From: Tateyamaria omphalii
GTDB taxonomy: Bacteria; Pseudomonadota; Alphaproteobacteria; Rhodobacterales; Rhodobacteraceae
Assembly (NCBI RefSeq): GCF_014651375.1
Contig: NZ_BMWT01000009.1
Coordinates: 1 to 64,000 of the forward strand
Reading direction: 5' to 3'
Length of the DNA: 64,000 nucleotides
The position numbers and the translations under genes are program-made. The notes below the pieces were generated by a model. The model searched no databases. It had not been told where the DNA came from and saw nothing but the letters and a program-made list of their open reading frames with translations. Shown here piece by piece: positions 1 to 64,000 of the stretch (position 1 is the first letter of the stretch; the number at the start of each line of letters is the position of its first letter).

Positions 1-1338
1 TACACATCCGGATCCACCGGAACTCCAAAGGGCGTCCTCGGCACAAACTCATGCCTCGTGAACCTGGCGGACTGGCAGGCAAACGAATATTCAAAGCACG
101 CAAGCCGCGTCGGGCAGATGACAAACATCAGCTTTGATGTTTCCATTCAGGAGATACTGTTTGCACTGACGTGTCGTGCCCCTCTTGCGATACCGCCAGA
201 AGACACTCAAATCGGAACGATCCAGACTTCGAAATGGCTGTCAGAGAAAGCTGTCGGTAACATATTCATGCCGACGTCGCTGATGAATTTGCTGTCAGAA
301 AGCATCCAGGATGTAGATGCCGATGACATTGCGATCACTGATATTTTTCAAGGCGGAGAACCCTTGAAACTAACAAAATCAGTGCGCGACATGCTGGAAA
401 TAGGCAAGGTCGAGCGTATCCATAATCATTATGGTGCGTGTGAAACGCACAACTCGACCTCATTTACTGCAAAGGTCGCTGATCTTTCCGATGGTCCGCT
501 GGTTCCGGCAGGACGCCCGATCCAGAATGTTCAGATTTACGTCCTGGATGGCACTCTGAACCCGGTACCGCCGGGCACGATCGGAGAAATCTACGCAGCC
601 GGTGCCGGAACGGCGCGTGGATACCTTGGCCGACCGGTACAGACCGCCGAAAGGTTCATAGCCAATCCTGCAGATACGACGGGCGGTCGGCTCTACCGAA
701 CAGGAGACACGGGATACTTCGACAGAAAGGGGCAACTCGTGGTTCTTGGCCGTGCTGACCGTCAGATCAAGATCAACGGCGCAAGGGTGGAACTGGGTGA
801 GATTGAAGCCGCCCTGCAGGATCACCCAAGTGTCCGACGCATCGTTGTGGCCATGCGGGAAGGCAAGAACGCAAACAAAGTCTTGGTTGCCTATTATGTG
901 CCGGACGAAGACGCCGGGATCGATCAGGAAGTGCTGCGAACATTCGCGCGCAAGCGTCTACCGACCTTCATGTTGCCCAGTCAGTTCGTCGAAATCGATG
1001 CTGTGCCGTTGTCACCAAATGGCAAGCTCCTTTTGGAAAAGCTCCCGGTTCCCGATGTGACACAACAGAGGAAGAGTGGACCGATCAGCGACGAAGAGCG
1101 CAAACTTGCAGGTGTTTTCTGCGACATTCTGGGAGTCGATCACGTCGGGTTGGATGAGAGTTTTTTCCAGCTGGGCGGCCATTCGCTTTTGGCAATCAAA
1201 GCGATCAACAGGATCAAACAGAAGATGGGGCGAAACATTACTGTCCGGCAGTTCTTTATGTCTCCTACCGTGTCTGCACTTGCCGGCGAATTGAAATCCG
1301 CAAAGCCGGTCTCGCGGCCGCAGTTGGTTAAAAATTGA
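1..1338 (+). CDS. NRPS adenylation-PCP protein, 5' end outside window
   Basis: The reading frame is open from the first base and starts inside the A3 motif (TSGSTGTPKG), so the N-terminal third of the adenylation domain lies upstream. A5, A7 (YRTGDTGY), A8 (DRQIKINGARVELGEIE) and A10 (SPNGKLLLEK) follow. A C-terminal carrier domain has the phosphopantetheine site LGGHSLL. The enzyme should activate an amino acid as its AMP ester and load it on its own PCP. Pocket residues read by eye are D-V-Q-F-F-G-H-N-S-K. The first three match the proline code, but the rest does not, so the substrate is uncertain. The A5 core is unusual: YGACE replaces the common YGPTE. No condensation or thioesterase domain follows before the stop. 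The SagB gene starts 9 bases downstream. Confidence 0.9.
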   Translation, partial: YTSGSTGTPKGVLGTNSCLVNLADWQANEYSKHASRVGQMTNISFDVSIQEILFALTCRAPLAIPPEDTQIGTIQTSKWLSEKAVGNIFMPTSLMNLLSESIQDVDADDIAITDIFQGGEPLKLTKSVRDMLEIGKVERIHNHYGACETHNSTSFTAKVADLSDGPLVPAGRPIQNVQIYVLDGTLNPVPPGTIGEIYAAGAGTARGYLGRPVQTAERFIANPADTTGGRLYRTGDTGYFDRKGQLVVLGRADRQIKINGARVELGEIEAALQDHPSVRRIVVAMREGKNANKVLVAYYVPDEDAGIDQEVLRTFARKRLPTFMLPSQFVEIDAVPLSPNGKLLLEKLPVPDVTQQRKSGPISDEERKLAGVFCDILGVDHVGLDESFFQLGGHSLLAIKAINRIKQKMGRNITVRQFFMSPTVSALAGELKSAKPVSRPQLVKN

Positions 1339-1347
1339 GGTGGCGCC

Positions 1348-2760
1348 ATGACGATTGAAGCGAAGCGACAAAATCGGGGGCGATGCCCTACGGACCCGGA
1401 CCAAACCGTTTCTGCGGATGGGCAAAGCAAAGTTGATGCAAAGCTGCGACAGTTCTGGTCAACCCTCCAACTTGTGGGGTCCCATCAAAGGATCGCAGAG
1501 CAGGCATTCTCTGAAAACTCTGAGAAAACGGTGGAAATGTGCCTGAACACGTCCTGCGGGATCGTTTCAAAATTCGGAGCGAAGGCCGAAGTCGGCAGGG
1601 CCTCTCCTTCGGCGGGCGCCTTGTATCCAACCGTCATCTATTTCTTCGAGCTAAGGGGCAGTGCAGACCAGTTTTCCCTGTACAAATATGTGGCTGCCAC
1701 GGGACAGATCACACGGACGTCAGTTGACATTCCTCGTCACGTTTTTCTTAAACAACTAGGTCTGACCGAGGAAATCCGGTCTGTTTTTCTTTTTGCCGCA
1801 GATATTGAACGATCAATGCGCAAATATGGGCAGCGAGGCATCCTGTATTCGTCGCTGGATACCGCACATGCATTTTGCAATTTGTACCTGCTCCTGAACG
1901 CGGAGACTGACACATCTTTGGTGCTTGAAGACATCTCAAGCCATGTTGTCAAAAACCTGATACCAGACATGCCGATGGGGCATCTGCCTATTGTGGGCTT
2001 GGCCACCGACGAGCTGTTTCCTTGGACGAACTTACCGACGCAGCCCGAAGCACCAGCGAGCGCGGTAAGCAGGATCGCGAAGAAAGATGAGTTTGGCTCA
2101 CCAGCATGGGTGTCGCAGAACATCTTTTCGGGCAACGCCATTGATGCCTATCCTACATCCCGGTTGTCTGTTGATTTTGAAGACATTTTCCAACGCAGAT
2201 CTGCAGAGCTTTTTTCGGAACAGACCATTGACCAAGCGCAAGTTGTATCACTTGTGCGCGGTCTCTCTACACTCAACGGCTTTAAGGGTTTTGCGTTCAG
2301 GATCGCGCTGCGTAATCCGGATTATACAGCCGACCTGTTTGAAGTTCAGACAAAGGATCCGGTTCTTTTGCCGATCGGTAAAAACCGGGAATGGGACATT
2401 GTTCGAACCTGCATGGGGCAGAGGTTTCTGGGTAACGCAAGTGCCGCACTTGCCATGTTTGTGCCCGGACGCAAGACGGATTTCTTCGAAGCCCCAGACG
2501 AGTTCAGGCGTGCAATTCTGAATGCCGGATATGTTGCGCAGCAGGCATATCTGCTGGCAGCCAAGGAGAAATTGGGGATTTGCGCCGTCGGTGGGTACTC
2601 CGAAGACCGCCTCCGCGACATGATGGGTTTGTCTGGCGACGAACCGGTTTTGTACCTCGCCGCACTGGGCGTCGACAGTTCACAGAAATTCCGAACGGAC
2701 AGGGGCAAGATTGCGTTTGCTCACGGTGAGACCTCCGGCACAGCGAAAGATTTTGACTAG
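1348..2760 (+). CDS. SagB-type (McbC-like) nitroreductase-fold oxidoreductase, double domain
   Basis: SagB/McbC enzymes are FMN-dependent dehydrogenases that oxidise azolines to azoles in RiPP and NRPS pathways. The 470-residue protein appears to hold two copies of the fold. Residues 55-200 carry the RxSPSAGALYP FMN-binding signature and a KYGQRG...DTAHAFCNLYL segment. Residues 255-455 carry a second copy ending in LGICAVGGYSEDRLRDMMGL and VLYLAALGV, typical of a SagB C-terminus, but without a clear PSAGALYP. The two halves thus have complementary motifs. GGTGG precedes the ATG by about 5 bases. It sits between an NRPS and an SDR, so a carrier-bound amino-acyl or peptidyl substrate is likely. 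Azoline oxidation is possible because a cysteine-activating NRPS lies in the same cluster, but no heterocyclisation domain is seen. Confidence 0.85.
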   Translation: MTIEAKRQNRGRCPTDPDQTVSADGQSKVDAKLRQFWSTLQLVGSHQRIAEQAFSENSEKTVEMCLNTSCGIVSKFGAKAEVGRASPSAGALYPTVIYFFELRGSADQFSLYKYVAATGQITRTSVDIPRHVFLKQLGLTEEIRSVFLFAADIERSMRKYGQRGILYSSLDTAHAFCNLYLLLNAETDTSLVLEDISSHVVKNLIPDMPMGHLPIVGLATDELFPWTNLPTQPEAPASAVSRIAKKDEFGSPAWVSQNIFSGNAIDAYPTSRLSVDFEDIFQRRSAELFSEQTIDQAQVVSLVRGLSTLNGFKGFAFRIALRNPDYTADLFEVQTKDPVLLPIGKNREWDIVRTCMGQRFLGNASAALAMFVPGRKTDFFEAPDEFRRAILNAGYVAQQAYLLAAKEKLGICAVGGYSEDRLRDMMGLSGDEPVLYLAALGVDSSQKFRTDRGKIAFAHGETSGTAKDFD

Positions 2761-3555
2761 ATGCAGAGCGACGGTTTTACAGAAAGCGACGCATGCGGCA
2801 TCGGATCCGGGCACATTGTTGTCTGCGGTGGCACGTCGGGTCTGGGGCTGGAGTGCGCGCGCGTTTTTCTGGCTGCGGGCCATGACGTTCACTGTGTTGG
2901 TCGCACTGATACGGGCTTGATACGCGCCCGTGAGACCTTGGCGGGCTTTGAAAACGCGCATTTCATCCAGTGTGATCTGACAGTGCGAGAGGACCGCGAA
3001 GCGCTGGTTCAAGCCGTCTCGAAGAGAACAGATGCCATCGACCTGCTGGTCAATAGCTGCGGCACGATTTCCGGTGATGGGTTTGCGCAGGAATCCGAAG
3101 CCGAGTGGCAGAGAGTCATGGAACACAATCTGTCGGCCGCCGTGAATTCGAGCCGGGATTTTCTGGAGTTGCTGAAGAAATCCGGTCGTTCCTCTATCAT
3201 CAATATCTCGTCGATCTGCTCACAACATCCCTGCACATCGTTTTCATATTCTGTGTCCAAGGCCGCGTTGGACATGGCAACCAGATCGATGGCGAAGGAT
3301 CTGGCGGTTTTTGGGATACGAGTAAACAGCGTCAACCCCAGTGTGGTTCCCACAAACCTGCAGAAATCGGCTGGTGTCACTGCGAACGATGACTCTTTCG
3401 AAACATGGTTGGACAGCATGCTGCCACTGCACCCGTTGGGCCGGTTGGGTACACCGTCCGATGTTGCGGCGGCAGTCGAATTTCTAGCCTCATCCAAGGC
3501 CAGCTGGATCACCGGTGCAATACTCAACGTAGATGGAGGTCGTGCCGTGAACTAA
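2761..3555 (+). CDS. SDR-family oxidoreductase of the NRPS cluster
   Basis: This is a classical short-chain dehydrogenase/reductase of 264 residues. It has a Rossmann GGTSGLG near residue 23, an NSCG in the place of NNAG near 98, Ser150/151, the YxxxK pair Tyr163/Lys167, and a C-terminal GAILNVDGG. Such enzymes reduce ketones or oxidise alcohols with NAD(P)H. The ATG follows the SagB stop codon directly (TAGATG), which implies translational coupling. The placement suggests reduction or oxidation of the NRPS-derived intermediate. The best-known relatives are 3-oxoacyl-ACP reductases, but no fatty-acid genes are nearby. The substrate cannot be predicted. Confidence 0.9.
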   Translation: MQSDGFTESDACGIGSGHIVVCGGTSGLGLECARVFLAAGHDVHCVGRTDTGLIRARETLAGFENAHFIQCDLTVREDREALVQAVSKRTDAIDLLVNSCGTISGDGFAQESEAEWQRVMEHNLSAAVNSSRDFLELLKKSGRSSIINISSICSQHPCTSFSYSVSKAALDMATRSMAKDLAVFGIRVNSVNPSVVPTNLQKSAGVTANDDSFETWLDSMLPLHPLGRLGTPSDVAAAVEFLASSKASWITGAILNVDGGRAVN

Positions 3556-3610
3556 CCCTGGTCGCTTGTCGACCATCTTGGAAATTTGGCTGCGTAGAGC
3601 AAGGATTGCA

Positions 3611-5266
3611 ATGGCTCGAATTTATGAAAATCCAGCTATAGATGTCGATTCCGATGGCGGCAGCGACGTCGAATGCAATCGTGTCGAACAGACCGTTCAA
3701 AAGACAGTTGAGCAGGTTTTACGCGATGGGTTGTCACGAACAGGGTGCTGTACACCGCTTGATATGCCGCCTGAGTTTAGCGAGGGACCAAGGGCTTATG
3801 CTGGACCCCAAAGAAGCAGGTTCGCCGAGGTAGGTAACGACCCACACCATTTGACAGGCTTGCAACAATCGCCATCGATGGAAAACGGTGGCTTTGACTT
3901 AGACCTGAAAGCGCTGTCCGGTTTACTGAACCGTCTGGATCAGTCTGTTTCTAACACAGCGCTGGATGATGCTCTTGGGCGTGGTACCGGGCCGCTTGGT
4001 AATCTGGCGCGGAAGCTGGCAGACGTGTTTGGCTCTTCCAGCGTCAGGTACGCGCCACATGGGACAAGTTTGGCCAATGTGGCCCTTGTGCTGGCACTGA
4101 ATTCCCTGACCCGGAAAAGGTTGAAACTTGCCGTTGATCGCAGTTGTCACAAGAGCCTTGTCGCCGGGTTGGCATTGATAAACGCGGAAATAGTCTGGAT
4201 CGAGCGCGATGTTTCGCCCGTTTGTGACGTTCCGATGCCTCTGACCGCAAAGCACTTTCGCGCGCTGCTAGAGGCGCACAACGACTTGCACGCTGTTTTT
4301 GTCACCTCGCCGACTTACGAGGGGTTTTCAAGTGATGATCCCGCCGCGATTGCCGAAGTGTTCCGAGCGTCAGACACACGTCTGATTGTCGACTCTGCAT
4401 GGGGCGTTTACGGAGGTCTGTTCTCGAACACAGAGTTTCCAAATTCGACCGCACCGTTTGCATCTGCCAGTGTTTTTTCAGCTCACAAGAAAGGCGTTGG
4501 CCTGTCTGGGGCAAGTTTCGTTACATTCAATGACGCAGCGCTTTGCGCAGCATACGAGAAGTTTTGCGACTTGGGGTTTGTGTCCACCTCGCCAAACTTC
4601 ATCAATTACCTGGTTTTGGAGCATTGTACTGACTTTTGGATATCTCCGATGGGTCATGCCTGCGCAGATCGCCTTGCCAGAGAAAGCCGCAATTTCAGGA
4701 TGCGCCTTGCCGAAATCGATGGGGTGCAGGTCGTCGCCGCAAGTGATCTGGGCAAGGGGGTGGCCGATGATCCAAGCCATGTGCTGATCGATATCAGCGA
4801 TACAAAGCGAAGTGGAAGACAGGTTGCGGATTACCTTGCACGGCGACACGCCATGGACATCGAAATGGTCATCGCCGAAAAGATACTGTTCCTGTTTGGC
4901 CCCGCGCATATCAGTACCTGGCCCAACATTGTGCGCGCACTTCAGGACGCATTGACCAATCTGGAGCCGGAAACCGGGCCGCGTGAAGTCGTTGCGCCGT
5001 CACCAATTGCCGATGACTGGCGTGGGATGCATGACGCGATCATGACGCCAACCCGGCAGGTTCTGCCAACGCATGCAGTAGGATGCGTGGCAGCATTCCC
5101 GATATCGGCATACCCACCAGGGCGTCCTCTCATTCATCCAGGGGAGCGGTTCTCAAAGGAAATTGTCGACTACCTGATCGCGATCGAAGCGGAAGGCGCA
5201 CGATTGATCGGTGTGAAGGGAGCACTGAACGAGTTCGGTTTTACGGTGACGGATGAATCATCATGA
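3611..5266 (+). CDS. Orn/Lys/Arg decarboxylase-family PLP enzyme
   Basis: This is a fold-type I PLP enzyme of the prokaryotic ornithine/lysine/arginine decarboxylase family, 551 residues. Visible landmarks are HGTSLANVA, DRSCHKS, TSPTYEG, the cofactor aspartate in VDSAWGVYGG, the Schiff-base lysine in SAHKKG, and the C-terminal YPPGRPLIHPGE with the typical OKR_DC_C pattern. The N-terminal wing domain of the large E. coli enzymes is missing, as in the shorter SpeA/Cad-like forms. The ATG at 3611 is preferred because AAGGA lies 5 bases upstream. A TTG at 3566 would add 15 residues. It may decarboxylate a basic amino acid to supply an amine, or act on a carrier-bound substrate; the context does not decide. 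Confidence 0.85.
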   Translation: MARIYENPAIDVDSDGGSDVECNRVEQTVQKTVEQVLRDGLSRTGCCTPLDMPPEFSEGPRAYAGPQRSRFAEVGNDPHHLTGLQQSPSMENGGFDLDLKALSGLLNRLDQSVSNTALDDALGRGTGPLGNLARKLADVFGSSSVRYAPHGTSLANVALVLALNSLTRKRLKLAVDRSCHKSLVAGLALINAEIVWIERDVSPVCDVPMPLTAKHFRALLEAHNDLHAVFVTSPTYEGFSSDDPAAIAEVFRASDTRLIVDSAWGVYGGLFSNTEFPNSTAPFASASVFSAHKKGVGLSGASFVTFNDAALCAAYEKFCDLGFVSTSPNFINYLVLEHCTDFWISPMGHACADRLARESRNFRMRLAEIDGVQVVAASDLGKGVADDPSHVLIDISDTKRSGRQVADYLARRHAMDIEMVIAEKILFLFGPAHISTWPNIVRALQDALTNLEPETGPREVVAPSPIADDWRGMHDAIMTPTRQVLPTHAVGCVAAFPISAYPPGRPLIHPGERFSKEIVDYLIAIEAEGARLIGVKGALNEFGFTVTDESS

Positions 5267-5359
5267 GTTGCGACCCCGAAAACCATACACCCCACCCTAG
5301 GCATCGTGAGTGCAAGCCCATGCTTTCTCGTTGGTCAGGGTCAGCAAAGGGAGAACACT

Positions 5360-7204
5360 ATGCATCGACCTGAAGAGATTGATCAACAGAATGCCGGGAA
5401 TGTCGGTCTTCCGCGAGGATCGCTTGCGGATGTGTTTGAAGCGCAGGTTGCTAAATCTCCTGACGCTGTCGCATTGGTCTTTGGCTCGGTCGAGATGACT
5501 TTTGACGAATTGGACCAACGGTCAACAGATTTTGCCAGCCTGCTGCGTGACAAGGGTGCTGGACCTGAAAAGGGTGTCGCACTTTTGTTGCCACGTACCC
5601 CTGAGTTGGTCGTTGCGATCGTCGCCGTTATCAAAACGGGCGGGTTCTATGTTCCTCTACACAACGACAGCCCAGATCGGCGCCTTGCTGATATGCTGCG
5701 GATGGTGGATCCGGTCGCTGTCATTGCTGAAGAGGTTGAACGTGCGACAGCGATTGCGCCAGCTGGGTGCACTGTCTTTGATCCAAAGCGCGTCACGCAT
5801 GGCAATATCGATCAGCGTAAAGAACATGTTCGCGCAGATTATCAATCCTTGGCCTATGTGATGTTTACCTCTGGCTCGACCGGGGCTCCGAAAGCTGTGG
5901 CGGTGACACACGGAAACGTCAAAAAGCTTGGCCTCGACCACAGATGGCCAAAGGGCCGCCGCGTTCTATTAAATGCCCCGCAATCGTTCGATGCGTCCAC
6001 ACATGAGATTTGGAGCACCCTTCTTGGTGGCGGAACGATCATTATCCCGGAAAAGAGTCTATCGACACCCGAAGATATGCAGGATGTGGTAGAGGAGTAT
6101 CGGGTAGATCATCTATGGCTCACGGCGGGTCTGTTCGGTGTCTTTGCAGAAACCTGTCCGGAAGCATTTCGCTCGGTAGGTGATGTGATGGTTGGTGGCG
6201 ATACCGTATCGCCCCATGCTGTCGGTCGGGTCCAGGCCGCGGCACCTGAAATCAAGCTGGGCAACGGGTACGGACCCACAGAATGCACCACATTTTCAGC
6301 GGCTTACGATATCCCCAAATGGGGAACTGACCCAATTCCCATTGGGTCCGCGATGGATAATACATCGGTATACTTACTGGATGAAAAACTGAGGGAGGTT
6401 GCAACAGGAGACGTCGGAGAGCTTTACATCGCAGGTTCCGGACTGGCCCGCGGGTATCTGTGTGCGCAAGCTATGACAGCCGAACGTTTTGTCGCCTGTC
6501 CTCATGGTTCAGGGGCTCGCATGTATCGCACAGGCGATCTGGGCCGAAAGCGATCCGATGGCGTGATCGAGTTTGCTGGTCGTGCCGACGAGCAGGTGAA
6601 AATACGTGGATTTCGGATTGAGCCGGCCGAGGTGGAAACGGTGCTGCTTGGACGCAAAGATATTGAGCATTGCATAGTTGTATCCAGGGAGGACAGGCCT
6701 GGCGTCAAGCATCTGGTGGCTTACGTTGTTGCAACGGACGCCAAAGAACCCGACCAGCAGGAAATGAAAAAGCAGCTGGCCGAAAACTTGCCAGACTACA
6801 TGGTGCCTGCTGCCATTGTTGCAATTGATGCAATGCCTCTTACGCCAAACGGAAAGGTTGATCGCAAAGCATTGCCGGCACCGACGTATGAGGCACAGCC
6901 AGAAGCACCGGATGCGCCAATGGCGCTGTCCCCACAGCAAGAACTACTAACTAATATTTTTGTGGACGTGTTGGGCATTGAAAGCGTTGGCCTTAATGAA
7001 GATTTCTTTGATCTTGGTGGCGACTCCCTTTTGGCGACGCGGCTTGTTGGGAAAATTCGGGCGGCCACAAACAAGGAAATTGACGTTCGTGCCGTTTTCG
7101 AAAATCCAAAAATCGCAGCGATCGACACCTATCTGGAGCACGCTGCGGACAGCAAACGCCCTGCGTTGGGTGGCCGGGTGACGGCCCCTCTAGCCAGTCC
7201 ATAG
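5360..7204 (+). CDS. Free-standing NRPS A-PCP module
   Basis: A complete adenylation domain (residues about 20-505) is followed by a carrier domain with LGGDSLL, pantetheinyl Ser556. Core motifs include FTSGSTGAPK (about 169-178), NGYGPTE (302-308), YRTGDLG (389-395), EQVKIRGFRIEPAEVE (411-425) and PNGKVDR with Lys499. Pocket residues by alignment to GrsA are D211 A212 H215 W253 M277 G279 G303 T311 F312 K499. This is close to the classical valine code DAFWIGGTFK, so a branched or medium hydrophobic amino acid is a reasonable guess. The ATG at 5360 has GGGAG 6 bases upstream; an in-frame upstream start at 5306 lacks such a site. There is no condensation domain, so the aminoacyl-PCP must be used in trans, for example by the oxidoreductases here. 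Confidence 0.92.
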   Translation: MHRPEEIDQQNAGNVGLPRGSLADVFEAQVAKSPDAVALVFGSVEMTFDELDQRSTDFASLLRDKGAGPEKGVALLLPRTPELVVAIVAVIKTGGFYVPLHNDSPDRRLADMLRMVDPVAVIAEEVERATAIAPAGCTVFDPKRVTHGNIDQRKEHVRADYQSLAYVMFTSGSTGAPKAVAVTHGNVKKLGLDHRWPKGRRVLLNAPQSFDASTHEIWSTLLGGGTIIIPEKSLSTPEDMQDVVEEYRVDHLWLTAGLFGVFAETCPEAFRSVGDVMVGGDTVSPHAVGRVQAAAPEIKLGNGYGPTECTTFSAAYDIPKWGTDPIPIGSAMDNTSVYLLDEKLREVATGDVGELYIAGSGLARGYLCAQAMTAERFVACPHGSGARMYRTGDLGRKRSDGVIEFAGRADEQVKIRGFRIEPAEVETVLLGRKDIEHCIVVSREDRPGVKHLVAYVVATDAKEPDQQEMKKQLAENLPDYMVPAAIVAIDAMPLTPNGKVDRKALPAPTYEAQPEAPDAPMALSPQQELLTNIFVDVLGIESVGLNEDFFDLGGDSLLATRLVGKIRAATNKEIDVRAVFENPKIAAIDTYLEHAADSKRPALGGRVTAPLASP

Positions 7205-7257
7205 AATGGTGTTTCTGTCTTTATCACCGCCAAGACTTCTCACCAACAGGAGGTAAC

Positions 7258-8070
7258 ATGACCCCACAAGACGCAATCAGCCGAATTTCCGACGTTGCAG
7301 AAAAATCTGACTTGATCCGCGCGCTGTTCATGAGCGGCAGCTATGGCTCCGGTTTGCAAGATGAATACAGCGATCTGGATTTTCTGGCGATCGTCGATTC
7401 AGACAACCTTGATGCGTTTAGCGCGATTTGGCGTGAAGCGGTTGAGCAGGCGGGTCCAATTGTCTTGTGGTGGGACCGACAAGTCAAAGGCATGTTGATC
7501 AATGCAATCACGCAGAGTTGGCTTCGCATCGATGTTGTTGCGCTTGGCGTGGAGCATGCAAACGGCCATGCGCGCAGTCAGCTGAAAGTCATTTTTGACA
7601 AGGACAAGATTGCGGATCAACTGCCGAATCCGATCCCTGGTCCGCAGGTCAGCCCGGCACGCCTGTCCCACGATTTTCAGGAGTTCGTGCGCATCATGGG
7701 CCTGCTACCCGTGGCGATTGGCCGGAACGAATTGGTCAATGCGGTAACTGGCCTGGTGCATTTGCGGCGAATGCTAATTGAACTGCTGATACTCGAAACA
7801 GATGCCCCAAATCGCGGTGGTGCTTTGCACTTGAATCGCCTGATTTCCCCAGATCAGAACCAATTATTGAAAGATCTTCCGCCTCTTATGCCAGAGCGGG
7901 ACGCTATCATCCGTGGTCACCTCGAATACGCCAAGGCATATCTGCCAAGAGCGAAAAGACTTGCCCAGCAATACAACGTGACTTGGCCGCACGAACTCGA
8001 AGCGGCGACTTGGTCCCACCTTCGCGCAACGCTTGGTGTCTCCGAACCTGATGTGGCTGTCATGGCATGA
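7258..8070 (+). CDS. Nucleotidyltransferase-fold protein
   Basis: Residues 27-42 (GSYGSGLQDEYSDLDF) are the hallmark GS...DxD of the DNA polymerase beta nucleotidyltransferase superfamily, with Asp39 and Asp41 as likely metal ligands. The rest resembles aminoglycoside-type nucleotidyltransferases: a small catalytic domain followed by a helical domain. AGGAGG 3-8 bases before the ATG is the strongest ribosome site of the cluster. Members transfer an NMP to small molecules such as antibiotics or to proteins. In an NRPS operon this could be product or precursor nucleotidylation, or self-resistance. Its stop overlaps a possible upstream start of the phosphatase gene. A second NTase-fold gene lies at 18782-19882. 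Confidence 0.82.
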   Translation: MTPQDAISRISDVAEKSDLIRALFMSGSYGSGLQDEYSDLDFLAIVDSDNLDAFSAIWREAVEQAGPIVLWWDRQVKGMLINAITQSWLRIDVVALGVEHANGHARSQLKVIFDKDKIADQLPNPIPGPQVSPARLSHDFQEFVRIMGLLPVAIGRNELVNAVTGLVHLRRMLIELLILETDAPNRGGALHLNRLISPDQNQLLKDLPPLMPERDAIIRGHLEYAKAYLPRAKRLAQQYNVTWPHELEAATWSHLRATLGVSEPDVAVMA

Positions 8071-8120
8071 CGCTCCCGCATGATGTTCCAAGTTCAACAC
8101 TGACAGTCGAGGAGATGCCC

Positions 8121-8882
8121 ATGTTTGAAAACATTGAGAATTTTCGTGATCTTGGTGGAGCTATGGGAAGAGAAGGGCAAATCGTGCGTTCAGATGTAGT
8201 GTATCGCTCAAGTGATCACTCACACGCGACCGACCAAGACCTTGATAGGCTCAAACAGTTGAACATCGGGACGATCGTCGATTTGAGACGACCGTTGGAA
8301 CGGGAACGCGCGCAATCGCGCCGTCCCGAGGGTGTCACCTATGATGTCATTACTTCTGATATTCCCGAAGAGCGTCTGGATTGGGCTGTCGCACTAAAGG
8401 ACGTTGATCACGTGGACCTTGCTTGGTTCGATCGCGAAGCAAGAGAGTTTTACATCAACGGAGCGAAGATAGAGCGGTATGTGGATCTTTTCAGCCGATT
8501 TTTCCAGCTGCTGGCACATTCCGACGCGCCGATCCTAACACATTGCTCTGCTGGCAAGGACAGAACCGGCATGTTGTGCGCACTGGTTCTGCATACAGTT
8601 GGCGTCCACCGCGATGATATTGTCGCCGAGTTTGTCAAAACAAATGACCCCAAGCGCATTGCCAGAGCAAAACCGCGGTTAAGGGCCTGGTTGCAAAAAA
8701 CGTCGGGGCACGTTGTGGATGATGAGGCATTGGAATTCGCGCTGAGCGTACATCCCGAACACATGGACCTGATGTTTTGCCAGTTGGAAGAGGAATTTGG
8801 TTCCACTGACGAATATCTGTCAAAGGTTCTGGGTGTCGACAGCGGGCTGAAATCGAGGATCGAAACCCGATTGCTGAGCTGA
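8121..8882 (+). CDS. Tyrosine-phosphatase-like (Y_phosphatase3) enzyme
   Basis: The protein has the family's N-terminal NFRDLGG (residues 7-13), a VDLRRPLE strand near 53-60, and the active-site loop HCSAGKDRTG with nucleophile Cys142 and Arg148. This family holds dual-specificity and small-molecule phosphatases related to bacterial PTPs such as MptpB. The start at 8121 is chosen for GAGGAG 6 bases upstream. An in-frame ATG at 8067 overlaps the previous stop (ATGA) and would add 18 residues. Next to a nucleotidyltransferase it could remove a phosphate from a pathway intermediate. A protein-signalling role is the alternative. Confidence 0.87.
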   Translation: MFENIENFRDLGGAMGREGQIVRSDVVYRSSDHSHATDQDLDRLKQLNIGTIVDLRRPLERERAQSRRPEGVTYDVITSDIPEERLDWAVALKDVDHVDLAWFDREAREFYINGAKIERYVDLFSRFFQLLAHSDAPILTHCSAGKDRTGMLCALVLHTVGVHRDDIVAEFVKTNDPKRIARAKPRLRAWLQKTSGHVVDDEALEFALSVHPEHMDLMFCQLEEEFGSTDEYLSKVLGVDSGLKSRIETRLLS

Positions 8883-8947
8883 ATGGAAATCCAAATCAAA
8901 CAGCGGACAAACCTGAGCAACTTCAGAAGGCCAGAGGATCAATCTTG

Positions 8948-9553
8948 ATGGATAAACCGACGATCGCTGCTTATGACGATGCCGCGAACAGGTCTGCCTA
9001 TCTTGACTTGAAGAGCCAACACAAGGCGCATCCGGTGCTGGACTTTTTCATCTCGCGCATTCCGCAAAACGGGCTGGTTCTTGACCTTGGTTGCGGTGTT
9101 GGCGCCGAAGCTGCAATCATGGTTCAACATGGGCTTCGGGTCGACGCAGTCGATGCGTCCCAAGGTATGGTTGATTGCGCCCAGGAAGTACACGGTATAG
9201 CTGCGCGATTGGCCACTTTCGATGACCTTGGAAGTTTTCAGAATCTTGATGGAGTTTGGGCCCATTTCAGTTTGCTGCATGCGCCAAGGCAGAAACTCCC
9301 CGAATATCTGAAAGACATCTTCAATGCTCTCAACCCAAACGGTGTCCTCTACATCAGTATGAAATGCGGATCAGGTGAACACCGCGATGGGTTGGGTCGA
9401 TTTTACAACTATTACGAAGTCGAAGAATTGGAACGGCATTTGCAATCTACTGGATTTGAATTGGTTTTCACAAACACTGGGACTGGAACAGGTCTAGACG
9501 AAGATGTCATGAGGTGGGTTATGTTCTTAGGGTTCAAGCCACAACCAAAGTAA
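8948..9553 (+). CDS. SAM-dependent methyltransferase, class I
   Basis: This 201-residue protein has a clear SAM-binding motif I (LVLDLGCGVGAEA, about residue 39-51), an acidic motif II end (VDAVDAS) and a motif III-like aspartate region (DGVWAHFSLLH). It belongs to the methyltransferase 11/12 group that methylates small molecules. The ATG at 8948 has AGAGGA 8 bases upstream; a TTG at 8945 is less likely. It is probably a tailoring enzyme of the NRPS product. A second, distinct methyltransferase gene follows after a 418-base gap. Confidence 0.87.
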   Translation: MDKPTIAAYDDAANRSAYLDLKSQHKAHPVLDFFISRIPQNGLVLDLGCGVGAEAAIMVQHGLRVDAVDASQGMVDCAQEVHGIAARLATFDDLGSFQNLDGVWAHFSLLHAPRQKLPEYLKDIFNALNPNGVLYISMKCGSGEHRDGLGRFYNYYEVEELERHLQSTGFELVFTNTGTGTGLDEDVMRWVMFLGFKPQPK

Positions 9554-9971
9554 CTTGGAGAATATCACGCAATTCAAATTGTGAGGTAAACAATTTAGGT
9601 GTGTCACTGCCTCAGGCGGTGTCTTTAGTGTGCTAAAATGAAAAACCTATTTCTTCATTTTAGAACTTTTTTATTGGTTTATGACGTATCTGCACTGAAC
9701 GAAAATTTATGTTCACCCTGGCAACATGCTGTTGTGTCAATTGAAAAATTACGCCTGGTGGTTTTCTTCGGAAAGCCGCGGATTCAATGCTCATTTGGGC
9801 GAATTTTTGCTACCCAATGTGAGGGCCAGGTTGAAATATCTGAAAAACCCGTAAAACTGGCAAAGTGCACCTGTGAATATTGGCCAATTTCGCCAAGCCA
9901 AAGGCCGTTGGATGATTATCCAATTGGCTTGGCTTCTATTCGGCCTGAAATCGAACACACGGAGTGACAAG
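9554..9971. other. AT-rich intergenic region without a convincing gene
   Basis: This is the longest gap in the biosynthetic cluster. A 109-codon frame (9638-9967, +) exists but has no ribosome site, no recognisable domain and an irregular composition, so I do not call it a gene. The stretch holds a hairpin with a T run at 9633-9663, and probably a promoter for the downstream transcription unit, but no clear -35/-10 pair was found. It may divide the cluster into two transcripts. Confidence 0.5.
9633..9671 (+). terminator. Possible Rho-independent terminator
   Basis: The arms CTAAAATGAA (9633-9642) and TTCATTTTAG (9654-9663) pair perfectly over 10 bases with an 11-base loop. Soon after comes a run of six T. 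The stem is AT-rich, so termination strength is doubtful. It lies 80 bases after a methyltransferase gene, a sensible place for a transcript end. Confidence 0.4.
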
Positions 9972-10727
9972 ATGAATGCAATTTTCGATAAAATCGCCTT
10001 TCAGTATGATGAAAACCGTGGAGGTGAAAGGCGTGGCCTACAGTTTTCCGAAGCAATTGAACCACTTATCGACAAAAATAGACGTGTTCTTGAAATGGGT
10101 GTCGGGACCGGTGTTGTGGCCGGGGCGCTGCAAAATAAAGGATATGATATCATAGGTATCGATGTTTCGAGTGAGATGCTAAGGCGCGCTGTTGATCGCG
10201 TTACTGCGCTCGTTTGGTCGGACATGAACAAATTACCGTTTCTAGACGGTTTCTTTGGCTGCGTGTATTCCGTCTGGGCGCTGCACCTCGCAGACGACAT
10301 TACCAAGGCCTTGAAAGAGGTAAGGCGAACCTTGGACGACGGTGGATGTTTCATCAACTGCTCGGCGGCCAACGCGGGTGTATCTCCTCCTAAGGATCCG
10401 GCTGGTCAGATTGTCGCTGAAATGCAGCTACAGCTCTCAGGGCCGCAGCTGTCACGCGATGCGCCAGAAGAGCTGGAAAAACTTTGCGGCGAGGCGGGAT
10501 TTGAGTTCGAGACAGTTGTGAATCTGTCTCACAGCTACAAGACATCCGTAACCGAGGTTCTCTTGCATATCGAGCGAAACGGCATGTCTACCCTCGTGAA
10601 AGCTTCTGAAGATCAACGACGCGACATCATTGAACCTGCTCTTGCCAAGCTACGAGACATTCCAAACCCGGATGATGAAATCATTCGCGATCGCGTACAT
10701 CAATTTGCGGTGCTGCGTGCTGTTTGA
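9972..10727 (+). CDS. SAM-dependent methyltransferase (methyltransferase 11 type)
   Basis: Residues about 37-49 (RVLEMGVGTGVVA) form SAM motif I, followed by IIGIDVSSEML (motif II), DMNKLPFLDGFFGCVYSVWALH (motif III) and a LDDGGCFI strand, the pattern of small-molecule methyltransferases such as UbiE/BioC-like enzymes. The ATG at 9972 has GGAG 7 bases upstream. A frame extension to 9873 has no such site. The protein is 251 residues. It starts a tightly spaced run of genes with the 2H phosphoesterase and the exporter, so it probably tailors the exported product. Confidence 0.87.
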   Translation: MNAIFDKIAFQYDENRGGERRGLQFSEAIEPLIDKNRRVLEMGVGTGVVAGALQNKGYDIIGIDVSSEMLRRAVDRVTALVWSDMNKLPFLDGFFGCVYSVWALHLADDITKALKEVRRTLDDGGCFINCSAANAGVSPPKDPAGQIVAEMQLQLSGPQLSRDAPEELEKLCGEAGFEFETVVNLSHSYKTSVTEVLLHIERNGMSTLVKASEDQRRDIIEPALAKLRDIPNPDDEIIRDRVHQFAVLRAV

Positions 10728-10730
10728 AAC

Positions 10731-11369
10731 ATGAGTGTTCCGGCATCATCGGCGCTGTTCATCGCCCTCGAAGTTGAAAATTCGGCCGCCAGAAATCTGC
10801 TTGGTCTTCAGTCCGGTGTGTCTGATGCGCATTGGGTTCCACGCGCAGCTTTGCATGTCACCATGCGTTACCTGAGGGTAATTGAGCGCCAGGACGAGTT
10901 GATAGAAAGGCTGAATTCTGTAACAAGGGCGACCTTCAAGATGAAGGTTGCGGGGGTTGGTCATTTCGACCTTTTGGACGGCGCGGTCGCTCTTTGGGCT
11001 GGAGTGAAACCGGTGCGTGCCATGTGTGATTTGCACGAAGCGCTCGACAATATTGCTCTGGATATGGGGTCGCAAAGACCGAGCCGTCCATGGAAGCCCC
11101 ATATCTCCGTTGGGTTTCGTGCGCGACCTCATGCCAGTGTCACAACGTGGAAACAACAGCACAAGACGCTTGATCTGCCGAGTGAAAATGTGACCGGGTT
11201 TGGTTTGTTTTCTTCTCGGAAGCTGCCTGAAACGGGCGGATATGAGCGGATTGCGTGGTTTCCGCTATCGCTTGAAGCAAGGAATGATGTGCCTGAACTT
11301 CATCTATCTAAAGAGGGCACCCTTCAATCAGATGTTGAGCCGGTAAAACAGGCCGGGGACACATCTTGA
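10731..11369 (+). CDS. 2H phosphoesterase, ThpR/LigT (2'-5' RNA ligase) family
   Basis: Two HxT/S motifs define the 2H family: HVTM near residue 42 and HISV near residue 123, the second preceded by RPWKP, as in ThpR RNA 2',3'-cyclic phosphodiesterases. FIALEVE at the N-terminus matches the usual FxAL start. Known members hydrolyse 2',3'-cyclic phosphates on RNA or nucleotides. The roughly 30-residue C-terminal tail past the fold is not explained. Coding begins 3 bases after the methyltransferase stop, and the end overlaps the exporter start (TTGA). Such an enzyme is uncommon in an NRPS operon and fits the nucleotide-chemistry theme of the neighbours. Confidence 0.85.
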   Translation: MSVPASSALFIALEVENSAARNLLGLQSGVSDAHWVPRAALHVTMRYLRVIERQDELIERLNSVTRATFKMKVAGVGHFDLLDGAVALWAGVKPVRAMCDLHEALDNIALDMGSQRPSRPWKPHISVGFRARPHASVTTWKQQHKTLDLPSENVTGFGLFSSRKLPETGGYERIAWFPLSLEARNDVPELHLSKEGTLQSDVEPVKQAGDTS

Positions 11370-13213
11370 AGAGCATCGCCGACTTCATTGACCCTCTCAA
11401 GGCGCCAGACAGGCCGCCACCGCGCAGTTTGTTCAGTTTCTTTGGTTGGTCGCTTAAAGGTGCATTCCCCGCCTTGAGTTTGTCCGCTGCCGTGTGGACG
11501 CTGGCCGGTTTTCTTGAAGTCGCGAATGCCGTGATCCTTGGTCATCTGATCGATAAGGCCATCAGCACCGGGCCGGACCGTTTCTTTGACACGCATCTGT
11601 GGTTCTCCATTGGTGTCTTCGCTTTCTTTATGGTGTTGCGACCTTTGGTTTTGGGTGCGTCCTCGGTGATCAATTTTGTCCTGATCGCGCCCAACATCGT
11701 GCTGATGGTTTTGATGCGCCTGCATCGGTGGACGTTGGGGCAAACATCCGGATTTTTCGATAGTGAGTTGACCGGTCGCATAGCTCAGAAGCAGCTTCAG
11801 ACGTCCCGCGCGCTGGCCAGTTTTGCGTCTGAAACGATTTACCTCGTCTTTTACGCATTGGTGTCCTTCTTAGGAGCGGCGTTTCTGCTGGTTTCGGTAA
11901 GCTGGAGCATTGCATTGCTTCTGGCGGGTTGGTTGGTTGTCTATCTTGCCCTGATTGCCTGGTACATGCCGAAGCTACGCGAGCGATCTGCCCACAGGGC
12001 AAATGCGTATTCTGTCCTGACGGGTTCGATTGTCGATACACTTTCCAACATGAAAACGGTCACCCTTTTTGCAAGGGGACAACACGAAGTTGAACGTGCG
12101 GGATCGGTGGCGACATCATATCGTGCAAGTGCGATTGTGTGGGGGACCACTGCGGCGTGGTTCAGATTTCTACTGACAGTATTGGCAGGCAGCTTACCGG
12201 TCCTTTTGATTGGAAGCAGTGTGCTTCTTTGGGCGGATGGGCTGGCCAGCGAAGGTGATATCGCTGCGGCAGGCGCAATCGCGATCCGTGTAGCGCAGAT
12301 GACCGGATACATCAGCCATACGTTAATGGGTCTGCACGCGTCTCTTGGTGAGATCGAAGACGGCATTGCCTTGCTGACCCGACCACATGCGTTGCCAGAC
12401 GCAGAAAGCGCTGCTCCACTTCGCGACCCGCATCCAGTTATTCGTTTTGAGAACGTTAGCTTTTCGTATTCAGGGAGTTCTGATCAGGGCGTTCAAGACA
12501 TTAACCTGACCATACAACCGGGTGAAAAAGTCGGCATCGTGGGGCCATCTGGTGCGGGCAAGTCGACCTTGCTTGCCTTAATTTTGCGTATGATTGATCC
12601 AGTCAAAGGTCGCGTTCTTGTTGGCGATATGGATGTTCGCGACATGGAGCAAGAAAGCCTGCGCCGAAACATCTGTGGTGTCCTTCAGGAAACAGCGATC
12701 TTCAGCCGATCAGTACGCGAAAATATCCTTTATGGTCAGCTGGATGCAACAGACGAGGACATCATTTATGCAGCCCGTGGCGCAGACGCACATGACTTCA
12801 TCATGCAGCTGGAAGACGGGTTTGGCAGGGAAGGGTATGACGCTTTGCTCGGCGAACGTGGTGCGACGCTTTCAGGGGGGCAAAGGCAGCGCATTTCCAT
12901 TGCCCGCGCCTTGCTGACGGATGCCCCGATTGTGCTGCTGGACGAAGCAACCAGTGCGCTGGACTCTGAAACCGACGCGACGGTGCAAAACGCCATCAAC
13001 GGGAAACTGTTGGACCGCACAGTGCTGGTTGTTGCGCATCGACTTTCAACCGTCATGCAAATGGACCGCATCATCGTTCTGGACGCCGGCCGGATCGTAG
13101 AGCAGGGGACCCATTCTCAATTGCTGTTCAAGGGCGGCCTTTACGCGCGGTTCTGGGCCCGTCAACGCGAACAGATGGATCCGGCAAATATGATGCAGGA
13201 GCGGTCAGTATGA
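11366..13213 (+). CDS. ABC exporter, fused membrane and ATPase domains
   Basis: This is a half-transporter of 615 residues. The N-terminal 330 residues are rich in hydrophobic segments (type-I exporter membrane domain). The nucleotide-binding domain has Walker A GPSGAGKST, signature LSGGQRQRISIARAL, Walker B IVLLDEATSALD and the H-loop VVAHRLS. It acts as a dimer in the inner membrane and, by position, is the likely exporter of the NRPS product or its self-resistance pump. The proposed start is a TTG at 11366 overlapping the previous stop by 4 bases; the next residues are KSIADFID. Its stop overlaps a 33-codon ORF (ATGA). Confidence 0.9.
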   Translation: MKSIADFIDPLKAPDRPPPRSLFSFFGWSLKGAFPALSLSAAVWTLAGFLEVANAVILGHLIDKAISTGPDRFFDTHLWFSIGVFAFFMVLRPLVLGASSVINFVLIAPNIVLMVLMRLHRWTLGQTSGFFDSELTGRIAQKQLQTSRALASFASETIYLVFYALVSFLGAAFLLVSVSWSIALLLAGWLVVYLALIAWYMPKLRERSAHRANAYSVLTGSIVDTLSNMKTVTLFARGQHEVERAGSVATSYRASAIVWGTTAAWFRFLLTVLAGSLPVLLIGSSVLLWADGLASEGDIAAAGAIAIRVAQMTGYISHTLMGLHASLGEIEDGIALLTRPHALPDAESAAPLRDPHPVIRFENVSFSYSGSSDQGVQDINLTIQPGEKVGIVGPSGAGKSTLLALILRMIDPVKGRVLVGDMDVRDMEQESLRRNICGVLQETAIFSRSVRENILYGQLDATDEDIIYAARGADAHDFIMQLEDGFGREGYDALLGERGATLSGGQRQRISIARALLTDAPIVLLDEATSALDSETDATVQNAINGKLLDRTVLVVAHRLSTVMQMDRIIVLDAGRIVEQGTHSQLLFKGGLYARFWARQREQMDPANMMQERSV

Positions 13214-13311
13214 GACTTGATGGTCAACATGTTCACGCGAAAACGATGCTCCGAAAAGCGCGGTGCCACTTTGAAGATGCGCAAGAAAACCAGAAGGTGA
13301 GCCTGCGATGA
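13210..13311 (+). CDS. Small coupled ORF, 33 codons, function unknown
   Basis: This ATG-to-TGA frame begins with ATGA shared with the exporter stop and ends with ATGA shared with the monooxygenase start, so it fills the gap between the two genes exactly. The predicted peptide is hydrophilic, begins MRLDGQHVHAK, has one cysteine at position 19 and several charged residues. No domain is recognised. It may be a short translated linker that keeps ribosomes coupled, or a genuine small protein or precursor. The exact fit at both ends is the only support. Confidence 0.45.
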   Translation: MRLDGQHVHAKTMLRKARCHFEDAQENQKVSLR

Positions 13312-15167
13312 TCCGGAACAATAGCGTACGCGCTCTGACCGCAGAAGAAGAAGTTGAAGAAATACGGGAACGCTACCGTGTTGAACGGCTCAAACGACAA
13401 CGCCCGGCTGATGGCGAACAGTACATCAGTCTTCCACGCCGGGTTGCAAAAAAAACGAGATTGCCCGATCCCCGCACCCCTCTTGTAGACGATGTAACGG
13501 TGACGGTGATCGGAGGTGGTCTTTCCGGATTGGTGGCCGGCGCAAAACTGCGTGAAGCGGAATGCGGTACAATCAGGATTGTCGAGAAAGCTCCGGATTT
13601 CGGTGGTGTTTGGTACAGCAACATTTACCCGGGTGCAGAATGTGATACCGCCGCAATCGTATACATGCCTCTACTTGAGGAACTGGGGTACCTTCCCAGA
13701 CACAAATACGCTTCCGGAGCGGAAATCCGGTCGTATTGCCAGAGTGTTGCAAGGCACTTCAAGTTGGATGAGGGAGCTTTGCTGGAAACAGAAGTCACCT
13801 GCCTGACCTGGCTGCCCAAGGCTTCAAGGTGGCAGGTTGAAACCAATCGAGGTGATAAATTTCTGTCACGGTATGTGACCCTGGGTTTGGGTCAATTTCA
13901 GACACCTAAGATCCCGAACCTTCCAGGAATCGATGCTTATCAAGGGCACATTTTCCACACATCGTCATGGGATTATGACTACACAGGCGGTGGTCCTGAT
14001 GGTGCATGCATGGTTCGCCTTGTCGACAAACGCGTCGGCGTAGTTGGAAGTGGGCCCAGTGCCATTCAAAGTATCCCGCACCTTTCCAAGGCAGCGCGGG
14101 ATGTATTTGTGTTCCAACGCACGCCTTCATCTGTTGACGCACGAGGAAATCAAACGACACCGTCCCATTGGTGTGACCAAGCCCAAAATCCGGGTTGGCA
14201 ACGGGAGTTGATGGCCAACTACATCCAGTTTCGCAACCCGTTAAATGACGTTCAGGACAGTGTAGACGATAATTGGACGCAGATTGCCGCCCGTATCCGC
14301 AAGCGGCTGGATCAAGTGCCGCCCGAACTCAGAACCCAAGAGGTGATTGATGAAGTTCAGGACTTGGCGGACATTGAAAACATGGCTGAATTGCGCGCGC
14401 GTGTGGCACGCGTTGTGCATGATCCTGAGACCGCGCAGGCGTTGCAGGCATGGTATCCGCAATTCTGCAAACGCCCATGCTTTCATGATGGCTACCTTGA
14501 AGCATTCAACCAACCGAATACGCATCTGATTGATACGGAAGGCAAAGGTGTGTCAGCCATGACAAGCAACGGTGTTGTTGCGGCGGGTCAACATTTTGAG
14601 CTGGATTGCGTGATTTTTGCGACCGGTTTTTGGAACACGGTCGGTGGGCCCGTGCAAGACAGCCTGACTATACATGGACGGGACACCACGTTGCGTGACG
14701 CATGGGCTGGCGGCATTCAAAGCTTTCAAGGCGTCTTTGTGCACGGTTTTCCCAACTTCTTTGTGATGCAGCCGGCGCAAGGCGCAAACTTTTTGTCCAA
14801 CATCACCCATAACTCCGTGGATGCTGCACATACGATTGCTGCAGTTGTCAGCCACGGCTTGAAAACAAATGCGGACGAGACTGAAGTTTGCAGTGACATG
14901 CAGGCACATTGGCTTGCCTATTTGCAAGGAGGTACAAGACGCCTTGCGTTGGCCGATTGCACACCCGGCATCTTTAATAATGATGGCGATCTCAGCGATC
15001 CAGCCGTTGATTGGAACATCGGTTATCCTGATGGCCCGGCAAAGTACTTTCAGTACACAGAGCGTTGGCGAAATGAAGGAGATTTCGACGGCCTGATATT
15101 TCGCCGGAGCACTCAACAACCAGGTTCTCGCTTGAATGTTGCGGAACATTGCGATGACGATGCGTGA
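13308..15167 (+). CDS. Baeyer-Villiger-like FAD/NAD(P)H monooxygenase
   Basis: This is a class B flavoprotein monooxygenase of 619 residues. It has the first Rossmann motif GGGLSGL (FAD), then GGVWYSNIYPGAECD, the Baeyer-Villiger fingerprint variant YQGHIFHTSSWD (consensus FxGxxxHxxxWP/D), the second Rossmann GSGPSA (NADPH) and FATGFW. Such enzymes insert oxygen next to a ketone or oxidise heteroatoms. An N-terminal charged extension of about 60 residues (EEEVEEIRERYRVERLKRQR) resembles that of the longer BVMO subgroup. It is coupled to the small ORF upstream and overlaps the FMN-barrel gene downstream by 14 bases. Confidence 0.9.
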   Translation: MIRNNSVRALTAEEEVEEIRERYRVERLKRQRPADGEQYISLPRRVAKKTRLPDPRTPLVDDVTVTVIGGGLSGLVAGAKLREAECGTIRIVEKAPDFGGVWYSNIYPGAECDTAAIVYMPLLEELGYLPRHKYASGAEIRSYCQSVARHFKLDEGALLETEVTCLTWLPKASRWQVETNRGDKFLSRYVTLGLGQFQTPKIPNLPGIDAYQGHIFHTSSWDYDYTGGGPDGACMVRLVDKRVGVVGSGPSAIQSIPHLSKAARDVFVFQRTPSSVDARGNQTTPSHWCDQAQNPGWQRELMANYIQFRNPLNDVQDSVDDNWTQIAARIRKRLDQVPPELRTQEVIDEVQDLADIENMAELRARVARVVHDPETAQALQAWYPQFCKRPCFHDGYLEAFNQPNTHLIDTEGKGVSAMTSNGVVAAGQHFELDCVIFATGFWNTVGGPVQDSLTIHGRDTTLRDAWAGGIQSFQGVFVHGFPNFFVMQPAQGANFLSNITHNSVDAAHTIAAVVSHGLKTNADETEVCSDMQAHWLAYLQGGTRRLALADCTPGIFNNDGDLSDPAVDWNIGYPDGPAKYFQYTERWRNEGDFDGLIFRRSTQQPGSRLNVAEHCDDDA

Positions 15168-15789
15168 CCCATTTTATCATAGCGGCATGCGGGTTGTGCA
15201 GGATCGGTTTGGCGGGCGTGACACGGCGGATGCCATTCACAAGCACTTTGTCACGACCACCCTGACAGAGGAACAAATCGCCATCATTGCCGGGTCACGC
15301 GCCTTCTTTGTTGCAACAAGCTGGGACAGTCACGTCGATTGCAGCATGAAGTGCGGCAAAGATGGGTTTGTGCGCGTGATGGCGCCCAACATCATTGAGT
15401 ACCCAGAATACAACGGTAACTCCATGTACCGAACCTTGGGGAATCTCGAAAGGAACCCGAATTGCGGGTTGCTGTTTGTTGACCTCGAAAACGGGGGCAA
15501 CCGGCTTCGTCTTAGAGGTCAGGCGCAGGTGTTTTACGGAGGCAAGAGACTTCATGCGCATCAAGGGGCCTGTGCGGTTGTCCGTGTTCGAGTAGTGAGT
15601 TTCCCCAACTGCAGCCGATATCGCCCTCGCTTTGATGGATCGGACCGGGAAACCTATGATCCGGCCAACGATGTTCGAACTGTGCCCAAGTGGAAAACGC
15701 TGGCCGAGGTTGCGCCCACACTACCCGAAAGTGATCCACATTTTGAGGCCTTGCAGCCCGCCAAACCAACGCCGGGCAGCGACACATGA
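15154..15789 (+). CDS. Pyridoxamine-5'-phosphate-oxidase-like FMN split-barrel protein
   Basis: The sequence pattern SRAFFVATSWDSHVDCSMKCG...GNSMYRTLGNLERNPNCGLLFVD is typical of the PNPOx-related FMN-binding split barrel family. These proteins bind FMN or F420 and often act as oxidoreductases or flavin partners. The start at 15154 (ATG) lies inside the monooxygenase gene; an ATG at 15160 is equally possible. The central strand after RLRGQAQVFYGG is followed by an odd AHQGACAVVRVRVVSFPNCSRY segment. It may supply reduced flavin to, or work on the same intermediate as, the upstream monooxygenase; this is inference from adjacency. Confidence 0.8.
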   Translation: MTMRDPFYHSGMRVVQDRFGGRDTADAIHKHFVTTTLTEEQIAIIAGSRAFFVATSWDSHVDCSMKCGKDGFVRVMAPNIIEYPEYNGNSMYRTLGNLERNPNCGLLFVDLENGGNRLRLRGQAQVFYGGKRLHAHQGACAVVRVRVVSFPNCSRYRPRFDGSDRETYDPANDVRTVPKWKTLAEVAPTLPESDPHFEALQPAKPTPGSDT

Positions 15790-15802
15790 ATTGGGTTTCT
15801 AG

Positions 15803-17731
15803 ATGTGTGGCATAGCTGGTGTAGTAACCTCGGCTCCGCAAGATGATTTGGCAGGGACAGTACGGCGCATGACTGCAACTTTGGGCCACCGGGGGCCGGA
15901 CGGTGCGGGTGTGTGGTCGTCCGACGATGGCACAGTCAGTTTGGGCCATCGCCGATTGTCGGTGGTAGATCTTGATGATCGCGCAAGCCAACCGATGAAA
16001 GACGCCTCGGGTCGGTATGTGATCAGCTTCAATGGCGAGGTCTATAACTTTCGCACCTTGCGCAAAGAGTTGTCCGGGGCAGGGTACGCGATGTCTACCC
16101 AATCAGACACCGAAGTACTGATCGAAGCATTTGCCAACTGGGGTGTCAGACGCACCCTGGACAGAATTCAGGGCATGTTCGCCTTCGCGGTTTGGGACGA
16201 TGTGGCAAAGGTGTTTTATCTGTGCCGCGACCGTTTTGGAATCAAGCCATGTTACTGGCGTTTTGACAGCGGTGTTTTTTCCTTTGGGTCTGAGATGAAG
16301 GCTCTCTTTGCCTGTGCCGAAAATCCGCTGCCGCTGAACCCGGCAGCGATCGCGCATTTGCTGGATTTTGACTATGTGCCGTCGCCCGACAGCGTGTTCC
16401 AAGGCATCCAGCAGCTGGCGCCTGGTGAACTTCTGATTATGAAACGCGGAGAACCGCCGACTGTTTCTCCATACTGGTCATTGGAAACAGAGCGCAAAAA
16501 CCGAACGGGGTTGCTTGCCGAGCGATCAGATGCCGAACTTTTGGATGAATGTGACACGCTCCTGAATCAGGTGATCGAAGAATACCTTGATTGCGATGTC
16601 CCAACGGGTTGTTTTCTGTCGGGCGGAATAGACTCATCACTTATTTCGGCGATTGCTTCGAGGAAGCTGCAATCGCCGTTGCGTACGTTTTCAATTGGCT
16701 TCTCAGAGGCGTCTTGGGACGAAAGCGGACGAGCACGAAAAATCGCAAGCTACATCGGAACCAAGCATGAAGAGTTGATTTTGACAGCCCGGATGGCGCA
16801 GGACCTGGTTGAAGCAATCCCGGACTACTACGATGTCCCCTTTGCGGATTTTTCGCAGCTGCCAACACTTGCAGTAAGCCGCCTTGCAAGAAACGAAGTC
16901 ACCGTTTGCCTTTCGGGCGACGGTGGTGATGAGCTGTTTGCCGGGTATGACCGATATGACTGGAGCCAACGGATTTGGGCGTTGCATCGCGCGTTGCCAG
17001 GACCCGTTTACAAGGGTTTGAACGCATTGTGCAGCAGCCGGTTCATGAGGTCGGTCAGATCAGCCTTGCCACCCCATGTGAGCGAAACAGTTAGGCGCTT
17101 GCCGGAATTTGCACTGAACGGGGCCGCTCCCGCCACATTTGATGACTACTACAAGACGATTATGCGCAATCATCCGAGTTGTTTGCATGAAGGAACAGCA
17201 ACTGAGTCCCTGGCATCAACCGTTCCCTATTGGATAGAAGGCGCCGGGCTTGAGCGGCTTGATTCCATGCAGATCGCCGATATCCGTCACTATATGGGTG
17301 ATGGCATTTTGACCAAAGTTGATCGTGCGAGCATGAGTGTCGGACTGGAGGTGCGGATACCCTTTTTGAATGAACGGATGGTCGACTTTGCATTTTCACT
17401 GCCCATGAGAAGCAGACATTCAAAATCCGGTTTGCGCAGTTTAGAAAAACAACTTGCCTACAGATACATACCCAAAGCACTTCTAGACAGCCCCAAAATG
17501 GGGTTCGGGTTTCCCGTCGACAGCTGGCTGAGAGCAGAACTGCGCGATTGGGCTGAGGACCTTCTCTCGCACAGCAGGCTTAAACAACTGCCCTACATTA
17601 ACGCGGGGAAGGTTCGCAAATTGTGGGATCAGCACATCTCGGGGACCGTGGACAGGCACTGGCAATTGTGGCCAGTGCTTATCTATTCGCAGTGGATGCA
17701 ACGGTGGAAAACCCACATAGCGATGCCATAG
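15803..17731 (+). CDS. Asparagine synthase-like glutamine amidotransferase
   Basis: The protein begins MCGIAGV, so Cys2 is the glutaminase nucleophile once Met is removed. The class II GATase domain (about 1-210) includes LGHRGPDG, SFNGEVYNF and DTEVL. The synthetase domain has the PP-loop SGGIDSS and CLSGDGGDELFAGY, plus KVDRASM and VRIPFLN. At 642 residues it is the long AsnB form common in secondary-metabolite clusters, where it converts carboxylates to amides or closes rings by acyl-AMP chemistry. No clear Shine-Dalgarno precedes the start, but Cys2 fixes it. It ends the first run of cluster genes; the next two genes point the other way. Confidence 0.92.
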   Translation: MCGIAGVVTSAPQDDLAGTVRRMTATLGHRGPDGAGVWSSDDGTVSLGHRRLSVVDLDDRASQPMKDASGRYVISFNGEVYNFRTLRKELSGAGYAMSTQSDTEVLIEAFANWGVRRTLDRIQGMFAFAVWDDVAKVFYLCRDRFGIKPCYWRFDSGVFSFGSEMKALFACAENPLPLNPAAIAHLLDFDYVPSPDSVFQGIQQLAPGELLIMKRGEPPTVSPYWSLETERKNRTGLLAERSDAELLDECDTLLNQVIEEYLDCDVPTGCFLSGGIDSSLISAIASRKLQSPLRTFSIGFSEASWDESGRARKIASYIGTKHEELILTARMAQDLVEAIPDYYDVPFADFSQLPTLAVSRLARNEVTVCLSGDGGDELFAGYDRYDWSQRIWALHRALPGPVYKGLNALCSSRFMRSVRSALPPHVSETVRRLPEFALNGAAPATFDDYYKTIMRNHPSCLHEGTATESLASTVPYWIEGAGLERLDSMQIADIRHYMGDGILTKVDRASMSVGLEVRIPFLNERMVDFAFSLPMRSRHSKSGLRSLEKQLAYRYIPKALLDSPKMGFGFPVDSWLRAELRDWAEDLLSHSRLKQLPYINAGKVRKLWDQHISGTVDRHWQLWPVLIYSQWMQRWKTHIAMP

Positions 17732-17785
17732 CGGGTCTCTCCAAGCCCTTGGATGAGAAGTGCCAGCTAGCACTACAAAATCCAT

Positions 17786-18646
17786 TTACATCTCCAGAAG
17801 CGATCTCGGAACTTCGACCATTGCTGAATATGGTTCGTGACCGGCCAGACCAAATTTTACCGACCCCATGCAGCTGATCAGCATCGCAGTCTCATCTGCT
17901 GTGACATCACGAGTCTGCATGAGCAGATCACTTGTGCCTTTGACGGCCATTTCAACGGCGATTTCCATTGTATCACCAAAGCCCATACAACAAACAAACT
18001 CGTCGTTCATCACAAGCGGTTGCTGAACTTTGATATCTTCTTCCTTTGTCACGCGAAGGACCACGTTGACGGCGCATTCAATGGCAGAACAAGCCACCTC
18101 ACCCGAACCATGCAACGCATGACCATCAGCTAAAGTTAACAACGCCCCGTCATGGAAGGTGGGAAGGAAAATGCTGGCCCCCTTTGTCACCATTGGGTTG
18201 CCCATCGCACCACCGAACGTGCCATTGTGATTGCTTTGGACCGATCCGGTTAGAGGAGCGACACCTATCCTGCTGATCATTGGTTTTATGGGTAGGATGA
18301 TGTCATCATTGAAGTTCACGCCGCCTGCGGTGATTTTTACGTGCTGTCGCAAGAATTTGCTGACCCTGTCTTGCAAAGGTCCGCGTCCGGTCACGACCAA
18401 CCACCCATCGGAAGAAGGCAGTTGCATATCCAATATTTCAACCTTGATGGCGTCTCCGGCCTTAACGCCTTCGATTTCAATCGGGCCGGTCATGGTCGAC
18501 AAGACTTCCATCGGAACAGGGCGTTCCAGATGTGAAATCCTGTCTTGGGTTTCCACACCGAACTGCTCTCCCAGCTTTGCCTTGAAAAGCGGCTTGTTGT
18601 CCGCGCTATAGCTCGTGCAAACCTGAAAGCTCTCTATGATGTTCAT
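17786..18646 (-). CDS. Acetamidase/formamidase-family amidohydrolase
   Basis: The 286-residue protein has the pattern of the FmdA/AmdA family: TMTGPIEIEGVKAGDAIKVEILDM near the N-terminus, PIKPMISRIGVAP, NHNGTFGGAMGNPMV with metal-binding-type residues, and DGHALHGSGEVACSAIE. Members hydrolyse formamide, acetamide or related small amides, releasing ammonia. The inner ATG at 18646 is chosen because GGAG lies about 10 bases before it; an ATG at 18661 would add 5 residues. It is convergent with asnB, 54 bases apart. It could deformylate or deamidate a pathway intermediate, or be unrelated nitrogen metabolism. Confidence 0.85.
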   Translation of the reverse strand: MNIIESFQVCTSYSADNKPLFKAKLGEQFGVETQDRISHLERPVPMEVLSTMTGPIEIEGVKAGDAIKVEILDMQLPSSDGWLVVTGRGPLQDRVSKFLRQHVKITAGGVNFNDDIILPIKPMISRIGVAPLTGSVQSNHNGTFGGAMGNPMVTKGASIFLPTFHDGALLTLADGHALHGSGEVACSAIECAVNVVLRVTKEEDIKVQQPLVMNDEFVCCMGFGDTMEIAVEMAVKGTSDLLMQTRDVTADETAMLISCMGSVKFGLAGHEPYSAMVEVPRSLLEM

Positions 18647-18781
18647 TTCTGGGCGCTCCATGACGTAGGTGAATATCCCGATACTTTGCCATGAAGGGGC
18701 AACAGTTCTCAGGCCCAGATAAAGGCATTACGTTTTTGCGCAGATTCCCGCCAAGCGAGTATTTGATGAGAGAGGTTGCGC

Positions 18782-19882
18782 CTATAATTCAGCCAGAGGG
18801 GGCAGAAGAAATGGAAAAATCTCGTCCATTTTTTTGCTGAGCAGAGGCGAAAAACGCTTTTTGCGAATGTGTAGGTTCCCGTACTCGGGTGTAAGGCCAC
18901 GGGTAGCAAAGCTGACTTTTAGCTTTTCAAGGGACAACAAGAATGCTCGCAAATCGTTGTCCAAATTGATGTCAGAAAATAGTGCGTCGAAACACGGCAT
19001 GGGCATGGTTGCAAATGGGCAAATCACGCCGAGATCTGGTTCAGGTGTTTGTGTAAAGTTTGGAACAGCCAACCGATTGCCGAACCTGGACGATTCCTCT
19101 TGGTAAGAGAGAAAATGATCGCGTCCCGCGAAGTCCCGGGCGAGCAAAGGCGCACCGTCAAAAGCGTCGTGCCAGTAAAGTACACTGCTGTTCCCGGCGT
19201 CCAGCGTGCAGATATGCTTCAGAGCGGACGCAGTGACGATGTTGAGGGACAGTTCAAAAGGGATATCGGTGAGGCGAATTTTGTAATTGAGTACGCCGCC
19301 TTCAGATCGAGACTTTTGCTCTGAAAAATATGCAAGCCGGTCTGGGTTGTCCGTCTCTTTTCCCAATGGCTGGTCGCCGTAGAGCGATAGGAGCTCAATC
19401 GGTGCATCATCTTTCGCCACAAGGAAAAGATCGATGTCCGACGTCCGCCCAGTGCCATAAAATGCGCCATACCCCAAAGAGCCCATCACGTAGCCAGCCA
19501 GAAATGTCCGCTGCAACGCCTTGGCGTAGCCATCGTGCAAGAAACTGAGCATTGCGGCAGACACGGTGATGGCTTCAGACAGGCGTATGTTCGCCGATGT
19601 AAGAATGTCTTCCGGTGCTGACTCTGACAGGGCCTGTCCGGCCTCTGTGATTTGGATCAACGTGCGTGTCCCATCGATGGTCCGCCCATGCCGCCAGAAA
19701 CCATCAAAAACGTATGAAACGAGATCTGCTTGACGTGTCCGCTGTTTGGGTTCGGCGGACCAGTCCAGCGTCAGAACCCAGTCTTTTGCCGAAGCTTCGT
19801 GCGCAATAGGCGCAATTTCAATGTGTTTTGCGACAATATCGTTCAACGCGAAAGCGTTCAAAAAAGATCCAAATGGTGTCAT
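18782..19882 (-). CDS. Second nucleotidyltransferase-fold protein
   Basis: In this 366-residue protein the motif GSLGYGAFYGTGRTSDIDLFLV carries the GS...DxD of the polymerase-beta nucleotidyltransferase superfamily. Before it lie about 130 residues with no recognised domain, and after it a helical region ending in a basic KKRFSPLLSKKMDE segment. It is not closely similar to the NTase at 7258-8070. The ATG at 19882 has GAGGAA 6 bases upstream; an earlier in-frame ATG at 19912 would run through a palindrome better read as regulatory DNA. Its substrate is unknown. It lies between the amidase gene and the divergent cysteine NRPS. Confidence 0.72.
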   Translation of the reverse strand: MTPFGSFLNAFALNDIVAKHIEIAPIAHEASAKDWVLTLDWSAEPKQRTRQADLVSYVFDGFWRHGRTIDGTRTLIQITEAGQALSESAPEDILTSANIRLSEAITVSAAMLSFLHDGYAKALQRTFLAGYVMGSLGYGAFYGTGRTSDIDLFLVAKDDAPIELLSLYGDQPLGKETDNPDRLAYFSEQKSRSEGGVLNYKIRLTDIPFELSLNIVTASALKHICTLDAGNSSVLYWHDAFDGAPLLARDFAGRDHFLSYQEESSRFGNRLAVPNFTQTPEPDLGVICPFATMPMPCFDALFSDINLDNDLRAFLLSLEKLKVSFATRGLTPEYGNLHIRKKRFSPLLSKKMDEIFPFLLPPLAEL

Positions 19883-19902
19883 GGGTATTCCTCGCAACGC
19901 TG

Positions 19903-19921
19903 CGGAACGCATTGCGTTCCG
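19903..19921. promoter_or_regulatory. Perfect 9-bp palindrome upstream of NTase gene
   Basis: CGGAACGCA, one central base, TGCGTTCCG forms a perfect dyad of 19 bases. It is 21 bases before the start of the minus-strand NTase gene, and in the intergenic space shared with the divergent NRPS. A repressor operator or an mRNA leader hairpin could explain it. No local regulator gene was identified. Confidence 0.4.
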
Positions 19922-20160
19922 GGGTCTTAAACACCCTATGTTCCGGTTCTGAATTTTGGCAATAGCGGTTCGCCGTCAGCCGGTCGGTCTTCAGAGAATA
20001 CGCGAAAAAGTGGGGTGTCAGATTCTTCTAACGGCGCTTTTCCACCGAAGATTCGTCCGGTTCTTCCAACGCTGTATATTATCGTTAATGTGGAATTTCG
20101 ACCAGTAATTCATATCACAGGTTGAATTTTGGCCTGTTGTACCGTTCACGGAGGAAGGCC

Positions 20161-23100
20161 TTGATCCACAGCGCTTTACTTGAACGGGCTGTCGAAAGCC
20201 CGGATGCACCCGCAATTTTCTTTCAGAATGAAGTGGTCAGCTACGGCGAGCTGGTTGCGCGAGCACGACAGTTCGCAGCTGCTCTTGTCGCGGCTGATGT
20301 CCGCCCTGATGATCGCGTGCTTGTCGGTGTTGAACGAAGCCCCGATCAGATCGCCTCTGTCATAGGTGTTTTGCTTACGGGCGCTGTCTATGTGCCTATC
20401 GACCCGTGCCAACCCGCGCTTCGGCTATCCAAAATTGCCGCACAGTGCGACCCTGCCGCTGTCATCATAAATCGAGATGTTGCAACAGATTGGGCCCCAG
20501 AAAGTACACGCATTACGACAAATCAACTGCCCGATTGCGAGACCTTCAATCCTGAGCGCAGGAGTGACGCCGCGCTGGCCTACATCATTTTCACATCCGG
20601 CACGACCGGTGTGCCGAAAGGGGTGGCTATTTCACATGGCGCTGCGTGGAACACGATCGAGGACATCAACGCGAGATGGTCCGTTACGTCGACCGATCGC
20701 GCGTTGGCGCTCTCCGCTCTGACCTTTGATTTGTCGGTCTACGATATTTTTGGAGTGTTGGCTGCTGGTGGAGCGCTTGTCGTTCCGGAACCAAAAAAAG
20801 CGAGAGAGCCAGCCGATTGGTTGCGTCTGGTCATTGAACACCGTGTCACCATTTGGAACTCCGTTCCGGCACTCATGGGAATGATGGTCGAGTATCTGGG
20901 GACAAAGGTCGAACAGGCGTCATCAACGGACATCAGGCTTGTGATGTTGAGCGGAGATTGGGTTCCCGTGAACTTGCCGGACCGCATCGCTAAGGTTTTT
21001 TTGCCGGAAGTCATCGTGTCGATGGGTGGCGCGACAGAGGTGTCGATCTGGTCAATCTACCACGAAATCACCGCTGTTTCGTCTGATTGGACGAGCGTTC
21101 CTTACGGGCGGGCTCTTAAAAACCAATCCGTACATATTCTGGACGAAGACTTGCTGCCCTGTGCACAGGGCGAGGAAGGCGAGATTTGCTTTGGCGGTAA
21201 GGGGCTCGCGCGCGAGTATTGGGGAGATCCGGACAAAACAAAGGCAAGTTTCGTTCAAACCGATCATCTTGGGCGTATTTACCGGACCGGCGACATTGGT
21301 CGCACAATGCCAAATGGAGAAGTCGAATTCCTTGGCCGTAGGGACACCCAGGTCAAGGTTGGTGGACACCGCATCGAACTGAGCGACGTCGAAGCGGCAC
21401 TACTCGAATACGATGGCGTGATCAAAGCAGTTGCCAAGATCATCGTCTCTGATGCGAATTCAGAAGACAAGTTTCTTGCTGCATTCGTTGTTGCAGAACC
21501 CGAAGGATTTGCACTGGATCACCTTCGTCAGTTTTTGAGAGAACGCCTGCCCGCTTACATGATGCCGGCGCGCATCGAGACGAGAGATACCTTGCCTTTG
21601 ACAGCCAACGGCAAGGTGGATCGCAGTGCGCTGCATCTCCGCAGTGTGCAGCTGTCAAACAATGACGCATCTGATCCACTGATGGCTTTGGTGATGTCCT
21701 GTCTGCATCAAGAGTTTCTCGAAGAAGACAGCAATTTCTTCGACTTCGGGGCGCAGTCACTTGTGCTCGTCCAGATGATTGCCCGGATCAGAGAGGAATT
21801 CGGTGTAGAGGTCGGACTTGGTGAACTGTTCGCGAATCCATCCGTGGCACAGGTGCGAAGACTGGTGGCTTCCGGAACGCCGCAGGAGCATCCTACGCGC
21901 AAACTGTCTGAATATGCTCCCAGCGCGCGGGCGTCCTACAATCAGGAACAGGTCTGCTTTCTTACGTCTTACTTTCGCTCAAGCCGTGCTTACAACTTTC
22001 AGGCAACGTTGGAGTTTACCGGTGATCTGGACATCTCCAGGCTGGAGCGGGCGATTTCGAAAGTGATTGAACGGCATGAAATGCTGCGCACGACTATCCA
22101 CCTGACAGACAAAGGCTATTGTTCAACGATCCATCCACCTTATCCGCTTGAAATTCCTTGTTACGATGTCTCAGATTTGCCGCGACGGGAACAAGACACC
22201 ATTTTTAACAACATGTTAGAAGAAACGCTCGACACTGTTTTCGAAGTCGACGTTCTTCCGATGTTGAAGGTGGTCGCAGTTAAGCGGTCCGATACGGAAT
22301 GGTCCTTGATCCAGATTGAACACCACGTTGTGCATGACGGCTGGTCCATCGGTCGATTGTGGAGCGAGATTCAAGAATGCTACGTCGCTGACGCAGCAGG
22401 CCGGGAACCAGATTTACCGCATCTCCCGGCACAGTATCAGAATTTTGTTGCGTGGCAGAGGGACCGTCTCGAAGGACGTTTTGGCCAGGATGCGCTGAAC
22501 AATATTGCAGCGTCTTTGGACGGTGCCGCGCTTGATGTGAAGGTTTCGCGGCGTCATATCGAAAACGCAGAACTTGGTGGCCACAATATCCGGCAGGTTC
22601 TGTCCGAGGAAACTGTGGCACTGGTACGAAAGCGCGCCCGAGAAATGCGTGTTTCAGACTACGCAGTCCTGTTTACGGTCTTTGCGGCATTTCTTGGCAA
22701 GCATGCCGGACAAGACGATTTCTGTGTTGGGGCAGCAGCAAGCGCAAGAATCGACCGCGAAACGGAACCGCTGATCGGGATGATTGTGAACACAGTCCCT
22801 GTGAGGGCTGATTTGACCGCAGGCGATAGTCTGGCACAACTGGTCCCCAGTCTTCATGCCGCGCAGATGAATGCCATGCGATATCAGGATGTGCCATTGG
22901 CGATGATTGTCAAAAAGCTGGGAGTCGAAAAGACTCAAGGACGCAATCCTGTCTTTCAGTACTGTTTCGGTTTTCACGATTCCGCGACTCCCGACTTTAA
23001 TTTTGGCGCTGCGCAGGGGCGCCTGCATGAAGAGCAAAACCAGACTGCGAAGTTTGACATCAACGTCATTGTGATCCCTCCAAGTAAAACACGACCGGAA

Positions 23101-23250
23101 AAACATGCCCGAGTGTTATGGGAGTTTTCCTCGCGACTGTTCACCGCGGAAGACGCAAAGCAGCTTTCGGATGAATACGCACAAAAATTGCTGCGTGCTC
23201 TCAAAAATCCAGAAGCAACGTTCAATCGTGAACCGTCCAACGTTGTGTAA
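20161..23250 (+). CDS. NRPS, A(Cys)-PCP-C
   Basis: Domain order is adenylation (about 1-490), carrier (about 505-570, FGAQSL with Ser533) and condensation (about 590-1010). Pocket residues D190 L191 Y194 N233 M262 S264 M288 I296 W297 K485 give DLYNMSMIWK, against the cysteine code DLYNLSLIWK, with only Leu-to-Met changes, so cysteine is a strong prediction. The condensation motif is HHVVHDG (721-727), an ordinary peptide-bond type, not the DxxxxD of heterocyclisation domains. The TTG start at 20161 is chosen for GGAGG six bases upstream; a TTG at 20122 has none. The C-terminal condensation domain needs an acceptor in trans, perhaps a PCP of the A-PCP proteins. No thioesterase follows. Confidence 0.93.
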   Translation: MIHSALLERAVESPDAPAIFFQNEVVSYGELVARARQFAAALVAADVRPDDRVLVGVERSPDQIASVIGVLLTGAVYVPIDPCQPALRLSKIAAQCDPAAVIINRDVATDWAPESTRITTNQLPDCETFNPERRSDAALAYIIFTSGTTGVPKGVAISHGAAWNTIEDINARWSVTSTDRALALSALTFDLSVYDIFGVLAAGGALVVPEPKKAREPADWLRLVIEHRVTIWNSVPALMGMMVEYLGTKVEQASSTDIRLVMLSGDWVPVNLPDRIAKVFLPEVIVSMGGATEVSIWSIYHEITAVSSDWTSVPYGRALKNQSVHILDEDLLPCAQGEEGEICFGGKGLAREYWGDPDKTKASFVQTDHLGRIYRTGDIGRTMPNGEVEFLGRRDTQVKVGGHRIELSDVEAALLEYDGVIKAVAKIIVSDANSEDKFLAAFVVAEPEGFALDHLRQFLRERLPAYMMPARIETRDTLPLTANGKVDRSALHLRSVQLSNNDASDPLMALVMSCLHQEFLEEDSNFFDFGAQSLVLVQMIARIREEFGVEVGLGELFANPSVAQVRRLVASGTPQEHPTRKLSEYAPSARASYNQEQVCFLTSYFRSSRAYNFQATLEFTGDLDISRLERAISKVIERHEMLRTTIHLTDKGYCSTIHPPYPLEIPCYDVSDLPRREQDTIFNNMLEETLDTVFEVDVLPMLKVVAVKRSDTEWSLIQIEHHVVHDGWSIGRLWSEIQECYVADAAGREPDLPHLPAQYQNFVAWQRDRLEGRFGQDALNNIAASLDGAALDVKVSRRHIENAELGGHNIRQVLSEETVALVRKRAREMRVSDYAVLFTVFAAFLGKHAGQDDFCVGAAASARIDRETEPLIGMIVNTVPVRADLTAGDSLAQLVPSLHAAQMNAMRYQDVPLAMIVKKLGVEKTQGRNPVFQYCFGFHDSATPDFNFGAAQGRLHEEQNQTAKFDINVIVIPPSKTRPEKHARVLWEFSSRLFTAEDAKQLSDEYAQKLLRALKNPEATFNREPSNVV

Positions 23251-23387
23251 ACTGTGTGACTTGGGTTTTTCCCAATACCGCTCCACAATCATGTCGAGCA
23301 TTGCGTTGATCGCCTCTGGCGCGCCCGCACGGTAGATTTCACCTGTAGTGGCAAACATGATTTTTGGCTGACGCTTGTGTATCAGGG

Positions 23388-24956
23388 TTAGCTGGGTACG
23401 TCGTCCCGCAGCCATTGGAAGACCCATGTTTCCGAGAGCCGTTGTGTGTCATCGGCGACGTGTGCGGTGAGTTCGATCAGGTCGTGATCCTGCCCGTCGA
23501 TGTCGATGAACAAGCGCCATGTGGGCACGGCGGCGTCCGAAACCTTGTGCAGGACCATGCCTTCGATGTCCCCGGCGGAGTGGGTGACGATTGGCGTGAC
23601 TTTGGCGTCTTCGGGCATGGTCCCAAGCGCGCCGCCTTCGAAGTCGATGACGAACTTGCGCAGGTTGGGGTTTTCAAGAGGCACGCCCGAGGGGCCGCCG
23701 ATGCCTGCGAGCGTGCCTTGCACCCAGGCAAGGTCGCCTGATTGGGGCAGGTCGCCCCAATGCATGCGGTAGCTGTAGGTGCGGCTTTCGCCCACCTGTG
23801 GTGCGCTTTTGGGCACCCAGAAGGCAACGATGTTGTCGTCGATTTCCAGATCAGCCGGGATTTCCACCAAACGCACGATGCCCGGTCCCCAATCGTTCAG
23901 GGGCTCGATCATCACGGAGGGGCGGTCGTGGTAGCGCGCGCCTGCGTCCTGGTAGTCTTCATAGGTGCGGTCGCGCTGGACCAGGCCGAACTGGGCCATC
24001 TGCGGTTCGTCGAAATAGGAGCTTGAGACGCGGGGCGGGTTGTTGAGTGGGCGCAGGATGACGTTGCCGTTCTTTCGGATGATCTTGAGCGCTTCGCTGT
24101 CGTGGACCTGCCTGCGGAAATCGTCGAAATCCCGTTCAGTATGTTCGGCGAAATAGAACATGGATGTGAGCGGGCCAAGCCCCAGTTGCGGGACTGTTTC
24201 GCGGAAGAACAACGTTGCTTCGACGTCCATAGTGGTGTCGTCGCCCGGTGTGATCGTGAATTTGTAGGCCCCGGTGACCGAGGCGCTGTCGAGGGCGGCG
24301 TAGACTGTGAGTGACGCGTCTGTTGCTTTGGGCCTTTCCAGCCAGAATTCGGAGAAGCGGGGGAATTCCTCGGGTCCGTTCAGCCATGTGTTGATGGCGA
24401 GTCCACGGGCCGAGAGGCCATAGCTGTTGCCGCGGCCCAGGGCGCGGAAATAGCTGGCGCCGAGGAAGGTGACCACCTCGTCAAACTTGTCGGGCGTGTT
24501 CAGGGGGTGGGTCAGCTTCAGCCCTGCAATCCCTGCCAGTTCCGCGTGGTCTGGCACGCGCGTGCCCACATCGTTGCGGTATTCGAAATCGTCGGTTGAG
24601 AAGGTCAGCGGGCGGGCGGCGCCATCCGTGACTTCGTGGATCTTCACCGGTTCCTTGAACAGCCAGCCCGGGTGGAAGGACGACACGTGGAAGGGCAGGG
24701 GAGTGTCGGACCACCGTGCGGCCTCGGGCCGGAAGTAGATGTTGCGGTAGTCGTCATAGGTCAGGTTCTGGAGGAAGTTGTCGAGCGGTGGCGGCGGTGC
24801 GTCAGGCGTTTGTGCCCGCGCTTGCATCTGGTCCTTGAGCCACTCGTAGGAAAAGGCTGTGCCCGTGATGTCCCCCAATACGGTCCGTGGCAGGGCCACA
24901 CCGGCCAAAAGTGTGGCAAGGGCGCTGCGGCGGGTCATATGCGCTGTGAGGGCCAT
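23388..24956 (-). CDS. Periplasmic glucan biosynthesis protein (OpgG/OpgD family)
   Basis: The 522-residue sequence shows the MdoG/OpgG pattern: YDDYRNIYFRPEAARW, FHPGWLFKEPVKIHEV, FLGASYFRALGRGNSYGLSARGLA, FYFAEHTERDFDDFRRQVHDSEAL and RDRTYEDYQDAGARYHDRPS. The family builds the backbone or branches of osmoregulated periplasmic glucans. The N-terminus has MTRRSALATLLAG, a twin-arginine-type signal, and a cleavage site near VLGD, so it is periplasmic; a Tat signal is typical of OpgD. AAGGAT precedes the ATG by 6 bases. Its 3' end faces the NRPS gene, and base composition becomes GC-rich from here on, so it marks the edge of the biosynthetic island. Confidence 0.88.
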   Translation of the reverse strand: MALTAHMTRRSALATLLAGVALPRTVLGDITGTAFSYEWLKDQMQARAQTPDAPPPPLDNFLQNLTYDDYRNIYFRPEAARWSDTPLPFHVSSFHPGWLFKEPVKIHEVTDGAARPLTFSTDDFEYRNDVGTRVPDHAELAGIAGLKLTHPLNTPDKFDEVVTFLGASYFRALGRGNSYGLSARGLAINTWLNGPEEFPRFSEFWLERPKATDASLTVYAALDSASVTGAYKFTITPGDDTTMDVEATLFFRETVPQLGLGPLTSMFYFAEHTERDFDDFRRQVHDSEALKIIRKNGNVILRPLNNPPRVSSSYFDEPQMAQFGLVQRDRTYEDYQDAGARYHDRPSVMIEPLNDWGPGIVRLVEIPADLEIDDNIVAFWVPKSAPQVGESRTYSYRMHWGDLPQSGDLAWVQGTLAGIGGPSGVPLENPNLRKFVIDFEGGALGTMPEDAKVTPIVTHSAGDIEGMVLHKVSDAAVPTWRLFIDIDGQDHDLIELTAHVADDTQRLSETWVFQWLRDDVPS

Positions 24957-25100
24957 TTCTATCCTTTGGCGACGTGATCACGCTGTGACAGATGCAAGGC
25001 CCGTGCGGTGGCGTCCAGTCCCTTGTCGTCACTTTTCACCGGGGGCCATTCACATCACCGCCATTTCCCGGTGCATTGGCGGAAATGCGCCACGTATGCA

Positions 25101-25128
25101 AAAGGCCGCCGGGGGTCCGACGGCCTTT
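25101..25128 (-). terminator. Rho-independent terminator after cycA
   Basis: AAAGGCCG (25101-25108) pairs with CGGCCTTT (25121-25128) around a 12-base loop. On the minus strand the stem ends in TTTT. It lies 23 bases beyond the cytochrome c stop codon and should end the leftward photosynthesis transcript. Confidence 0.75.
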
Positions 25129-25150
25129 GTGAAGTGCATAAGGCTTCAGC

Positions 25151-25597
25151 TTAGCTGCCGCCGTCCTGCAGCGACACAAGATAGGCGTAGAGGTTCACGG
25201 CGTCCTCTTCCTTGCGGACCTTGAAGGTCATCTTGGAGCGGCCTTTGTCGCCCGTCACTTCACGCAGGTAGCCTGTTGGGTCCTGAACATAGGCAACGAA
25301 CACCTCTTCGTTCACGGTGAGGTCGGGCATTTCTGCCGCCAGCTGGTTGATGTCGGAATAGCGGAAGTCTTCGACCATGCCGAACTGGCCACCGGCGATT
25401 CCATAAAGGTTGGGGCCCGTTTTGGCGTTGCGGCCTGCCAGCGTGTCGCCTGCTTCGTTCTGGACGACGTGGCACGAGATGCATTGGCGGAATGCCTTTT
25501 CCCCTGCGGCGGCGTCGCCGGAGGCTGCGTGGCCGTCTGCAAATGCGGGCACGGCCAGCGTGGCAGTTGTCGCTGCGATGGCAAGTGTGCGGAACAT
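25151..25597 (-). CDS. cycA: Cytochrome c2-type periplasmic cytochrome
   Basis: The 148-residue precursor has a signal peptide (residues 1-20, cleaved after AFA), the haem-attachment site CISCH at 39-43 and a likely axial Met123 in SKMTFKVR. It is a soluble class I cytochrome c that would carry electrons from the bc1 complex to the photosynthetic reaction centre and to oxidases. GGAGAT precedes the ATG by 5-6 bases. Position next to hemA and puhE matches cycA in Roseobacter and Rhodobacter. A long dyad lies 46 bases upstream. The alternative name is cytochrome c-551/c-550; the role is the same. Confidence 0.9.
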   Translation of the reverse strand: MFRTLAIAATTATLAVPAFADGHAASGDAAAGEKAFRQCISCHVVQNEAGDTLAGRNAKTGPNLYGIAGGQFGMVEDFRYSDINQLAAEMPDLTVNEEVFVAYVQDPTGYLREVTGDKGRSKMTFKVRKEEDAVNLYAYLVSLQDGGS

Positions 25598-25642
25598 GTG
25601 AATCTCCTTCCAAAGTTCTTCGCAAGAACGTAGCGGCTTCGT

Positions 25643-25672
25643 GATCAAGTCAACAGTAACTTTGACTTGATC
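25643..25672. promoter_or_regulatory. 11-bp inverted repeat upstream of cycA
   Basis: GATCAAGTCAA (25643-25653) and TTGACTTGATC (25662-25672) are perfect inverted arms around 8 bases. The element sits between the hemA stop and the cycA start. It contains ATCAA/TTGAT half-sites like those of FNR-type regulators, but the spacing is not that of a classical FnrL box (TTGAT-N4-ATCAA). It may be an operator for cycA, or a hairpin after hemA; there is no T run beyond it. Confidence 0.5.
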
Positions 25673-25708
25673 CCCGTGATCGGCGGAAATGCCGCGGCTC
25701 TTTTTCTG

Positions 25709-26923
25709 TCAGGCTACGGCGTGGGCAATAGCGCACTGTTTCCATAGGTCTTTCAGTGCCATGACCAGATGTTCGATGTCCTCGGTGCTGTGCAGGGGCG
25801 AGGGCGTGAACCGCAACCGTTCGGTGCCTTTGGGGACTGTCGGGTAATTGATGGGCTGCACGTAGATCCCGTATTGCTGCATCAGGTAATCCGACAACAT
25901 CCGGCATTTGACCGGGTCCTTGATCATCACCGGGATGATGTGGCTGGGGTTGTCCATGTGGGGGATCCCCTCTTGGTCCAGCCGTTTGCGCAGGTAGGCC
26001 ACGCGCTTGCGTTGTTCGATGCGTTCCTGGTCCGATTGCTTGAGGTGGCGGATGGAGGTGCGCGCCGCTGACGCGACCGCGGGGGGCAGGGCGGTGGTGA
26101 AGATGAAGCCGGAGGCGAAGCTGCGGATGAAGTCGCAGAGCGCTTCCGAGCCGGTCACGTAGCCCCCCACCACGCCATAGGCTTTGCCGAGCGTTCCTTC
26201 GATCAGGGTGATGCGGTCCATCAGGCCCAACTCTTCTGCGACGCCGCCGCCGCGGGGTCCGTACATGCCGACGGCATGCACTTCGTCGATATAGCTCATT
26301 GCGCCATGTTTTTCGCACACGTCGAGGATTTCTGCGATCGGCGCGATGTCACCATCCATAGAGTAGACCGATTCAAACGCCACGATTTTCGGGGCGTTGG
26401 CGGGAAGGGCGGCCAGTTTGCGGTCGAGGTCTTCTGGGTCGTTGTGTTTCCAGATCACCTTGTTGGCCCGTGAGTGGCGGATGCCTTCGATCATGGAGGC
26501 GTGGTTGAGCTCGTCCGAGAGGATCACCGCGTCGGGGAGCCGTGACCCGAGCGTCGAGAGGGCCGCCCAGTTCGAGACGTAGCCGGACGTGAAGAGCAGC
26601 GCGCTTTCCTTGCCGTGGAGGTCGGCCAGTTCTTCCTCAAGCAGCTTGTGGGCGTGGTTCGTGCCCGAGATGTTGCGCGTGCCGCCTGCGCCCGCGCCGC
26701 ATTCGTCAATCGCGTCCTTCATCGCCTTGGTCACCGACGGATGCTGCCCCATGCCGAGATAGTCGTTCGAGCACCAGACGGTCACCTGGTCCGGGGCATC
26801 TTCGTTGTGGCACCTTGCGCGGGGGAAGGCGCCGGACTGGCGCTCCAACTCTGCGAATATGCGGTAGTTCCCCTCTTCTTTCAGCGCATCGAGTTGGGTT
26901 TGGAACAAAGCATCAAAGTCCAT
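25709..26923 (-). CDS. hemA: 5-aminolevulinate synthase
   Basis: This is a fold-type I PLP enzyme that condenses glycine and succinyl-CoA to 5-aminolevulinate (the C4 or Shemin route of alphaproteobacteria), feeding haem and bacteriochlorophyll synthesis. Diagnostic segments are [66 protein letters not shown] and the PLP lysine in [14 protein letters not shown]. Its 404 residues fit the family. The start overlaps the 3' end of puhE by 11 bases, so the two are coupled. Placement within the photosynthesis cluster suggests coregulation with pigment synthesis. Confidence 0.96.
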
Positions 26924-27716
26924 GATGTCCCCCTGTGGTGTTTTTGGTTGGTTTTGCTTCTGGCAGCATCCAGCGCCAGAGCCGTTCGTCGGGGATGGGC
27001 AGGACCATCACCCAGTGTTCGAGGGCCGCAAGGGCCGTAAGGGCGGTGAGCAGGGCAAAGCCTGTGACCGCACCGGTGGTTTCGGCGGCATAGAGCCGTT
27101 CGAGCCAGCAGGCTGCGGCGAAGTTGAGTGCCGTGACCGAAATGGGGAAGAGCCAGTTCATGCCCGCCGTGCGGAAGTGGCTGGGCAGGTGTGCGAGTGC
27201 TTCGGGCAGAAAATCCACGTGGATGCGGGGGACGCCGAAGAAGAGGTTCAGCTTGGCCGAGATGCGGGCGAAGAAGAGGACCGCGAAGGTGTAGAAGGCA
27301 AATGGGTTGGGGGCATGCCAGAGTGCGAGGGCCAGTCCGATCAACGTCGCTGTCAGGAGCATCTCGTGATAGGCGATGGTGCCCCAGGCGCGGATGAACC
27401 GCTCCCATTCCGCCTTGTGCGGGGGCAGGGGCCTGCGGTTGGGGCCGGTGATGACGCCCGTGAGGAAGGCCAGTTCGATCCAGCCCCAGAGGGCGAGCGC
27501 CGAGAGGAAAGCGACATAGGTGCCGAGGATGTCGGTCTGTGTCATGGACCAGTAAGTGCCGTAAGCGCCCAAGGCCATGAGGGGTAGGGCGGCGATTGTC
27601 GTGGTGCGCCGCGCCTTTTCGCCTGAACGGTCGGCGTATTTGACCGCCATCAGGATGGTGCCTGTGGAGAACCACCAGATGAACAGGGCGATGAGGGCGG
27701 CGATCCAGGGGGTCAT
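26913..27716 (-). CDS. puhE: Photosynthetic complex assembly protein PuhE
   Basis: This 267-residue integral membrane protein has about seven hydrophobic segments and matches the 'putative photosynthetic complex assembly protein 2' family, for example [28 protein letters not shown] and [21 protein letters not shown]. In Rhodobacter, PuhE affects reaction-centre and LH1 assembly and bacteriochlorophyll supply. The ATG at 27716 (MTPWIAAL) is chosen because it begins the first membrane helix. About 210 bases without a gene separate it from acsF. Confidence 0.9.
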
Positions 27717-27927
27717 AGGCTGCCCCCAAAGTGCAGAGGGCAGCGCTCGACCTGGGGGGCGCTTTGCTCCATTTGATCTGCGCGTGTGCCCCAAAGCGTG
27801 GATGTCGTGTGTGCTGCGAGCGACATCGCCAATAGCGCCCTCCGGGGGGAGGTCGGGCGCTGCCCGGCGGTGCCGCCGGACGCGAGGGTTGGCTGATGTG
27901 CCGCCCAGTTATGCCAAACGGCTTGGA

Positions 27928-29040
27928 TCAATACGCAGGCTCCAACCGGGTGCTTTCGGGCACCACGTGTTTCTTGGCCGGGATCGTGTAGAGCGCCACG
28001 AAGGCCGCTGCTGCCCGCAGCTGTGCGCCGAGTTTTCTCAGGCCCGTCGCCTCGGCCATGTCCACATTGGCCTTTTGCAGCTTCTCAAGCTGGCGCTGCC
28101 AACGCGGGTGGTCGATGTCGAGCGTGATGGGGAAGATCTGTTCCGACAGTTTCGAGGTTTTGGTGAACACCTCGTGTGCGTACCAATCCGGGTCCACGCC
28201 GAGCGCTTCGTGGAAGGCGGGGCGCTGGTGGTCGCGCACATACATGGTGGCGTAGACCGCCGTTAGGAAGAACTTGATCCAGTAAACATTCATCCCGCTG
28301 GTCAGCTTCGGGTCGGTCTTCATCAGCAGTGCAAATGCCTCGCCATGCGAAAATTCGTCATTGCACCACTCTTCGAACCATTTGAAGATCGGGTGGAACC
28401 GGTGTTCCGGGTTGGCCTGAAGGTGCCGGAAAATGGTGATGTAGCGGGCATAGCCGATCTTTTCCGACAGGTAGGTCGCGTAGTATATGAACTTGGGCCG
28501 GAAATAAGTGTATTTCTTCTTCTGCGTCAGGAAGCCGAGGTTCACACGCAGGCCCGCTTCGCGCAGGGCGTCGTTGATGAAGCCCGCGTGGCGTGCCTCG
28601 TCCCGCGCCATCAGCTGGAACAGTTGCGTGATGTCCTTGTTGGCCCCGCGCCGCTTCATTTCCTTGTAGAGTACGCAGCCCGAAAACTCGGCTGTGCAGG
28701 AGGAGATCAGGAAGTCGATGAATTCCTTTTTCAGTTGCGGCTCCATCCCGTCCCAATCGACGTGATCCCAGTCTTCGTTTTTCTTGAAATGCCCCTTGTT
28801 TGGGTCGCTTTCCATCTGGTCGATCAGTTGGTCCCAGTCCTCGCGGACCGAGGAGACGTCAATGGCGTCAAGTTCGTCAAAATCGGTGGTGTAGAAGCGT
28901 GGGGTCAGCAGCGTGTTCTGCATGGCCGTTTCGGTGGCAAACTCAGACGTGAATTTTTCGTCCTGTGCCTGGGCAATGGCGAGGCCCTCTTCGACCGAAG
29001 TTGCATCTGCCGTATGCTTTTCTGTGTTCTGGATATTCAT
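27928..29040 (-). CDS. acsF: Aerobic Mg-protoporphyrin IX monomethyl ester cyclase
   Basis: AcsF forms the isocyclic E ring of (bacterio)chlorophyll using O2 and a diiron centre. The 370-residue protein shows EFSGCVLYKEMKRR, MARDEARHAGF and WCNDEFSHGEAFA with the ExxH iron-ligand pattern, and FRPKFIYYATYLSEKIGYARY. The oxygen-dependent enzyme is what an aerobic anoxygenic phototroph needs; no bchE is seen in this window. Its ATG overlaps the stop of the upstream small gene by 4 bases (ATGA). Confidence 0.96.
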   Translation of the reverse strand: MNIQNTEKHTADATSVEEGLAIAQAQDEKFTSEFATETAMQNTLLTPRFYTTDFDELDAIDVSSVREDWDQLIDQMESDPNKGHFKKNEDWDHVDWDGMEPQLKKEFIDFLISSCTAEFSGCVLYKEMKRRGANKDITQLFQLMARDEARHAGFINDALREAGLRVNLGFLTQKKKYTYFRPKFIYYATYLSEKIGYARYITIFRHLQANPEHRFHPIFKWFEEWCNDEFSHGEAFALLMKTDPKLTSGMNVYWIKFFLTAVYATMYVRDHQRPAFHEALGVDPDWYAHEVFTKTSKLSEQIFPITLDIDHPRWQRQLEKLQKANVDMAEATGLRKLGAQLRAAAAFVALYTIPAKKHVVPESTRLEPAY

Positions 29041-29333
29041 AGCGTCACCTCTTCAGAGAAGGAGAATTCGCAGAGTTCCATGACTTCGAAATCGCCGGTG
29101 AGGCGGGTCCAGAGCCGTTCAAGGCCGGATGCGCGGGTGATGATCGCCTCGCGATCCTCGCGCACGATCTCACCGAAGGGGGCCATGATTTCCGGCCCTT
29201 GCACCTGCACCTCGTCGCCCGGATAGACGGTCGTGCCGTTGTTGAACCGAACATGCGCGTGCAGGCTTTCGAACTTGTGGCTTATTTCGACCGTGCAGGG
29301 CGCACGTTCGACGTCCTTAGTCAGTAGTCCCAT
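29037..29333 (-). CDS. Conserved small protein between puhC and acsF
   Basis: This 98-residue soluble protein (MGLLTKDVERAPCTVEISHKF...) has AGGAGG 6-11 bases before the ATG. A small gene of this kind lies between puhC and acsF in other purple-bacterial photosynthesis clusters. The central PGDEVQVQGP and the acidic C-terminus suggest a small beta-rich fold, but no domain is recognised. It overlaps puhC by 17 bases and acsF by 4. A role with the cyclase is plausible because the aerobic cyclase can need an accessory subunit, but this is only inference. Confidence 0.82.
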   Translation of the reverse strand: MGLLTKDVERAPCTVEISHKFESLHAHVRFNNGTTVYPGDEVQVQGPEIMAPFGEIVREDREAIITRASGLERLWTRLTGDFEVMELCEFSFSEEVTL

Positions 29334-29820
29334 GGTGGCTTCCTCCTTGGGTCTGGGTTGGCTCCAGCAACCTGGCGAAGGTGCGGAGATTGTCGGCGCC
29401 AAAACCCATCAGCTCGGCGCTCCAGTTGGTCTTGGGGTCGTAGAGTGAAAGACGGTTGCCAGCGCGCAGGCGCAGCAGCACCGGGGCGGTGGCGTCTGCG
29501 CCGATCTTGCCCCGTTCGCGGGCGATCACCCGTTCGATGCCGGCCACAAAGCCGCCCTTGTCCGATGCGAAGTCCGCCAGAACCGTGCCATGTGCGTCCA
29601 GCACGCGCGCCGCACCCGACGCGTCGCCGGACAGGAAGATCGCGCGTTCCGCGATGATTTCCGTCTGGGGTGGGGTGCTTTCAAGGGGGCGGTCCGTGAG
29701 GGTGGCAATGGTGACCAGTGAAAGGACAATGAGCAGCAGGGCGAGGACCGCGCGGATCAGGATGCGCGGGACAAGTTCGTCTTCCTTGGCGTGTATGCGG
29801 GGAGTGGTGGCGTCAGACAT
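29317..29820 (-). CDS. puhC: Photosynthetic complex assembly protein PuhC
   Basis: The 167-residue protein has one N-terminal membrane helix (LIRAVLALLLIVLSLVTIATL, about 19-39) followed by a periplasmic domain with LSGDASGAARVLDAHGTVLADF and GFVAGIERVIARER, as in PuhC. PuhC is needed for optimal reaction-centre/LH1 assembly in Rhodobacter. It follows puhB by 5 bases and overlaps the next gene, so it belongs to the puhABC transcript. Confidence 0.9.
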   Translation of the reverse strand: MSDATTPRIHAKEDELVPRILIRAVLALLLIVLSLVTIATLTDRPLESTPPQTEIIAERAIFLSGDASGAARVLDAHGTVLADFASDKGGFVAGIERVIARERGKIGADATAPVLLRLRAGNRLSLYDPKTNWSAELMGFGADNLRTFARLLEPTQTQGGSHHGTTD

Positions 29821-29825
29821 GGCGC

Positions 29826-30458
29826 TTACTCCGCCGCGACCGCGCCACCGGGGGCAACGCGTGTGACCTGGGGTGTGCTTATCCGCGCCTCGGCCGCGTC
29901 GGCGAGGATGCGCGCGACGTTTTCGGCGTCGGGAATGCAGCGCAGGGCGGGCTGCGTGCTGCCGAACCGCCAGGGCCGCGCGTGCGGCCAGAGCACGAGG
30001 TAGCTGATCTTCGTCTTGCCGGTGGTGTCGAGCGCGATGGTGCCCGTGCCGTTCTTGCGCAGATCAAGCGCTGCTTTGCCCAGTTCGCGGTAGGGCAGGT
30101 TGATCGTCAGCGTGAGGGCCGCCCCGATCCGCATGGCGATGCGGGACGTGGTGATGGTGTACATCGTCGCCCGGGCCTGAATGAGTGCGACGCCGTAGAG
30201 CAGGGCGCAGACGATGGCCCCCAGAATGAGGAAGGGCACCGTGGCTCCGATCGCTTGCCCGATCGGCATGAGGTCCATCACCGAAATGAACCGCCAAGCG
30301 GCCAGCAACCCGAAATAGCCGATGATCCAGTTGAGGTTCAGTGCCTCGCGGGCGAGTGCGAGGGTGTCTGGCCTGCCTTGCCAGAGGATCTGTTCGCCCT
30401 CGGGCGGGCGTTCGGGGAGCCCTTCGATTGGTTCGACTGCGAAATCATCATGGGACAT
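29826..30458 (-). CDS. puhB: Photosynthetic complex assembly protein PuhB
   Basis: This 210-residue membrane protein has GLPERPPEGEQILWQGRPD, three hydrophobic segments (about 45-105) and a C-terminal PH-like domain (YTITTSRIAMRIG...). It matches PuhB, a dimeric factor for reaction-centre assembly. It is separated from puhA by a repeat-containing 324-base gap, unlike the tight spacing of the rest of the cluster, so a separate promoter or processing site may lie there. Confidence 0.92.
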   Translation of the reverse strand: MSHDDFAVEPIEGLPERPPEGEQILWQGRPDTLALAREALNLNWIIGYFGLLAAWRFISVMDLMPIGQAIGATVPFLILGAIVCALLYGVALIQARATMYTITTSRIAMRIGAALTLTINLPYRELGKAALDLRKNGTGTIALDTTGKTKISYLVLWPHARPWRFGSTQPALRCIPDAENVARILADAAEARISTPQVTRVAPGGAVAAE

Positions 30459-30782
30459 GGCGCACGTTCCCCTTCACGGTTTCGGGGGACCTGCATTGGT
30501 GCTGATATGTCCGGGGTTCACCCCCGGGCCGCGCCCGACCCTCCCATTGCGCCAAAGGCGCATGGTTGATTTCCGGCACGCCCCCGGCGTGACGGGAGGG
30601 CGCATTGGTGATGTCACGCGCTGCACGGTCGTTTTGCAGACCAACAGCGTGGCGGTTCGAATTGAGGTTGGGAGCGCCCACCCAGGGTCGGGCGCCGCCC
30701 TTTTTGCAAAGTGGCGAAGACGCACGCGCCAGCCGCCGGTGTGCCCCGGGGCCTTGCCAGGATATGGCGCGCGCGTGTTGCA
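30459..30782. repeat. puhA-puhB intergenic region with REP-like inverted GC-rich elements
   Basis: No gene was found in these 324 bases. GCGCCCGACCCTCCC (30533-30547) is met again in inverted sense around 30677-30700 (CCAGGGTCGGGCGCCGCCC followed by TTTTT). A related block occurs upstream of puhE near 27843-27865 (CGGGGGGAGGTCGGGCGC). These look like short interspersed palindromic repeats common between roseobacter genes. The GGGCGCCGCCC-TTTTT end on the plus strand is not placed to end a minus-strand transcript. Folding of the RNA could stabilise the puhA message. Confidence 0.5.
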
Positions 30783-31553
30783 TCAGAGCTTGGGCTCTTG
30801 CCGGCTGCTGTCGGCATAGAGGACACCGCCGCCGTAGTAGCCGCTGATCTTTTCCTCTTCGAGCATTGTCACCTGCGTGGCACTGGCGTGCTGCGGCACG
30901 GTGGCAAAGTGCTTGCCATAAAGCGTGCGTACGACAACCCGGTCGGATTTGATCCGGGCAAGGGTCAGCGGCACCAGACGGTTGCCGGTGCCCCATTTGG
31001 CGTCCAGTGTGTATTCAAGGTAGCGCACGAGCTGTTCAGGCTCGTCGATCCACATATCGACGACCTTGCCCACAACTTCCCCGTCGCCGGAAACCAGCGG
31101 CAGGCCGCGTGGATCACGACCCTTGGCAAAGCGGAAAGCGTCATTGCCCGACATCGGGATAATCTTGGGGTGGCCGTGGCCATCGAGTTCAGGCACGTCG
31201 CGGCGGGGCGCCCAGCTGGCCGGGCCAACGCCGTCCAGCATCGGATCGCCCGTCGGCTCCAGCGGGTAGCCGTTGCCCGGACCTGAGCGTTTCATCGGGA
31301 TATCGGACCGTTCGGGCGTTTGGCCTGACGGAACGGTTACGGTGCCACGCCCGTGGGGGAGTTCAAAGCTCTTGTCCTCGGGCAGGGGGAACAGGCCGGA
31401 ATTGGACGAGGCGTTGCCCTCGTCATCTTCCAGCGGATAGCCCTCGCGCATGTTTTCGCGCTGGATCCAGATGATGAGCCCGGCAAAGAAGATGTAGAAC
31501 AACCAGAGCGCCAGTGACGCGAGGTCGAATTCGCCAAAGAATGTTGCGGTCAT
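30783..31553 (-). CDS. puhA: Photosynthetic reaction centre H subunit
   Basis: The H subunit caps the cytoplasmic side of the reaction centre L/M core and gates protons to the secondary quinone. The 256-residue protein has a single N-terminal membrane helix (LALWLFYIFFAGLIIWIQ, about 12-30), then RENMREGYPLEDD, and the cytoplasmic barrel with GDPMLDGVGPASWA, VDMWIDEPEQLVRYLE and EEKISGYYGGGVLYA. AGGAAAGGA precedes the ATG. It lies 25 bases after lhaA in the same orientation, as in Rhodobacter. Confidence 0.97.
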   Translation of the reverse strand: MTATFFGEFDLASLALWLFYIFFAGLIIWIQRENMREGYPLEDDEGNASSNSGLFPLPEDKSFELPHGRGTVTVPSGQTPERSDIPMKRSGPGNGYPLEPTGDPMLDGVGPASWAPRRDVPELDGHGHPKIIPMSGNDAFRFAKGRDPRGLPLVSGDGEVVGKVVDMWIDEPEQLVRYLEYTLDAKWGTGNRLVPLTLARIKSDRVVVRTLYGKHFATVPQHASATQVTMLEEEKISGYYGGGVLYADSSRQEPKL

Positions 31554-31578
31554 GACAGATGTCCTTTCCTGGAGAAGG

Positions 31579-33003
31579 TCATGTGGGGAAATCCGCGAGG
31601 CCCAGGCGGCCCGCGTCCTTCCGTTCGGTGAGGGGACCCGAAGTGCGCACAAGCGGTCCCAGGATGACGAGAGTGACGAAGAGCAAGCCAATCTCGGTAT
31701 GGTAAACGAAGGAATATCCGGTGGTCGGGGTGGCAAGGCCTTCGCCCCATGCCCCAGACATGGCGACAGCACCAATCCAGTCGCGCAGCGTGCCGCCCAG
31801 GGCGATGGCGACGCCTGCGGCCGTGGCCTGCGCAGCGCCCCACGCCCCAAGGGCAAGACCGCGCCCTGCAACGCCTTTTGCCGGCATCGCCATGGCTGCC
31901 GTAAGAGTTGACACGGCAAAGAGCCCGCCGCCAAAGCCGATCAGCGTGGCGCCCGCGTAGAACAGCAGGTTGGCCTGCATCGGCGCTGCAAAGATCACGA
32001 GGGAGAAGGCCCAGATGCCGGCCAGCACACCAGCGCCCGCCAGCCGGTAGGAATTCGACCCTTTGGCAAGCCGCCGTCCGGCCCAGATGAAGCCGGTCAG
32101 CGCGCCCGCCGCCCAGAGGGCGGTCAGGATCGTGGTGGCCGACACCGAAAGCCCGAGGATTTCGCCGCCATAGGGTTCCAGAAGCACGTCCTGCATGTTG
32201 AAGGCCATGGTGCCGATGAAGACGCAGGCGAGCAGGCGCCCGGCCTTGCCCCCGGCGGCGTAATCGTTCCACGCGTCGCGGAAGAGCGGGCGCGGGGCCT
32301 CGCGCTGCTCACGGCTCATCGGCGTCACGCTTTCCTGTTTCCAGAGCGCGATGAAAGTGAGAACAGCGCCAACGACGGCAGAGCCTTGCACCACGCGGAT
32401 CAGGGTCAAGCTGCTGTAATTGTTCAGTAAACCACCGATGATCAGAGCTGAGATGCCCATGCCCACAAGGAACATGACATAGAGCATCGCCACCACGCGG
32501 GGGCGCGTTTCGTCCGTCGCGCGGTCACTGGCCAGCGCCAGCCCGGCGGTCTGCGTCATGTGAATGCCAAGGCCCGTCATCAGGAAGGCGAGGCCTGCCA
32601 GCACTTCTCCGGCAAAGGGGATGTCGTGCACGGTGTCGCCAGACAGGACAAGCAGGGCAAAGGGCATGATGGCAAGGCCGCCAAACTGCCAAAGAGCGCC
32701 GAACCAGATATAGGGGATGCGTTTCCATCCGATGGCAGAGCGGTACGTGTCGGAGCGGAAGCCCAGCAGCGCCCGGAACGGGGCCGACAAGACCGGCAGC
32801 GCAATCATCACTGCCACGATCATGGCGGGCACTGACAATTCCACGATCATCACGCGGTTGAGCGTACCGAGCAGCATGACCGAGGCCATGCCGACAGACA
32901 CCTGGAATAGCGACAGGCGCAGAAGCTGGCCCATCGGCAGGTCATCTGACGCCGCATCGGCAAAAGGCAGTGCCTTGAGCGAGAGATGCTTGAGCGCACT
33001 CAT
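31579..33003 (-). CDS. lhaA: LH1 assembly factor LhaA (PucC-family MFS protein)
   Basis: This 474-residue polytopic membrane protein of the BCD/PucC branch of the major facilitator superfamily has about 12 hydrophobic segments and LLGTLNRVMIVELSVPA, GFRSDTYRSAIGWKRIPYIW, QTAGLALASDRA and NMQDVLLEPYGG. LhaA promotes light-harvesting 1 assembly, probably by delivering bacteriochlorophyll. Its start overlaps the bchM stop by 4 bases. A second PucC-family gene lies at 45072-46328. Confidence 0.94.
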   Translation of the reverse strand: MSALKHLSLKALPFADAASDDLPMGQLLRLSLFQVSVGMASVMLLGTLNRVMIVELSVPAMIVAVMIALPVLSAPFRALLGFRSDTYRSAIGWKRIPYIWFGALWQFGGLAIMPFALLVLSGDTVHDIPFAGEVLAGLAFLMTGLGIHMTQTAGLALASDRATDETRPRVVAMLYVMFLVGMGISALIIGGLLNNYSSLTLIRVVQGSAVVGAVLTFIALWKQESVTPMSREQREAPRPLFRDAWNDYAAGGKAGRLLACVFIGTMAFNMQDVLLEPYGGEILGLSVSATTILTALWAAGALTGFIWAGRRLAKGSNSYRLAGAGVLAGIWAFSLVIFAAPMQANLLFYAGATLIGFGGGLFAVSTLTAAMAMPAKGVAGRGLALGAWGAAQATAAGVAIALGGTLRDWIGAVAMSGAWGEGLATPTTGYSFVYHTEIGLLFVTLVILGPLVRTSGPLTERKDAGRLGLADFPT

Positions 33004-33679
33004 GGCCGCAGCTCCATCGCTTCGGAGATGTAGAAACCGGAGGTGATCCGGTCGACTGGACGCAACATGCGGCGCACGCCTGCGGCCTTGGCGGCCTTGG
33101 CGAGTTTTGGGTGCGCGTGAGGGATCATGACCGGGGAACGGTCAGAGCGGGGGAAAGCCTTGCCCGCATACCACATCGCCATCAGCGCAGGGGTGCGCGG
33201 GGCGACGGTGAACACAACGGGGCCGCTGACGCGGGGTTCGAGCGCGGCAAGCGCGTCGCCGATATCAGAGGCGGTGTAGTAGATCAGGCTGTCCATCGCG
33301 ATGACGGCGTCGAACCCGCCGAGCTTTGGGTCCAGCATATCGCCCGCATGGAAGGTCACGTGGCTTTTCAGGTCGTGCGGCAGACGCAGTTGCGCAATGT
33401 CGATCAGTTGCGGCGAGATGTCGGCGGCGACCACTGTGGCCCCCCGTTTTGCCAGCTCGATGGTCGCGACACCCGGCCCGCAGCCCGCATCTAGTACCCG
33501 TGCGCCGCGCAGGTCGTCCGGCAGGCGGCTCAGCATCAGGTCGCGCATCCGCTCCCGCCCCGCGCGCACGGTTTCCCGAATGCGCGACACGGGCGCGTCC
33601 GATGTCAGACGCTCCCATGTCTTGGTCGCCGTGCGGTCGAAGTAGTCTTCGACGCGGGCGCGGGTGGAGCCGTAGTCCA

Positions 33680-33680
<1 letters not shown>
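33000..33680 (-). CDS. bchM: Mg-protoporphyrin IX O-methyltransferase
   Basis: BchM methylates the C13 propionate of Mg-protoporphyrin IX with SAM, ahead of the AcsF cyclase. The 226-residue protein has ARVEDYFDRTATKTWERLTSD, SAM motif I ARVLDAGCGPGVATIELAKRG, AADISPQLI and the C-terminal RITSGFYISEAMELRP typical of the family. The ATG overlaps the bchL stop by one base. Confidence 0.95.
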
Positions 33681-34654
<974 letters not shown>

Positions 34655-34673
34655 TATGTGCCCTCGAAACGGA

Positions 34674-37600
34674 TCATTCGGCTGCGATCCCTTCGAGCTT
34701 GTCCTCAAGCGCATCGGCTGCGTCTTGCAGGGCAGCGAGCGTTTCGGCGTCGGGTGCCCAATACTCACGATCCGACGCCTCCAGCAGACGGTTGGCCATG
34801 CGGCTTGAGGCGGTTGGGTTCAGGTCGGCCATGCGCTGACGCATTTCTTCATCCAGGACGAAGGTTTCCGAGATCCGTTGGTACACCCAATCATCGACCT
34901 GGCCCGTGGTGGCGGACCAGCCGACAGTGTTGGTGATGTGTGCCTCGATCTGGCGGACCCCTTCGGCGCCGTGCTTGAGCAGCCCCTCGAAAAACTTGGG
35001 GTTCAGCGCGCGGCTGCGGGTTTCCAGCGCCACCTGATCCTTGAGGGTACGAACCTTGGAGTTGCCGCGCGTCTGATCGCCGATATAGACCGACGCCTCG
35101 GACCCGCGGGCGCGTTTCACCGCGCGTGCAATGCCGCCCAGCGTGTCGAAATAGTGGTCCACGGTGGTGACGCCCAGTTCGACGGATTCAAGATTCTGAT
35201 AGGCCACTTCGACATCCGCCAGCGCCTTTTGCAGCAGAGCCGGGTTGGCAGCGGATTTGCCATCGACGCCATAGGCAAAGCTCTTGCGCGTCTCATAGGC
35301 GTCGGCCAACTCGTCCTCGTCCCCGAAAGCCGAGCTGTCGACCAGTTGGTTCACGTTGGAGCCATAGGCCCCTTCGGCATTTGAGAACACGCGCAGGGCA
35401 GCGGTGGCGAGGTCGACGCCTTGCGCCTCGCTATAGGCCAGCGCGTGGGCGCGGATATAGTTCTGATCGAGCGGCTCGTCGGCTTCGGCGCATTTCAGGG
35501 CGGCCTCGGCCAGCATGCGGGTTTGCAGGGGCAGCAGGTCACGGAAGATGCCCGAGAGCGTCATGATCACGTCGATGCGCGGGCGCCCGAGTTCGGCAAG
35601 GGGGATCAGGTCCGCCCCGGCGAGGCGACCAAAGCTGTCGAAGCGCGGGGTGCAGCCCATGAGGGCTAACGCCTGCGCAATCGGCCCGCCATCGGATTTG
35701 ATATTGTCCGACCCCCACAGCACCAGCGCGATCGAGCGGGGCATGGTCGGGTGCGTGTCCAGGAGCAGTTGCGCCTGTTTCATCCCGTCACGGCAGGCAA
35801 AGGCCGTCGGCATGCGGAACGGATCGAAAGCGTGGATGTTGCGGCCCGTGGGCAGAATCTCGGTCGAGCGGATGAGGTCGCCACCGGGCACAGGTTTGAT
35901 GTAGCGCGCATCCAGCGCAGTCATCAGGGCGGTCAGTTCCGTTTCGGTTTGCAATAGCGCATCGACCTGTGCTCGCGCGTCATCATCGGCGTGCGGCATC
36001 AGGTTCAGGTATTCTTCGCGCGCCGCATCGCTGAGCGGTTGGCCAACCACGTGCAGCCCGTCAGGGATCAACGCATCCTCGGTTTCCAGCAGCTTGAGCC
36101 AGAGCGCATCGGCGGGGGTGCCGCCCATGTCGACGGCTTCGGCCTGTTCGGCGATCAGGTCTTCGAGTTCTGCCCGTGCGCTATCACTCGCATTCATCTC
36201 GCGCCAACGGGTCAGAGAGTCCTTCAACTCCGCCAGCCCTTTATAGAGACCGGATGTCGCCAGCGGTGGTGTAAGGTGCGTGATCGTCACAGCGTTCGAA
36301 CGGCGCTTGGCCAGCGACGCCTCGGACGGGTTGTTTGCGGCATAAAGATAGATGTTGGGCATCTCGCCGATCAGGCGATCCGGCCAGTCTTGCGCGCCGA
36401 GGCCCGCCTGCTTGCCCGGCATGAATTCCAGCGCGCCATGCATGCCGAAATGGATCACGGCATCGGCCTGATAGGTGTTGCGCAGCCAAAGATAGAACGT
36501 GGTGAAGGCGTGGGTCGGCGCGAAGCCTTTTTCGAACAGAAGGCGCATCGGGTCGCCCTCGTACCCGAAAGCGGGCTGGACGCCGACAAAGACGTTGCCG
36601 AGTTCCTTGCCCAGCACAAACACGCCGCGCCCGTCGGACTGGATGCGGCCCGGCGCGGGCCCCCAGACGGCTTCGATGGCGTGCAGTGGGGGCGTTGTGC
36701 GTACGATGGTGTCGGCATCCACATGTGCGGCGACGTTCGCCTCTTGCCCATATTGGGCGGCATTGCCTTGCAGGACCTGGGCGCGCAGGGCGTCGACGCT
36801 ACCCGGCAGATCAACGGTGTAGCCACGCGCCTTCATCGCTTTCAACGTATTGAAAAGGCTCTCGAAAACGGAAAGATAGGCCGCAGTGCCCACTGCGCCT
36901 GCATTGGGTGGGAAACCGAAAAGGACGACGGCGACCTTCTTCTCGGCATTCTCTTTCCGGCGCAGACGGCCCAGGCGCAGGGTCTTTTCGCTAAGGCTTT
37001 CGATGCGTTCCGGACAAGGGACCATCGCCTTTGGTTCACCCGCCACACAGTTATGGGCGCAGCCACTACATCCTTCGGGCCCAAGCCGCCCGCCAAAGAC
37101 AGTGGGGCACGTGGCGCCATCAAGCTCGGGCAAGGCCACGAGCATGGTGGTCTCTATTGGCCCAAGGCCGCCGGTGCTGGCCGCCCATTGACCCAGCGTC
37201 TGGAATTCCAGCGCGTGCGCGGCGAGGTAGGGGGCATCAAGGTCAGCCAGCACATCAATGGCCGCTTCGTTGTCGTTATAGGCCGGGCCGCCGACAAGGC
37301 TGAACCCGGTGAGCGAGACCAGCGCGTCGACCTGCCCCTTAAAATAGGCGTCAATGGCAGGGCGGGCATCCAGCCCGCCAGCAAAGGCAGGCAGAACACG
37401 CATGCCACGGGCCTCAAACGCGCGAATGACACCATCGTAGTGCGCCGTATCGCCCGCCAGCACGTAAGAGCGCAGCATGACGATCCCGACAGTCATCTCG
37501 GCATCTTTGGGACCGGGAATGTCAGCGGCATCCGTGGTGATGCGCGCAGGGAGATCGGGGTGGTAGAGGCCGGTATCGGGGTAGCCGATGGGCAAGGCCG

Positions 37601-38231
37601 CTTCGGGCCGTTCCGCCCAGTCGGCGGAGGTGGCGTAGCGGTTCAGCAGGAACTGGATCATCGCCCGCACGTTGTCGTCGGATCCACCCAGCCAGTACTG
37701 CATGACCAGGAACCAGGCGCGCAGGTCCTGCGCCTTGCCGGGGATGAATTTCAGGATCTTGGGCAGACGGCGCAGCATCTGCATCTTCTTGGCGCCGTCC
37801 TCGGTCTTGGGCTTTGAGGACCCGCGCAACCGCTTCATCAGCTTGCCCATGGTCGAGGGCGGGGCCTGCATATCCAGAGTGCCCATGCGGGTCAGCTTGA
37901 CCACCTCGGCATCGGCAATGACCCCGACCATTGCGTCGCAGTGATCGCGGCGCGCTTTCAGTGCGGGCAGGATGCGCGCCACATGCTCTTCTAGGAACAG
38001 AAGGTTCGAGATGATGATGTCGCCATTCATCACCGCCTCTTCCGCTGCCGCGAAGGCGTCCGGAGACTCGCCCCATTCCGCGGCGGCGTGGATTTGCAGA
38101 TCGAGGCCCGGGTAGTCTGTGGATAGGTCGTCCATCGCGCGCCGGGCGGGGCCAGCGGCGTGGCTGTCCAACGTGATGATCACCACGCGGTAGCCGGGCA
38201 AGCGCCCGTTTATGTGCGTGTCATCGCGCAT
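34674..38231 (-). CDS. bchH: Magnesium chelatase subunit H
   Basis: BchH binds protoporphyrin IX and inserts Mg2+ with BchI and BchD, the first committed step to bacteriochlorophyll. The 1185-residue protein fits the family length and shows [77 protein letters not shown] and the C-terminal [27 protein letters not shown]. The ATG at 38231 ([16 protein letters not shown]) is chosen over upstream in-frame starts that lie inside bchB. It overlaps the bchB end by 11 bases, indicating coupling. No bchI or bchD is seen in the window. Confidence 0.96.
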
Positions 38232-39774
38232 AATGGGCCTTGGCCTCATACAATGTGTCGACGGAAATCTCGGCCACACCGCGTTCGCTGGCAAAGACTT
38301 CGGTGTTGCGGCGTGCCTTGCCCCGAACAAAGAAGGGAATCTTCTTCAATTCTTTCTCGGCGTCGGCCAACCAGATGACTGATCCTTCATTCATCTTGCC
38401 AGACAAACTCCGGGGGGAAGCCGCAGGCTGGGGGGCTGGCCCCCCTCCGTCCTCGGGTTTGGGCGCATGGCCACCATGATGTGAGGGACCGGCGGCATCG
38501 TGAAATTCAAAATCTTCGCGGAACATGTGCAGGAGGTGCTCCTCCAGCCCCATGACCAGCGGATGCACCCAGGTGTCGAAGATCACGTTCGCGCCTTCGA
38601 TCCCCATCTGAGGGGAGTAGCGGGCGGGAAAGTCCTGCACGTGGACGGGGGCAGAGATGACGGCGCAAGGGATGCCAAGCCGCTTGCCGATGTGGCGTTC
38701 CATCTGGGTGCCGAGGATCATTTCGGGTTGTAGCGCTTCGATCACGCGCTCGACTTCCAGGTAGTCGTCGGTGATCGTGGCTTCGATGCCCATTTCGCGG
38801 GCCTTGGCGCGGACAGGCCGGGCCATTTCGCGGTTGTAGCAGCCCATGCCAACCACTTCGAACCCCATCTCGTCCTGCGCGATGCGAGCCGCGGCCAACA
38901 CATGGGTGCCATCGCCAAAGAGGAAAACGCGCTTGCCGGTCAGGTAGGTGCTGTCGACCGACTTGGAGTACCAGGGTAGACGCAGGCGGGAGGTGTCGAG
39001 ATAGGCGTCCTTGCCGGTGATCTTGGCGACTTCGTTGATAAAGTCGCGGGTGGCGCCGACACCGATTGGAACGGTCTTGGTGTAGGGTTGGTCCAGCTCC
39101 TGCTCCATCCAGCGCGCGGCGGATTCTGCGGTTTCGGGATACATCAGGACGTTAAAATGCGCGGCCCCCATTTTGCTGATGTCTTGGGGAGACGAGGTCA
39201 TGGGGGCCACGACATTGACGCTGATGCCCATATCGGAGAGCAGCGCGGTCACTTCCTGGATGTCGTCGCGATGACGAAATCCAAGGGCGGTTGGGCCGAT
39301 CAGGTTGGCTGTGATTTGTTTGGTCCGTTCCATCGGACGGGCCAGTGTCTTGACGATCTGGAAGAAAGTCTCGTCCGCGCCAAAATTTTCCTTGCGCTGG
39401 TAGCTCGGCAGTTCCAGCGGGATTGTGGGGATGGGGAGGCCCATGGTTTCGGCCATGCCGCCGGGGTCGTCCTGGATCAGTTCGGCAGTGCAGGAGGCGC
39501 CGACGATGATCGCTTGGGGCTGGAACCGGTCATAGGCGCCTTGCGCCGCCGTCTTGAACAGGTTGGCTGTGTCGGCGCCAAGATCGCGGGCCTGGAAGGT
39601 AGTGTAGGTGACCGGTGGGCGGTGGTCGCGCCGCTCGATCATCGTGAACAGCAGGTCAGCATAGGTGTCGCCCTGCGGCGCGTGCAGCACGTAGTGCAGG
39701 TCGCGCATGCCTGTGGCGACGCGCATGGCGCCGACATGGGGTGGGCCCTCATATGTCCAGACGGTGAGCTTCAT
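38221..39774 (-). CDS. bchB: Dark-operative protochlorophyllide reductase subunit B
   Basis: With BchN, BchB forms the catalytic NB complex that reduces ring D of protochlorophyllide without light. The 517-residue protein starts [23 protein letters not shown] and has [32 protein letters not shown] and [19 protein letters not shown]. After HHGGHAPK comes a Gly/Pro/Ala-rich linker encoded by a copy of the dispersed repeat, then the conserved C-terminal domain [22 protein letters not shown]. The linker is normally variable, so the protein is probably intact and active. Confidence 0.96.
38381..38447 (-). repeat. Dispersed repeat copy inside the bchB coding sequence
   Basis: GATCCTTCATTCATCTTGCC, AGACAAACTCC, AAGCCGCAGGC and GGGGGGCTGGCCCCCC match the intergenic copy at 59750-59814 read in reverse almost base for base. 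The copy is in frame and encodes about 22 residues of the interdomain linker of BchB (from [20 protein letters not shown]). Confidence 0.7.
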
Positions 39775-39783
39775 GGCTGACTG

Positions 39784-39834
39784 CTGGGGCGCTGCCCCAG
39801 ACCCCGGAGTTTACTTGGCAAGATGAAGAGGATC
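39784..39834 (+). repeat. Dispersed repeat copy, bchN-bchB gap
   Basis: GGGGCGCTGCCCC is a small palindrome followed by CCGGAGTTTACTTGGCAAG and ATGAAGAGGATC. Read in reverse it gives the same order of blocks as the copy in bchB. It ends one base from the bchN stop codon. Confidence 0.65.
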
Positions 39835-39835
39835 T

Positions 39836-41650
<1,815 letters not shown>

Positions 41651-41676
41651 TCAGCGTATCGGGTGGGAGGGAAAAG

Positions 41677-41694
41677 TGTCAATTATAACTTACA
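41677..41694 (-). promoter_or_regulatory. PpsR/CrtJ box over the bchF -10
   Basis: TGTCAATTATAACTTACA fits TGT-N12-ACA exactly. On the minus strand it contains TATAAT (41682-41687), a likely -10 hexamer, 62 bases or so before the bchF start codon. Occupancy by PpsR would block RNA polymerase. No good -35 was found. Confidence 0.8.
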
Positions 41695-41819
41695 CTCAAT
41701 CTGTCATCCTCACGTATAGGATTTGATGGCCGCAACATGTATGGCTGTGAAAAAACCCCATTTTTCCGGCATAAGTACCGCTGCTCCGCGGTGTGCGCAT
41801 GGATGTGACATGGTCTTGA

Positions 41820-41858
41820 TGTCAAATTGAGTTGACATTGTGTGTGTTCAGGCAGACA
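41820..41858 (+). promoter_or_regulatory. Two tandem PpsR/CrtJ boxes upstream of ppaA
   Basis: TGTCAAATTGAGTTGACA (41820-41837) and TGTGTGTTCAGGCAGACA (41841-41858) both fit TGT-N12-ACA and are 3 bases apart. TTGACA at 41832-41837 may be the -35 of a rightward promoter, with GACACT 17 bases on as a weak -10. The pair is about 70 bases before the ppaA start. It implies feedback control of the regulators by PpsR. Confidence 0.75.
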
Positions 41859-41926
41859 CTTTTCTTGTTTTCACGGCTCTGACGCGCCAGAACCGTTCAT
41901 TGCGTTCACACGGATCGAGGTAATCC

Positions 41927-42709
41927 ATGACGCATGACGACCCATTTGGCACACCCCGTCTCACGTACGGGCGCAACTACGACCACGAGTCGTTGGCCAG
42001 TGAGGTCATCTCTATCCTCAAAGATCGTCAGATCGTTGGGCCCTCGGGGGCACGGCAGATTGCCGTCGACTACCTGGTGCGCTCCGTTCTGTCTGAGGGC
42101 AATTTTGATGCAGCGCTGGTGCTGGAGGAGTTGACTACCTATCGCCTGACCCATGATGCGTTGATTGATCTGTATATTCCTAAGGCCGCAGAATACTTGG
42201 GCGCGCAATGGATGACATCAGACCTGGACTTCGCCACGGTCACGGTCGGGTCGTTGCGCTTGCAGGCACTGCTGGGCGTTGCGGCGCATGGACTGACCCG
42301 CGAGCCGGTGGACCATAACAACGTTCTGCACGCATTGGTCATCGTTCCAGAAGGCGAGCAGCATTTCCTGGGAGCCAGCGTTGTTGCGGCCCAGCTACGC
42401 CGGTTGGGCTGTGATGTCAGCCTGTCGATCAACGAGGCAACCGACCAAATTCTTGCCAGGGTTGAATATGATCGGCTCGACATGATTCTGTTCTCATGTG
42501 CGCGGGCGGCGGGCCTTGAAACCGCATGTAGAACGGTTAAAAAGATAAGAGAAACAAGTGATATGAGTCCCGTGTTGGCCATAGGTGGCGCTTATTCCGG
42601 GATCACTGAACATAAAGCAGAACAAACAGGCGTCGATCTTGTGACAAATACGGCAAAAGATGTTGTTGGCTTCACGACGAAGCGCAAAAAGGCATTGGCC
42701 CGTAGATGA
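41927..42709 (+). CDS. ppaA: AerR/PpaA-type cobalamin-binding regulator
   Basis: In Rhodobacter the PpaA/AerR proteins bind cobalamin and modulate PpsR/CrtJ activity. The 260-residue protein has a helical N-terminal part (residues 20-125, VDYLVRSVLSEGNFDAALVLEELTTY) and a B12-binding Rossmann-like domain with EGEQHFLGASVVAAQLRRLGCDVSLS, where His146 is a likely cobalt ligand; the classical DxHxxG is not present. GAGG precedes the ATG by 7 bases. The stop overlaps ppsR (ATGA), so the antirepressor and repressor are made together. Confidence 0.93.
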   Translation: MTHDDPFGTPRLTYGRNYDHESLASEVISILKDRQIVGPSGARQIAVDYLVRSVLSEGNFDAALVLEELTTYRLTHDALIDLYIPKAAEYLGAQWMTSDLDFATVTVGSLRLQALLGVAAHGLTREPVDHNNVLHALVIVPEGEQHFLGASVVAAQLRRLGCDVSLSINEATDQILARVEYDRLDMILFSCARAAGLETACRTVKKIRETSDMSPVLAIGGAYSGITEHKAEQTGVDLVTNTAKDVVGFTTKRKKALARR

Positions 42710-44127
42710 CAACGGATGGAAGCAGTTTTTGGACAAGCGGCGCTGTCCCGCTCATTGAACCTGAGTTTCTGAGCAGTATTATTGCGGCCGCTTCTGACAT
42801 CGCTTTGGTTGTGTCCGCCGAAGGTACCATCCTGTCAGTACTGTTGAATGACCTGGATGACAGCTTTGGCAACCTAAACCATTGGGAAGGTCGTCCTGTT
42901 GTCGAATTCCTGACCGAAGAGAGTATTAAAAAGTTCCAACATGCGCATGACGCGTATATGTCGGGGCAGCCGCCGAAAAAGCCGCTTGAGCTGAACCACA
43001 GCGACAATGCCGTGTGGCAATATCCTGTGCGCTATACATTCCACCGTTTTGGACAAGAGAATGCGGTCTTGTTGTTGGGTCGTGACCTGCGCCCCATTGC
43101 CGAGACACAGCAGCAGTTGGTGCAGGCCCAGATTGCGCTTGAGCAGGGGTACGAGGCCAGCCGCGAGTTTGATGCACGCTATCGCGTGGTCATGTCGAGT
43201 GTTGATGATGCCGTTGTCTTCGTGTCGGTGCAGACCGGGCGGATCGAGGATGCGAATGGCCGCGCTGCTGCGCTATTGGGTTTGAAGTCCGATGCGCTTG
43301 TGGGGGCTGCCCTTGCCAGCCTGTTCAAGGATCGGTCCGGAGCTGAGCTGACCGAAAGCCTGATGAATGCCACTCTGACCGACGATGGCGCCCCAGTTTC
43401 GGTGCGCACGTCGCGGACACATCAAACCATTGATTTGTATCCGACCCTGTTCCGCGCCGCCGGGCAGCGCGTTTTGATGTGTCGGCTTGCCGGAAGCGAG
43501 GCGGTTGCGTCAAACACGGATTCTGCCTCCAATCATGCGGTTTCGCTGTTCCGAGGTACAACCGACGCCATCGTCTTTATGGATCCGCGCGGCACAACAT
43601 TATCGGTCAACGATGCCTTTTTGGATCTGGTTGGCGCGACCCATCTGTCGGATGTTGTGGGGCAGTCACTGGCCGAGTATCTGGCCCGCGGTCAGATTGA
43701 TCTGGGTGTTCTGCTGGAGAATGCGGCCCGCACAGGGCAGATGCGTGTCTATGCCACCCGCCTTGTAAATGATCTGGGTGCCCGTGTACCCGTCGAGGTG
43801 TCCGCCACCGCGCTTGAGGATGCCGAGAACCCTGCCGTGGCGCTGATCATGCGTGATGTCAGCCGTCTGGAAGGTGTGCGCAAGGTCGAAAGCAGCGGCG
43901 GGCCGAGCATGCCGGAGCCTGGGCGCAACGTGATGGACCTGATCGGCTCGGCGTCGCTGAAAGAAATCGTGGCTGAGACCACCGATGTGGTCGAGAAGAT
44001 GTGCATTGAAACGGCCGTCAACCTGACGCGTAACAACCGTGTTGCCGCGGCCGAGATGTTGGGGCTGTCCCGGCAGTCGCTCTACGTCAAGCTGCGCAAA
44101 TATGGGCTGCTGAGCAAGAACGGCTAG
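42706..44127 (+). CDS. ppsR: PpsR/CrtJ photosynthesis repressor
   Basis: This 473-residue regulator has an N-terminal domain, PAS domains (about 155-260 and 275-385) and a C-terminal Fis-type helix-turn-helix (about 443-465, RVAAAEMLGLSRQSLYVKLRKYG). Two cysteines, Cys259 in VLMCRLAG and Cys433 in EKMCIETAV just before the helix-turn-helix, fall where the redox-active cysteines of Rhodobacter PpsR lie. It represses bch, puc and other promoters at TGT-N12-ACA under aerobic or light conditions. Four such boxes lie nearby, including upstream of its own operon. Confidence 0.95.
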   Translation: MTTDGSSFWTSGAVPLIEPEFLSSIIAAASDIALVVSAEGTILSVLLNDLDDSFGNLNHWEGRPVVEFLTEESIKKFQHAHDAYMSGQPPKKPLELNHSDNAVWQYPVRYTFHRFGQENAVLLLGRDLRPIAETQQQLVQAQIALEQGYEASREFDARYRVVMSSVDDAVVFVSVQTGRIEDANGRAAALLGLKSDALVGAALASLFKDRSGAELTESLMNATLTDDGAPVSVRTSRTHQTIDLYPTLFRAAGQRVLMCRLAGSEAVASNTDSASNHAVSLFRGTTDAIVFMDPRGTTLSVNDAFLDLVGATHLSDVVGQSLAEYLARGQIDLGVLLENAARTGQMRVYATRLVNDLGARVPVEVSATALEDAENPAVALIMRDVSRLEGVRKVESSGGPSMPEPGRNVMDLIGSASLKEIVAETTDVVEKMCIETAVNLTRNNRVAAAEMLGLSRQSLYVKLRKYGLLSKNG

Positions 44128-44156
44128 CCTGCTGCAACCCTTGCACCGACTCAAAG

Positions 44157-44174
44157 TGTCAGCCATAGTTGACA
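44157..44174 (+). promoter_or_regulatory. PpsR/CrtJ box and putative bchG promoter
   Basis: TGTCAGCCATAGTTGACA fits TGT-N12-ACA and ends one base before the bchG ATG. TTGCAC (44141-44146) and CATAGT (44164-44169), 17 bases apart, look like -35 and -10 elements. Transcription would then start at about 44175-44176, i.e. at the start codon. Confidence 0.7.
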
Positions 44175-44175
44175 C

Positions 44176-45075
44176 ATGGATGTCAGCCACTCTTTACCTG
44201 CGCGCCGATTTCCCGAGCCTGCGGCGGCCCTGCGTCTGATCAAACCGATCACGTGGTTTCCGCCGATGTGGGCCTATCTGTGTGGGGTCATCTCGTCCGG
44301 CGCATCGCCGGTGGGGCAGTGGTATCTGGTTTTGCTGGGCGTGCTTCTGGCGGGCCCGATCGTATGTGGGATGAGCCAAGCCGCGAATGACTGGTGCGAC
44401 CGTCACGTGGACGCCATTAACGAACCTGGTCGCCCGATCCCGTCGGGCCGTATCCCGGGGCGGTGGGGGCTTTGGATCGCCTTGGCCATGTCGGCGCTGT
44501 CCTTGTTTGTCGGCTGGCAATTGGGACCCTGGGGCTTTGCCGCGACCATAGCTGGCGTGGTGGCTGCGTGGGCCTATTCGGCTGAACCCGTCCGCCTGAA
44601 GCGGTCGGGCTGGTGGGGTCCGGGCCTTGTTGGTCTGAGCTATGAAACATTGCCGTGGATCACCGGTGCTGCCGTGCTGAGTGCGGGTGCACCGCGCGGC
44701 GAGGTGTTGCTGGTGGCGCTCCTCTACGGGGTGGGCGCGCATGGCATTATGACCCTGAATGATTTCAAGGCACTGGAAGGCGACCGGCAGATGGGGGTCA
44801 ATTCCCTGCCTGTCACCTTGGGTCCGAGGCGCGCGGCACAGGTGGCCTGCGCCGTGATGGCCGCACCCCAGGCTGTTGTGATTGCGCTGTTGGCCCTTTG
44901 GGACCGGCCCGCCCACGCGGCTGGGGTTGCACTGGTGCTGGTGCTACAGTTTTGGGCCATGCGCATCATGTTCCGCGACCCCAAGGCGAAGGCGCCCTGG
45001 TACAACGGCACCGGTGTGCTGTTGTATGTGTCCGGTATGATGGTTGCCGCCTTTGCATTGCGGGGGCTGGCATGA
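44176..45075 (+). CDS. bchG: Bacteriochlorophyll synthase
   Basis: BchG is the UbiA-family prenyltransferase that esterifies bacteriochlorophyllide a with geranylgeranyl or phytyl diphosphate. The 299-residue membrane protein has LIKPITWFPPMWAYLCGV, the diphosphate-binding NDWCDRHVDAINEPGRPIPSGRIPG and the second aspartate motif NDFKALEGDRQMGV. The start matches other BchG proteins, and no Shine-Dalgarno is visible, which fits a leaderless message. The stop overlaps the next gene (ATGA). Confidence 0.96.
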   Translation: MDVSHSLPARRFPEPAAALRLIKPITWFPPMWAYLCGVISSGASPVGQWYLVLLGVLLAGPIVCGMSQAANDWCDRHVDAINEPGRPIPSGRIPGRWGLWIALAMSALSLFVGWQLGPWGFAATIAGVVAAWAYSAEPVRLKRSGWWGPGLVGLSYETLPWITGAAVLSAGAPRGEVLLVALLYGVGAHGIMTLNDFKALEGDRQMGVNSLPVTLGPRRAAQVACAVMAAPQAVVIALLALWDRPAHAAGVALVLVLQFWAMRIMFRDPKAKAPWYNGTGVLLYVSGMMVAAFALRGLA

Positions 45076-46328
45076 TCGCCGGTTGGGGCATGTTGGTGCG
45101 TCTGTGCCTGGTCAATGCCGCCATCGGTGGGCTGGCCGCGCTGCCTGTGAACCTGTTCAATCGGTTGATGACGGTGGAGCTGGCCTTGCCCGCGCTGCTG
45201 CCCGGTCTGCTGGTTGCCCTGCATTACGGTGTGCAACTGACCCGACCTGTCTGGGGTCATCGGTCAGATGTGAAAGGCGGTCGGACTCCCTTCATCCTTG
45301 GCGGAATTGCAGTTGTTGCCTTGGGCGTGACCGGTGCGGCGTGGGGCATATTGATTGCCGAGACCTCGGTACCCTTGGCGCTGGCGGTTTGGCTTTTGTC
45401 CTATGCCGCGATTGGCCTTGGGATCGGAGCGGCAGGCACATCTTTCCTTGCCTTGCTGGCCTGCGTGACCGGGCCACGAAAAGGGGCAGGGGCGACGCTC
45501 GCATGGCTCTTGCTGATCGCGGGCGCCATCTTTGCCTCTGTCGGGACCGGCATTGCGTTGGAGCCTTACAGCCCGGATCGGTTGGTTTGGGTGGTGGCGG
45601 CGGTGTGCGCCGTGGCGTTTTTGCTGTGTGTCCTTGCGACGATCGGTGTGGAAAGCCATGCCGAGTTTGAACATACGCCGGATGACACGCCCCTTGTTGT
45701 GGCGTTGAAACGCACCTGGGCCGATCCGGTGGCGCGCCGTTTCACGGGATTCGTGTTCCTATCAATACTGGCGTTCTATCTGTCCGAGCTGATTTTTGAG
45801 CCCTTTGCCGGGCATGTCCACGGGCTGAGCCCCGAGGACAGCATCAAGCTGTCGGGGGGCAAGGATGGGGCTGCCCTGATGGGGATGATCGCGGCGGGGG
45901 TCCTGTCGCATCTGCGGATTGGCAGTTTGCGGTTCTGGGCGGTGACCGGCTGTGTGCTGTCGGCGTTTGGTCTGTTGGGTCTGGGCACCGGTCTGCCGCT
46001 GGTCCCGTCCACGGTTGTTCTGGGTCTGGGCAATGGGCTGTTTGTCGTTGGGGCTGTTGGATCGATGATGCAGTTGGCCGCAGCGCATGCGCGCAACACG
46101 GGCACCCGCATGGGGGTCTTTGGCGCAGCTCAGGCCATCGCCGCCGGACTGGCGGGTTTGGTGGCGACAGGCATGCTGGACCTGACCCGCCTGATCCTGC
46201 TCGATGCCGCGGCTTACGGCACGGTTTTCACATTCGAGGCGGCCCTGTTCCTGTGCGCCGCCCTGGTCGCGTCCCGCGTGATGCGGGCGACAGAGACCAC
46301 TGATGCAACCTTGGTTCCGGGGGAGTAA
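45072..46328 (+). CDS. PucC-family MFS protein between bchG and bchP
   Basis: This 418-residue membrane protein of the BCD/PucC family has about 12 hydrophobic segments and NLFNRLMTVELALPALLPGLLVALHY, GHRSDVKGGRTPFILGG and FEPFAGHVHGLSPEDS. A PucC-like gene between bchG and bchP is usual in purple bacteria (called bch2 or orf428). It probably handles bacteriochlorophyll or assists light-harvesting complex assembly. Coupled to bchG by ATGA. The start at 45072 is chosen over upstream extensions that overlap bchG. Confidence 0.9.
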   Translation: MIAGWGMLVRLCLVNAAIGGLAALPVNLFNRLMTVELALPALLPGLLVALHYGVQLTRPVWGHRSDVKGGRTPFILGGIAVVALGVTGAAWGILIAETSVPLALAVWLLSYAAIGLGIGAAGTSFLALLACVTGPRKGAGATLAWLLLIAGAIFASVGTGIALEPYSPDRLVWVVAAVCAVAFLLCVLATIGVESHAEFEHTPDDTPLVVALKRTWADPVARRFTGFVFLSILAFYLSELIFEPFAGHVHGLSPEDSIKLSGGKDGAALMGMIAAGVLSHLRIGSLRFWAVTGCVLSAFGLLGLGTGLPLVPSTVVLGLGNGLFVVGAVGSMMQLAAAHARNTGTRMGVFGAAQAIAAGLAGLVATGMLDLTRLILLDAAAYGTVFTFEAALFLCAALVASRVMRATETTDATLVPGE

Positions 46329-46332
46329 TACA

Positions 46333-47511
46333 ATGTATGACGTCGTTGTTGTGGGCGGGGGACCGTCCGGGGCCACCGCAGCCGAGGATCTGGTGCGGTC
46401 GGGCCATTCCGTTGCCCTGCTGGACCGCGAGGGGCGGATCAAACCCTGTGGCGGGGCGATTCCGCCCCGGCTGATGCAGGACTTTCATATCGGGGAAGAG
46501 CAATTGCTGACCAAGGTCACGACAGCCCGCATGATTTCCCCGACGGGTCGCCGCGTCGATATTCCGATTGAGAACGGCTTTGTCGGCATGGTGGATCGCA
46601 AGGATTTCGATCCATTCCTGCGCCAGCGCGCCGTTGATGCGGGAGCCGCGTATTTTACCGGTACCTTTGTCCGTATCGACCGACCCGATGGAAGCCCCGT
46701 GGTGATCTACCGCGACAAGGAAACGCAGGAGCATCGCGAACTGCCCTGCAAACTGGTGATCGGGGCCGATGGGGCCAAGTCCCGCGTGGGGCAGGCCGAG
46801 GTTGAGGGCGCAGACAAGGTGCCGCTTGTCTTTGCCTATCACGAGATCATCAAGGCCCCAGAGGCGACGGATACCTATGATCCGATGCGCTGTGACGTGA
46901 TCTATGACGGATCCATATCGCCTGATTTCTATGGCTGGGTGTTTCCTCATGGCGGTACAACAAGCGTCGGAATGGGGTCGGAACAGTCATCCGTGAACCT
47001 CAAGGAAGCCACGGCGGCACTGCGCGTGGCATCCGGTCTGGACGGGTGCGAGACATTGCGCAAGGAAGGCGCGCCCATTCCGCTGAAGCCGATGGATCGG
47101 TGGGACAATGGCAAGGATGTTGTGCTGGCCGGAGACGCGGCTGGTGTCGTTGCCCCATCCTCGGGCGAGGGCATCTATTATGCGATGGTCGGGGGCCGGG
47201 TTGCTGCGACGGCTTGTGCGGCGACGCTTGCGTCGGGCCGGGCCAAGGACCTGAAACTGGCGCGCAAGTTGTTCATGCGCGAGCACAAGACCGTGTTCCG
47301 GGTTCTGGCGTCGATGCAGAACGCCTATTATCGCAGTGATGATCGGCGCGAACGCTTTGTGTCACTTTGTCACGACATAGATGTGCAGCGTCTGACGTTC
47401 GAAGCGTATATGAACAAGAAGCTGGTCAAGGCACACCCGATGGCGCACCTGAAGATTGGGGTCAAAAACCTTGCTCATTTGACCGGTCTGGTGAAGGCGA
47501 ACCACGTATGA
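46333..47511 (+). CDS. bchP: Geranylgeranyl-bacteriochlorophyll reductase
   Basis: BchP reduces the geranylgeranyl tail to phytyl, the last step of bacteriochlorophyll a synthesis. The 392-residue flavoprotein begins MYDVVVVGGGPSGATAAEDL (FAD Rossmann), with CGGAIPPRL, VIGADGAKSRVG and LAGDAAGVVAPSSGEGIYYAM. GGGGGAG lies about 8 bases before the ATG. It overlaps idi by 4 bases. Confidence 0.96.
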   Translation: MYDVVVVGGGPSGATAAEDLVRSGHSVALLDREGRIKPCGGAIPPRLMQDFHIGEEQLLTKVTTARMISPTGRRVDIPIENGFVGMVDRKDFDPFLRQRAVDAGAAYFTGTFVRIDRPDGSPVVIYRDKETQEHRELPCKLVIGADGAKSRVGQAEVEGADKVPLVFAYHEIIKAPEATDTYDPMRCDVIYDGSISPDFYGWVFPHGGTTSVGMGSEQSSVNLKEATAALRVASGLDGCETLRKEGAPIPLKPMDRWDNGKDVVLAGDAAGVVAPSSGEGIYYAMVGGRVAATACAATLASGRAKDLKLARKLFMREHKTVFRVLASMQNAYYRSDDRRERFVSLCHDIDVQRLTFEAYMNKKLVKAHPMAHLKIGVKNLAHLTGLVKANHV

Positions 47512-48050
47512 CGATCATGATCCCTGCCTGGGTCGACGGCGCGTTGACCCCGGTGGAAAAACTGGAGGCGCATCAGCGCGGGCTGAAGCACAAGGCCGTG
47601 TCGGTCTTTGTTGTCCGGGGCACTGAGGTGCTGTTGCAGCAACGCGCGATGGGCAAGTATCACACGCCGGGCCTATGGGCGAACACCTGTTGCACGCATC
47701 CCGAATGGGACGAAGCGCCTTCTGTATGCGCAGCCCGCCGCCTGAACGAAGAGTTGGGCGTGACTGGCGTGCCGCTCGAGCATCGCCACCATCTGGAATA
47801 CCGTGCCGATGTGGGCGATGGGTTGATTGAGCATGAAGTGGTCGAGGTCTATCTGGGTCACGCCCGGGGCGATCTACGCGTTGCGCCGAACCCGGATGAA
47901 GTCATGGCGTATGAATGGGTCGACTATCATGACCTGATGGCAATGGTGGCCCGTCATCCAGATCGTTTCACCCCATGGCTGCGGATTTATCTGGCTGAGC
48001 ACGCTGATACGATCTTTGGCGCCGATCTGGTACAGGCCGCTCGAGTGTGA
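47508..48050 (+). CDS. idi: Isopentenyl-diphosphate delta-isomerase, type I
   Basis: Idi interconverts IPP and DMAPP, supplying the prenyl tail and carotenoids. The 180-residue Nudix-fold protein has the metal and catalytic motifs ANTCCTHPEW (active-site cysteine), AARRLNEELGV and EHEVVEVYLG with catalytic glutamates. Overlaps bchP and the LysE gene with 4-base stop/start overlaps, so it is co-translated with the pigment operon. Confidence 0.96.
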   Translation: MTIMIPAWVDGALTPVEKLEAHQRGLKHKAVSVFVVRGTEVLLQQRAMGKYHTPGLWANTCCTHPEWDEAPSVCAARRLNEELGVTGVPLEHRHHLEYRADVGDGLIEHEVVEVYLGHARGDLRVAPNPDEVMAYEWVDYHDLMAMVARHPDRFTPWLRIYLAEHADTIFGADLVQAARV

Positions 48051-48676
48051 GTGCCGAGATTTACCTTTTGTACCTCGCGGCTGTTGCGGTGTTCTTTGCA
48101 ACTCCGCCGGACACAAGCCAGCTTCTTATCATTGCAAATGCGATGAAGCACGGGCTGCCCCGCTCGATCTGGGTGATTGCCGGTGATCTGAGCGCCAATG
48201 TGATCCAGATGACGGCCGCCGCGTTTGGTCTTGCTGCTGTCATCGCCACGTCAGCCGCGGCCTTTACCGTCGTCAAGTGGTTGGGGGTGGCATATCTGGT
48301 CTGGATCGGGCTGCGTATGATGATGTCCCGTGGCGAGGGTGCGCGGGGGCGTGCGGATGCCGCTGCCCATCCTATGCGACTTTTTCGTCTTGGGTTCATA
48401 ACCTCGATGACAAACCCGTTTGCCGTTGTTTTCTTTGCCGCCCTGTTCCCTCAGTTCATTACCGTTGAAGCGTCGATCCTGCCGCAGCTGGTCATCCTTG
48501 GCGCCACCTATCTGATCGTGGACGGGGCCACCCTGCTCTTGTGGGGCTGGGCCGGGGACCGGGTGGCCGCCCGTTTTGCACAGCGATCCATGACGGCCAT
48601 CAACCGGGTGTGCGGCGGCCTCATGATCGGGGCGGCCGTTCTGTTGGGTCTCAAGGACATCACGCCACAACGTTAA
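48047..48676 (+). CDS. LysE/RhtB-family exporter
   Basis: This 209-residue inner-membrane protein has about six helices and the family pattern FFATPPDTSQLLIIANAMKHG near the N-terminus, then VKWLGVAYLVWIGLRMM and GFITSMTNPFAVVFFAALFPQF. Family members export amino acids or derivatives. The start is a GTG overlapping the idi stop (GTGA). A link to pigment synthesis is not evident; read-through from the bch operon is likely. Confidence 0.88.
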   Translation: MSAEIYLLYLAAVAVFFATPPDTSQLLIIANAMKHGLPRSIWVIAGDLSANVIQMTAAAFGLAAVIATSAAAFTVVKWLGVAYLVWIGLRMMMSRGEGARGRADAAAHPMRLFRLGFITSMTNPFAVVFFAALFPQFITVEASILPQLVILGATYLIVDGATLLLWGWAGDRVAARFAQRSMTAINRVCGGLMIGAAVLLGLKDITPQR

Positions 48677-48743
48677 CGCTAACGATTGATCACTGCCTAC
48701 TATGGTTTTAAGAGGACTCCGTACCTATCCGGAGGACGCGGGC

Positions 48744-50279
48744 GTGTCGGACGACAAAATCTATGATCTGTTTGTGATTGGTGGCGGCATCAATGGCGCC
48801 GGGATTGCCCGTGACGCGTCGGGCCGTGGCCTGAGTGTTGCCTTGGCCGAGGCTGGCGATCTGGGGGGTGCAACCTCGTCCGCGTCAACCAAGCTGTTTC
48901 ATGGTGGTCTGCGTTATCTCGAATTCTTCGAGTTCGGGCTGGTGAAGTCAGCCTTGAAAGAGCGCGAGGTGCTGCTCAAGGCGATGCCGCATATCAGCTG
49001 GCCCATGCGTTTTGTCCTGCCCTACGCCCCCGACATGCGGTTCGACAGCGACACGCCAACCTCGCGTTTGCTGCGTATGACCATGCCTTGGATCGAGAAG
49101 GGGCGGCGGCCCGCATGGCTCGTCCGCTTGGGCCTGTTTCTCTATGACAATCTGGGCGGTCGGGAGATCCTGCCGGGCACCAAGACGCTGGACCTGACCA
49201 CCGCGCCCGAGGGCAAGGACCTGAAGTCACGGTTCAAGATGGCCTATGAATATAGTGATTGCTGGGTCGAGGATTCACGACTGGTCATGCTGAATGCCCG
49301 CGATGCCGAAGCGCGGGGTGCCACGATCCTGACCCGCTGTGCGGTCAAACAGGCCACACGGGACGGCGACACGTGGCGGATCGAAACCGAGAAGGAAACC
49401 TACCGCGCCAAGGCCCTGGTCAATGCGGGTGGCCCTTGGGTGGCCGACATTCTGACCGGTGTGATGCGGCAAAACTCGCAGCATAACATCCGGCTGGTGC
49501 GCGGTTCGCACATCGTGACCAAACGGCTCTATGACCATGACAAGGCGTATTTCTTCCAAGGCACTGATGGGCGGATCATCTTTGCCATTCCCTATGAGCA
49601 GGACTTCACCCTGATTGGCACCACTGATGCCGAACATACGGATGCGGACACAAAACCCACGATCACCGATGAAGAACGCGACTACCTGTGCGCCTTCGCC
49701 ACCGAGTATTTCGAAAAGCCGGTGACGCCCGAAGATGTTGTCTGGACCTATTCCGGTGTGCGCCCTCTCTATGACGATGGCGCATCCTCGGCCACGGCGG
49801 CGACGCGGGATTACGTGCTGGCACTGGATGACAACGGCCCACCCGTGCTGAGCGTGTTTGGCGGCAAGATCACCACCTATCGCAAGCTGGCAGAGAAGGC
49901 GCTGGCCAAGATGGGATTGGGCGAGGCATGGACCGCTGGTGTGGCTTTGCCGGGCGGGGATTTCAAGGTTGCCGAAGTTGGGTCACTGACATCGAAGCTG
50001 ATGGCCGACTACCCGTTCCTCGACCAGAAATGGGCGGCGCGTTTGATCCGGGCATACGGCACCGAATCGTGGGACGTGCTGGGCGACGGCAAATCGGCAG
50101 AGGATCTTGGGCCCTCTTTCGGTGCCACGTTGACCGGTGCCGAACTCAAATGGATGATGACCCGCGAATACGCGGTGGCGGGTGATGATGCATTGTGGCG
50201 GCGGACCAAACTTGGTTTGCGCCTGAGCGCGGAAGAGCGCGCTGCCGTAGACGATTGGATGAAGGAAAACGCTGCATGA
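48744..50279 (+). CDS. glpD: Glycerol-3-phosphate dehydrogenase, FAD-dependent
   Basis: GlpD oxidises glycerol 3-phosphate to dihydroxyacetone phosphate at the membrane and feeds electrons to quinone. The 511-residue protein has [48 protein letters not shown] and [10 protein letters not shown]. The GTG at 48744 has GGAGGA 7 bases upstream; an ATG at 48702 is in frame but less well placed. The stop overlaps glpK (ATGA). Confidence 0.95.
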
Positions 50280-51748
50280 CCCATATTCTTGCCATTGATC
50301 AGGGAACGACGTCCTCGCGTGCGATTGTGTTTGACGGGGGCATGCAGCCTGTTGCCTCGGCGCAGGAAGAGTTCACGCAGCATTTCCCGAACAGTGGGTG
50401 GGTGGAACACGAACCCGCTGATCTGTGGGCCACTGTGCAATCGACGTGCAAGGCGGCCATGGACAAGGCGGGTCTTGGGGCAGGGGACATAGCTGCCATC
50501 GGCATCACCAACCAGCGCGAAACAACCGTGATCTGGGATGCCGAAACAGGTGAGCCTTTGCACAACGCCATTGTCTGGCAGGACCGCCGCACGGCACAGA
50601 TGTGCGAAGGATTGCGGGCCGACGGGCATGGCGATCAGGTGACTGCGATCACGGGCCTGCTTCTTGACCCATATTTCTCGGCCACCAAGGTGAAGTGGAT
50701 CCTTGATCAGCATGAAGGATCACGGGATCGGGCCAAGGCGGGCAAGCTGCTGTTTGGCACGGTCGACAGCTTCCTGATCTGGCACATGACGGGCCGCACC
50801 GCCCATGTCACGGACGCGACCAATGCCGCGCGCACGATGCTCTATGACATCCACAAGGGCGCCTGGAGCCCCGAGATGTGCGCCATGCTCGACATTCCGA
50901 TGGAGATGCTGCCCGAGGTGCGCGATTGCGCATCTAACTTTGGCGTGACGGATTTGCTGGGTGGCGAGACGCCGATTTATGGCGTGGCGGGCGACCAGCA
51001 GGCGGCGACAATCGGACAGGCCTGTTTCGAGCCGGGGATGCTGAAATCGACCTATGGCACGGGCTGCTTTGCGCTGCTGAACACGGGCGATGCGCCGGTG
51101 ACATCGAACAACCGTTTGCTAACCACCGTGGCCTATCAGCTGGGTGGCAAGCCGACCTACGCGCTGGAAGGATCGATCTTTATCGCCGGCGCCGTGGTGC
51201 AGTGGCTGCGTGACGGGTTGGGCATCATTGCCAGTGCAGCCGAAACTCAGGCGCTGGCCGAGAAGGGCAGCGGGAACGTAACGCTGGTGCCGGCCTTCAC
51301 CGGTCTGGGTGCCCCGTATTGGAACCCGGATTGCCGCGGGGCCACCTTTGGCCTGACCCGGGATACGGGGCCTGCCGACATGGCGCGCGCGGCATTGGAG
51401 AGCATCGGCTTCCAGACCCGCGATCTTTGGGAAGCGATGCGTGCGGACTGGCCGGATGCCGGCGATGCCGTCCTGCGCGTTGACGGTGGGCTGAGCGCCA
51501 ATGATTGGGCAATGCAGTTCCTGTCGGATATGCTGGGGGCGCCCGTGGATCGCCCGGCTGGGGTTGAAACAACCGCTTTAGGCGCTGCGTGGTTGGCTGG
51601 AATGCGGGCCGGGATTTACCCTGATACCGAAGGTTTCGCTGCGACTTGGGCACGCGAAGCCCGTTTTGATCCTGCGATGTCTGAAGGTGACCGCGAAGCG
51701 GGATATGCGCGCTGGAAACGTGCCATCGACGCGACACAGGCTGTTTGA
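50276..51748 (+). CDS. glpK: Glycerol kinase
   Basis: GlpK phosphorylates glycerol with ATP. The 490-residue FGGY kinase begins [20 protein letters not shown] and has [56 protein letters not shown] and [18 protein letters not shown]. It forms a two-gene glycerol operon with glpD. No glpF facilitator or GlpR regulator is seen next to it. Confidence 0.96.
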
Positions 51749-52359
51749 TGGCAAATACGAGCAAGACGCGGCGGGCCTTGATCGAAGGGCGTGCGGCTTT
51801 GATCGTTATCGACATTCAGACGAGTACCTTCATTGACGACATTGAAGTCCGGTCGATCGATAACATGCCTGGCTATAAGGACCGGATGCTGGCGGCCCGC
51901 ACGGCCATTGATGCGGCCCGTGCTGCCGGAGTGCCGGTCATCTTCATCCAGGAAGTTCACCACCCCTCGATGGTTGATTTTGGTCGGGAGTTGGATGGGG
52001 ACGAAGACGTACATTGCCTCGAAGACAACCCGGCCACAGCCCTTGCGGTGAAGGAAATGGATGTTCGGTCGGATGACTACGTGATCCGGAAACGGCGCTA
52101 TTCAGCCTTTTTCGGAACGGATTTCGAGATCCTGCTCAAAGGGCTCAAGGTCGACACTTTGCTGTTGGTCGGTGGGCTGACGGATGTCTGTGTGCATTAC
52201 ACATTCGTCGACGGACACCAGCACGACTACTTCTGTCGCGTGATCGAAGACTGTGTTGCCGGATCAAGTCTGGAGGCGCATGAAGCGTCCTTGCGCGCCA
52301 TGGAGTATCTTCAAACCGGCGCACGCCGCAGTTTAGAAGAAGTGTTGGCCGCGCTTTAG
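51748..52359 (+). CDS. Isochorismatase-like cysteine hydrolase
   Basis: The 203-residue protein has the family's catalytic triad pattern: Asp in ALIVIDIQ, Lys in YVIRKRRYSAF and Cys in GGLTDVCVHYT, followed by VDGHQHDY and a C-terminal helix. The family hydrolyses amides or enol ethers (isochorismate, nicotinamide, carbamoyl compounds). Its ATG overlaps the glpK stop by one base (TGATG), so it is expressed with the glycerol genes, but the substrate is not evident. A regulator of nearby genes is not seen. Confidence 0.87.
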   Translation: MANTSKTRRALIEGRAALIVIDIQTSTFIDDIEVRSIDNMPGYKDRMLAARTAIDAARAAGVPVIFIQEVHHPSMVDFGRELDGDEDVHCLEDNPATALAVKEMDVRSDDYVIRKRRYSAFFGTDFEILLKGLKVDTLLLVGGLTDVCVHYTFVDGHQHDYFCRVIEDCVAGSSLEAHEASLRAMEYLQTGARRSLEEVLAAL

Positions 52360-53051
52360 CCTTGCGGCCCGACGGTCACCTCGATCTCCGCGATCCCGTC
52401 GACACCGCCGGTCATCACTTCGCCAGTTTTGACAGCACCAACGCCAGCTGGTGTGCCGGTCATGATCAAGTCTCCCGGAGCCAAGGTCACCGCTTGCGAC
52501 AGGTAAGCCACGTGATCCCGGACAGGCCAGATCAGGTCCGAAATGTCTGCGTCTTGCCTTACTTCTCCGTTCACGGCGAGCCAGATACGTCCCGCACTCA
52601 CGCTCGGTACATCCGCCAACGGCACAAGCGGCGACATGGGCGCCGAAAAATCGAATGCCTTTGCCCAGTCCCATGGGCGGCCCATTTTCTTGGCTTCGGC
52701 CTGTAGATCACGGCGGGTCATGTCGATGCCCACACCGGCGCCCCAGATGTGATCCATGACGGCATCGGTTGGGATGTTTGCACCTCCGGCACCGATGGCG
52801 ATGACCAGTTCGATCTCGTGATGCAGATCGACCGTCAGTGGCGGATATGGAATGATGCACGGACTGTCGACAACGGCGTCCGCTGGTTTGGTAAAGAAGA
52901 ACGGTGGCTCACGGTCGGGATCCTTGCCCATCTCGCGCGCATGGGCGGCATAGTTCCGACCCACGCAAAAGATGCGGCGGATCGGGAAGCGGTCGTCTGA
53001 CCCCGCAACGGCGACAGAAGCCTGCTGTGGAAGCGGTATGACAAAGCCCAT
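52356..53051 (-). CDS. Fumarylacetoacetate hydrolase-family protein
   Basis: The FAH family cleaves C-C bonds in 2,4-diketo acids. The 231-residue protein has IFCVGRNYAAHAREMG, the metal-binding HHEIELVIAIG (Glu/Glu/Asp ligands), WGAGVGIDMTRRDLQAEAKKMGRPWDWAKAFDFSAP and LIMTGTPAGVG. It resembles fumarylpyruvate hydrolases and related oxaloacetate decarboxylases. Convergent with the isochorismatase gene, overlapping by 4 bases. Divergent from the rhodanese gene, with 155 bases between them. Confidence 0.9.
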   Translation of the reverse strand: MGFVIPLPQQASVAVAGSDDRFPIRRIFCVGRNYAAHAREMGKDPDREPPFFFTKPADAVVDSPCIIPYPPLTVDLHHEIELVIAIGAGGANIPTDAVMDHIWGAGVGIDMTRRDLQAEAKKMGRPWDWAKAFDFSAPMSPLVPLADVPSVSAGRIWLAVNGEVRQDADISDLIWPVRDHVAYLSQAVTLAPGDLIMTGTPAGVGAVKTGEVMTGGVDGIAEIEVTVGPQG

Positions 53052-53206
53052 GGTGGATCCTTTTCTCTGTACTTCAGGCGACCAGAACAGGAATTGAGCA
53101 TCCTAGAAGGTCAAAAAATCACATAATCAAGATTACAGGATATACCTGCGGCCTTGCTGTGACAAAATCCTGCTGGCACACTTCTCACACTCAAACGGAG
53201 GTGCCA

Positions 53207-53605
53207 ATGGCCCTGAAGACAACTGCCGCCCAAATGGTTGCCGATGCGCGCGCGCGCATCAAAGAAGTTGAAACGGTGGACGCCATCAAGTCAGTGGATG
53301 ATCCTGAGGTTGTTATCGTCGATATCCGGGACATCCGCGAACGTCAGCGCAGCGGATACATCCCCGGATCGGTCCATGCGCCGCGCGGCATGATCGAGTT
53401 CTGGGTCGATCCCGACAGCCTCTATTTCAAGGACGTGTTTGGTCAGGCCGACAAAACATACCTGTTTCATTGCGCCTCGGGCTGGCGATCGGCACTGACC
53501 GTTGCCACATTACAGGACATGGGATTTGAGGCAGCACACCTGCGCGAAGGGTTTTCGACCTGGGAAGCGCAAGGCGGCCCCGTCGAAAAGGAGGACACGG
53601 CATGA
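53207..53605 (+). CDS. Rhodanese-like sulfurtransferase
   Basis: This single-domain rhodanese of 132 residues has VVIVDIRDIRERQRSGYIPGSVHAPRG and the active loop FHCASGWRSA with the persulfide-carrying cysteine. GGAGGT lies 5 bases before the ATG. The start at 53207 (MALKTTAAQM) is chosen for this site. It overlaps the metallo-beta-lactamase gene (ATGA). Pairing of the two is typical of persulfide or sulfide detoxification, with the rhodanese passing sulfane sulfur. Confidence 0.92.
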   Translation: MALKTTAAQMVADARARIKEVETVDAIKSVDDPEVVIVDIRDIRERQRSGYIPGSVHAPRGMIEFWVDPDSLYFKDVFGQADKTYLFHCASGWRSALTVATLQDMGFEAAHLREGFSTWEAQGGPVEKEDTA

Positions 53606-54477
53606 CCCCGGATATGAGTTGTCACCCGACAGTCACCCCGTTCTTTGACGAGCGATCGAATACGATTTCATATGTGGTGCAGGAACCAAACGGGCGGGCT
53701 TGCGCGGTAATCGATGCAGTCATGGACATTGACTATGCCGCCGGCGCTTTGAACTTCGATGGCGCCGACAAGATCATCGCCCATATCCGCTCTAATGACC
53801 TTCAGCTCGACTGGATCATCGAAACCCATGTGCACGCCGATCACCTGTCGGGGGCGCCCTACATCCAGCAGGCTTTGGGCGGCAAGATCGGCATTGGCGC
53901 CAAGATCACGGATGTGCAGGACACCTTTGGCAAGGTGTTCAATGAAGGCACCGAGTTCCAGCGCGATGGCTCACAATTTGACGCCTTGTTCGAAAACGGC
54001 GACAGCTACGATGTTGGTGCAATGACCTGCTTTGCCATGCACACGCCCGGCCATACCCCGGCCTGCATGGTGCATGTGATGGGCGACGCCGCTTTTGTCG
54101 GTGACACGTTGTTCATGCCGGATGGCGGGTCGGCCCGGGCGGATTTCCCGGGCGGGGACGCTGGTCAGCTTTACGACAGCATCATGCGGGTTCTGGCCCT
54201 GCCCGATGCGATGCGCCTGTTTATCTGCCACGATTACGGCCCCGGTGGGCGCTCCATCGCGTGGGAAACGACGGTTGCGGAAGAGCGGGACAAGAACATT
54301 CACGTGGGCGGCGGCAAGACGCGCGAGGACTTTATCAAGTTTCGAACGGAGCGTGACAAACAGCTTGCCATGCCCAGCCTGATCATCCCTGCGCTGCAGG
54401 TGAACATGCGCGCCGGTGAAATCCCGCGTGATGACGAAGGGGACATGGCGCTCAAGGTTCCATTGGGTAAGCTTTGA
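53602..54477 (+). CDS. MBL-fold metallohydrolase, persulfide dioxygenase-like
   Basis: The 291-residue protein has the metallo-beta-lactamase metal motif ETHVHADHLSGA, further ligands in HTPGHTPA, VGDTLFMPDGGSARADFPGGD and the C-terminal ICHDYGPGGR. These match the ETHE1/Blh group that oxidises glutathione persulfide with iron. Coupled to a rhodanese, a sulfide-detoxification role is likely. A glyoxalase-II function is less likely because of the neighbours. Confidence 0.88.
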   Translation: MTPDMSCHPTVTPFFDERSNTISYVVQEPNGRACAVIDAVMDIDYAAGALNFDGADKIIAHIRSNDLQLDWIIETHVHADHLSGAPYIQQALGGKIGIGAKITDVQDTFGKVFNEGTEFQRDGSQFDALFENGDSYDVGAMTCFAMHTPGHTPACMVHVMGDAAFVGDTLFMPDGGSARADFPGGDAGQLYDSIMRVLALPDAMRLFICHDYGPGGRSIAWETTVAEERDKNIHVGGGKTREDFIKFRTERDKQLAMPSLIIPALQVNMRAGEIPRDDEGDMALKVPLGKL

Positions 54478-54606
54478 CATTTCTCAACCCTTGAATGCCC
54501 GGTATTTTCAAACGTCATCCAAACCACATGGGAACTGTGTGGATTTTGATCCCTTGATATGTTGGCAGGGCATGTGCATTTTCTGGTGCAGAAGGACACC
54601 GTAGAT

Positions 54607-54780
54607 ATGGCCAAGACAAACAGCGCAACCGTTGCCCGCAGTGCACGCACCGGAAGGTTCACCATCCGTAAGGAAGGCGGGGACACGTCCGAGCACGCCT
54701 CGGGCAAGAAGACTCCCAAAGTCGTGCGCAGTTCGATCAGCAAGAACAGGGACGCCCTGCAGCGGCTGGCCAATCGGTAA
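54607..54780 (+). CDS. Putative antitoxin partner of the Doc-type toxin
   Basis: This 57-residue basic protein is rich in Ser, Thr, Arg and Lys and ends KNRDALQRLANR, a C-terminal pattern found in short antitoxins upstream of Doc/Fic toxins. The ATG at 54607 is chosen because conserved-looking sequence starts there; an in-frame TTG/ATG further upstream at 54559 is possible. Its end overlaps the toxin frame, which runs one base ahead. Confidence 0.65.
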   Translation: MAKTNSATVARSARTGRFTIRKEGGDTSEHASGKKTPKVVRSSISKNRDALQRLANR

Positions 54781-55162
54781 GCGGCACTATCGTATCAAGC
54801 TTGGTGACGTTCTCGAAGCGCACGAGCAATCGCTTGAGGCGTTTGGCGGACTGCCGGGTATCTGCAATCTCGACAGCGTCCTTGGCGCGATTGGCCGTCC
54901 CTATCACGGCTATCACCTGCCCATCCACAAGAAGGCCGCAGCCTTGTTGCACGGTTTGGCGACCTCTCATGGGTTCAACGACGCGAACAAGCGCACTGCC
55001 TGGCTGACGACCGAAGTGCTGTGCCTGAACAGTGGCTACGATCTAGCCATCCATGCCGGGGATCGGATCGATGACGTGGTGGTCGACGTGGTGACTGGGG
55101 TCATGTCGCAATCCGCGCTCGAAGCCTGGTTTCGCGCGCGGCTGTCGAAACTCGAAGACTAG
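54641..55162 (+). CDS. doc: Doc-type Fic-fold toxin, start uncertain
   Basis: The Fic core HGFNDANKRTAWL matches the Doc variant of the motif (HxFxDANKRTA), with EAHEQSLEAFGGLPGI before it, as in death-on-curing toxins. Doc phosphorylates EF-Tu and stops translation. Homology begins only at about 54778 (RHYRIKLGDVLEAHE), yet the frame has no ATG, GTG or TTG between 54641 and that point. The GTG at 54641, inside the antitoxin gene, is listed as the nearest standard start. Either the toxin has a non-homologous N-terminus, starts at a rare codon such as ATC at 54773, or needs a +1 frameshift at the antitoxin stop. It abuts panC tail to tail. Confidence 0.7.
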   Translation: MHAPEGSPSVRKAGTRPSTPRARRLPKSCAVRSARTGTPCSGWPIGKRHYRIKLGDVLEAHEQSLEAFGGLPGICNLDSVLGAIGRPYHGYHLPIHKKAAALLHGLATSHGFNDANKRTAWLTTEVLCLNSGYDLAIHAGDRIDDVVVDVVTGVMSQSALEAWFRARLSKLED

Positions 55163-56023
55163 TCACCGCTTGGCGATCATCGGCACATCTATATTGTCGA
55201 TCAATCGCACCCCGGCCATGTAGGCTGCCGCAAAAAGGCGGGCGGGTTCAGTGGCCTGTTCAATCAGTGTCAGCGTGTCATTTGTCCGCATTTCCAGGTA
55301 GTCGATGTCGCCAAATCCGGCTGCCGCAAGCCGCGCCTGTGCATCCGGCAGCAGGTCGGTGATCGTTGCGCCCTGCCCCAGTGCTTCGACCATGGTCTCC
55401 ATCACATCGTTCAACGCAGCAGCCCGGCTGCGGGCCTGATCGGACAAAAGCAGGTTGCGGGATGACATCGCCAGCCCGTCGATCTCGCGGATGGTCGGGC
55501 AGCCCACCACCTCAACCCCCAGATCCAGATCGCGGGCCAGTCGCCGCACCACCTGCAATTGCTGAAAGTCTTTCTCGCCAAAGAACGCCAAATCGGCCGA
55601 GGTCTGGGTGAACAGCTTGGTCACCACCGTTGCCACCCCGTCAAAGTGCCCGGGTCGATGCGCGCCGCACAGCACGTTGGTCAGGCCATCGACGCTGATG
55701 TTTGTCGCAAACCCGTCCGGGTACATTTGCGGTCCATCAGGGACATAGATCGCATCGACAGCAAAGCGTTCCAGCTTGCGCGCATCCTCGTGTTCTGTGC
55801 GCGGATAGTTCTCAAGATCTTCCGGATTGTTGAACTGCTTGGGGTTCACAAAGATCGTGACGATCACCCGGTCCGACATCTCCTTGGCCCGCGCCACAAG
55901 GCTCAGATGGCCATCATGCAGCGCGCCCATGGTGGGGACAACGCCAATTGTTTCTTCGGCCCTCTGCCACCCGCGGGTCATCTCGCGCAGCTCGGCCAAG
56001 GTGCACACGATTGGTGCTGTCAT
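55163..56023 (-). CDS. panC: Pantothenate synthetase
   Basis: PanC joins pantoate and beta-alanine with ATP. The 286-residue protein has [71 protein letters not shown] and SSRNLLLS, all family signatures. The ATG at 56023 overlaps the panB stop by 4 bases, so the two pantothenate genes are one operon. Confidence 0.96.
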
Positions 56024-56853
56024 GTCTTGGCTCCGGGCACTGCGTCGGCAAACACGTGTTCCGGCCCGGGAAAGCGTCGCGCGCGCACATCCTCGGCATA
56101 GGCCGCGATGGCGGCTTCGCCATCCACTCCCAATTCCGCATAACGTTTCACGAACTTGGCCTTGAAGGCGGTGAAGAGGCCCAGCATGTCGTCGACAACA
56201 AGGATTTGCCCATCGCATCCGGCCGACGCACCAATCCCGATGGTTGGGATATCAACCGCGCCCGTGATGTCGTTGGCAAGATTTTCCGGCACCTTCTCAA
56301 GCACGGCGGCAAAGGCACCAGCCTCCGCCACCGCCTTGGCATCCGCCATCAGAGTAGCAGCCGCGTCGCCCCGGCCCTGTACCTTGTAGCCACCCAGCGT
56401 GTTGATCGACTGCGGTGTCAGACCGATATGCGCCATGACTGGAATACCGCGCGCAACAAGAAACGCGATGGTGTCGGCCATCGCCACGCCGCCTTCCAGC
56501 TTCACAGCGCCTGCCGCTGTCTCGGCCATAAGTCGCGCGGCGTTGCGAAATGCCTGTTCCGGCCCTTCTTCGTAGCTGCCAAAGGGCATATCGATCACCA
56601 TCATGGCGGATGTCAGACCGCGCGCGACTGCCTTGCCGTGCATCACCATCATGTCCATCGTTACGCCAAGGGTCGAAGGCAGCCCGTGCAGCACCATGCC
56701 CACGCTGTCGCCCACGAGGACAAAGTCGCAATGCGCGTCCATCATCTGTGCCATGGGGGTGGTATAAGCCGTCAGGCTGACAATCGGCGTGCCCCCTTTC
56801 ATGGCCCGGATATCGTCGGGCAAAGGGGCTGTTTTGCGGGCTGTGGCGCTCAT
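56020..56853 (-). CDS. panB: 3-methyl-2-oxobutanoate hydroxymethyltransferase
   Basis: PanB makes ketopantoate from 2-ketoisovalerate and methylene-tetrahydrofolate. The 277-residue TIM-barrel protein has [55 protein letters not shown] and [11 protein letters not shown]. The ATG at 56853 has AAGGA 7 bases upstream; the ATG two codons before is too close to that site. Confidence 0.96.
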
Positions 56854-56931
56854 GTCCATGTCCTTCGCATAATGTCGTTGCGCGCCCATAGCAGGCCCGG
56901 GGCCGCAATGTCACCACCCCGGGCCGTGACG

Positions 56932-57687
56932 TCACAGCATACGCACGGAGATGCCACCATCTGCGATCAACGGCGCACCGGTGACAAAGGACGCCTCATC
57001 AGACAGCAGGAAAAGGGCGGCGCGCGCAATTTCCTCCGGGTCCGCCAGCCGTTTCATCGGGTGCAATCCCGCCACGAAGTCGATGGTGTTAGGGTCGTCA
57101 CCCGCCATCGCCGTGCGTGTGCCACCGGGCAAAACCGCATTCACCCTGATGCCCTGCCCGGCCCAGTCGATGGCCAGCGATTGGACAAGACCCATCAACC
57201 CGGCCTTGGACGCGGCATAGGCCGCCATGCCGGGCATACCACCGTTGCTGACCCCGACAAATGAGCCCGTGAACACCAAAGCGCCGCCACCCCGCTTGAC
57301 CAGCGCGGGGATTTGGGCGCGGGCCGACAGGAATGCGCTTGTCAGATTGGTCTGGATGACATCGGACCATGTCTGATCCGTCATGTCCGTGACCGGACCC
57401 ATGTCCCCCACCATGCCTGCATTGTTGAACGCACCATCCAGCCCGCCAAATTGCGCCATGGCCGTATCGACAAGTGCACTGGCAACAGATGGATCACCCA
57501 CATCTCCGGCAACATAGGCAGCGCGCCCGCCAGAGGCTTCGATTTCGCCTGCAATCTGCCGCAACGTATCGGCCCGTCGGGCACCCAGAACCACGTTTGC
57601 GCCTTCCTGCGCAAACAGCCGGGCTGCCGCCGCGCCGATCCCGCTGCTTGCACCGGTTACAATGAACGTCTTGTCCTTCAGTCGCAT
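56932..57687 (-). CDS. SDR-family oxidoreductase
   Basis: This classical 251-residue SDR has TGASSGIGAAAARLF near the N-terminus, NNAGMVGDMG, the active serine in FTGSFVG, YAASKAG (Tyr/Lys) and the C-terminal FVTGAPLIADGG. NAD(P)H-dependent. AAAGG precedes the ATG by 8 bases. It stands 78 bases upstream of panB in the same orientation. The substrate is not evident. Confidence 0.9.
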   Translation of the reverse strand: MRLKDKTFIVTGASSGIGAAAARLFAQEGANVVLGARRADTLRQIAGEIEASGGRAAYVAGDVGDPSVASALVDTAMAQFGGLDGAFNNAGMVGDMGPVTDMTDQTWSDVIQTNLTSAFLSARAQIPALVKRGGGALVFTGSFVGVSNGGMPGMAAYAASKAGLMGLVQSLAIDWAGQGIRVNAVLPGGTRTAMAGDDPNTIDFVAGLHPMKRLADPEEIARAALFLLSDEASFVTGAPLIADGGISVRML

Positions 57688-57749
57688 GTTTTTGCCTTTC
57701 GCAGATCTGTGTTCATGCGCCCGCTCTACGCACCTCGTGATGATGCGCC

Positions 57750-57804
57750 GACCCGTTTCCTGCGCAGGCGTCGGCGCGGCGGCACATCCCGCAAGAAACG
57801 GGTC
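57750..57804. repeat. Long inverted repeat between SDR and substrate-binding protein genes
   Basis: GACCCGTTTC-C-TGCG (57750-57764) pairs with CGCA-A-GAAACGGGTC (57790-57804): 14 of 15 positions are complementary. The GC-rich 25-base centre can fold further. It lies 75 bases before a peptide-type ABC transporter gene and 63 bases beyond a divergent SDR start. It could be an operator or a leader hairpin. There is no T run, so simple termination is unlikely. Confidence 0.5.
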
Positions 57805-57878
57805 AAAGGCACAGAAGGCTTGCACGGTGCCCGGTTTGCGGGAAAGCTGGGGGAAACCGCACCGATGGGGAGACCGCC

Positions 57879-59351
57879 ATGTTCAACCGACTGATGATGA
57901 CCACTGCTGCCATCGCCTTTGCCGCGACGGGGGCCTGGGCAAAAACAGACATCACCGTGGCCATGCAATTGGAACCCCCGCACCTTGACCCCACCTCGGC
58001 CGCAGCGGGTGCGATTGATCAAGTGTTGTATTCCAACGTGTTCGAGGGTCTGACGCGCTTTATGGGCGATGGGTCGGTTGTGCCGGGCCTGGCGGCAAGC
58101 TGGGAAATCTCGGATGACGGGCTGACCTATACGTTTACCCTGCGCGACGACGTTACCTTCCATGACGGCACCGCTATGGACGCCGAAGATGTGAAATTCA
58201 CCTTCGACCGCATCCTTGCAGAAGACAGCGCCAATGCACAAAAGGCGCTTTATGCGGCCATTGCCTCGGTCGAGGTGGTCGACCCACAAACCGTGCGCAT
58301 GACGCTGAGCGAGCCCAATGGCAACCTGCTTTTCAACCTTGCGTGGGGCGATGCGGTGATCGTGGCCCCGGAAAGCATCGAGAATATCAAGCAGCAACCC
58401 GTGGGCACTGGCCCGTTCAAGTTCGAAAGCTGGACGCAAGGCGACAGCATCCGCATCAGCCAATATGACGGGTATTGGGGTGATGCGCCCGCGCTGACCG
58501 AAGCCACGTTCAAATTCATCTCGGACCCAACGGCCGCCTTTGCTGCCGTGATGGCAGAGGATGTGGACGTATTCACCGGCTTCCCCGCGCCCGAGAACCT
58601 GCCGCAATTCGAAGCCGATCCACGCTTTCAGGTGCTGGTCGGGTCAACCGAAGGCGAGACGATCCTTTCGACCAACAACGCGCAGCCCCCCTTTGACGAT
58701 CTGCGTGTGCGGCAGGCCTTAGCCCACGCCATCGACCGTCAAGCCATCATCGACGGGGCCATGTTCGGCTATGGCACCCCGATCGGGACGCACTTTGCGC
58801 CGCACAACCCCGCTTACGTCGATCTGACAGGTGGGTCTGCCTTTGATCCTGAAAAGGCCCGCGCCCTTCTGGCCGAGGCCGGGATGGAAGGCGGGTTTGA
58901 AACCACGTTGCACCTGCCGCCCCCATCTTACGCCCGTCGTGGGGGCGAGATCATCGCCGCGCAACTGGCCGATGTTGGCATCAAGGCCGAGATCATCAAT
59001 GTTGAATGGGCGCAATGGCTGGAAACCGTGTTTCGGGGCAAGAATTTCGGCCTGACCATCGTCAGCCATACCGAGCCGATGGACATCGGGATTTACGCCA
59101 ATCCCGACTACTACTTCCAATACGACAACCCGGCATTCCAGGAACTGATTGGCACGCTGAACAGCACCACGGACCCAGACAAGCGCACGAACCTGATGGC
59201 CAAGGCGCAAGAGATGATCGCGAATGATGCGGTCAATGGCTACCTGTTCCAGCTGGCACAGCTGTCGGTTGCCAAGGCCGAGGTGCGGGGTCTTTGGGCA
59301 AACCTGCCCACGCAGGCCACAGACCTCACGGGCGTGAGTTGGGCGGAATGA
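57879..59351 (+). CDS. Peptide/opine-type ABC transporter substrate-binding protein
   Basis: This family-5 extracellular solute-binding protein (DppA/OppA type) of 490 residues starts with a signal peptide (residues 1-21, ending GAWAK) and has ITVAMQLEPPHLDPTS, GLAASWEISDDGLTYTFTLRDDVTFHDGTAMDAEDVKFTFDRI and QALAHAIDRQAI. It is periplasmic and delivers a peptide-like ligand to the permeases encoded at 62230-63989, which are split from it by other genes. The stop overlaps the cupin gene. Confidence 0.92.
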   Translation: MFNRLMMTTAAIAFAATGAWAKTDITVAMQLEPPHLDPTSAAAGAIDQVLYSNVFEGLTRFMGDGSVVPGLAASWEISDDGLTYTFTLRDDVTFHDGTAMDAEDVKFTFDRILAEDSANAQKALYAAIASVEVVDPQTVRMTLSEPNGNLLFNLAWGDAVIVAPESIENIKQQPVGTGPFKFESWTQGDSIRISQYDGYWGDAPALTEATFKFISDPTAAFAAVMAEDVDVFTGFPAPENLPQFEADPRFQVLVGSTEGETILSTNNAQPPFDDLRVRQALAHAIDRQAIIDGAMFGYGTPIGTHFAPHNPAYVDLTGGSAFDPEKARALLAEAGMEGGFETTLHLPPPSYARRGGEIIAAQLADVGIKAEIINVEWAQWLETVFRGKNFGLTIVSHTEPMDIGIYANPDYYFQYDNPAFQELIGTLNSTTDPDKRTNLMAKAQEMIANDAVNGYLFQLAQLSVAKAEVRGLWANLPTQATDLTGVSWAE

Positions 59352-59749
59352 TCCTGCACAGGGCGGGCAGCCGCCCAAGCCAGCGCGCGAACCCGAACTA
59401 TTTCACCGGCGACGTGTGGCAGGATCCGATCATCTCGGCCGAAGCGCCGGCACGGTTGCACGCTTTGTCCGTACACTTCGCGCCCGGTGCCCGAACTGCA
59501 TGGCACACGCATCCGCTGGGCCAGACGCTTCACGTGACCCAAGGGGCCGGGTTGATCTGTATGCGGGGCGCAGCGCCGCAACCGATCCGCGCCGGTGACA
59601 CCGTCTGGATTCCGGCAGATGCCGAGCATTGGCATGGTGCCGCGCCGGATACTGCCATGACCCACATCGCCATGCAGGAGATGCAGGACGGATCAGCAGC
59701 CACATGGCTGGAGCAGGTCAGCGACGCGGATTACGACGGAGAGGGCTGA
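59348..59749 (+). CDS. Cupin-domain protein
   Basis: The small 133-residue protein has the cupin metal motif HFAPGARTAWHTHPLGQTLHVTQGAG and the second motif IPADAEHWHGAAPDTAMTHIAM. This group is found as carboxymuconolactone-type or redox-sensing cupins fused or next to other metabolic genes. ATGA coupling to the substrate-binding protein gene suggests a shared function, perhaps on the imported compound. Confidence 0.9.
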   Translation: MILHRAGSRPSQRANPNYFTGDVWQDPIISAEAPARLHALSVHFAPGARTAWHTHPLGQTLHVTQGAGLICMRGAAPQPIRAGDTVWIPADAEHWHGAAPDTAMTHIAMQEMQDGSAATWLEQVSDADYDGEG

Positions 59750-59814
59750 TGGGGGCCAGCCCCCCGGCCTGCGGCCTCCCCCGCGGTTTGTCTGGCGAAA
59801 TGAAGGATGGATCA
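59750..59814 (+). repeat. Dispersed repeat copy, cupin-HDAC gap
   Basis: GGGGGCCAGCCCCC, GGCCTGCGGCCTCCCCCGCG, GTTTGTCTGGCGAAATGAAG and GGATGGATCA fill the whole intergenic space between two convergent genes. In reverse it matches the copy inside bchB. The GGGGGCC/GGCCCCC part can form a hairpin and may serve as terminator for both genes. Confidence 0.7.
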
Positions 59815-60906
59815 GAGCACAGTGAGGCGCGAGCGTATCTCGTCACGGATGGGTCCATGTCGTGGAGCATCTTGCAGCGACATAAACCAATGCTCTGGCG
59901 GGTTCTTGCCGCGCCGGTTTCCGTCAAAGCGCAATGCGCGCAGCACGTCTTCCGCATCGGATGTGACGCGGTCGGGTATGTCATATCCGTTCAACGTGGC
60001 CCAAACGCCGGTCCACAGACGCCCGACGGACCATGGGTTGTAACCACCGCCGCCTAGCACCAGCAGGCGCGGGGCCAGGCCCATAAGGCTGCGTACAATT
60101 GCCCAATGCGCGTTGTTGGACAACGACAGATGCGCTTGCGGGTCTTCCTCAACCCCATCGGCACCGCATTGAATGACGATTGCATCTGGTCGGAAGGCCT
60201 GCACACGCGGCAGGATGATCTGATCCCGGATCAGTGCCATTTCGTCATCGTTGAGATTGCGCGGCACGGGCAGGTTCACCACGGTATCGGTTGCCCCCAG
60301 TGTTCCGGTGCGCGGCCATAGCCCATCTTCGTGGACCGATATCATCAACACGTCAGGGTTGTCGCCGAAGGCCACCTCGACCCCGTCGGGGTGATGCGCA
60401 TCGATATCGACATACGCAATGCGTTGCGCACCATTGCGGCGCAGGGACAGGATCGCCAGCACCGGGTCGTTAAGGTAGCAGAATCCGCCCGCCCGATCCG
60501 GCATTGCGTGATGTGTTCCGCCCGCCGGGTGATAGACAACGCCGCCGCCTGCAAGCAACTCTCCGGCCAATAAGGACCCACCCGCGGCCGTAGCTGGACG
60601 GCGGTACATCTCGGGAAAAACCGGATTGTTTGAGGTGCCAAGCTGATGGCGCAATCGCACATCCGGGGTGACGGCCTGTGCCCTCTCTGCCGCATGAAGT
60701 GCTGCAATGTAGTCGGGCGTGTGCCAGATTTTCAGAGTGTCCGGCTTGGCGCGCGGGCTTGGAACATAGGCATCTCTTGGCAGCCAGCCCATGGCCCGGC
60801 TCAGGTCGATCACGGTCGAGACCCGCGGCACCCTCAGCGGGTGCCACGGACCATAGGATGATCCGCGATAAATTTCTGATCCGATAAAGACCGGGCGAGG
60901 TAACAT
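59812..60906 (-). CDS. Histone deacetylase-family amidohydrolase
   Basis: This is an arginase/deacetylase-fold zinc enzyme of 364 residues. It has YHPAGGTHHAMPDRAGGFCYLND (catalytic His pair), VDIDAHHPDGVEVAF (zinc ligands Asp and His), ISVHEDGLWPRTG, IVIQCGADGVEEDP and LLVLGGGGYN. Bacterial members include AcuC and acetylpolyamine amidohydrolases. The start MLPRPVFIGSEIYRG agrees with the family. Convergent with the cupin gene. Confidence 0.92.
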   Translation of the reverse strand: MLPRPVFIGSEIYRGSSYGPWHPLRVPRVSTVIDLSRAMGWLPRDAYVPSPRAKPDTLKIWHTPDYIAALHAAERAQAVTPDVRLRHQLGTSNNPVFPEMYRRPATAAGGSLLAGELLAGGGVVYHPAGGTHHAMPDRAGGFCYLNDPVLAILSLRRNGAQRIAYVDIDAHHPDGVEVAFGDNPDVLMISVHEDGLWPRTGTLGATDTVVNLPVPRNLNDDEMALIRDQIILPRVQAFRPDAIVIQCGADGVEEDPQAHLSLSNNAHWAIVRSLMGLAPRLLVLGGGGYNPWSVGRLWTGVWATLNGYDIPDRVTSDAEDVLRALRFDGNRRGKNPPEHWFMSLQDAPRHGPIRDEIRSRLTVL

Positions 60907-60945
60907 CGCTCTTACATAGGCGCCGCGCCATTCAATACGAGGGGG

Positions 60946-61515
60946 TCAGGCCGCCGCTGCGCCCATTGCTTCTGCCCGATTCAGCCAGTTTGCGATCTTT
61001 TCAGGTTTGGCCAGCTTCACTGACCCCAACAATACAACGTTGCGGGGCTTCACACCGACGAACTTCATGACTTGATTGCGCATCACGCGGCGGCCCGGAC
61101 TGCGGTAAAGCAATGTGTCGACCCATGGTGGGGTGTCGGCGGTGATGATCGCATCACCCGTCCGCCCCTCAAGCAGCTTGTCCCAGCCCAGACCGCGCCC
61201 GTGATATTTGTAGGCAAATCCTGATTGCAGCCCCGCATCCATCACCGCCTTGGCCTGTGCAGGCATCGCGCCCCACCAATAAGGGTGCACGATCATCACA
61301 TGATCTGCCCAGCGGATATTGTCCTGCCATGCCTGTACGTCAGGCGACAGCGGCGCATCTGCGTCATAGCCGGCTTCGATCGACATATCCGACAGATGCA
61401 TGATCCGAACCTCCGCACCGTTGGCCCGCGCGCCTGTTGCATAGCGTTCCGCCAGAGCGGCGTTCAGCGATCCGGGTTTGGGATGCGCCACCCAGATGAA
61501 AATCTTTTTGGTCAT
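60946..61515 (-). CDS. NAD(P)H quinone oxidoreductase, flavodoxin-like fold
   Basis: The 189-residue protein begins KKIFIWVAHPKPGSLNAALAERYATGARANGAEV and has VMIVHPYWWGAMPAQAKAVMD, KYHGRGLGWDKLLEGRTGDAI, which match the NQO1/KefF/MdaB family of FMN or FAD quinone reductases. GGAGAG precedes the ATG by 6 bases. It is divergent from a TetR gene, and three operator-like palindromes occupy the 69-base gap, so it is a likely target of that repressor. Confidence 0.92.
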   Translation of the reverse strand: MTKKIFIWVAHPKPGSLNAALAERYATGARANGAEVRIMHLSDMSIEAGYDADAPLSPDVQAWQDNIRWADHVMIVHPYWWGAMPAQAKAVMDAGLQSGFAYKYHGRGLGWDKLLEGRTGDAIITADTPPWVDTLLYRSPGRRVMRNQVMKFVGVKPRNVVLLGSVKLAKPEKIANWLNRAEAMGAAAA

Positions 61516-61535
61516 GTGAACTCTCCATAGTTTGC

Positions 61536-61591
61536 TTGACACTGTGTAAATTGACATCGTGTCAACTATGTGCTTCTTGACAGCATGTCAA
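61536..61591. promoter_or_regulatory. Three TetR operator palindromes
   Basis: TTGACA-N3-TGTCAA occurs perfectly at 61551-61565 and 61577-61591 and with one change (TGTAAA) at 61536-61550. The last covers the tetR start codon. The first two are directly adjacent. The array lies between the quinone reductase and tetR genes and should mediate their joint repression. Confidence 0.8.
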
Positions 61592-62217
61592 GTGACCCGA
61601 TCGATACCCCGACAAAAATCCTGCAGGCCACTCTCAAGCTGCTGGAAGCGCCCGATGCAAAACTGCCAACGATGTCCGACATTGCACGGGCAACGGGGAT
61701 CAGCCGACAGGCGGTCTATCTGCACTTTCCCAGCCGGACTGACCTGCTGGTGGCCGCAACGCGTTATCAGGACCGGCTGAACAACATCGACACCGGCCTT
61801 GCCCCCAGCCGGGGCGCACGGTCTGGCGCTGAACGGCTGGATGCCTTTGTCACCGCGTGGGGCAACTACATCCCCAAGATCTATGGCGTGGCCCGTGCCA
61901 TCATGGCCGTCACAGACACGGATGCCGAAGCGGCCGCGGCCTGGAACACCCGTATGCAGGACATGCGTGAAGGGTGCTCCGCCGCCATCAAGGCGCTGGC
62001 CGAAGATGGCACCCTGCCTCCGGGCACGGATATGGAGCAGGCCACCGACCTGCTATGGACGCTCTTGTCCGTCCGGAATTGGGAGAACCTAACCCAAACA
62101 TGTGGCTGGTCACAGGACTGCTACGTTGCCACGATCCGGGGGATGGCCATGGCCACGCTTGCCCGCGATCTCGGTGCGCTCACCGACGTGCTTGCCTGCA
62201 CTGATCCGCCCGCCTAA
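61585..62217 (+). CDS. TetR-family transcriptional regulator
   Basis: The 210-residue protein has an N-terminal helix-turn-helix (about 12-58, ILQATLKLLEAPDAKLPTMSDIARATGISRQAVYLHFPSRTDLL) and a helical ligand-binding domain. The ATG at 61585 is chosen; no clear Shine-Dalgarno is seen, and an operator palindrome overlaps the start. It probably represses itself and the divergent quinone reductase, with an inducer such as a quinone. The permease genes follow after 12 bases, so they may be in the same transcript. Confidence 0.92.
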   Translation: MSSDPIDTPTKILQATLKLLEAPDAKLPTMSDIARATGISRQAVYLHFPSRTDLLVAATRYQDRLNNIDTGLAPSRGARSGAERLDAFVTAWGNYIPKIYGVARAIMAVTDTDAEAAAAWNTRMQDMREGCSAAIKALAEDGTLPPGTDMEQATDLLWTLLSVRNWENLTQTCGWSQDCYVATIRGMAMATLARDLGALTDVLACTDPPA

Positions 62218-62229
62218 CGTCGCAGCCAT

Positions 62230-63177
62230 ATGCTGCGCTACACTCTCAAACGGCTTCTATCCCTATTCATCAGCCTCGCCATTGCGTCGCTGCTGATCTT
62301 TGCAGTGATCGAAGTGGCGCCCGGCGATCCGGCATCCTTCATGCTGGGCATCAATGCACAGGAGGACACGCTCGCCGCCCTGCGGGCCGAGCTGGGCCTC
62401 GATCAACCGAAATGGCAGCGATACCTGTCCTGGGTCGGGGGCATGGTGCAGGGCGATTTCGGGACGTCCTACCAGTACCGCACGCCAGTGTCCGAGATGA
62501 TTGCTGACCGGCTTTGGGTATCCTTGCCGCTTGCGCTCTATGCCCTGACCTTGTCCACGATCATCGCCTTCCCGGCAGGCATCTACGCCGCGTCCCGCCG
62601 GGGCAAAGCGGGTGATGTGGGTGTCATGGGCGCAACCCAGGTGGGCATCGCCATCCCGAATTTCTGGTTTGCGATGATGCTGGTCCTGATCTTTGCCATC
62701 AACCTGCGCTGGTTCAGCGCCGGCGGGTTTGCAGGTTGGGACAAGGGCGTATTCGCAGCCATGAAATCCCTGACCTTGCCCGCCATCGCCCTTGCTTTGC
62801 CGCAGGCCGCCATCCTCGCCCGCGTCATGCGCTCATCCCTGCTGGATGTGCTGGACGAAGACTTCATGCGCACGGCCCGCGCCAAGGGGCTGAGCCGTGG
62901 GGCCGCCCTGCGCCGCCACGGCTTGCGCAACGCAATGATCCCGGTGCTGACGATCCTCGGCCTGCAATTCTCGTTCCTGCTTGCGGGCGGGATCATTATC
63001 GAACAAGTGTTTTACTTGCCGGGCCTCGGGCGGCTTATCTTCCAAAGCATCTCGGCCCGCGACCTGATCGTGGTGGAGAGCGTGACAATGCTGCTTGTCT
63101 TTGCGGTGATTGTTGTGAACTTCGTCGTCGATCTGGCCTACGCCGCTGTCGATCCACGGCTGAGGGCCCGCACATGA
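62230..63177 (+). CDS. ABC transporter permease, DppB type
   Basis: This 315-residue inner-membrane permease begins MLRYTLKRLLSLFISLAIASLLIFAVIEVAPGDPASFMLG and has the binding-protein-dependent EAA-type loop MRTARAKGLSRGAALRRHGLRNAMIPVLTI and VFYLPGLGRLIFQSISARD, as in dipeptide/oligopeptide importers. It is coupled to the next permease by ATGA. It would work with the binding protein encoded at 57879. Confidence 0.93.
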   Translation: MLRYTLKRLLSLFISLAIASLLIFAVIEVAPGDPASFMLGINAQEDTLAALRAELGLDQPKWQRYLSWVGGMVQGDFGTSYQYRTPVSEMIADRLWVSLPLALYALTLSTIIAFPAGIYAASRRGKAGDVGVMGATQVGIAIPNFWFAMMLVLIFAINLRWFSAGGFAGWDKGVFAAMKSLTLPAIALALPQAAILARVMRSSLLDVLDEDFMRTARAKGLSRGAALRRHGLRNAMIPVLTILGLQFSFLLAGGIIIEQVFYLPGLGRLIFQSISARDLIVVESVTMLLVFAVIVVNFVVDLAYAAVDPRLRART

Positions 63178-63989
63178 ACCGGTCATTGATCCTTGGCGGG
63201 GTACTGTCGGCGCTCATGGTGATCGCGGCCCTGCTGTCCTTTGTCTGGACGCCCTTCGATCATGGCGCGATGAACATTCCCGAAAAACTGCAGACGCCAA
63301 ACGGGATCCACTGGTTTGGCACCGATCATTTCGGGCGCGATTTGTTTTCGATGATCATGGTGGGCGCCCGCACGTCCATTGCCGTGGCCTGCGTCGCAGT
63401 GGGCATCGGCATCGGGCTGGGCGTGCCGCTGGGCCTGTGGGCTGCGGCGCGGCAAGGCGGTTGGGTGGACGAGGTGATCATGCGTGGCAACGACCTGATC
63501 TTTGCCTTTCCGTCGCTGGTCATCGCCATTCTGATCACGGCCGTCTTCGGGGCAGGTGCCATTAACGCCATCATCGCCATCGGTATCTTCAATATCCCCG
63601 TCTTCGCCCGTGTCACGCGTGGCGGCGCCTTGCCCCTATGGGCGCGCGAATTCATTCTCGCGGCCCGCGTCGCGGGCAAAGGCGCGGCGCGGATCAGCGT
63701 CGAACACATCCTGCCCAACATCGCGAACCTGCTTATCGTGCAGGCCACGATCCAGTTCAGCCTTGGTATATTGGCCGAGGCCGCACTGTCCTATGTCGGT
63801 CTGGGCGCGCAACCCCCAACCCCCAGCTGGGGCCGGATGCTCGCGGATGCGCAAACGCTGGTCAGTATCGCGCCCCATATGGCACTGGTGCCGGGTATGG
63901 CGATCATCCTGACTGTGCTTGGCCTGAACCTTTTGGGGGACGGATTGCGAGATGCGCTTGATCCGAAACTGCGGGTGGCACGGGTATGA
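63174..63989 (+). CDS. ABC transporter permease, DppC type
   Basis: The second permease (271 residues) has PNGIHWFGTDHFGRDLFSMIMVGARTSI, a typical N-terminal part of DppC/OppC, and the EAA loop REFILAARVAGKGAARISVEHILPNIANLLIVQ, then SYVGLGAQPPTPSWGRML. Both ends overlap neighbours by 4 bases. Forms the membrane pore with the DppB-type subunit. Confidence 0.94.
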   Translation: MNRSLILGGVLSALMVIAALLSFVWTPFDHGAMNIPEKLQTPNGIHWFGTDHFGRDLFSMIMVGARTSIAVACVAVGIGIGLGVPLGLWAAARQGGWVDEVIMRGNDLIFAFPSLVIAILITAVFGAGAINAIIAIGIFNIPVFARVTRGGALPLWAREFILAARVAGKGAARISVEHILPNIANLLIVQATIQFSLGILAEAALSYVGLGAQPPTPSWGRMLADAQTLVSIAPHMALVPGMAIILTVLGLNLLGDGLRDALDPKLRVARV

Positions 63990-64000
63990 GCCTTCTGTCC
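63986..64000 (+). CDS. Start of next gene, probably ABC ATPase (cut by window edge)
   Basis: ATGA overlap with the DppC-type gene opens a new frame, MSLLS, which runs off the window. In such operons the DppD-type ATPase follows here. Only five codons are visible, so the identity is inferred from position. Confidence 0.4.

Follow-up and report, generated by a model that had tools for sequence, protein, structure and literature searches.

The bacillamide pathway comprises BmdA, BmdB and BmdC, and an amine made by a decarboxylase is captured there by a C-terminal condensation (C) domain, as outlined in the parts of PMC8795117 drawn on here. The locus described in this study, an NRPS island of Tateyamaria omphalii, has in common with that outline (PMC8795117) a PLP decarboxylase, a Cys-like module ending in a C domain and a putative oxidase of the nitroreductase superfamily. 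Set against the same outline it differs in several respects: no cyclisation (Cy) domain was seen, as A3, the protein with the Cys-like module, starts with an A domain; the NRPS is divided into three separate proteins; the decarboxylase is of the OKR type instead of a Trp decarboxylase; and there are many more tailoring genes. What is found is a bacillamide-like set of parts without the cyclisation domain.

A relation to solanimycin was rejected, since the NCBIfam models of SolG (A domain, 286.5 bits against a cut-off of 2200) and SolJ (MBL protein, 21.1 against 350) fell far short and the gene table differs: in those portions of PMC9765074 and PMC10204066 that set out the 12 ORFs of sol, a large PKS, a P450 and a MATE pump are given, and no SagB, OKR or AsnB. 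No characterised cluster with these enzymes was found in the literature searched, and the original prediction of an unrecognised cluster has been borne out to that extent.

Photosynthesis plasmids have been described in Tateyamaria and its relatives, in the passages of PMC6739100 and PMC6052148 used here. The replicon studied, represented by the assembly contig C9, differs from these in that an NRPS island is inserted in it, and the terms NRPS and nonribosomal are absent from the main text of PMC6739100 and PMC6052148. Like those plasmids it carries a photosynthesis gene cluster; a roseobacter photosynthesis replicon can hence carry a biosynthetic island as well.

Target-duplicate self-resistance, which is exploited in ARTS-type mining, is marked by an extra divergent copy of a housekeeping gene beside a biosynthetic cluster. 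The island has a divergent extra copy of this kind, a NuoF, beside its cluster. It would differ from target-duplicate cases in having the NADH module of complex I as its target, and no NuoF-type self-resistance was found in the literature searched. This NuoF, lying inside the island edge, is new in the present analysis as a candidate self-resistance gene.

Island borders and replicon

The window, by which we mean the whole stretch of 64,000 nucleotides that was analysed, is C9:1-64000, and its base 1 is the edge of C9 (116,703 bp). The island comprises window positions 1-23,387 together with C9:~107,862-116,703 at the opposite contig end, at least 32.2 kb in all. The interval delimited originally, 1..23250, thus ended near the true right border (23,387-23,388), while its left side has to be extended to the far end of C9. 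Alignment to the cluster-free sites of two genus relatives, G002 and G004, resumes at 23387..23388, at the 3′ end of mdoG. The left flank (C9:105,100-107,861) and the right flank (window 23,388 on) lie 1.0-1.8 kb apart, on the same contig and in the same orientation, in seven of the 19 genus relatives (G001, G002, G003, G004, G005, G008 and G011, of which G004 and G002 were aligned), and 1,032 bp of other sequence separate the borders in the alignment of the G004 site. In five more (G006, G007, G009, G017 and G018) the left flank is found within ~1.1 kb of DNA matching the window from ~25,170 onward, and the matches listed include none to mdoG beside it. The flanks are ~7 kb apart in G014, ~12 kb apart and inverted in G015, and on different contigs in G012 and G013, arrangements that count against the insertion reading; in G010, G016 and G019 no left-flank match was among the matches listed.

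The adjoining of the flanks in relatives without the island argues that C9 is circular and that the insertion measures at least 32.2 kb, and there are strong grounds to regard the C9 replicon as probably a circle of ~117 kb. The genes tested are missing together from the relatives, and no break in synteny that would mark them as unrelated was seen. The right flank holds the photosynthesis gene cluster; it aligns to Tateyamaria omphalii plasmid NZ_CP019315.1 over 90% of 24.9 kb with 84.7% identity. A 231-aa protein matches DnaA_N at 21.6 bits, below the cut-off of 24.6 (compare the DnaA-like replicase of the DnaA-like I photosynthesis plasmid). Of the 22 coding stretches on the operon and A3 side, 21 have a GC content of 0.49-0.56, against 0.623 in mdoG; the one exception is the C domain at the C9 end (0.626 with a patch of 0.69), which is unlike the rest of the operon. 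Taken whole, these observations are best explained by horizontal acquisition of an NRPS island and its insertion beside the photosynthesis gene cluster of a ~117-kb roseobacter replicon, an explanation that we hold with moderate confidence. Two ORFs at the left border, u266 and u196, were set aside as likely chance ORFs, having no family at cut-off and an odd composition.

NRPS proteins and the probably split first gene

The Pfam comparison covered 20 ORFs of window 1-26,923 and the NCBIfam comparison 17 of these, up to 23,250, and motif checks were added. The A, PCP and C domains exceed the curated cut-offs and carry catalytic motifs, with Pfam E-values of 1e-27, 5e-73 and 4e-77 for the A domains. 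These values, together with the run of genes from the MBL protein to AsnB, all on one strand and mostly with short gaps or overlaps, indicate that the NRPS identification is not due to chance.

Two of the three NRPS proteins originally proposed were recovered as described: the stand-alone A-PCP protein A2 (5306..7204, plus strand; Pfam, motifs) and A3, an A(Cys-like)-PCP-C protein (20122..23250, plus strand; Pfam, structure-database matches, motifs). The remaining one, A1 (1..1338, plus strand; Pfam, motifs), had been read as a partial A-PCP and is better seen as the A-PCP half of a first NRPS whose C domain lies outside the window. Its frame enters the A domain at Pfam model position 169 of 384, and at the opposite end of C9 a 422-aa plus-strand frame, C9:115,436-116,701, open to the contig end, makes up a C domain (Pfam Condensation, E 9e-79, covering 4-400 of the 456 model positions). 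Since the two are on the same strand in open frame, C-A-PCP is the most likely make-up of the first NRPS, and the case for a single gene is strong. The C domain of A3 is therefore not the only one, as had been claimed.

No overlap was found between the two C9 ends, and the gap between them is unsequenced; further modules or a Cy domain could be hidden there. If the ends do form one C-A-PCP gene, the domain models put the lacking stretch at roughly 0.8 kb. The idea that the C9-end C domain repeats part of some other NRPS was rejected, as its DNA has no second match in the genome. A missing NRPS piece on a small contig was also discarded, no match being present in the contigs (C15-C22 whole) and contig ends compared. 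A comparison of A1, A2 and A3 with C13-C22 in full and with the terminal parts of the remaining contigs gave as its only matches a chromosomal NRPS on C2, stretches of C12 and C13, and C9's own end, those inside C12 and C13 being of lower identity (23-31%). A comparison of linkers between island and chromosomal NRPS yielded no comparable sites.

The inventory is thus most probably C-A-PCP, A-PCP and A(Cys-like)-PCP-C, which amounts to two C domains and three carriers. Each carrier retains the PCP serine (GAQS in A3) and each C domain HHxxxDG (HHVVHDG in that of A3); core motif A3 of the A2 protein ends in PKA, not PKG, a form that the motif check did not detect in it. Codes of the A domains were assigned by eye at presumed code positions. 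The code of A1, D-V-Q-I-F-G-H-N-S, is partly Pro-like and that of A2, D-A-H-L-M-G-G-T-F, has a Val-like end; both readings are uncertain, neither code being a good match to familiar ones. The code of A3, D-L-Y-N-M-S-M-I-W, is near what we take to be the cysteine code. One of the best matches among solved structures for the A-PCP part of A3 is bacillamide synthetase BmdB (1.6e-123), and A3 has the bacillamide-type order of A, PCP and terminal C domain, with a putative Cys specificity drawn from the by-eye code and the BmdB match. A Cys-like A domain followed at its C-terminal side by a C domain, as first described, is hence seen. Neither a Cy nor a thioesterase domain was seen among the island proteins scanned, in agreement with the earlier statement on thioesterases, and no NRPS reductase domain among the proteins scanned.

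Two minus-strand genes (17786-19912) separate A3 from the main operon. This arrangement would suit two neighbouring systems, with one product from the main operon (MBL to AsnB) and another from A3 and the two genes on the minus strand. We regard such a division as improbable, as both sides share the low GC and one insertion interval absent from relatives, and as A2, which has no C domain of its own, and A3, which ends in one, fit a partnership. A single assembly line is the preferred reading.

Tailoring and accessory genes

The enzymes named originally, SagB/nitroreductase, OKR-type decarboxylase, BVMO-type protein and AsnB, were all confirmed by Pfam, NCBIfam and motifs. The SagB/nitroreductase-superfamily flavin dehydrogenase (1348..2760, plus strand; Pfam, NCBIfam), two-lobed by its matches, scores 51.6 bits against the Pfam nitroreductase cut-off of 23.5 and 70.7 against the NCBIfam SagB cut-off of 78.4, of which it falls short; among solved structures its best match is to chain 3eo7, a putative nitroreductase (3e-11). 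The short-chain dehydrogenase/reductase (SDR) at 2761..3555 (plus strand; Pfam, NCBIfam) is generic. The OKR-type PLP decarboxylase (3566..5266, plus strand; Pfam, motif) keeps the H-K lysine motif, and its PF01276 major domain, at 60.6 bits, is above the cut-off of 27; its specificity for a basic amino acid is putative and taken from OKR family membership.

Further along the plus strand are an aminoglycoside/lincosamide-type nucleotidyltransferase-like protein (7258..8070; Pfam, NCBIfam and motif, weak), a tyrosine-phosphatase-family protein with CX5R (8067..8882; Pfam, motif), two class I methyltransferases (8945..9553 and 9873..10727; both Pfam), the second with its true start probably inside the ORF, a protein of the RNA 2′,3′-cyclic phosphodiesterase family (LigT/2H; 10731..11369; Pfam, and NCBIfam TIGR02258 at 87.4 bits against a cut-off of 65.7) and an MsbA-like ABC exporter (11366..13213; Pfam, NCBIfam). 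One may speculate that the nucleotidyltransferase, phosphatase and phosphodiesterase beside the exporter could form an inactivate-export-reactivate set. The Baeyer-Villiger-type flavin monooxygenase (BVMO; 13308..15167, plus strand; Pfam, NCBIfam, motifs) bears the fingerprint YQGHIFHTSSWD; the type I features, Rossmann-type GxGxxG motifs (GGGLSG at 69 and GSGPSA at 247) and the [FY]xGxxxHxxxW[PD] fingerprint at 211, are present, and the protein matches phenylacetone and other BVMOs. A PNPOx-like FMN protein (15136..15789, plus strand) was recognised by Pfam and NCBIfam below curated cut-offs, and an AsnB-type glutamine-hydrolysing amidotransferase with Cys2 and SGGIDS lies at 15803..17731 (plus strand; Pfam, NCBIfam, motifs). 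The two minus-strand genes encode an acetamidase/formamidase-family protein (17786..18661; Pfam) and a protein to which Pfam and NCBIfam assign no family, with a nucleotidyltransferase-like G-S...D-I-D motif (18782..19912); the structure model of the latter (mean pLDDT 36.6) was not used.

On the far end of C9 the C domain is preceded, in this order, by a GT2-type glycosyltransferase, a MIOX-type HD oxygenase whose best matches among solved structures are inositol oxygenases (E 2e-16), a P450-like protein and an MBL-fold protein. The P450-like protein of 337 aa has the heme-type motif FGFGRHICPG and weak P450 matches (E 0.0018), and no Pfam family even at E up to 5; the plasmid annotation as alcohol dehydrogenase was dropped on account of the motif and these matches. 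The MBL-fold protein overlaps the start of the first NRPS gene and is a further release candidate, and HxHxDH was not found in it by the motif check. No regulator was recognised among the island proteins scanned.

Assembly-line model

For product, module order and release we infer the following line from the domain content. A3 would load cysteine as the first residue, and its C-terminal C domain would couple this, in trans, with the residue that the stand-alone A2-PCP carries; the dipeptide would next be joined to the A1 residue by the C domain of C-A1-PCP, leaving Cys-X-Y on the last carrier. The product might be released by hydrolysis or amidation, through the MBL protein or through AsnB supplying ammonia from glutamine, or else by an amine that the OKR enzyme provides. 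Tailoring may involve the SagB-type dehydrogenase, the BVMO, the P450-like and MIOX-like oxygenases, the SDR and the two methyltransferases, and export the MsbA-like pump. Three carriers and two C domains make a linear line of three residues possible, and we give the Cys-X-Y model as a whole, from loading and order to release, tailoring and export, about an even chance of being right. The earlier proposal that cysteine must be joined in trans has lost its premise of a single C domain, and may still hold, in the ordinary manner of a first residue. It had also been proposed that AsnB or a reductase releases the product; AsnB is kept as a candidate, and the reductase part is left with no NRPS reductase domain and a generic SDR.

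A bacillamide-like route would run otherwise: the C domain of A3 would capture a free OKR-made (poly)amine, giving a cysteinyl or peptidyl-cysteinyl amide, and SagB would oxidise a carrier-bound intermediate, by analogy with BmdA, BmdB and BmdC in the making of bacillamide. The presence of the PLP decarboxylase, of the Cys-like module ending in a C domain and of the nitroreductase-superfamily oxidase, and the place of BmdB among the best solved matches of A3, are consistent with it. However, BmdB has a cyclisation domain and none was seen here, so that no thiazoline is predicted for SagB to oxidise, and no BmdC chain is among the four PDB matches of SagB (E up to 1). Moreover, with the C domain of A3 used for release, no C domain would join cysteine to the other two carriers. 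This route appears doubtful to us, and the Cys-X-Y line is retained as the working model.

A second NuoF at the island edge

A DUF1403-like remnant neighbours the full-length NuoF (C9:108,822-110,183, minus strand), which sits within the island close to its left border, at a distance of ~1.2 kb from the operon and on the strand opposite to it. The 51-kDa FMN and 4Fe-4S domains of this NuoF are above cut-off. NuoF was matched at E<=1e-100 in 145 of 149 family genomes (counting one per genus and including the own genome), and two NuoF rows were obtained in three of the 149: the own genome, G080 and G108. The rows of G080 are two fragments, maybe of one gene, and the second copy of G108 is only 46% identical, so that the island NuoF is the only full-length close second copy among the 149 family genomes. 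Each of the 19 other genus members has one nuoF-length DNA match among the matches listed.

A set of 49 chromosomal copies defines 337 positions with at least 95% conservation; the island NuoF departs from these at 16, and the chromosomal copies themselves at 0-11. The changes in the island protein include T378S and A421G (ORF numbering), each directly after a cysteine that is presumably a ligand of the N3 iron-sulphur cluster. In the tree the island NuoF falls outside the clade of the 20 genus copies, on an end branch of 0.28 that is the longest of all (median 0.039), and pairs with two other long branches, the deeper forks being weakly supported and the bootstrap not settled. Its dN is 0.09-0.11 (0.06-0.09 in four chromosomal pairs) at a dS of 1.8 or more, or saturated, values which indicate that the gene is under purifying selection.

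As an extra divergent copy, rare in relatives and next to a cluster, the island NuoF has features of a self-resistance duplicate and resembles a transferred resistance target, which makes it a candidate; a passenger gene fits too. The latter explanation, an accidental passenger or metabolic spare that is no resistance gene, seems to us the probable one. The opposite strand, the distance of ~1.2 kb from the operon, the position at the border beside the DUF1403-like remnant and the lack of published NuoF-type self-resistance in the literature searched all suit it. Against it stand the purifying selection that retains the gene, the number of changed conserved positions, higher than in any of the 49 chromosomal copies, the location of T378S and A421G after the presumed N3 ligands, and the otherwise missing close second copy in the family and genus samples.

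If the candidate is taken at face value, it predicts complex I as the target. It is a tentative possibility that complex I stays functional in the face of the product thanks to the extra NuoF. Somewhat less likely still is the full scenario in which a Cys-containing peptide poisons the NADH-oxidising end of complex I and a plasmid-borne resistant NuoF travels with the cluster and protects the producer. Were resistance true, the gene would be a target-revealing resistance gene for complex I, for whose NADH site the inhibitors ADP-ribose and NADH-OH are named in part of PMC11677225.

Distribution in other genomes

SagB was matched, among 195 relatives, in the own genome and in four others with short matches at E 3e-5 or worse. 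At E<=1e-8 neither 394 family genomes nor 398 phylum genomes (the samples overlap) yielded any match but the own genome, and no plasmid match was obtained. Pattern scans of a contig collection, which may omit the window's own genome, matched 29 stretches for SagB and 592 for the OKR alignment, and no relative was among either; this absence is weak evidence, since short patterns would miss moderate relatives. At the strict threshold of E<=1e-130, A3 was found only in the own genome in 301 class genomes, among the matches listed and with at most two candidates scored per genome. The cluster is an orphan in the sense that it has no close SagB relative in the genomes sampled.

Such rarity, and the lack of a recognised regulator, might also be expected of a decaying or silent cluster. 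We find this very improbable, as the main genes have intact reading frames, with most catalytic motifs conserved and tight overlaps between genes, and prefer to see an intact orphan cluster. On its own this is an ordinary novelty, orphan NRPS clusters being common; its usefulness lies in its being apparently complete but for one gap, on a small replicon, and free of close relatives in the sampled genomes, and in its bacillamide-like parts and candidate resistance gene.

At E<=1e-3 the OKR enzyme was matched in 26 of the 195 relatives: besides the own genome and G032 (37%, 2e-99), the other 24 were at 7e-22 or worse. In 312 phylum genomes it was matched in the own genome and in three more at 25-29%, and a plasmid protein of Mesorhizobium AR10 is 37% identical to it. 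The relatives in G032 and Mesorhizobium AR10 stand in other surroundings, where tblastn of the window's island proteins hit, besides OKR, only ABC ATPase genes and, at the Mesorhizobium locus, one C-domain stretch at 24%. Next to two OKR relatives of 36-37% identity stands a gene for a class II (D, K and N) tRNA synthetase, with one for lysine 2,3-aminomutase also in their vicinity, and these neighbours hint that the OKR enzyme may act on a basic amino acid.

Borders of the island

The extra NuoF gene lies on the minus strand just within the left border of the NRPS island (positions 108,822-110,183 of the contig, C9; 4822-6183 in the numbering of L036, a stretch of it), and encodes a full-length but divergent protein. 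When 149 genomes of the family were compared, the island copy was the only full-length, close second copy of NuoF. The same border carries a DUF1403-like remnant (C9:108,069-108,338; L036:4069-4338), which matches plasmids of Octadecabacter and Sulfitobacter at 67-70%. At the other flank mdoG directly adjoins the insertion site, and the photosynthesis gene cluster (window 23,388-48,300) resembles that of a Tateyamaria omphalii plasmid.

Genes within the island

In the first NRPS, the C domain (C9:115,436-116,701; L036:11436-12701), directly after which the contig breaks, contains a patch with a GC content of 0.69, compared to about 0.5 for its operon, and this patch may be the mark of a C-domain swap. 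After a MIOX-type HD oxygenase comes a P450-like protein that is short and divergent and carries the motif FGFGRHICPG (both within C9:112,339-114,131; L036:8339-10131). For the 376-aa protein with a nucleotidyltransferase-like motif (window 18,782-19,912) the family search found none, and its structure model was unusable.

Regions outside the island

Separate from the island, the same genome holds a chromosomal NRPS region with long frames (contig C2:465,001-485,000; L073). The closest relative of the OKR-type decarboxylase found in the family, in genome G032 (stretches L027:17541-19046 and L074:1063-2577), has as its neighbour a gene for a tRNA synthetase of class II (D, K and N), with conjugation-type genes nearby. 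On a plasmid of Mesorhizobium AR10 (L026:12355-21404), a C-domain stretch as well as lysine 2,3-aminomutase, panD and ATP-grasp genes are found near an OKR relative, and this region looks like another small peptide cluster.
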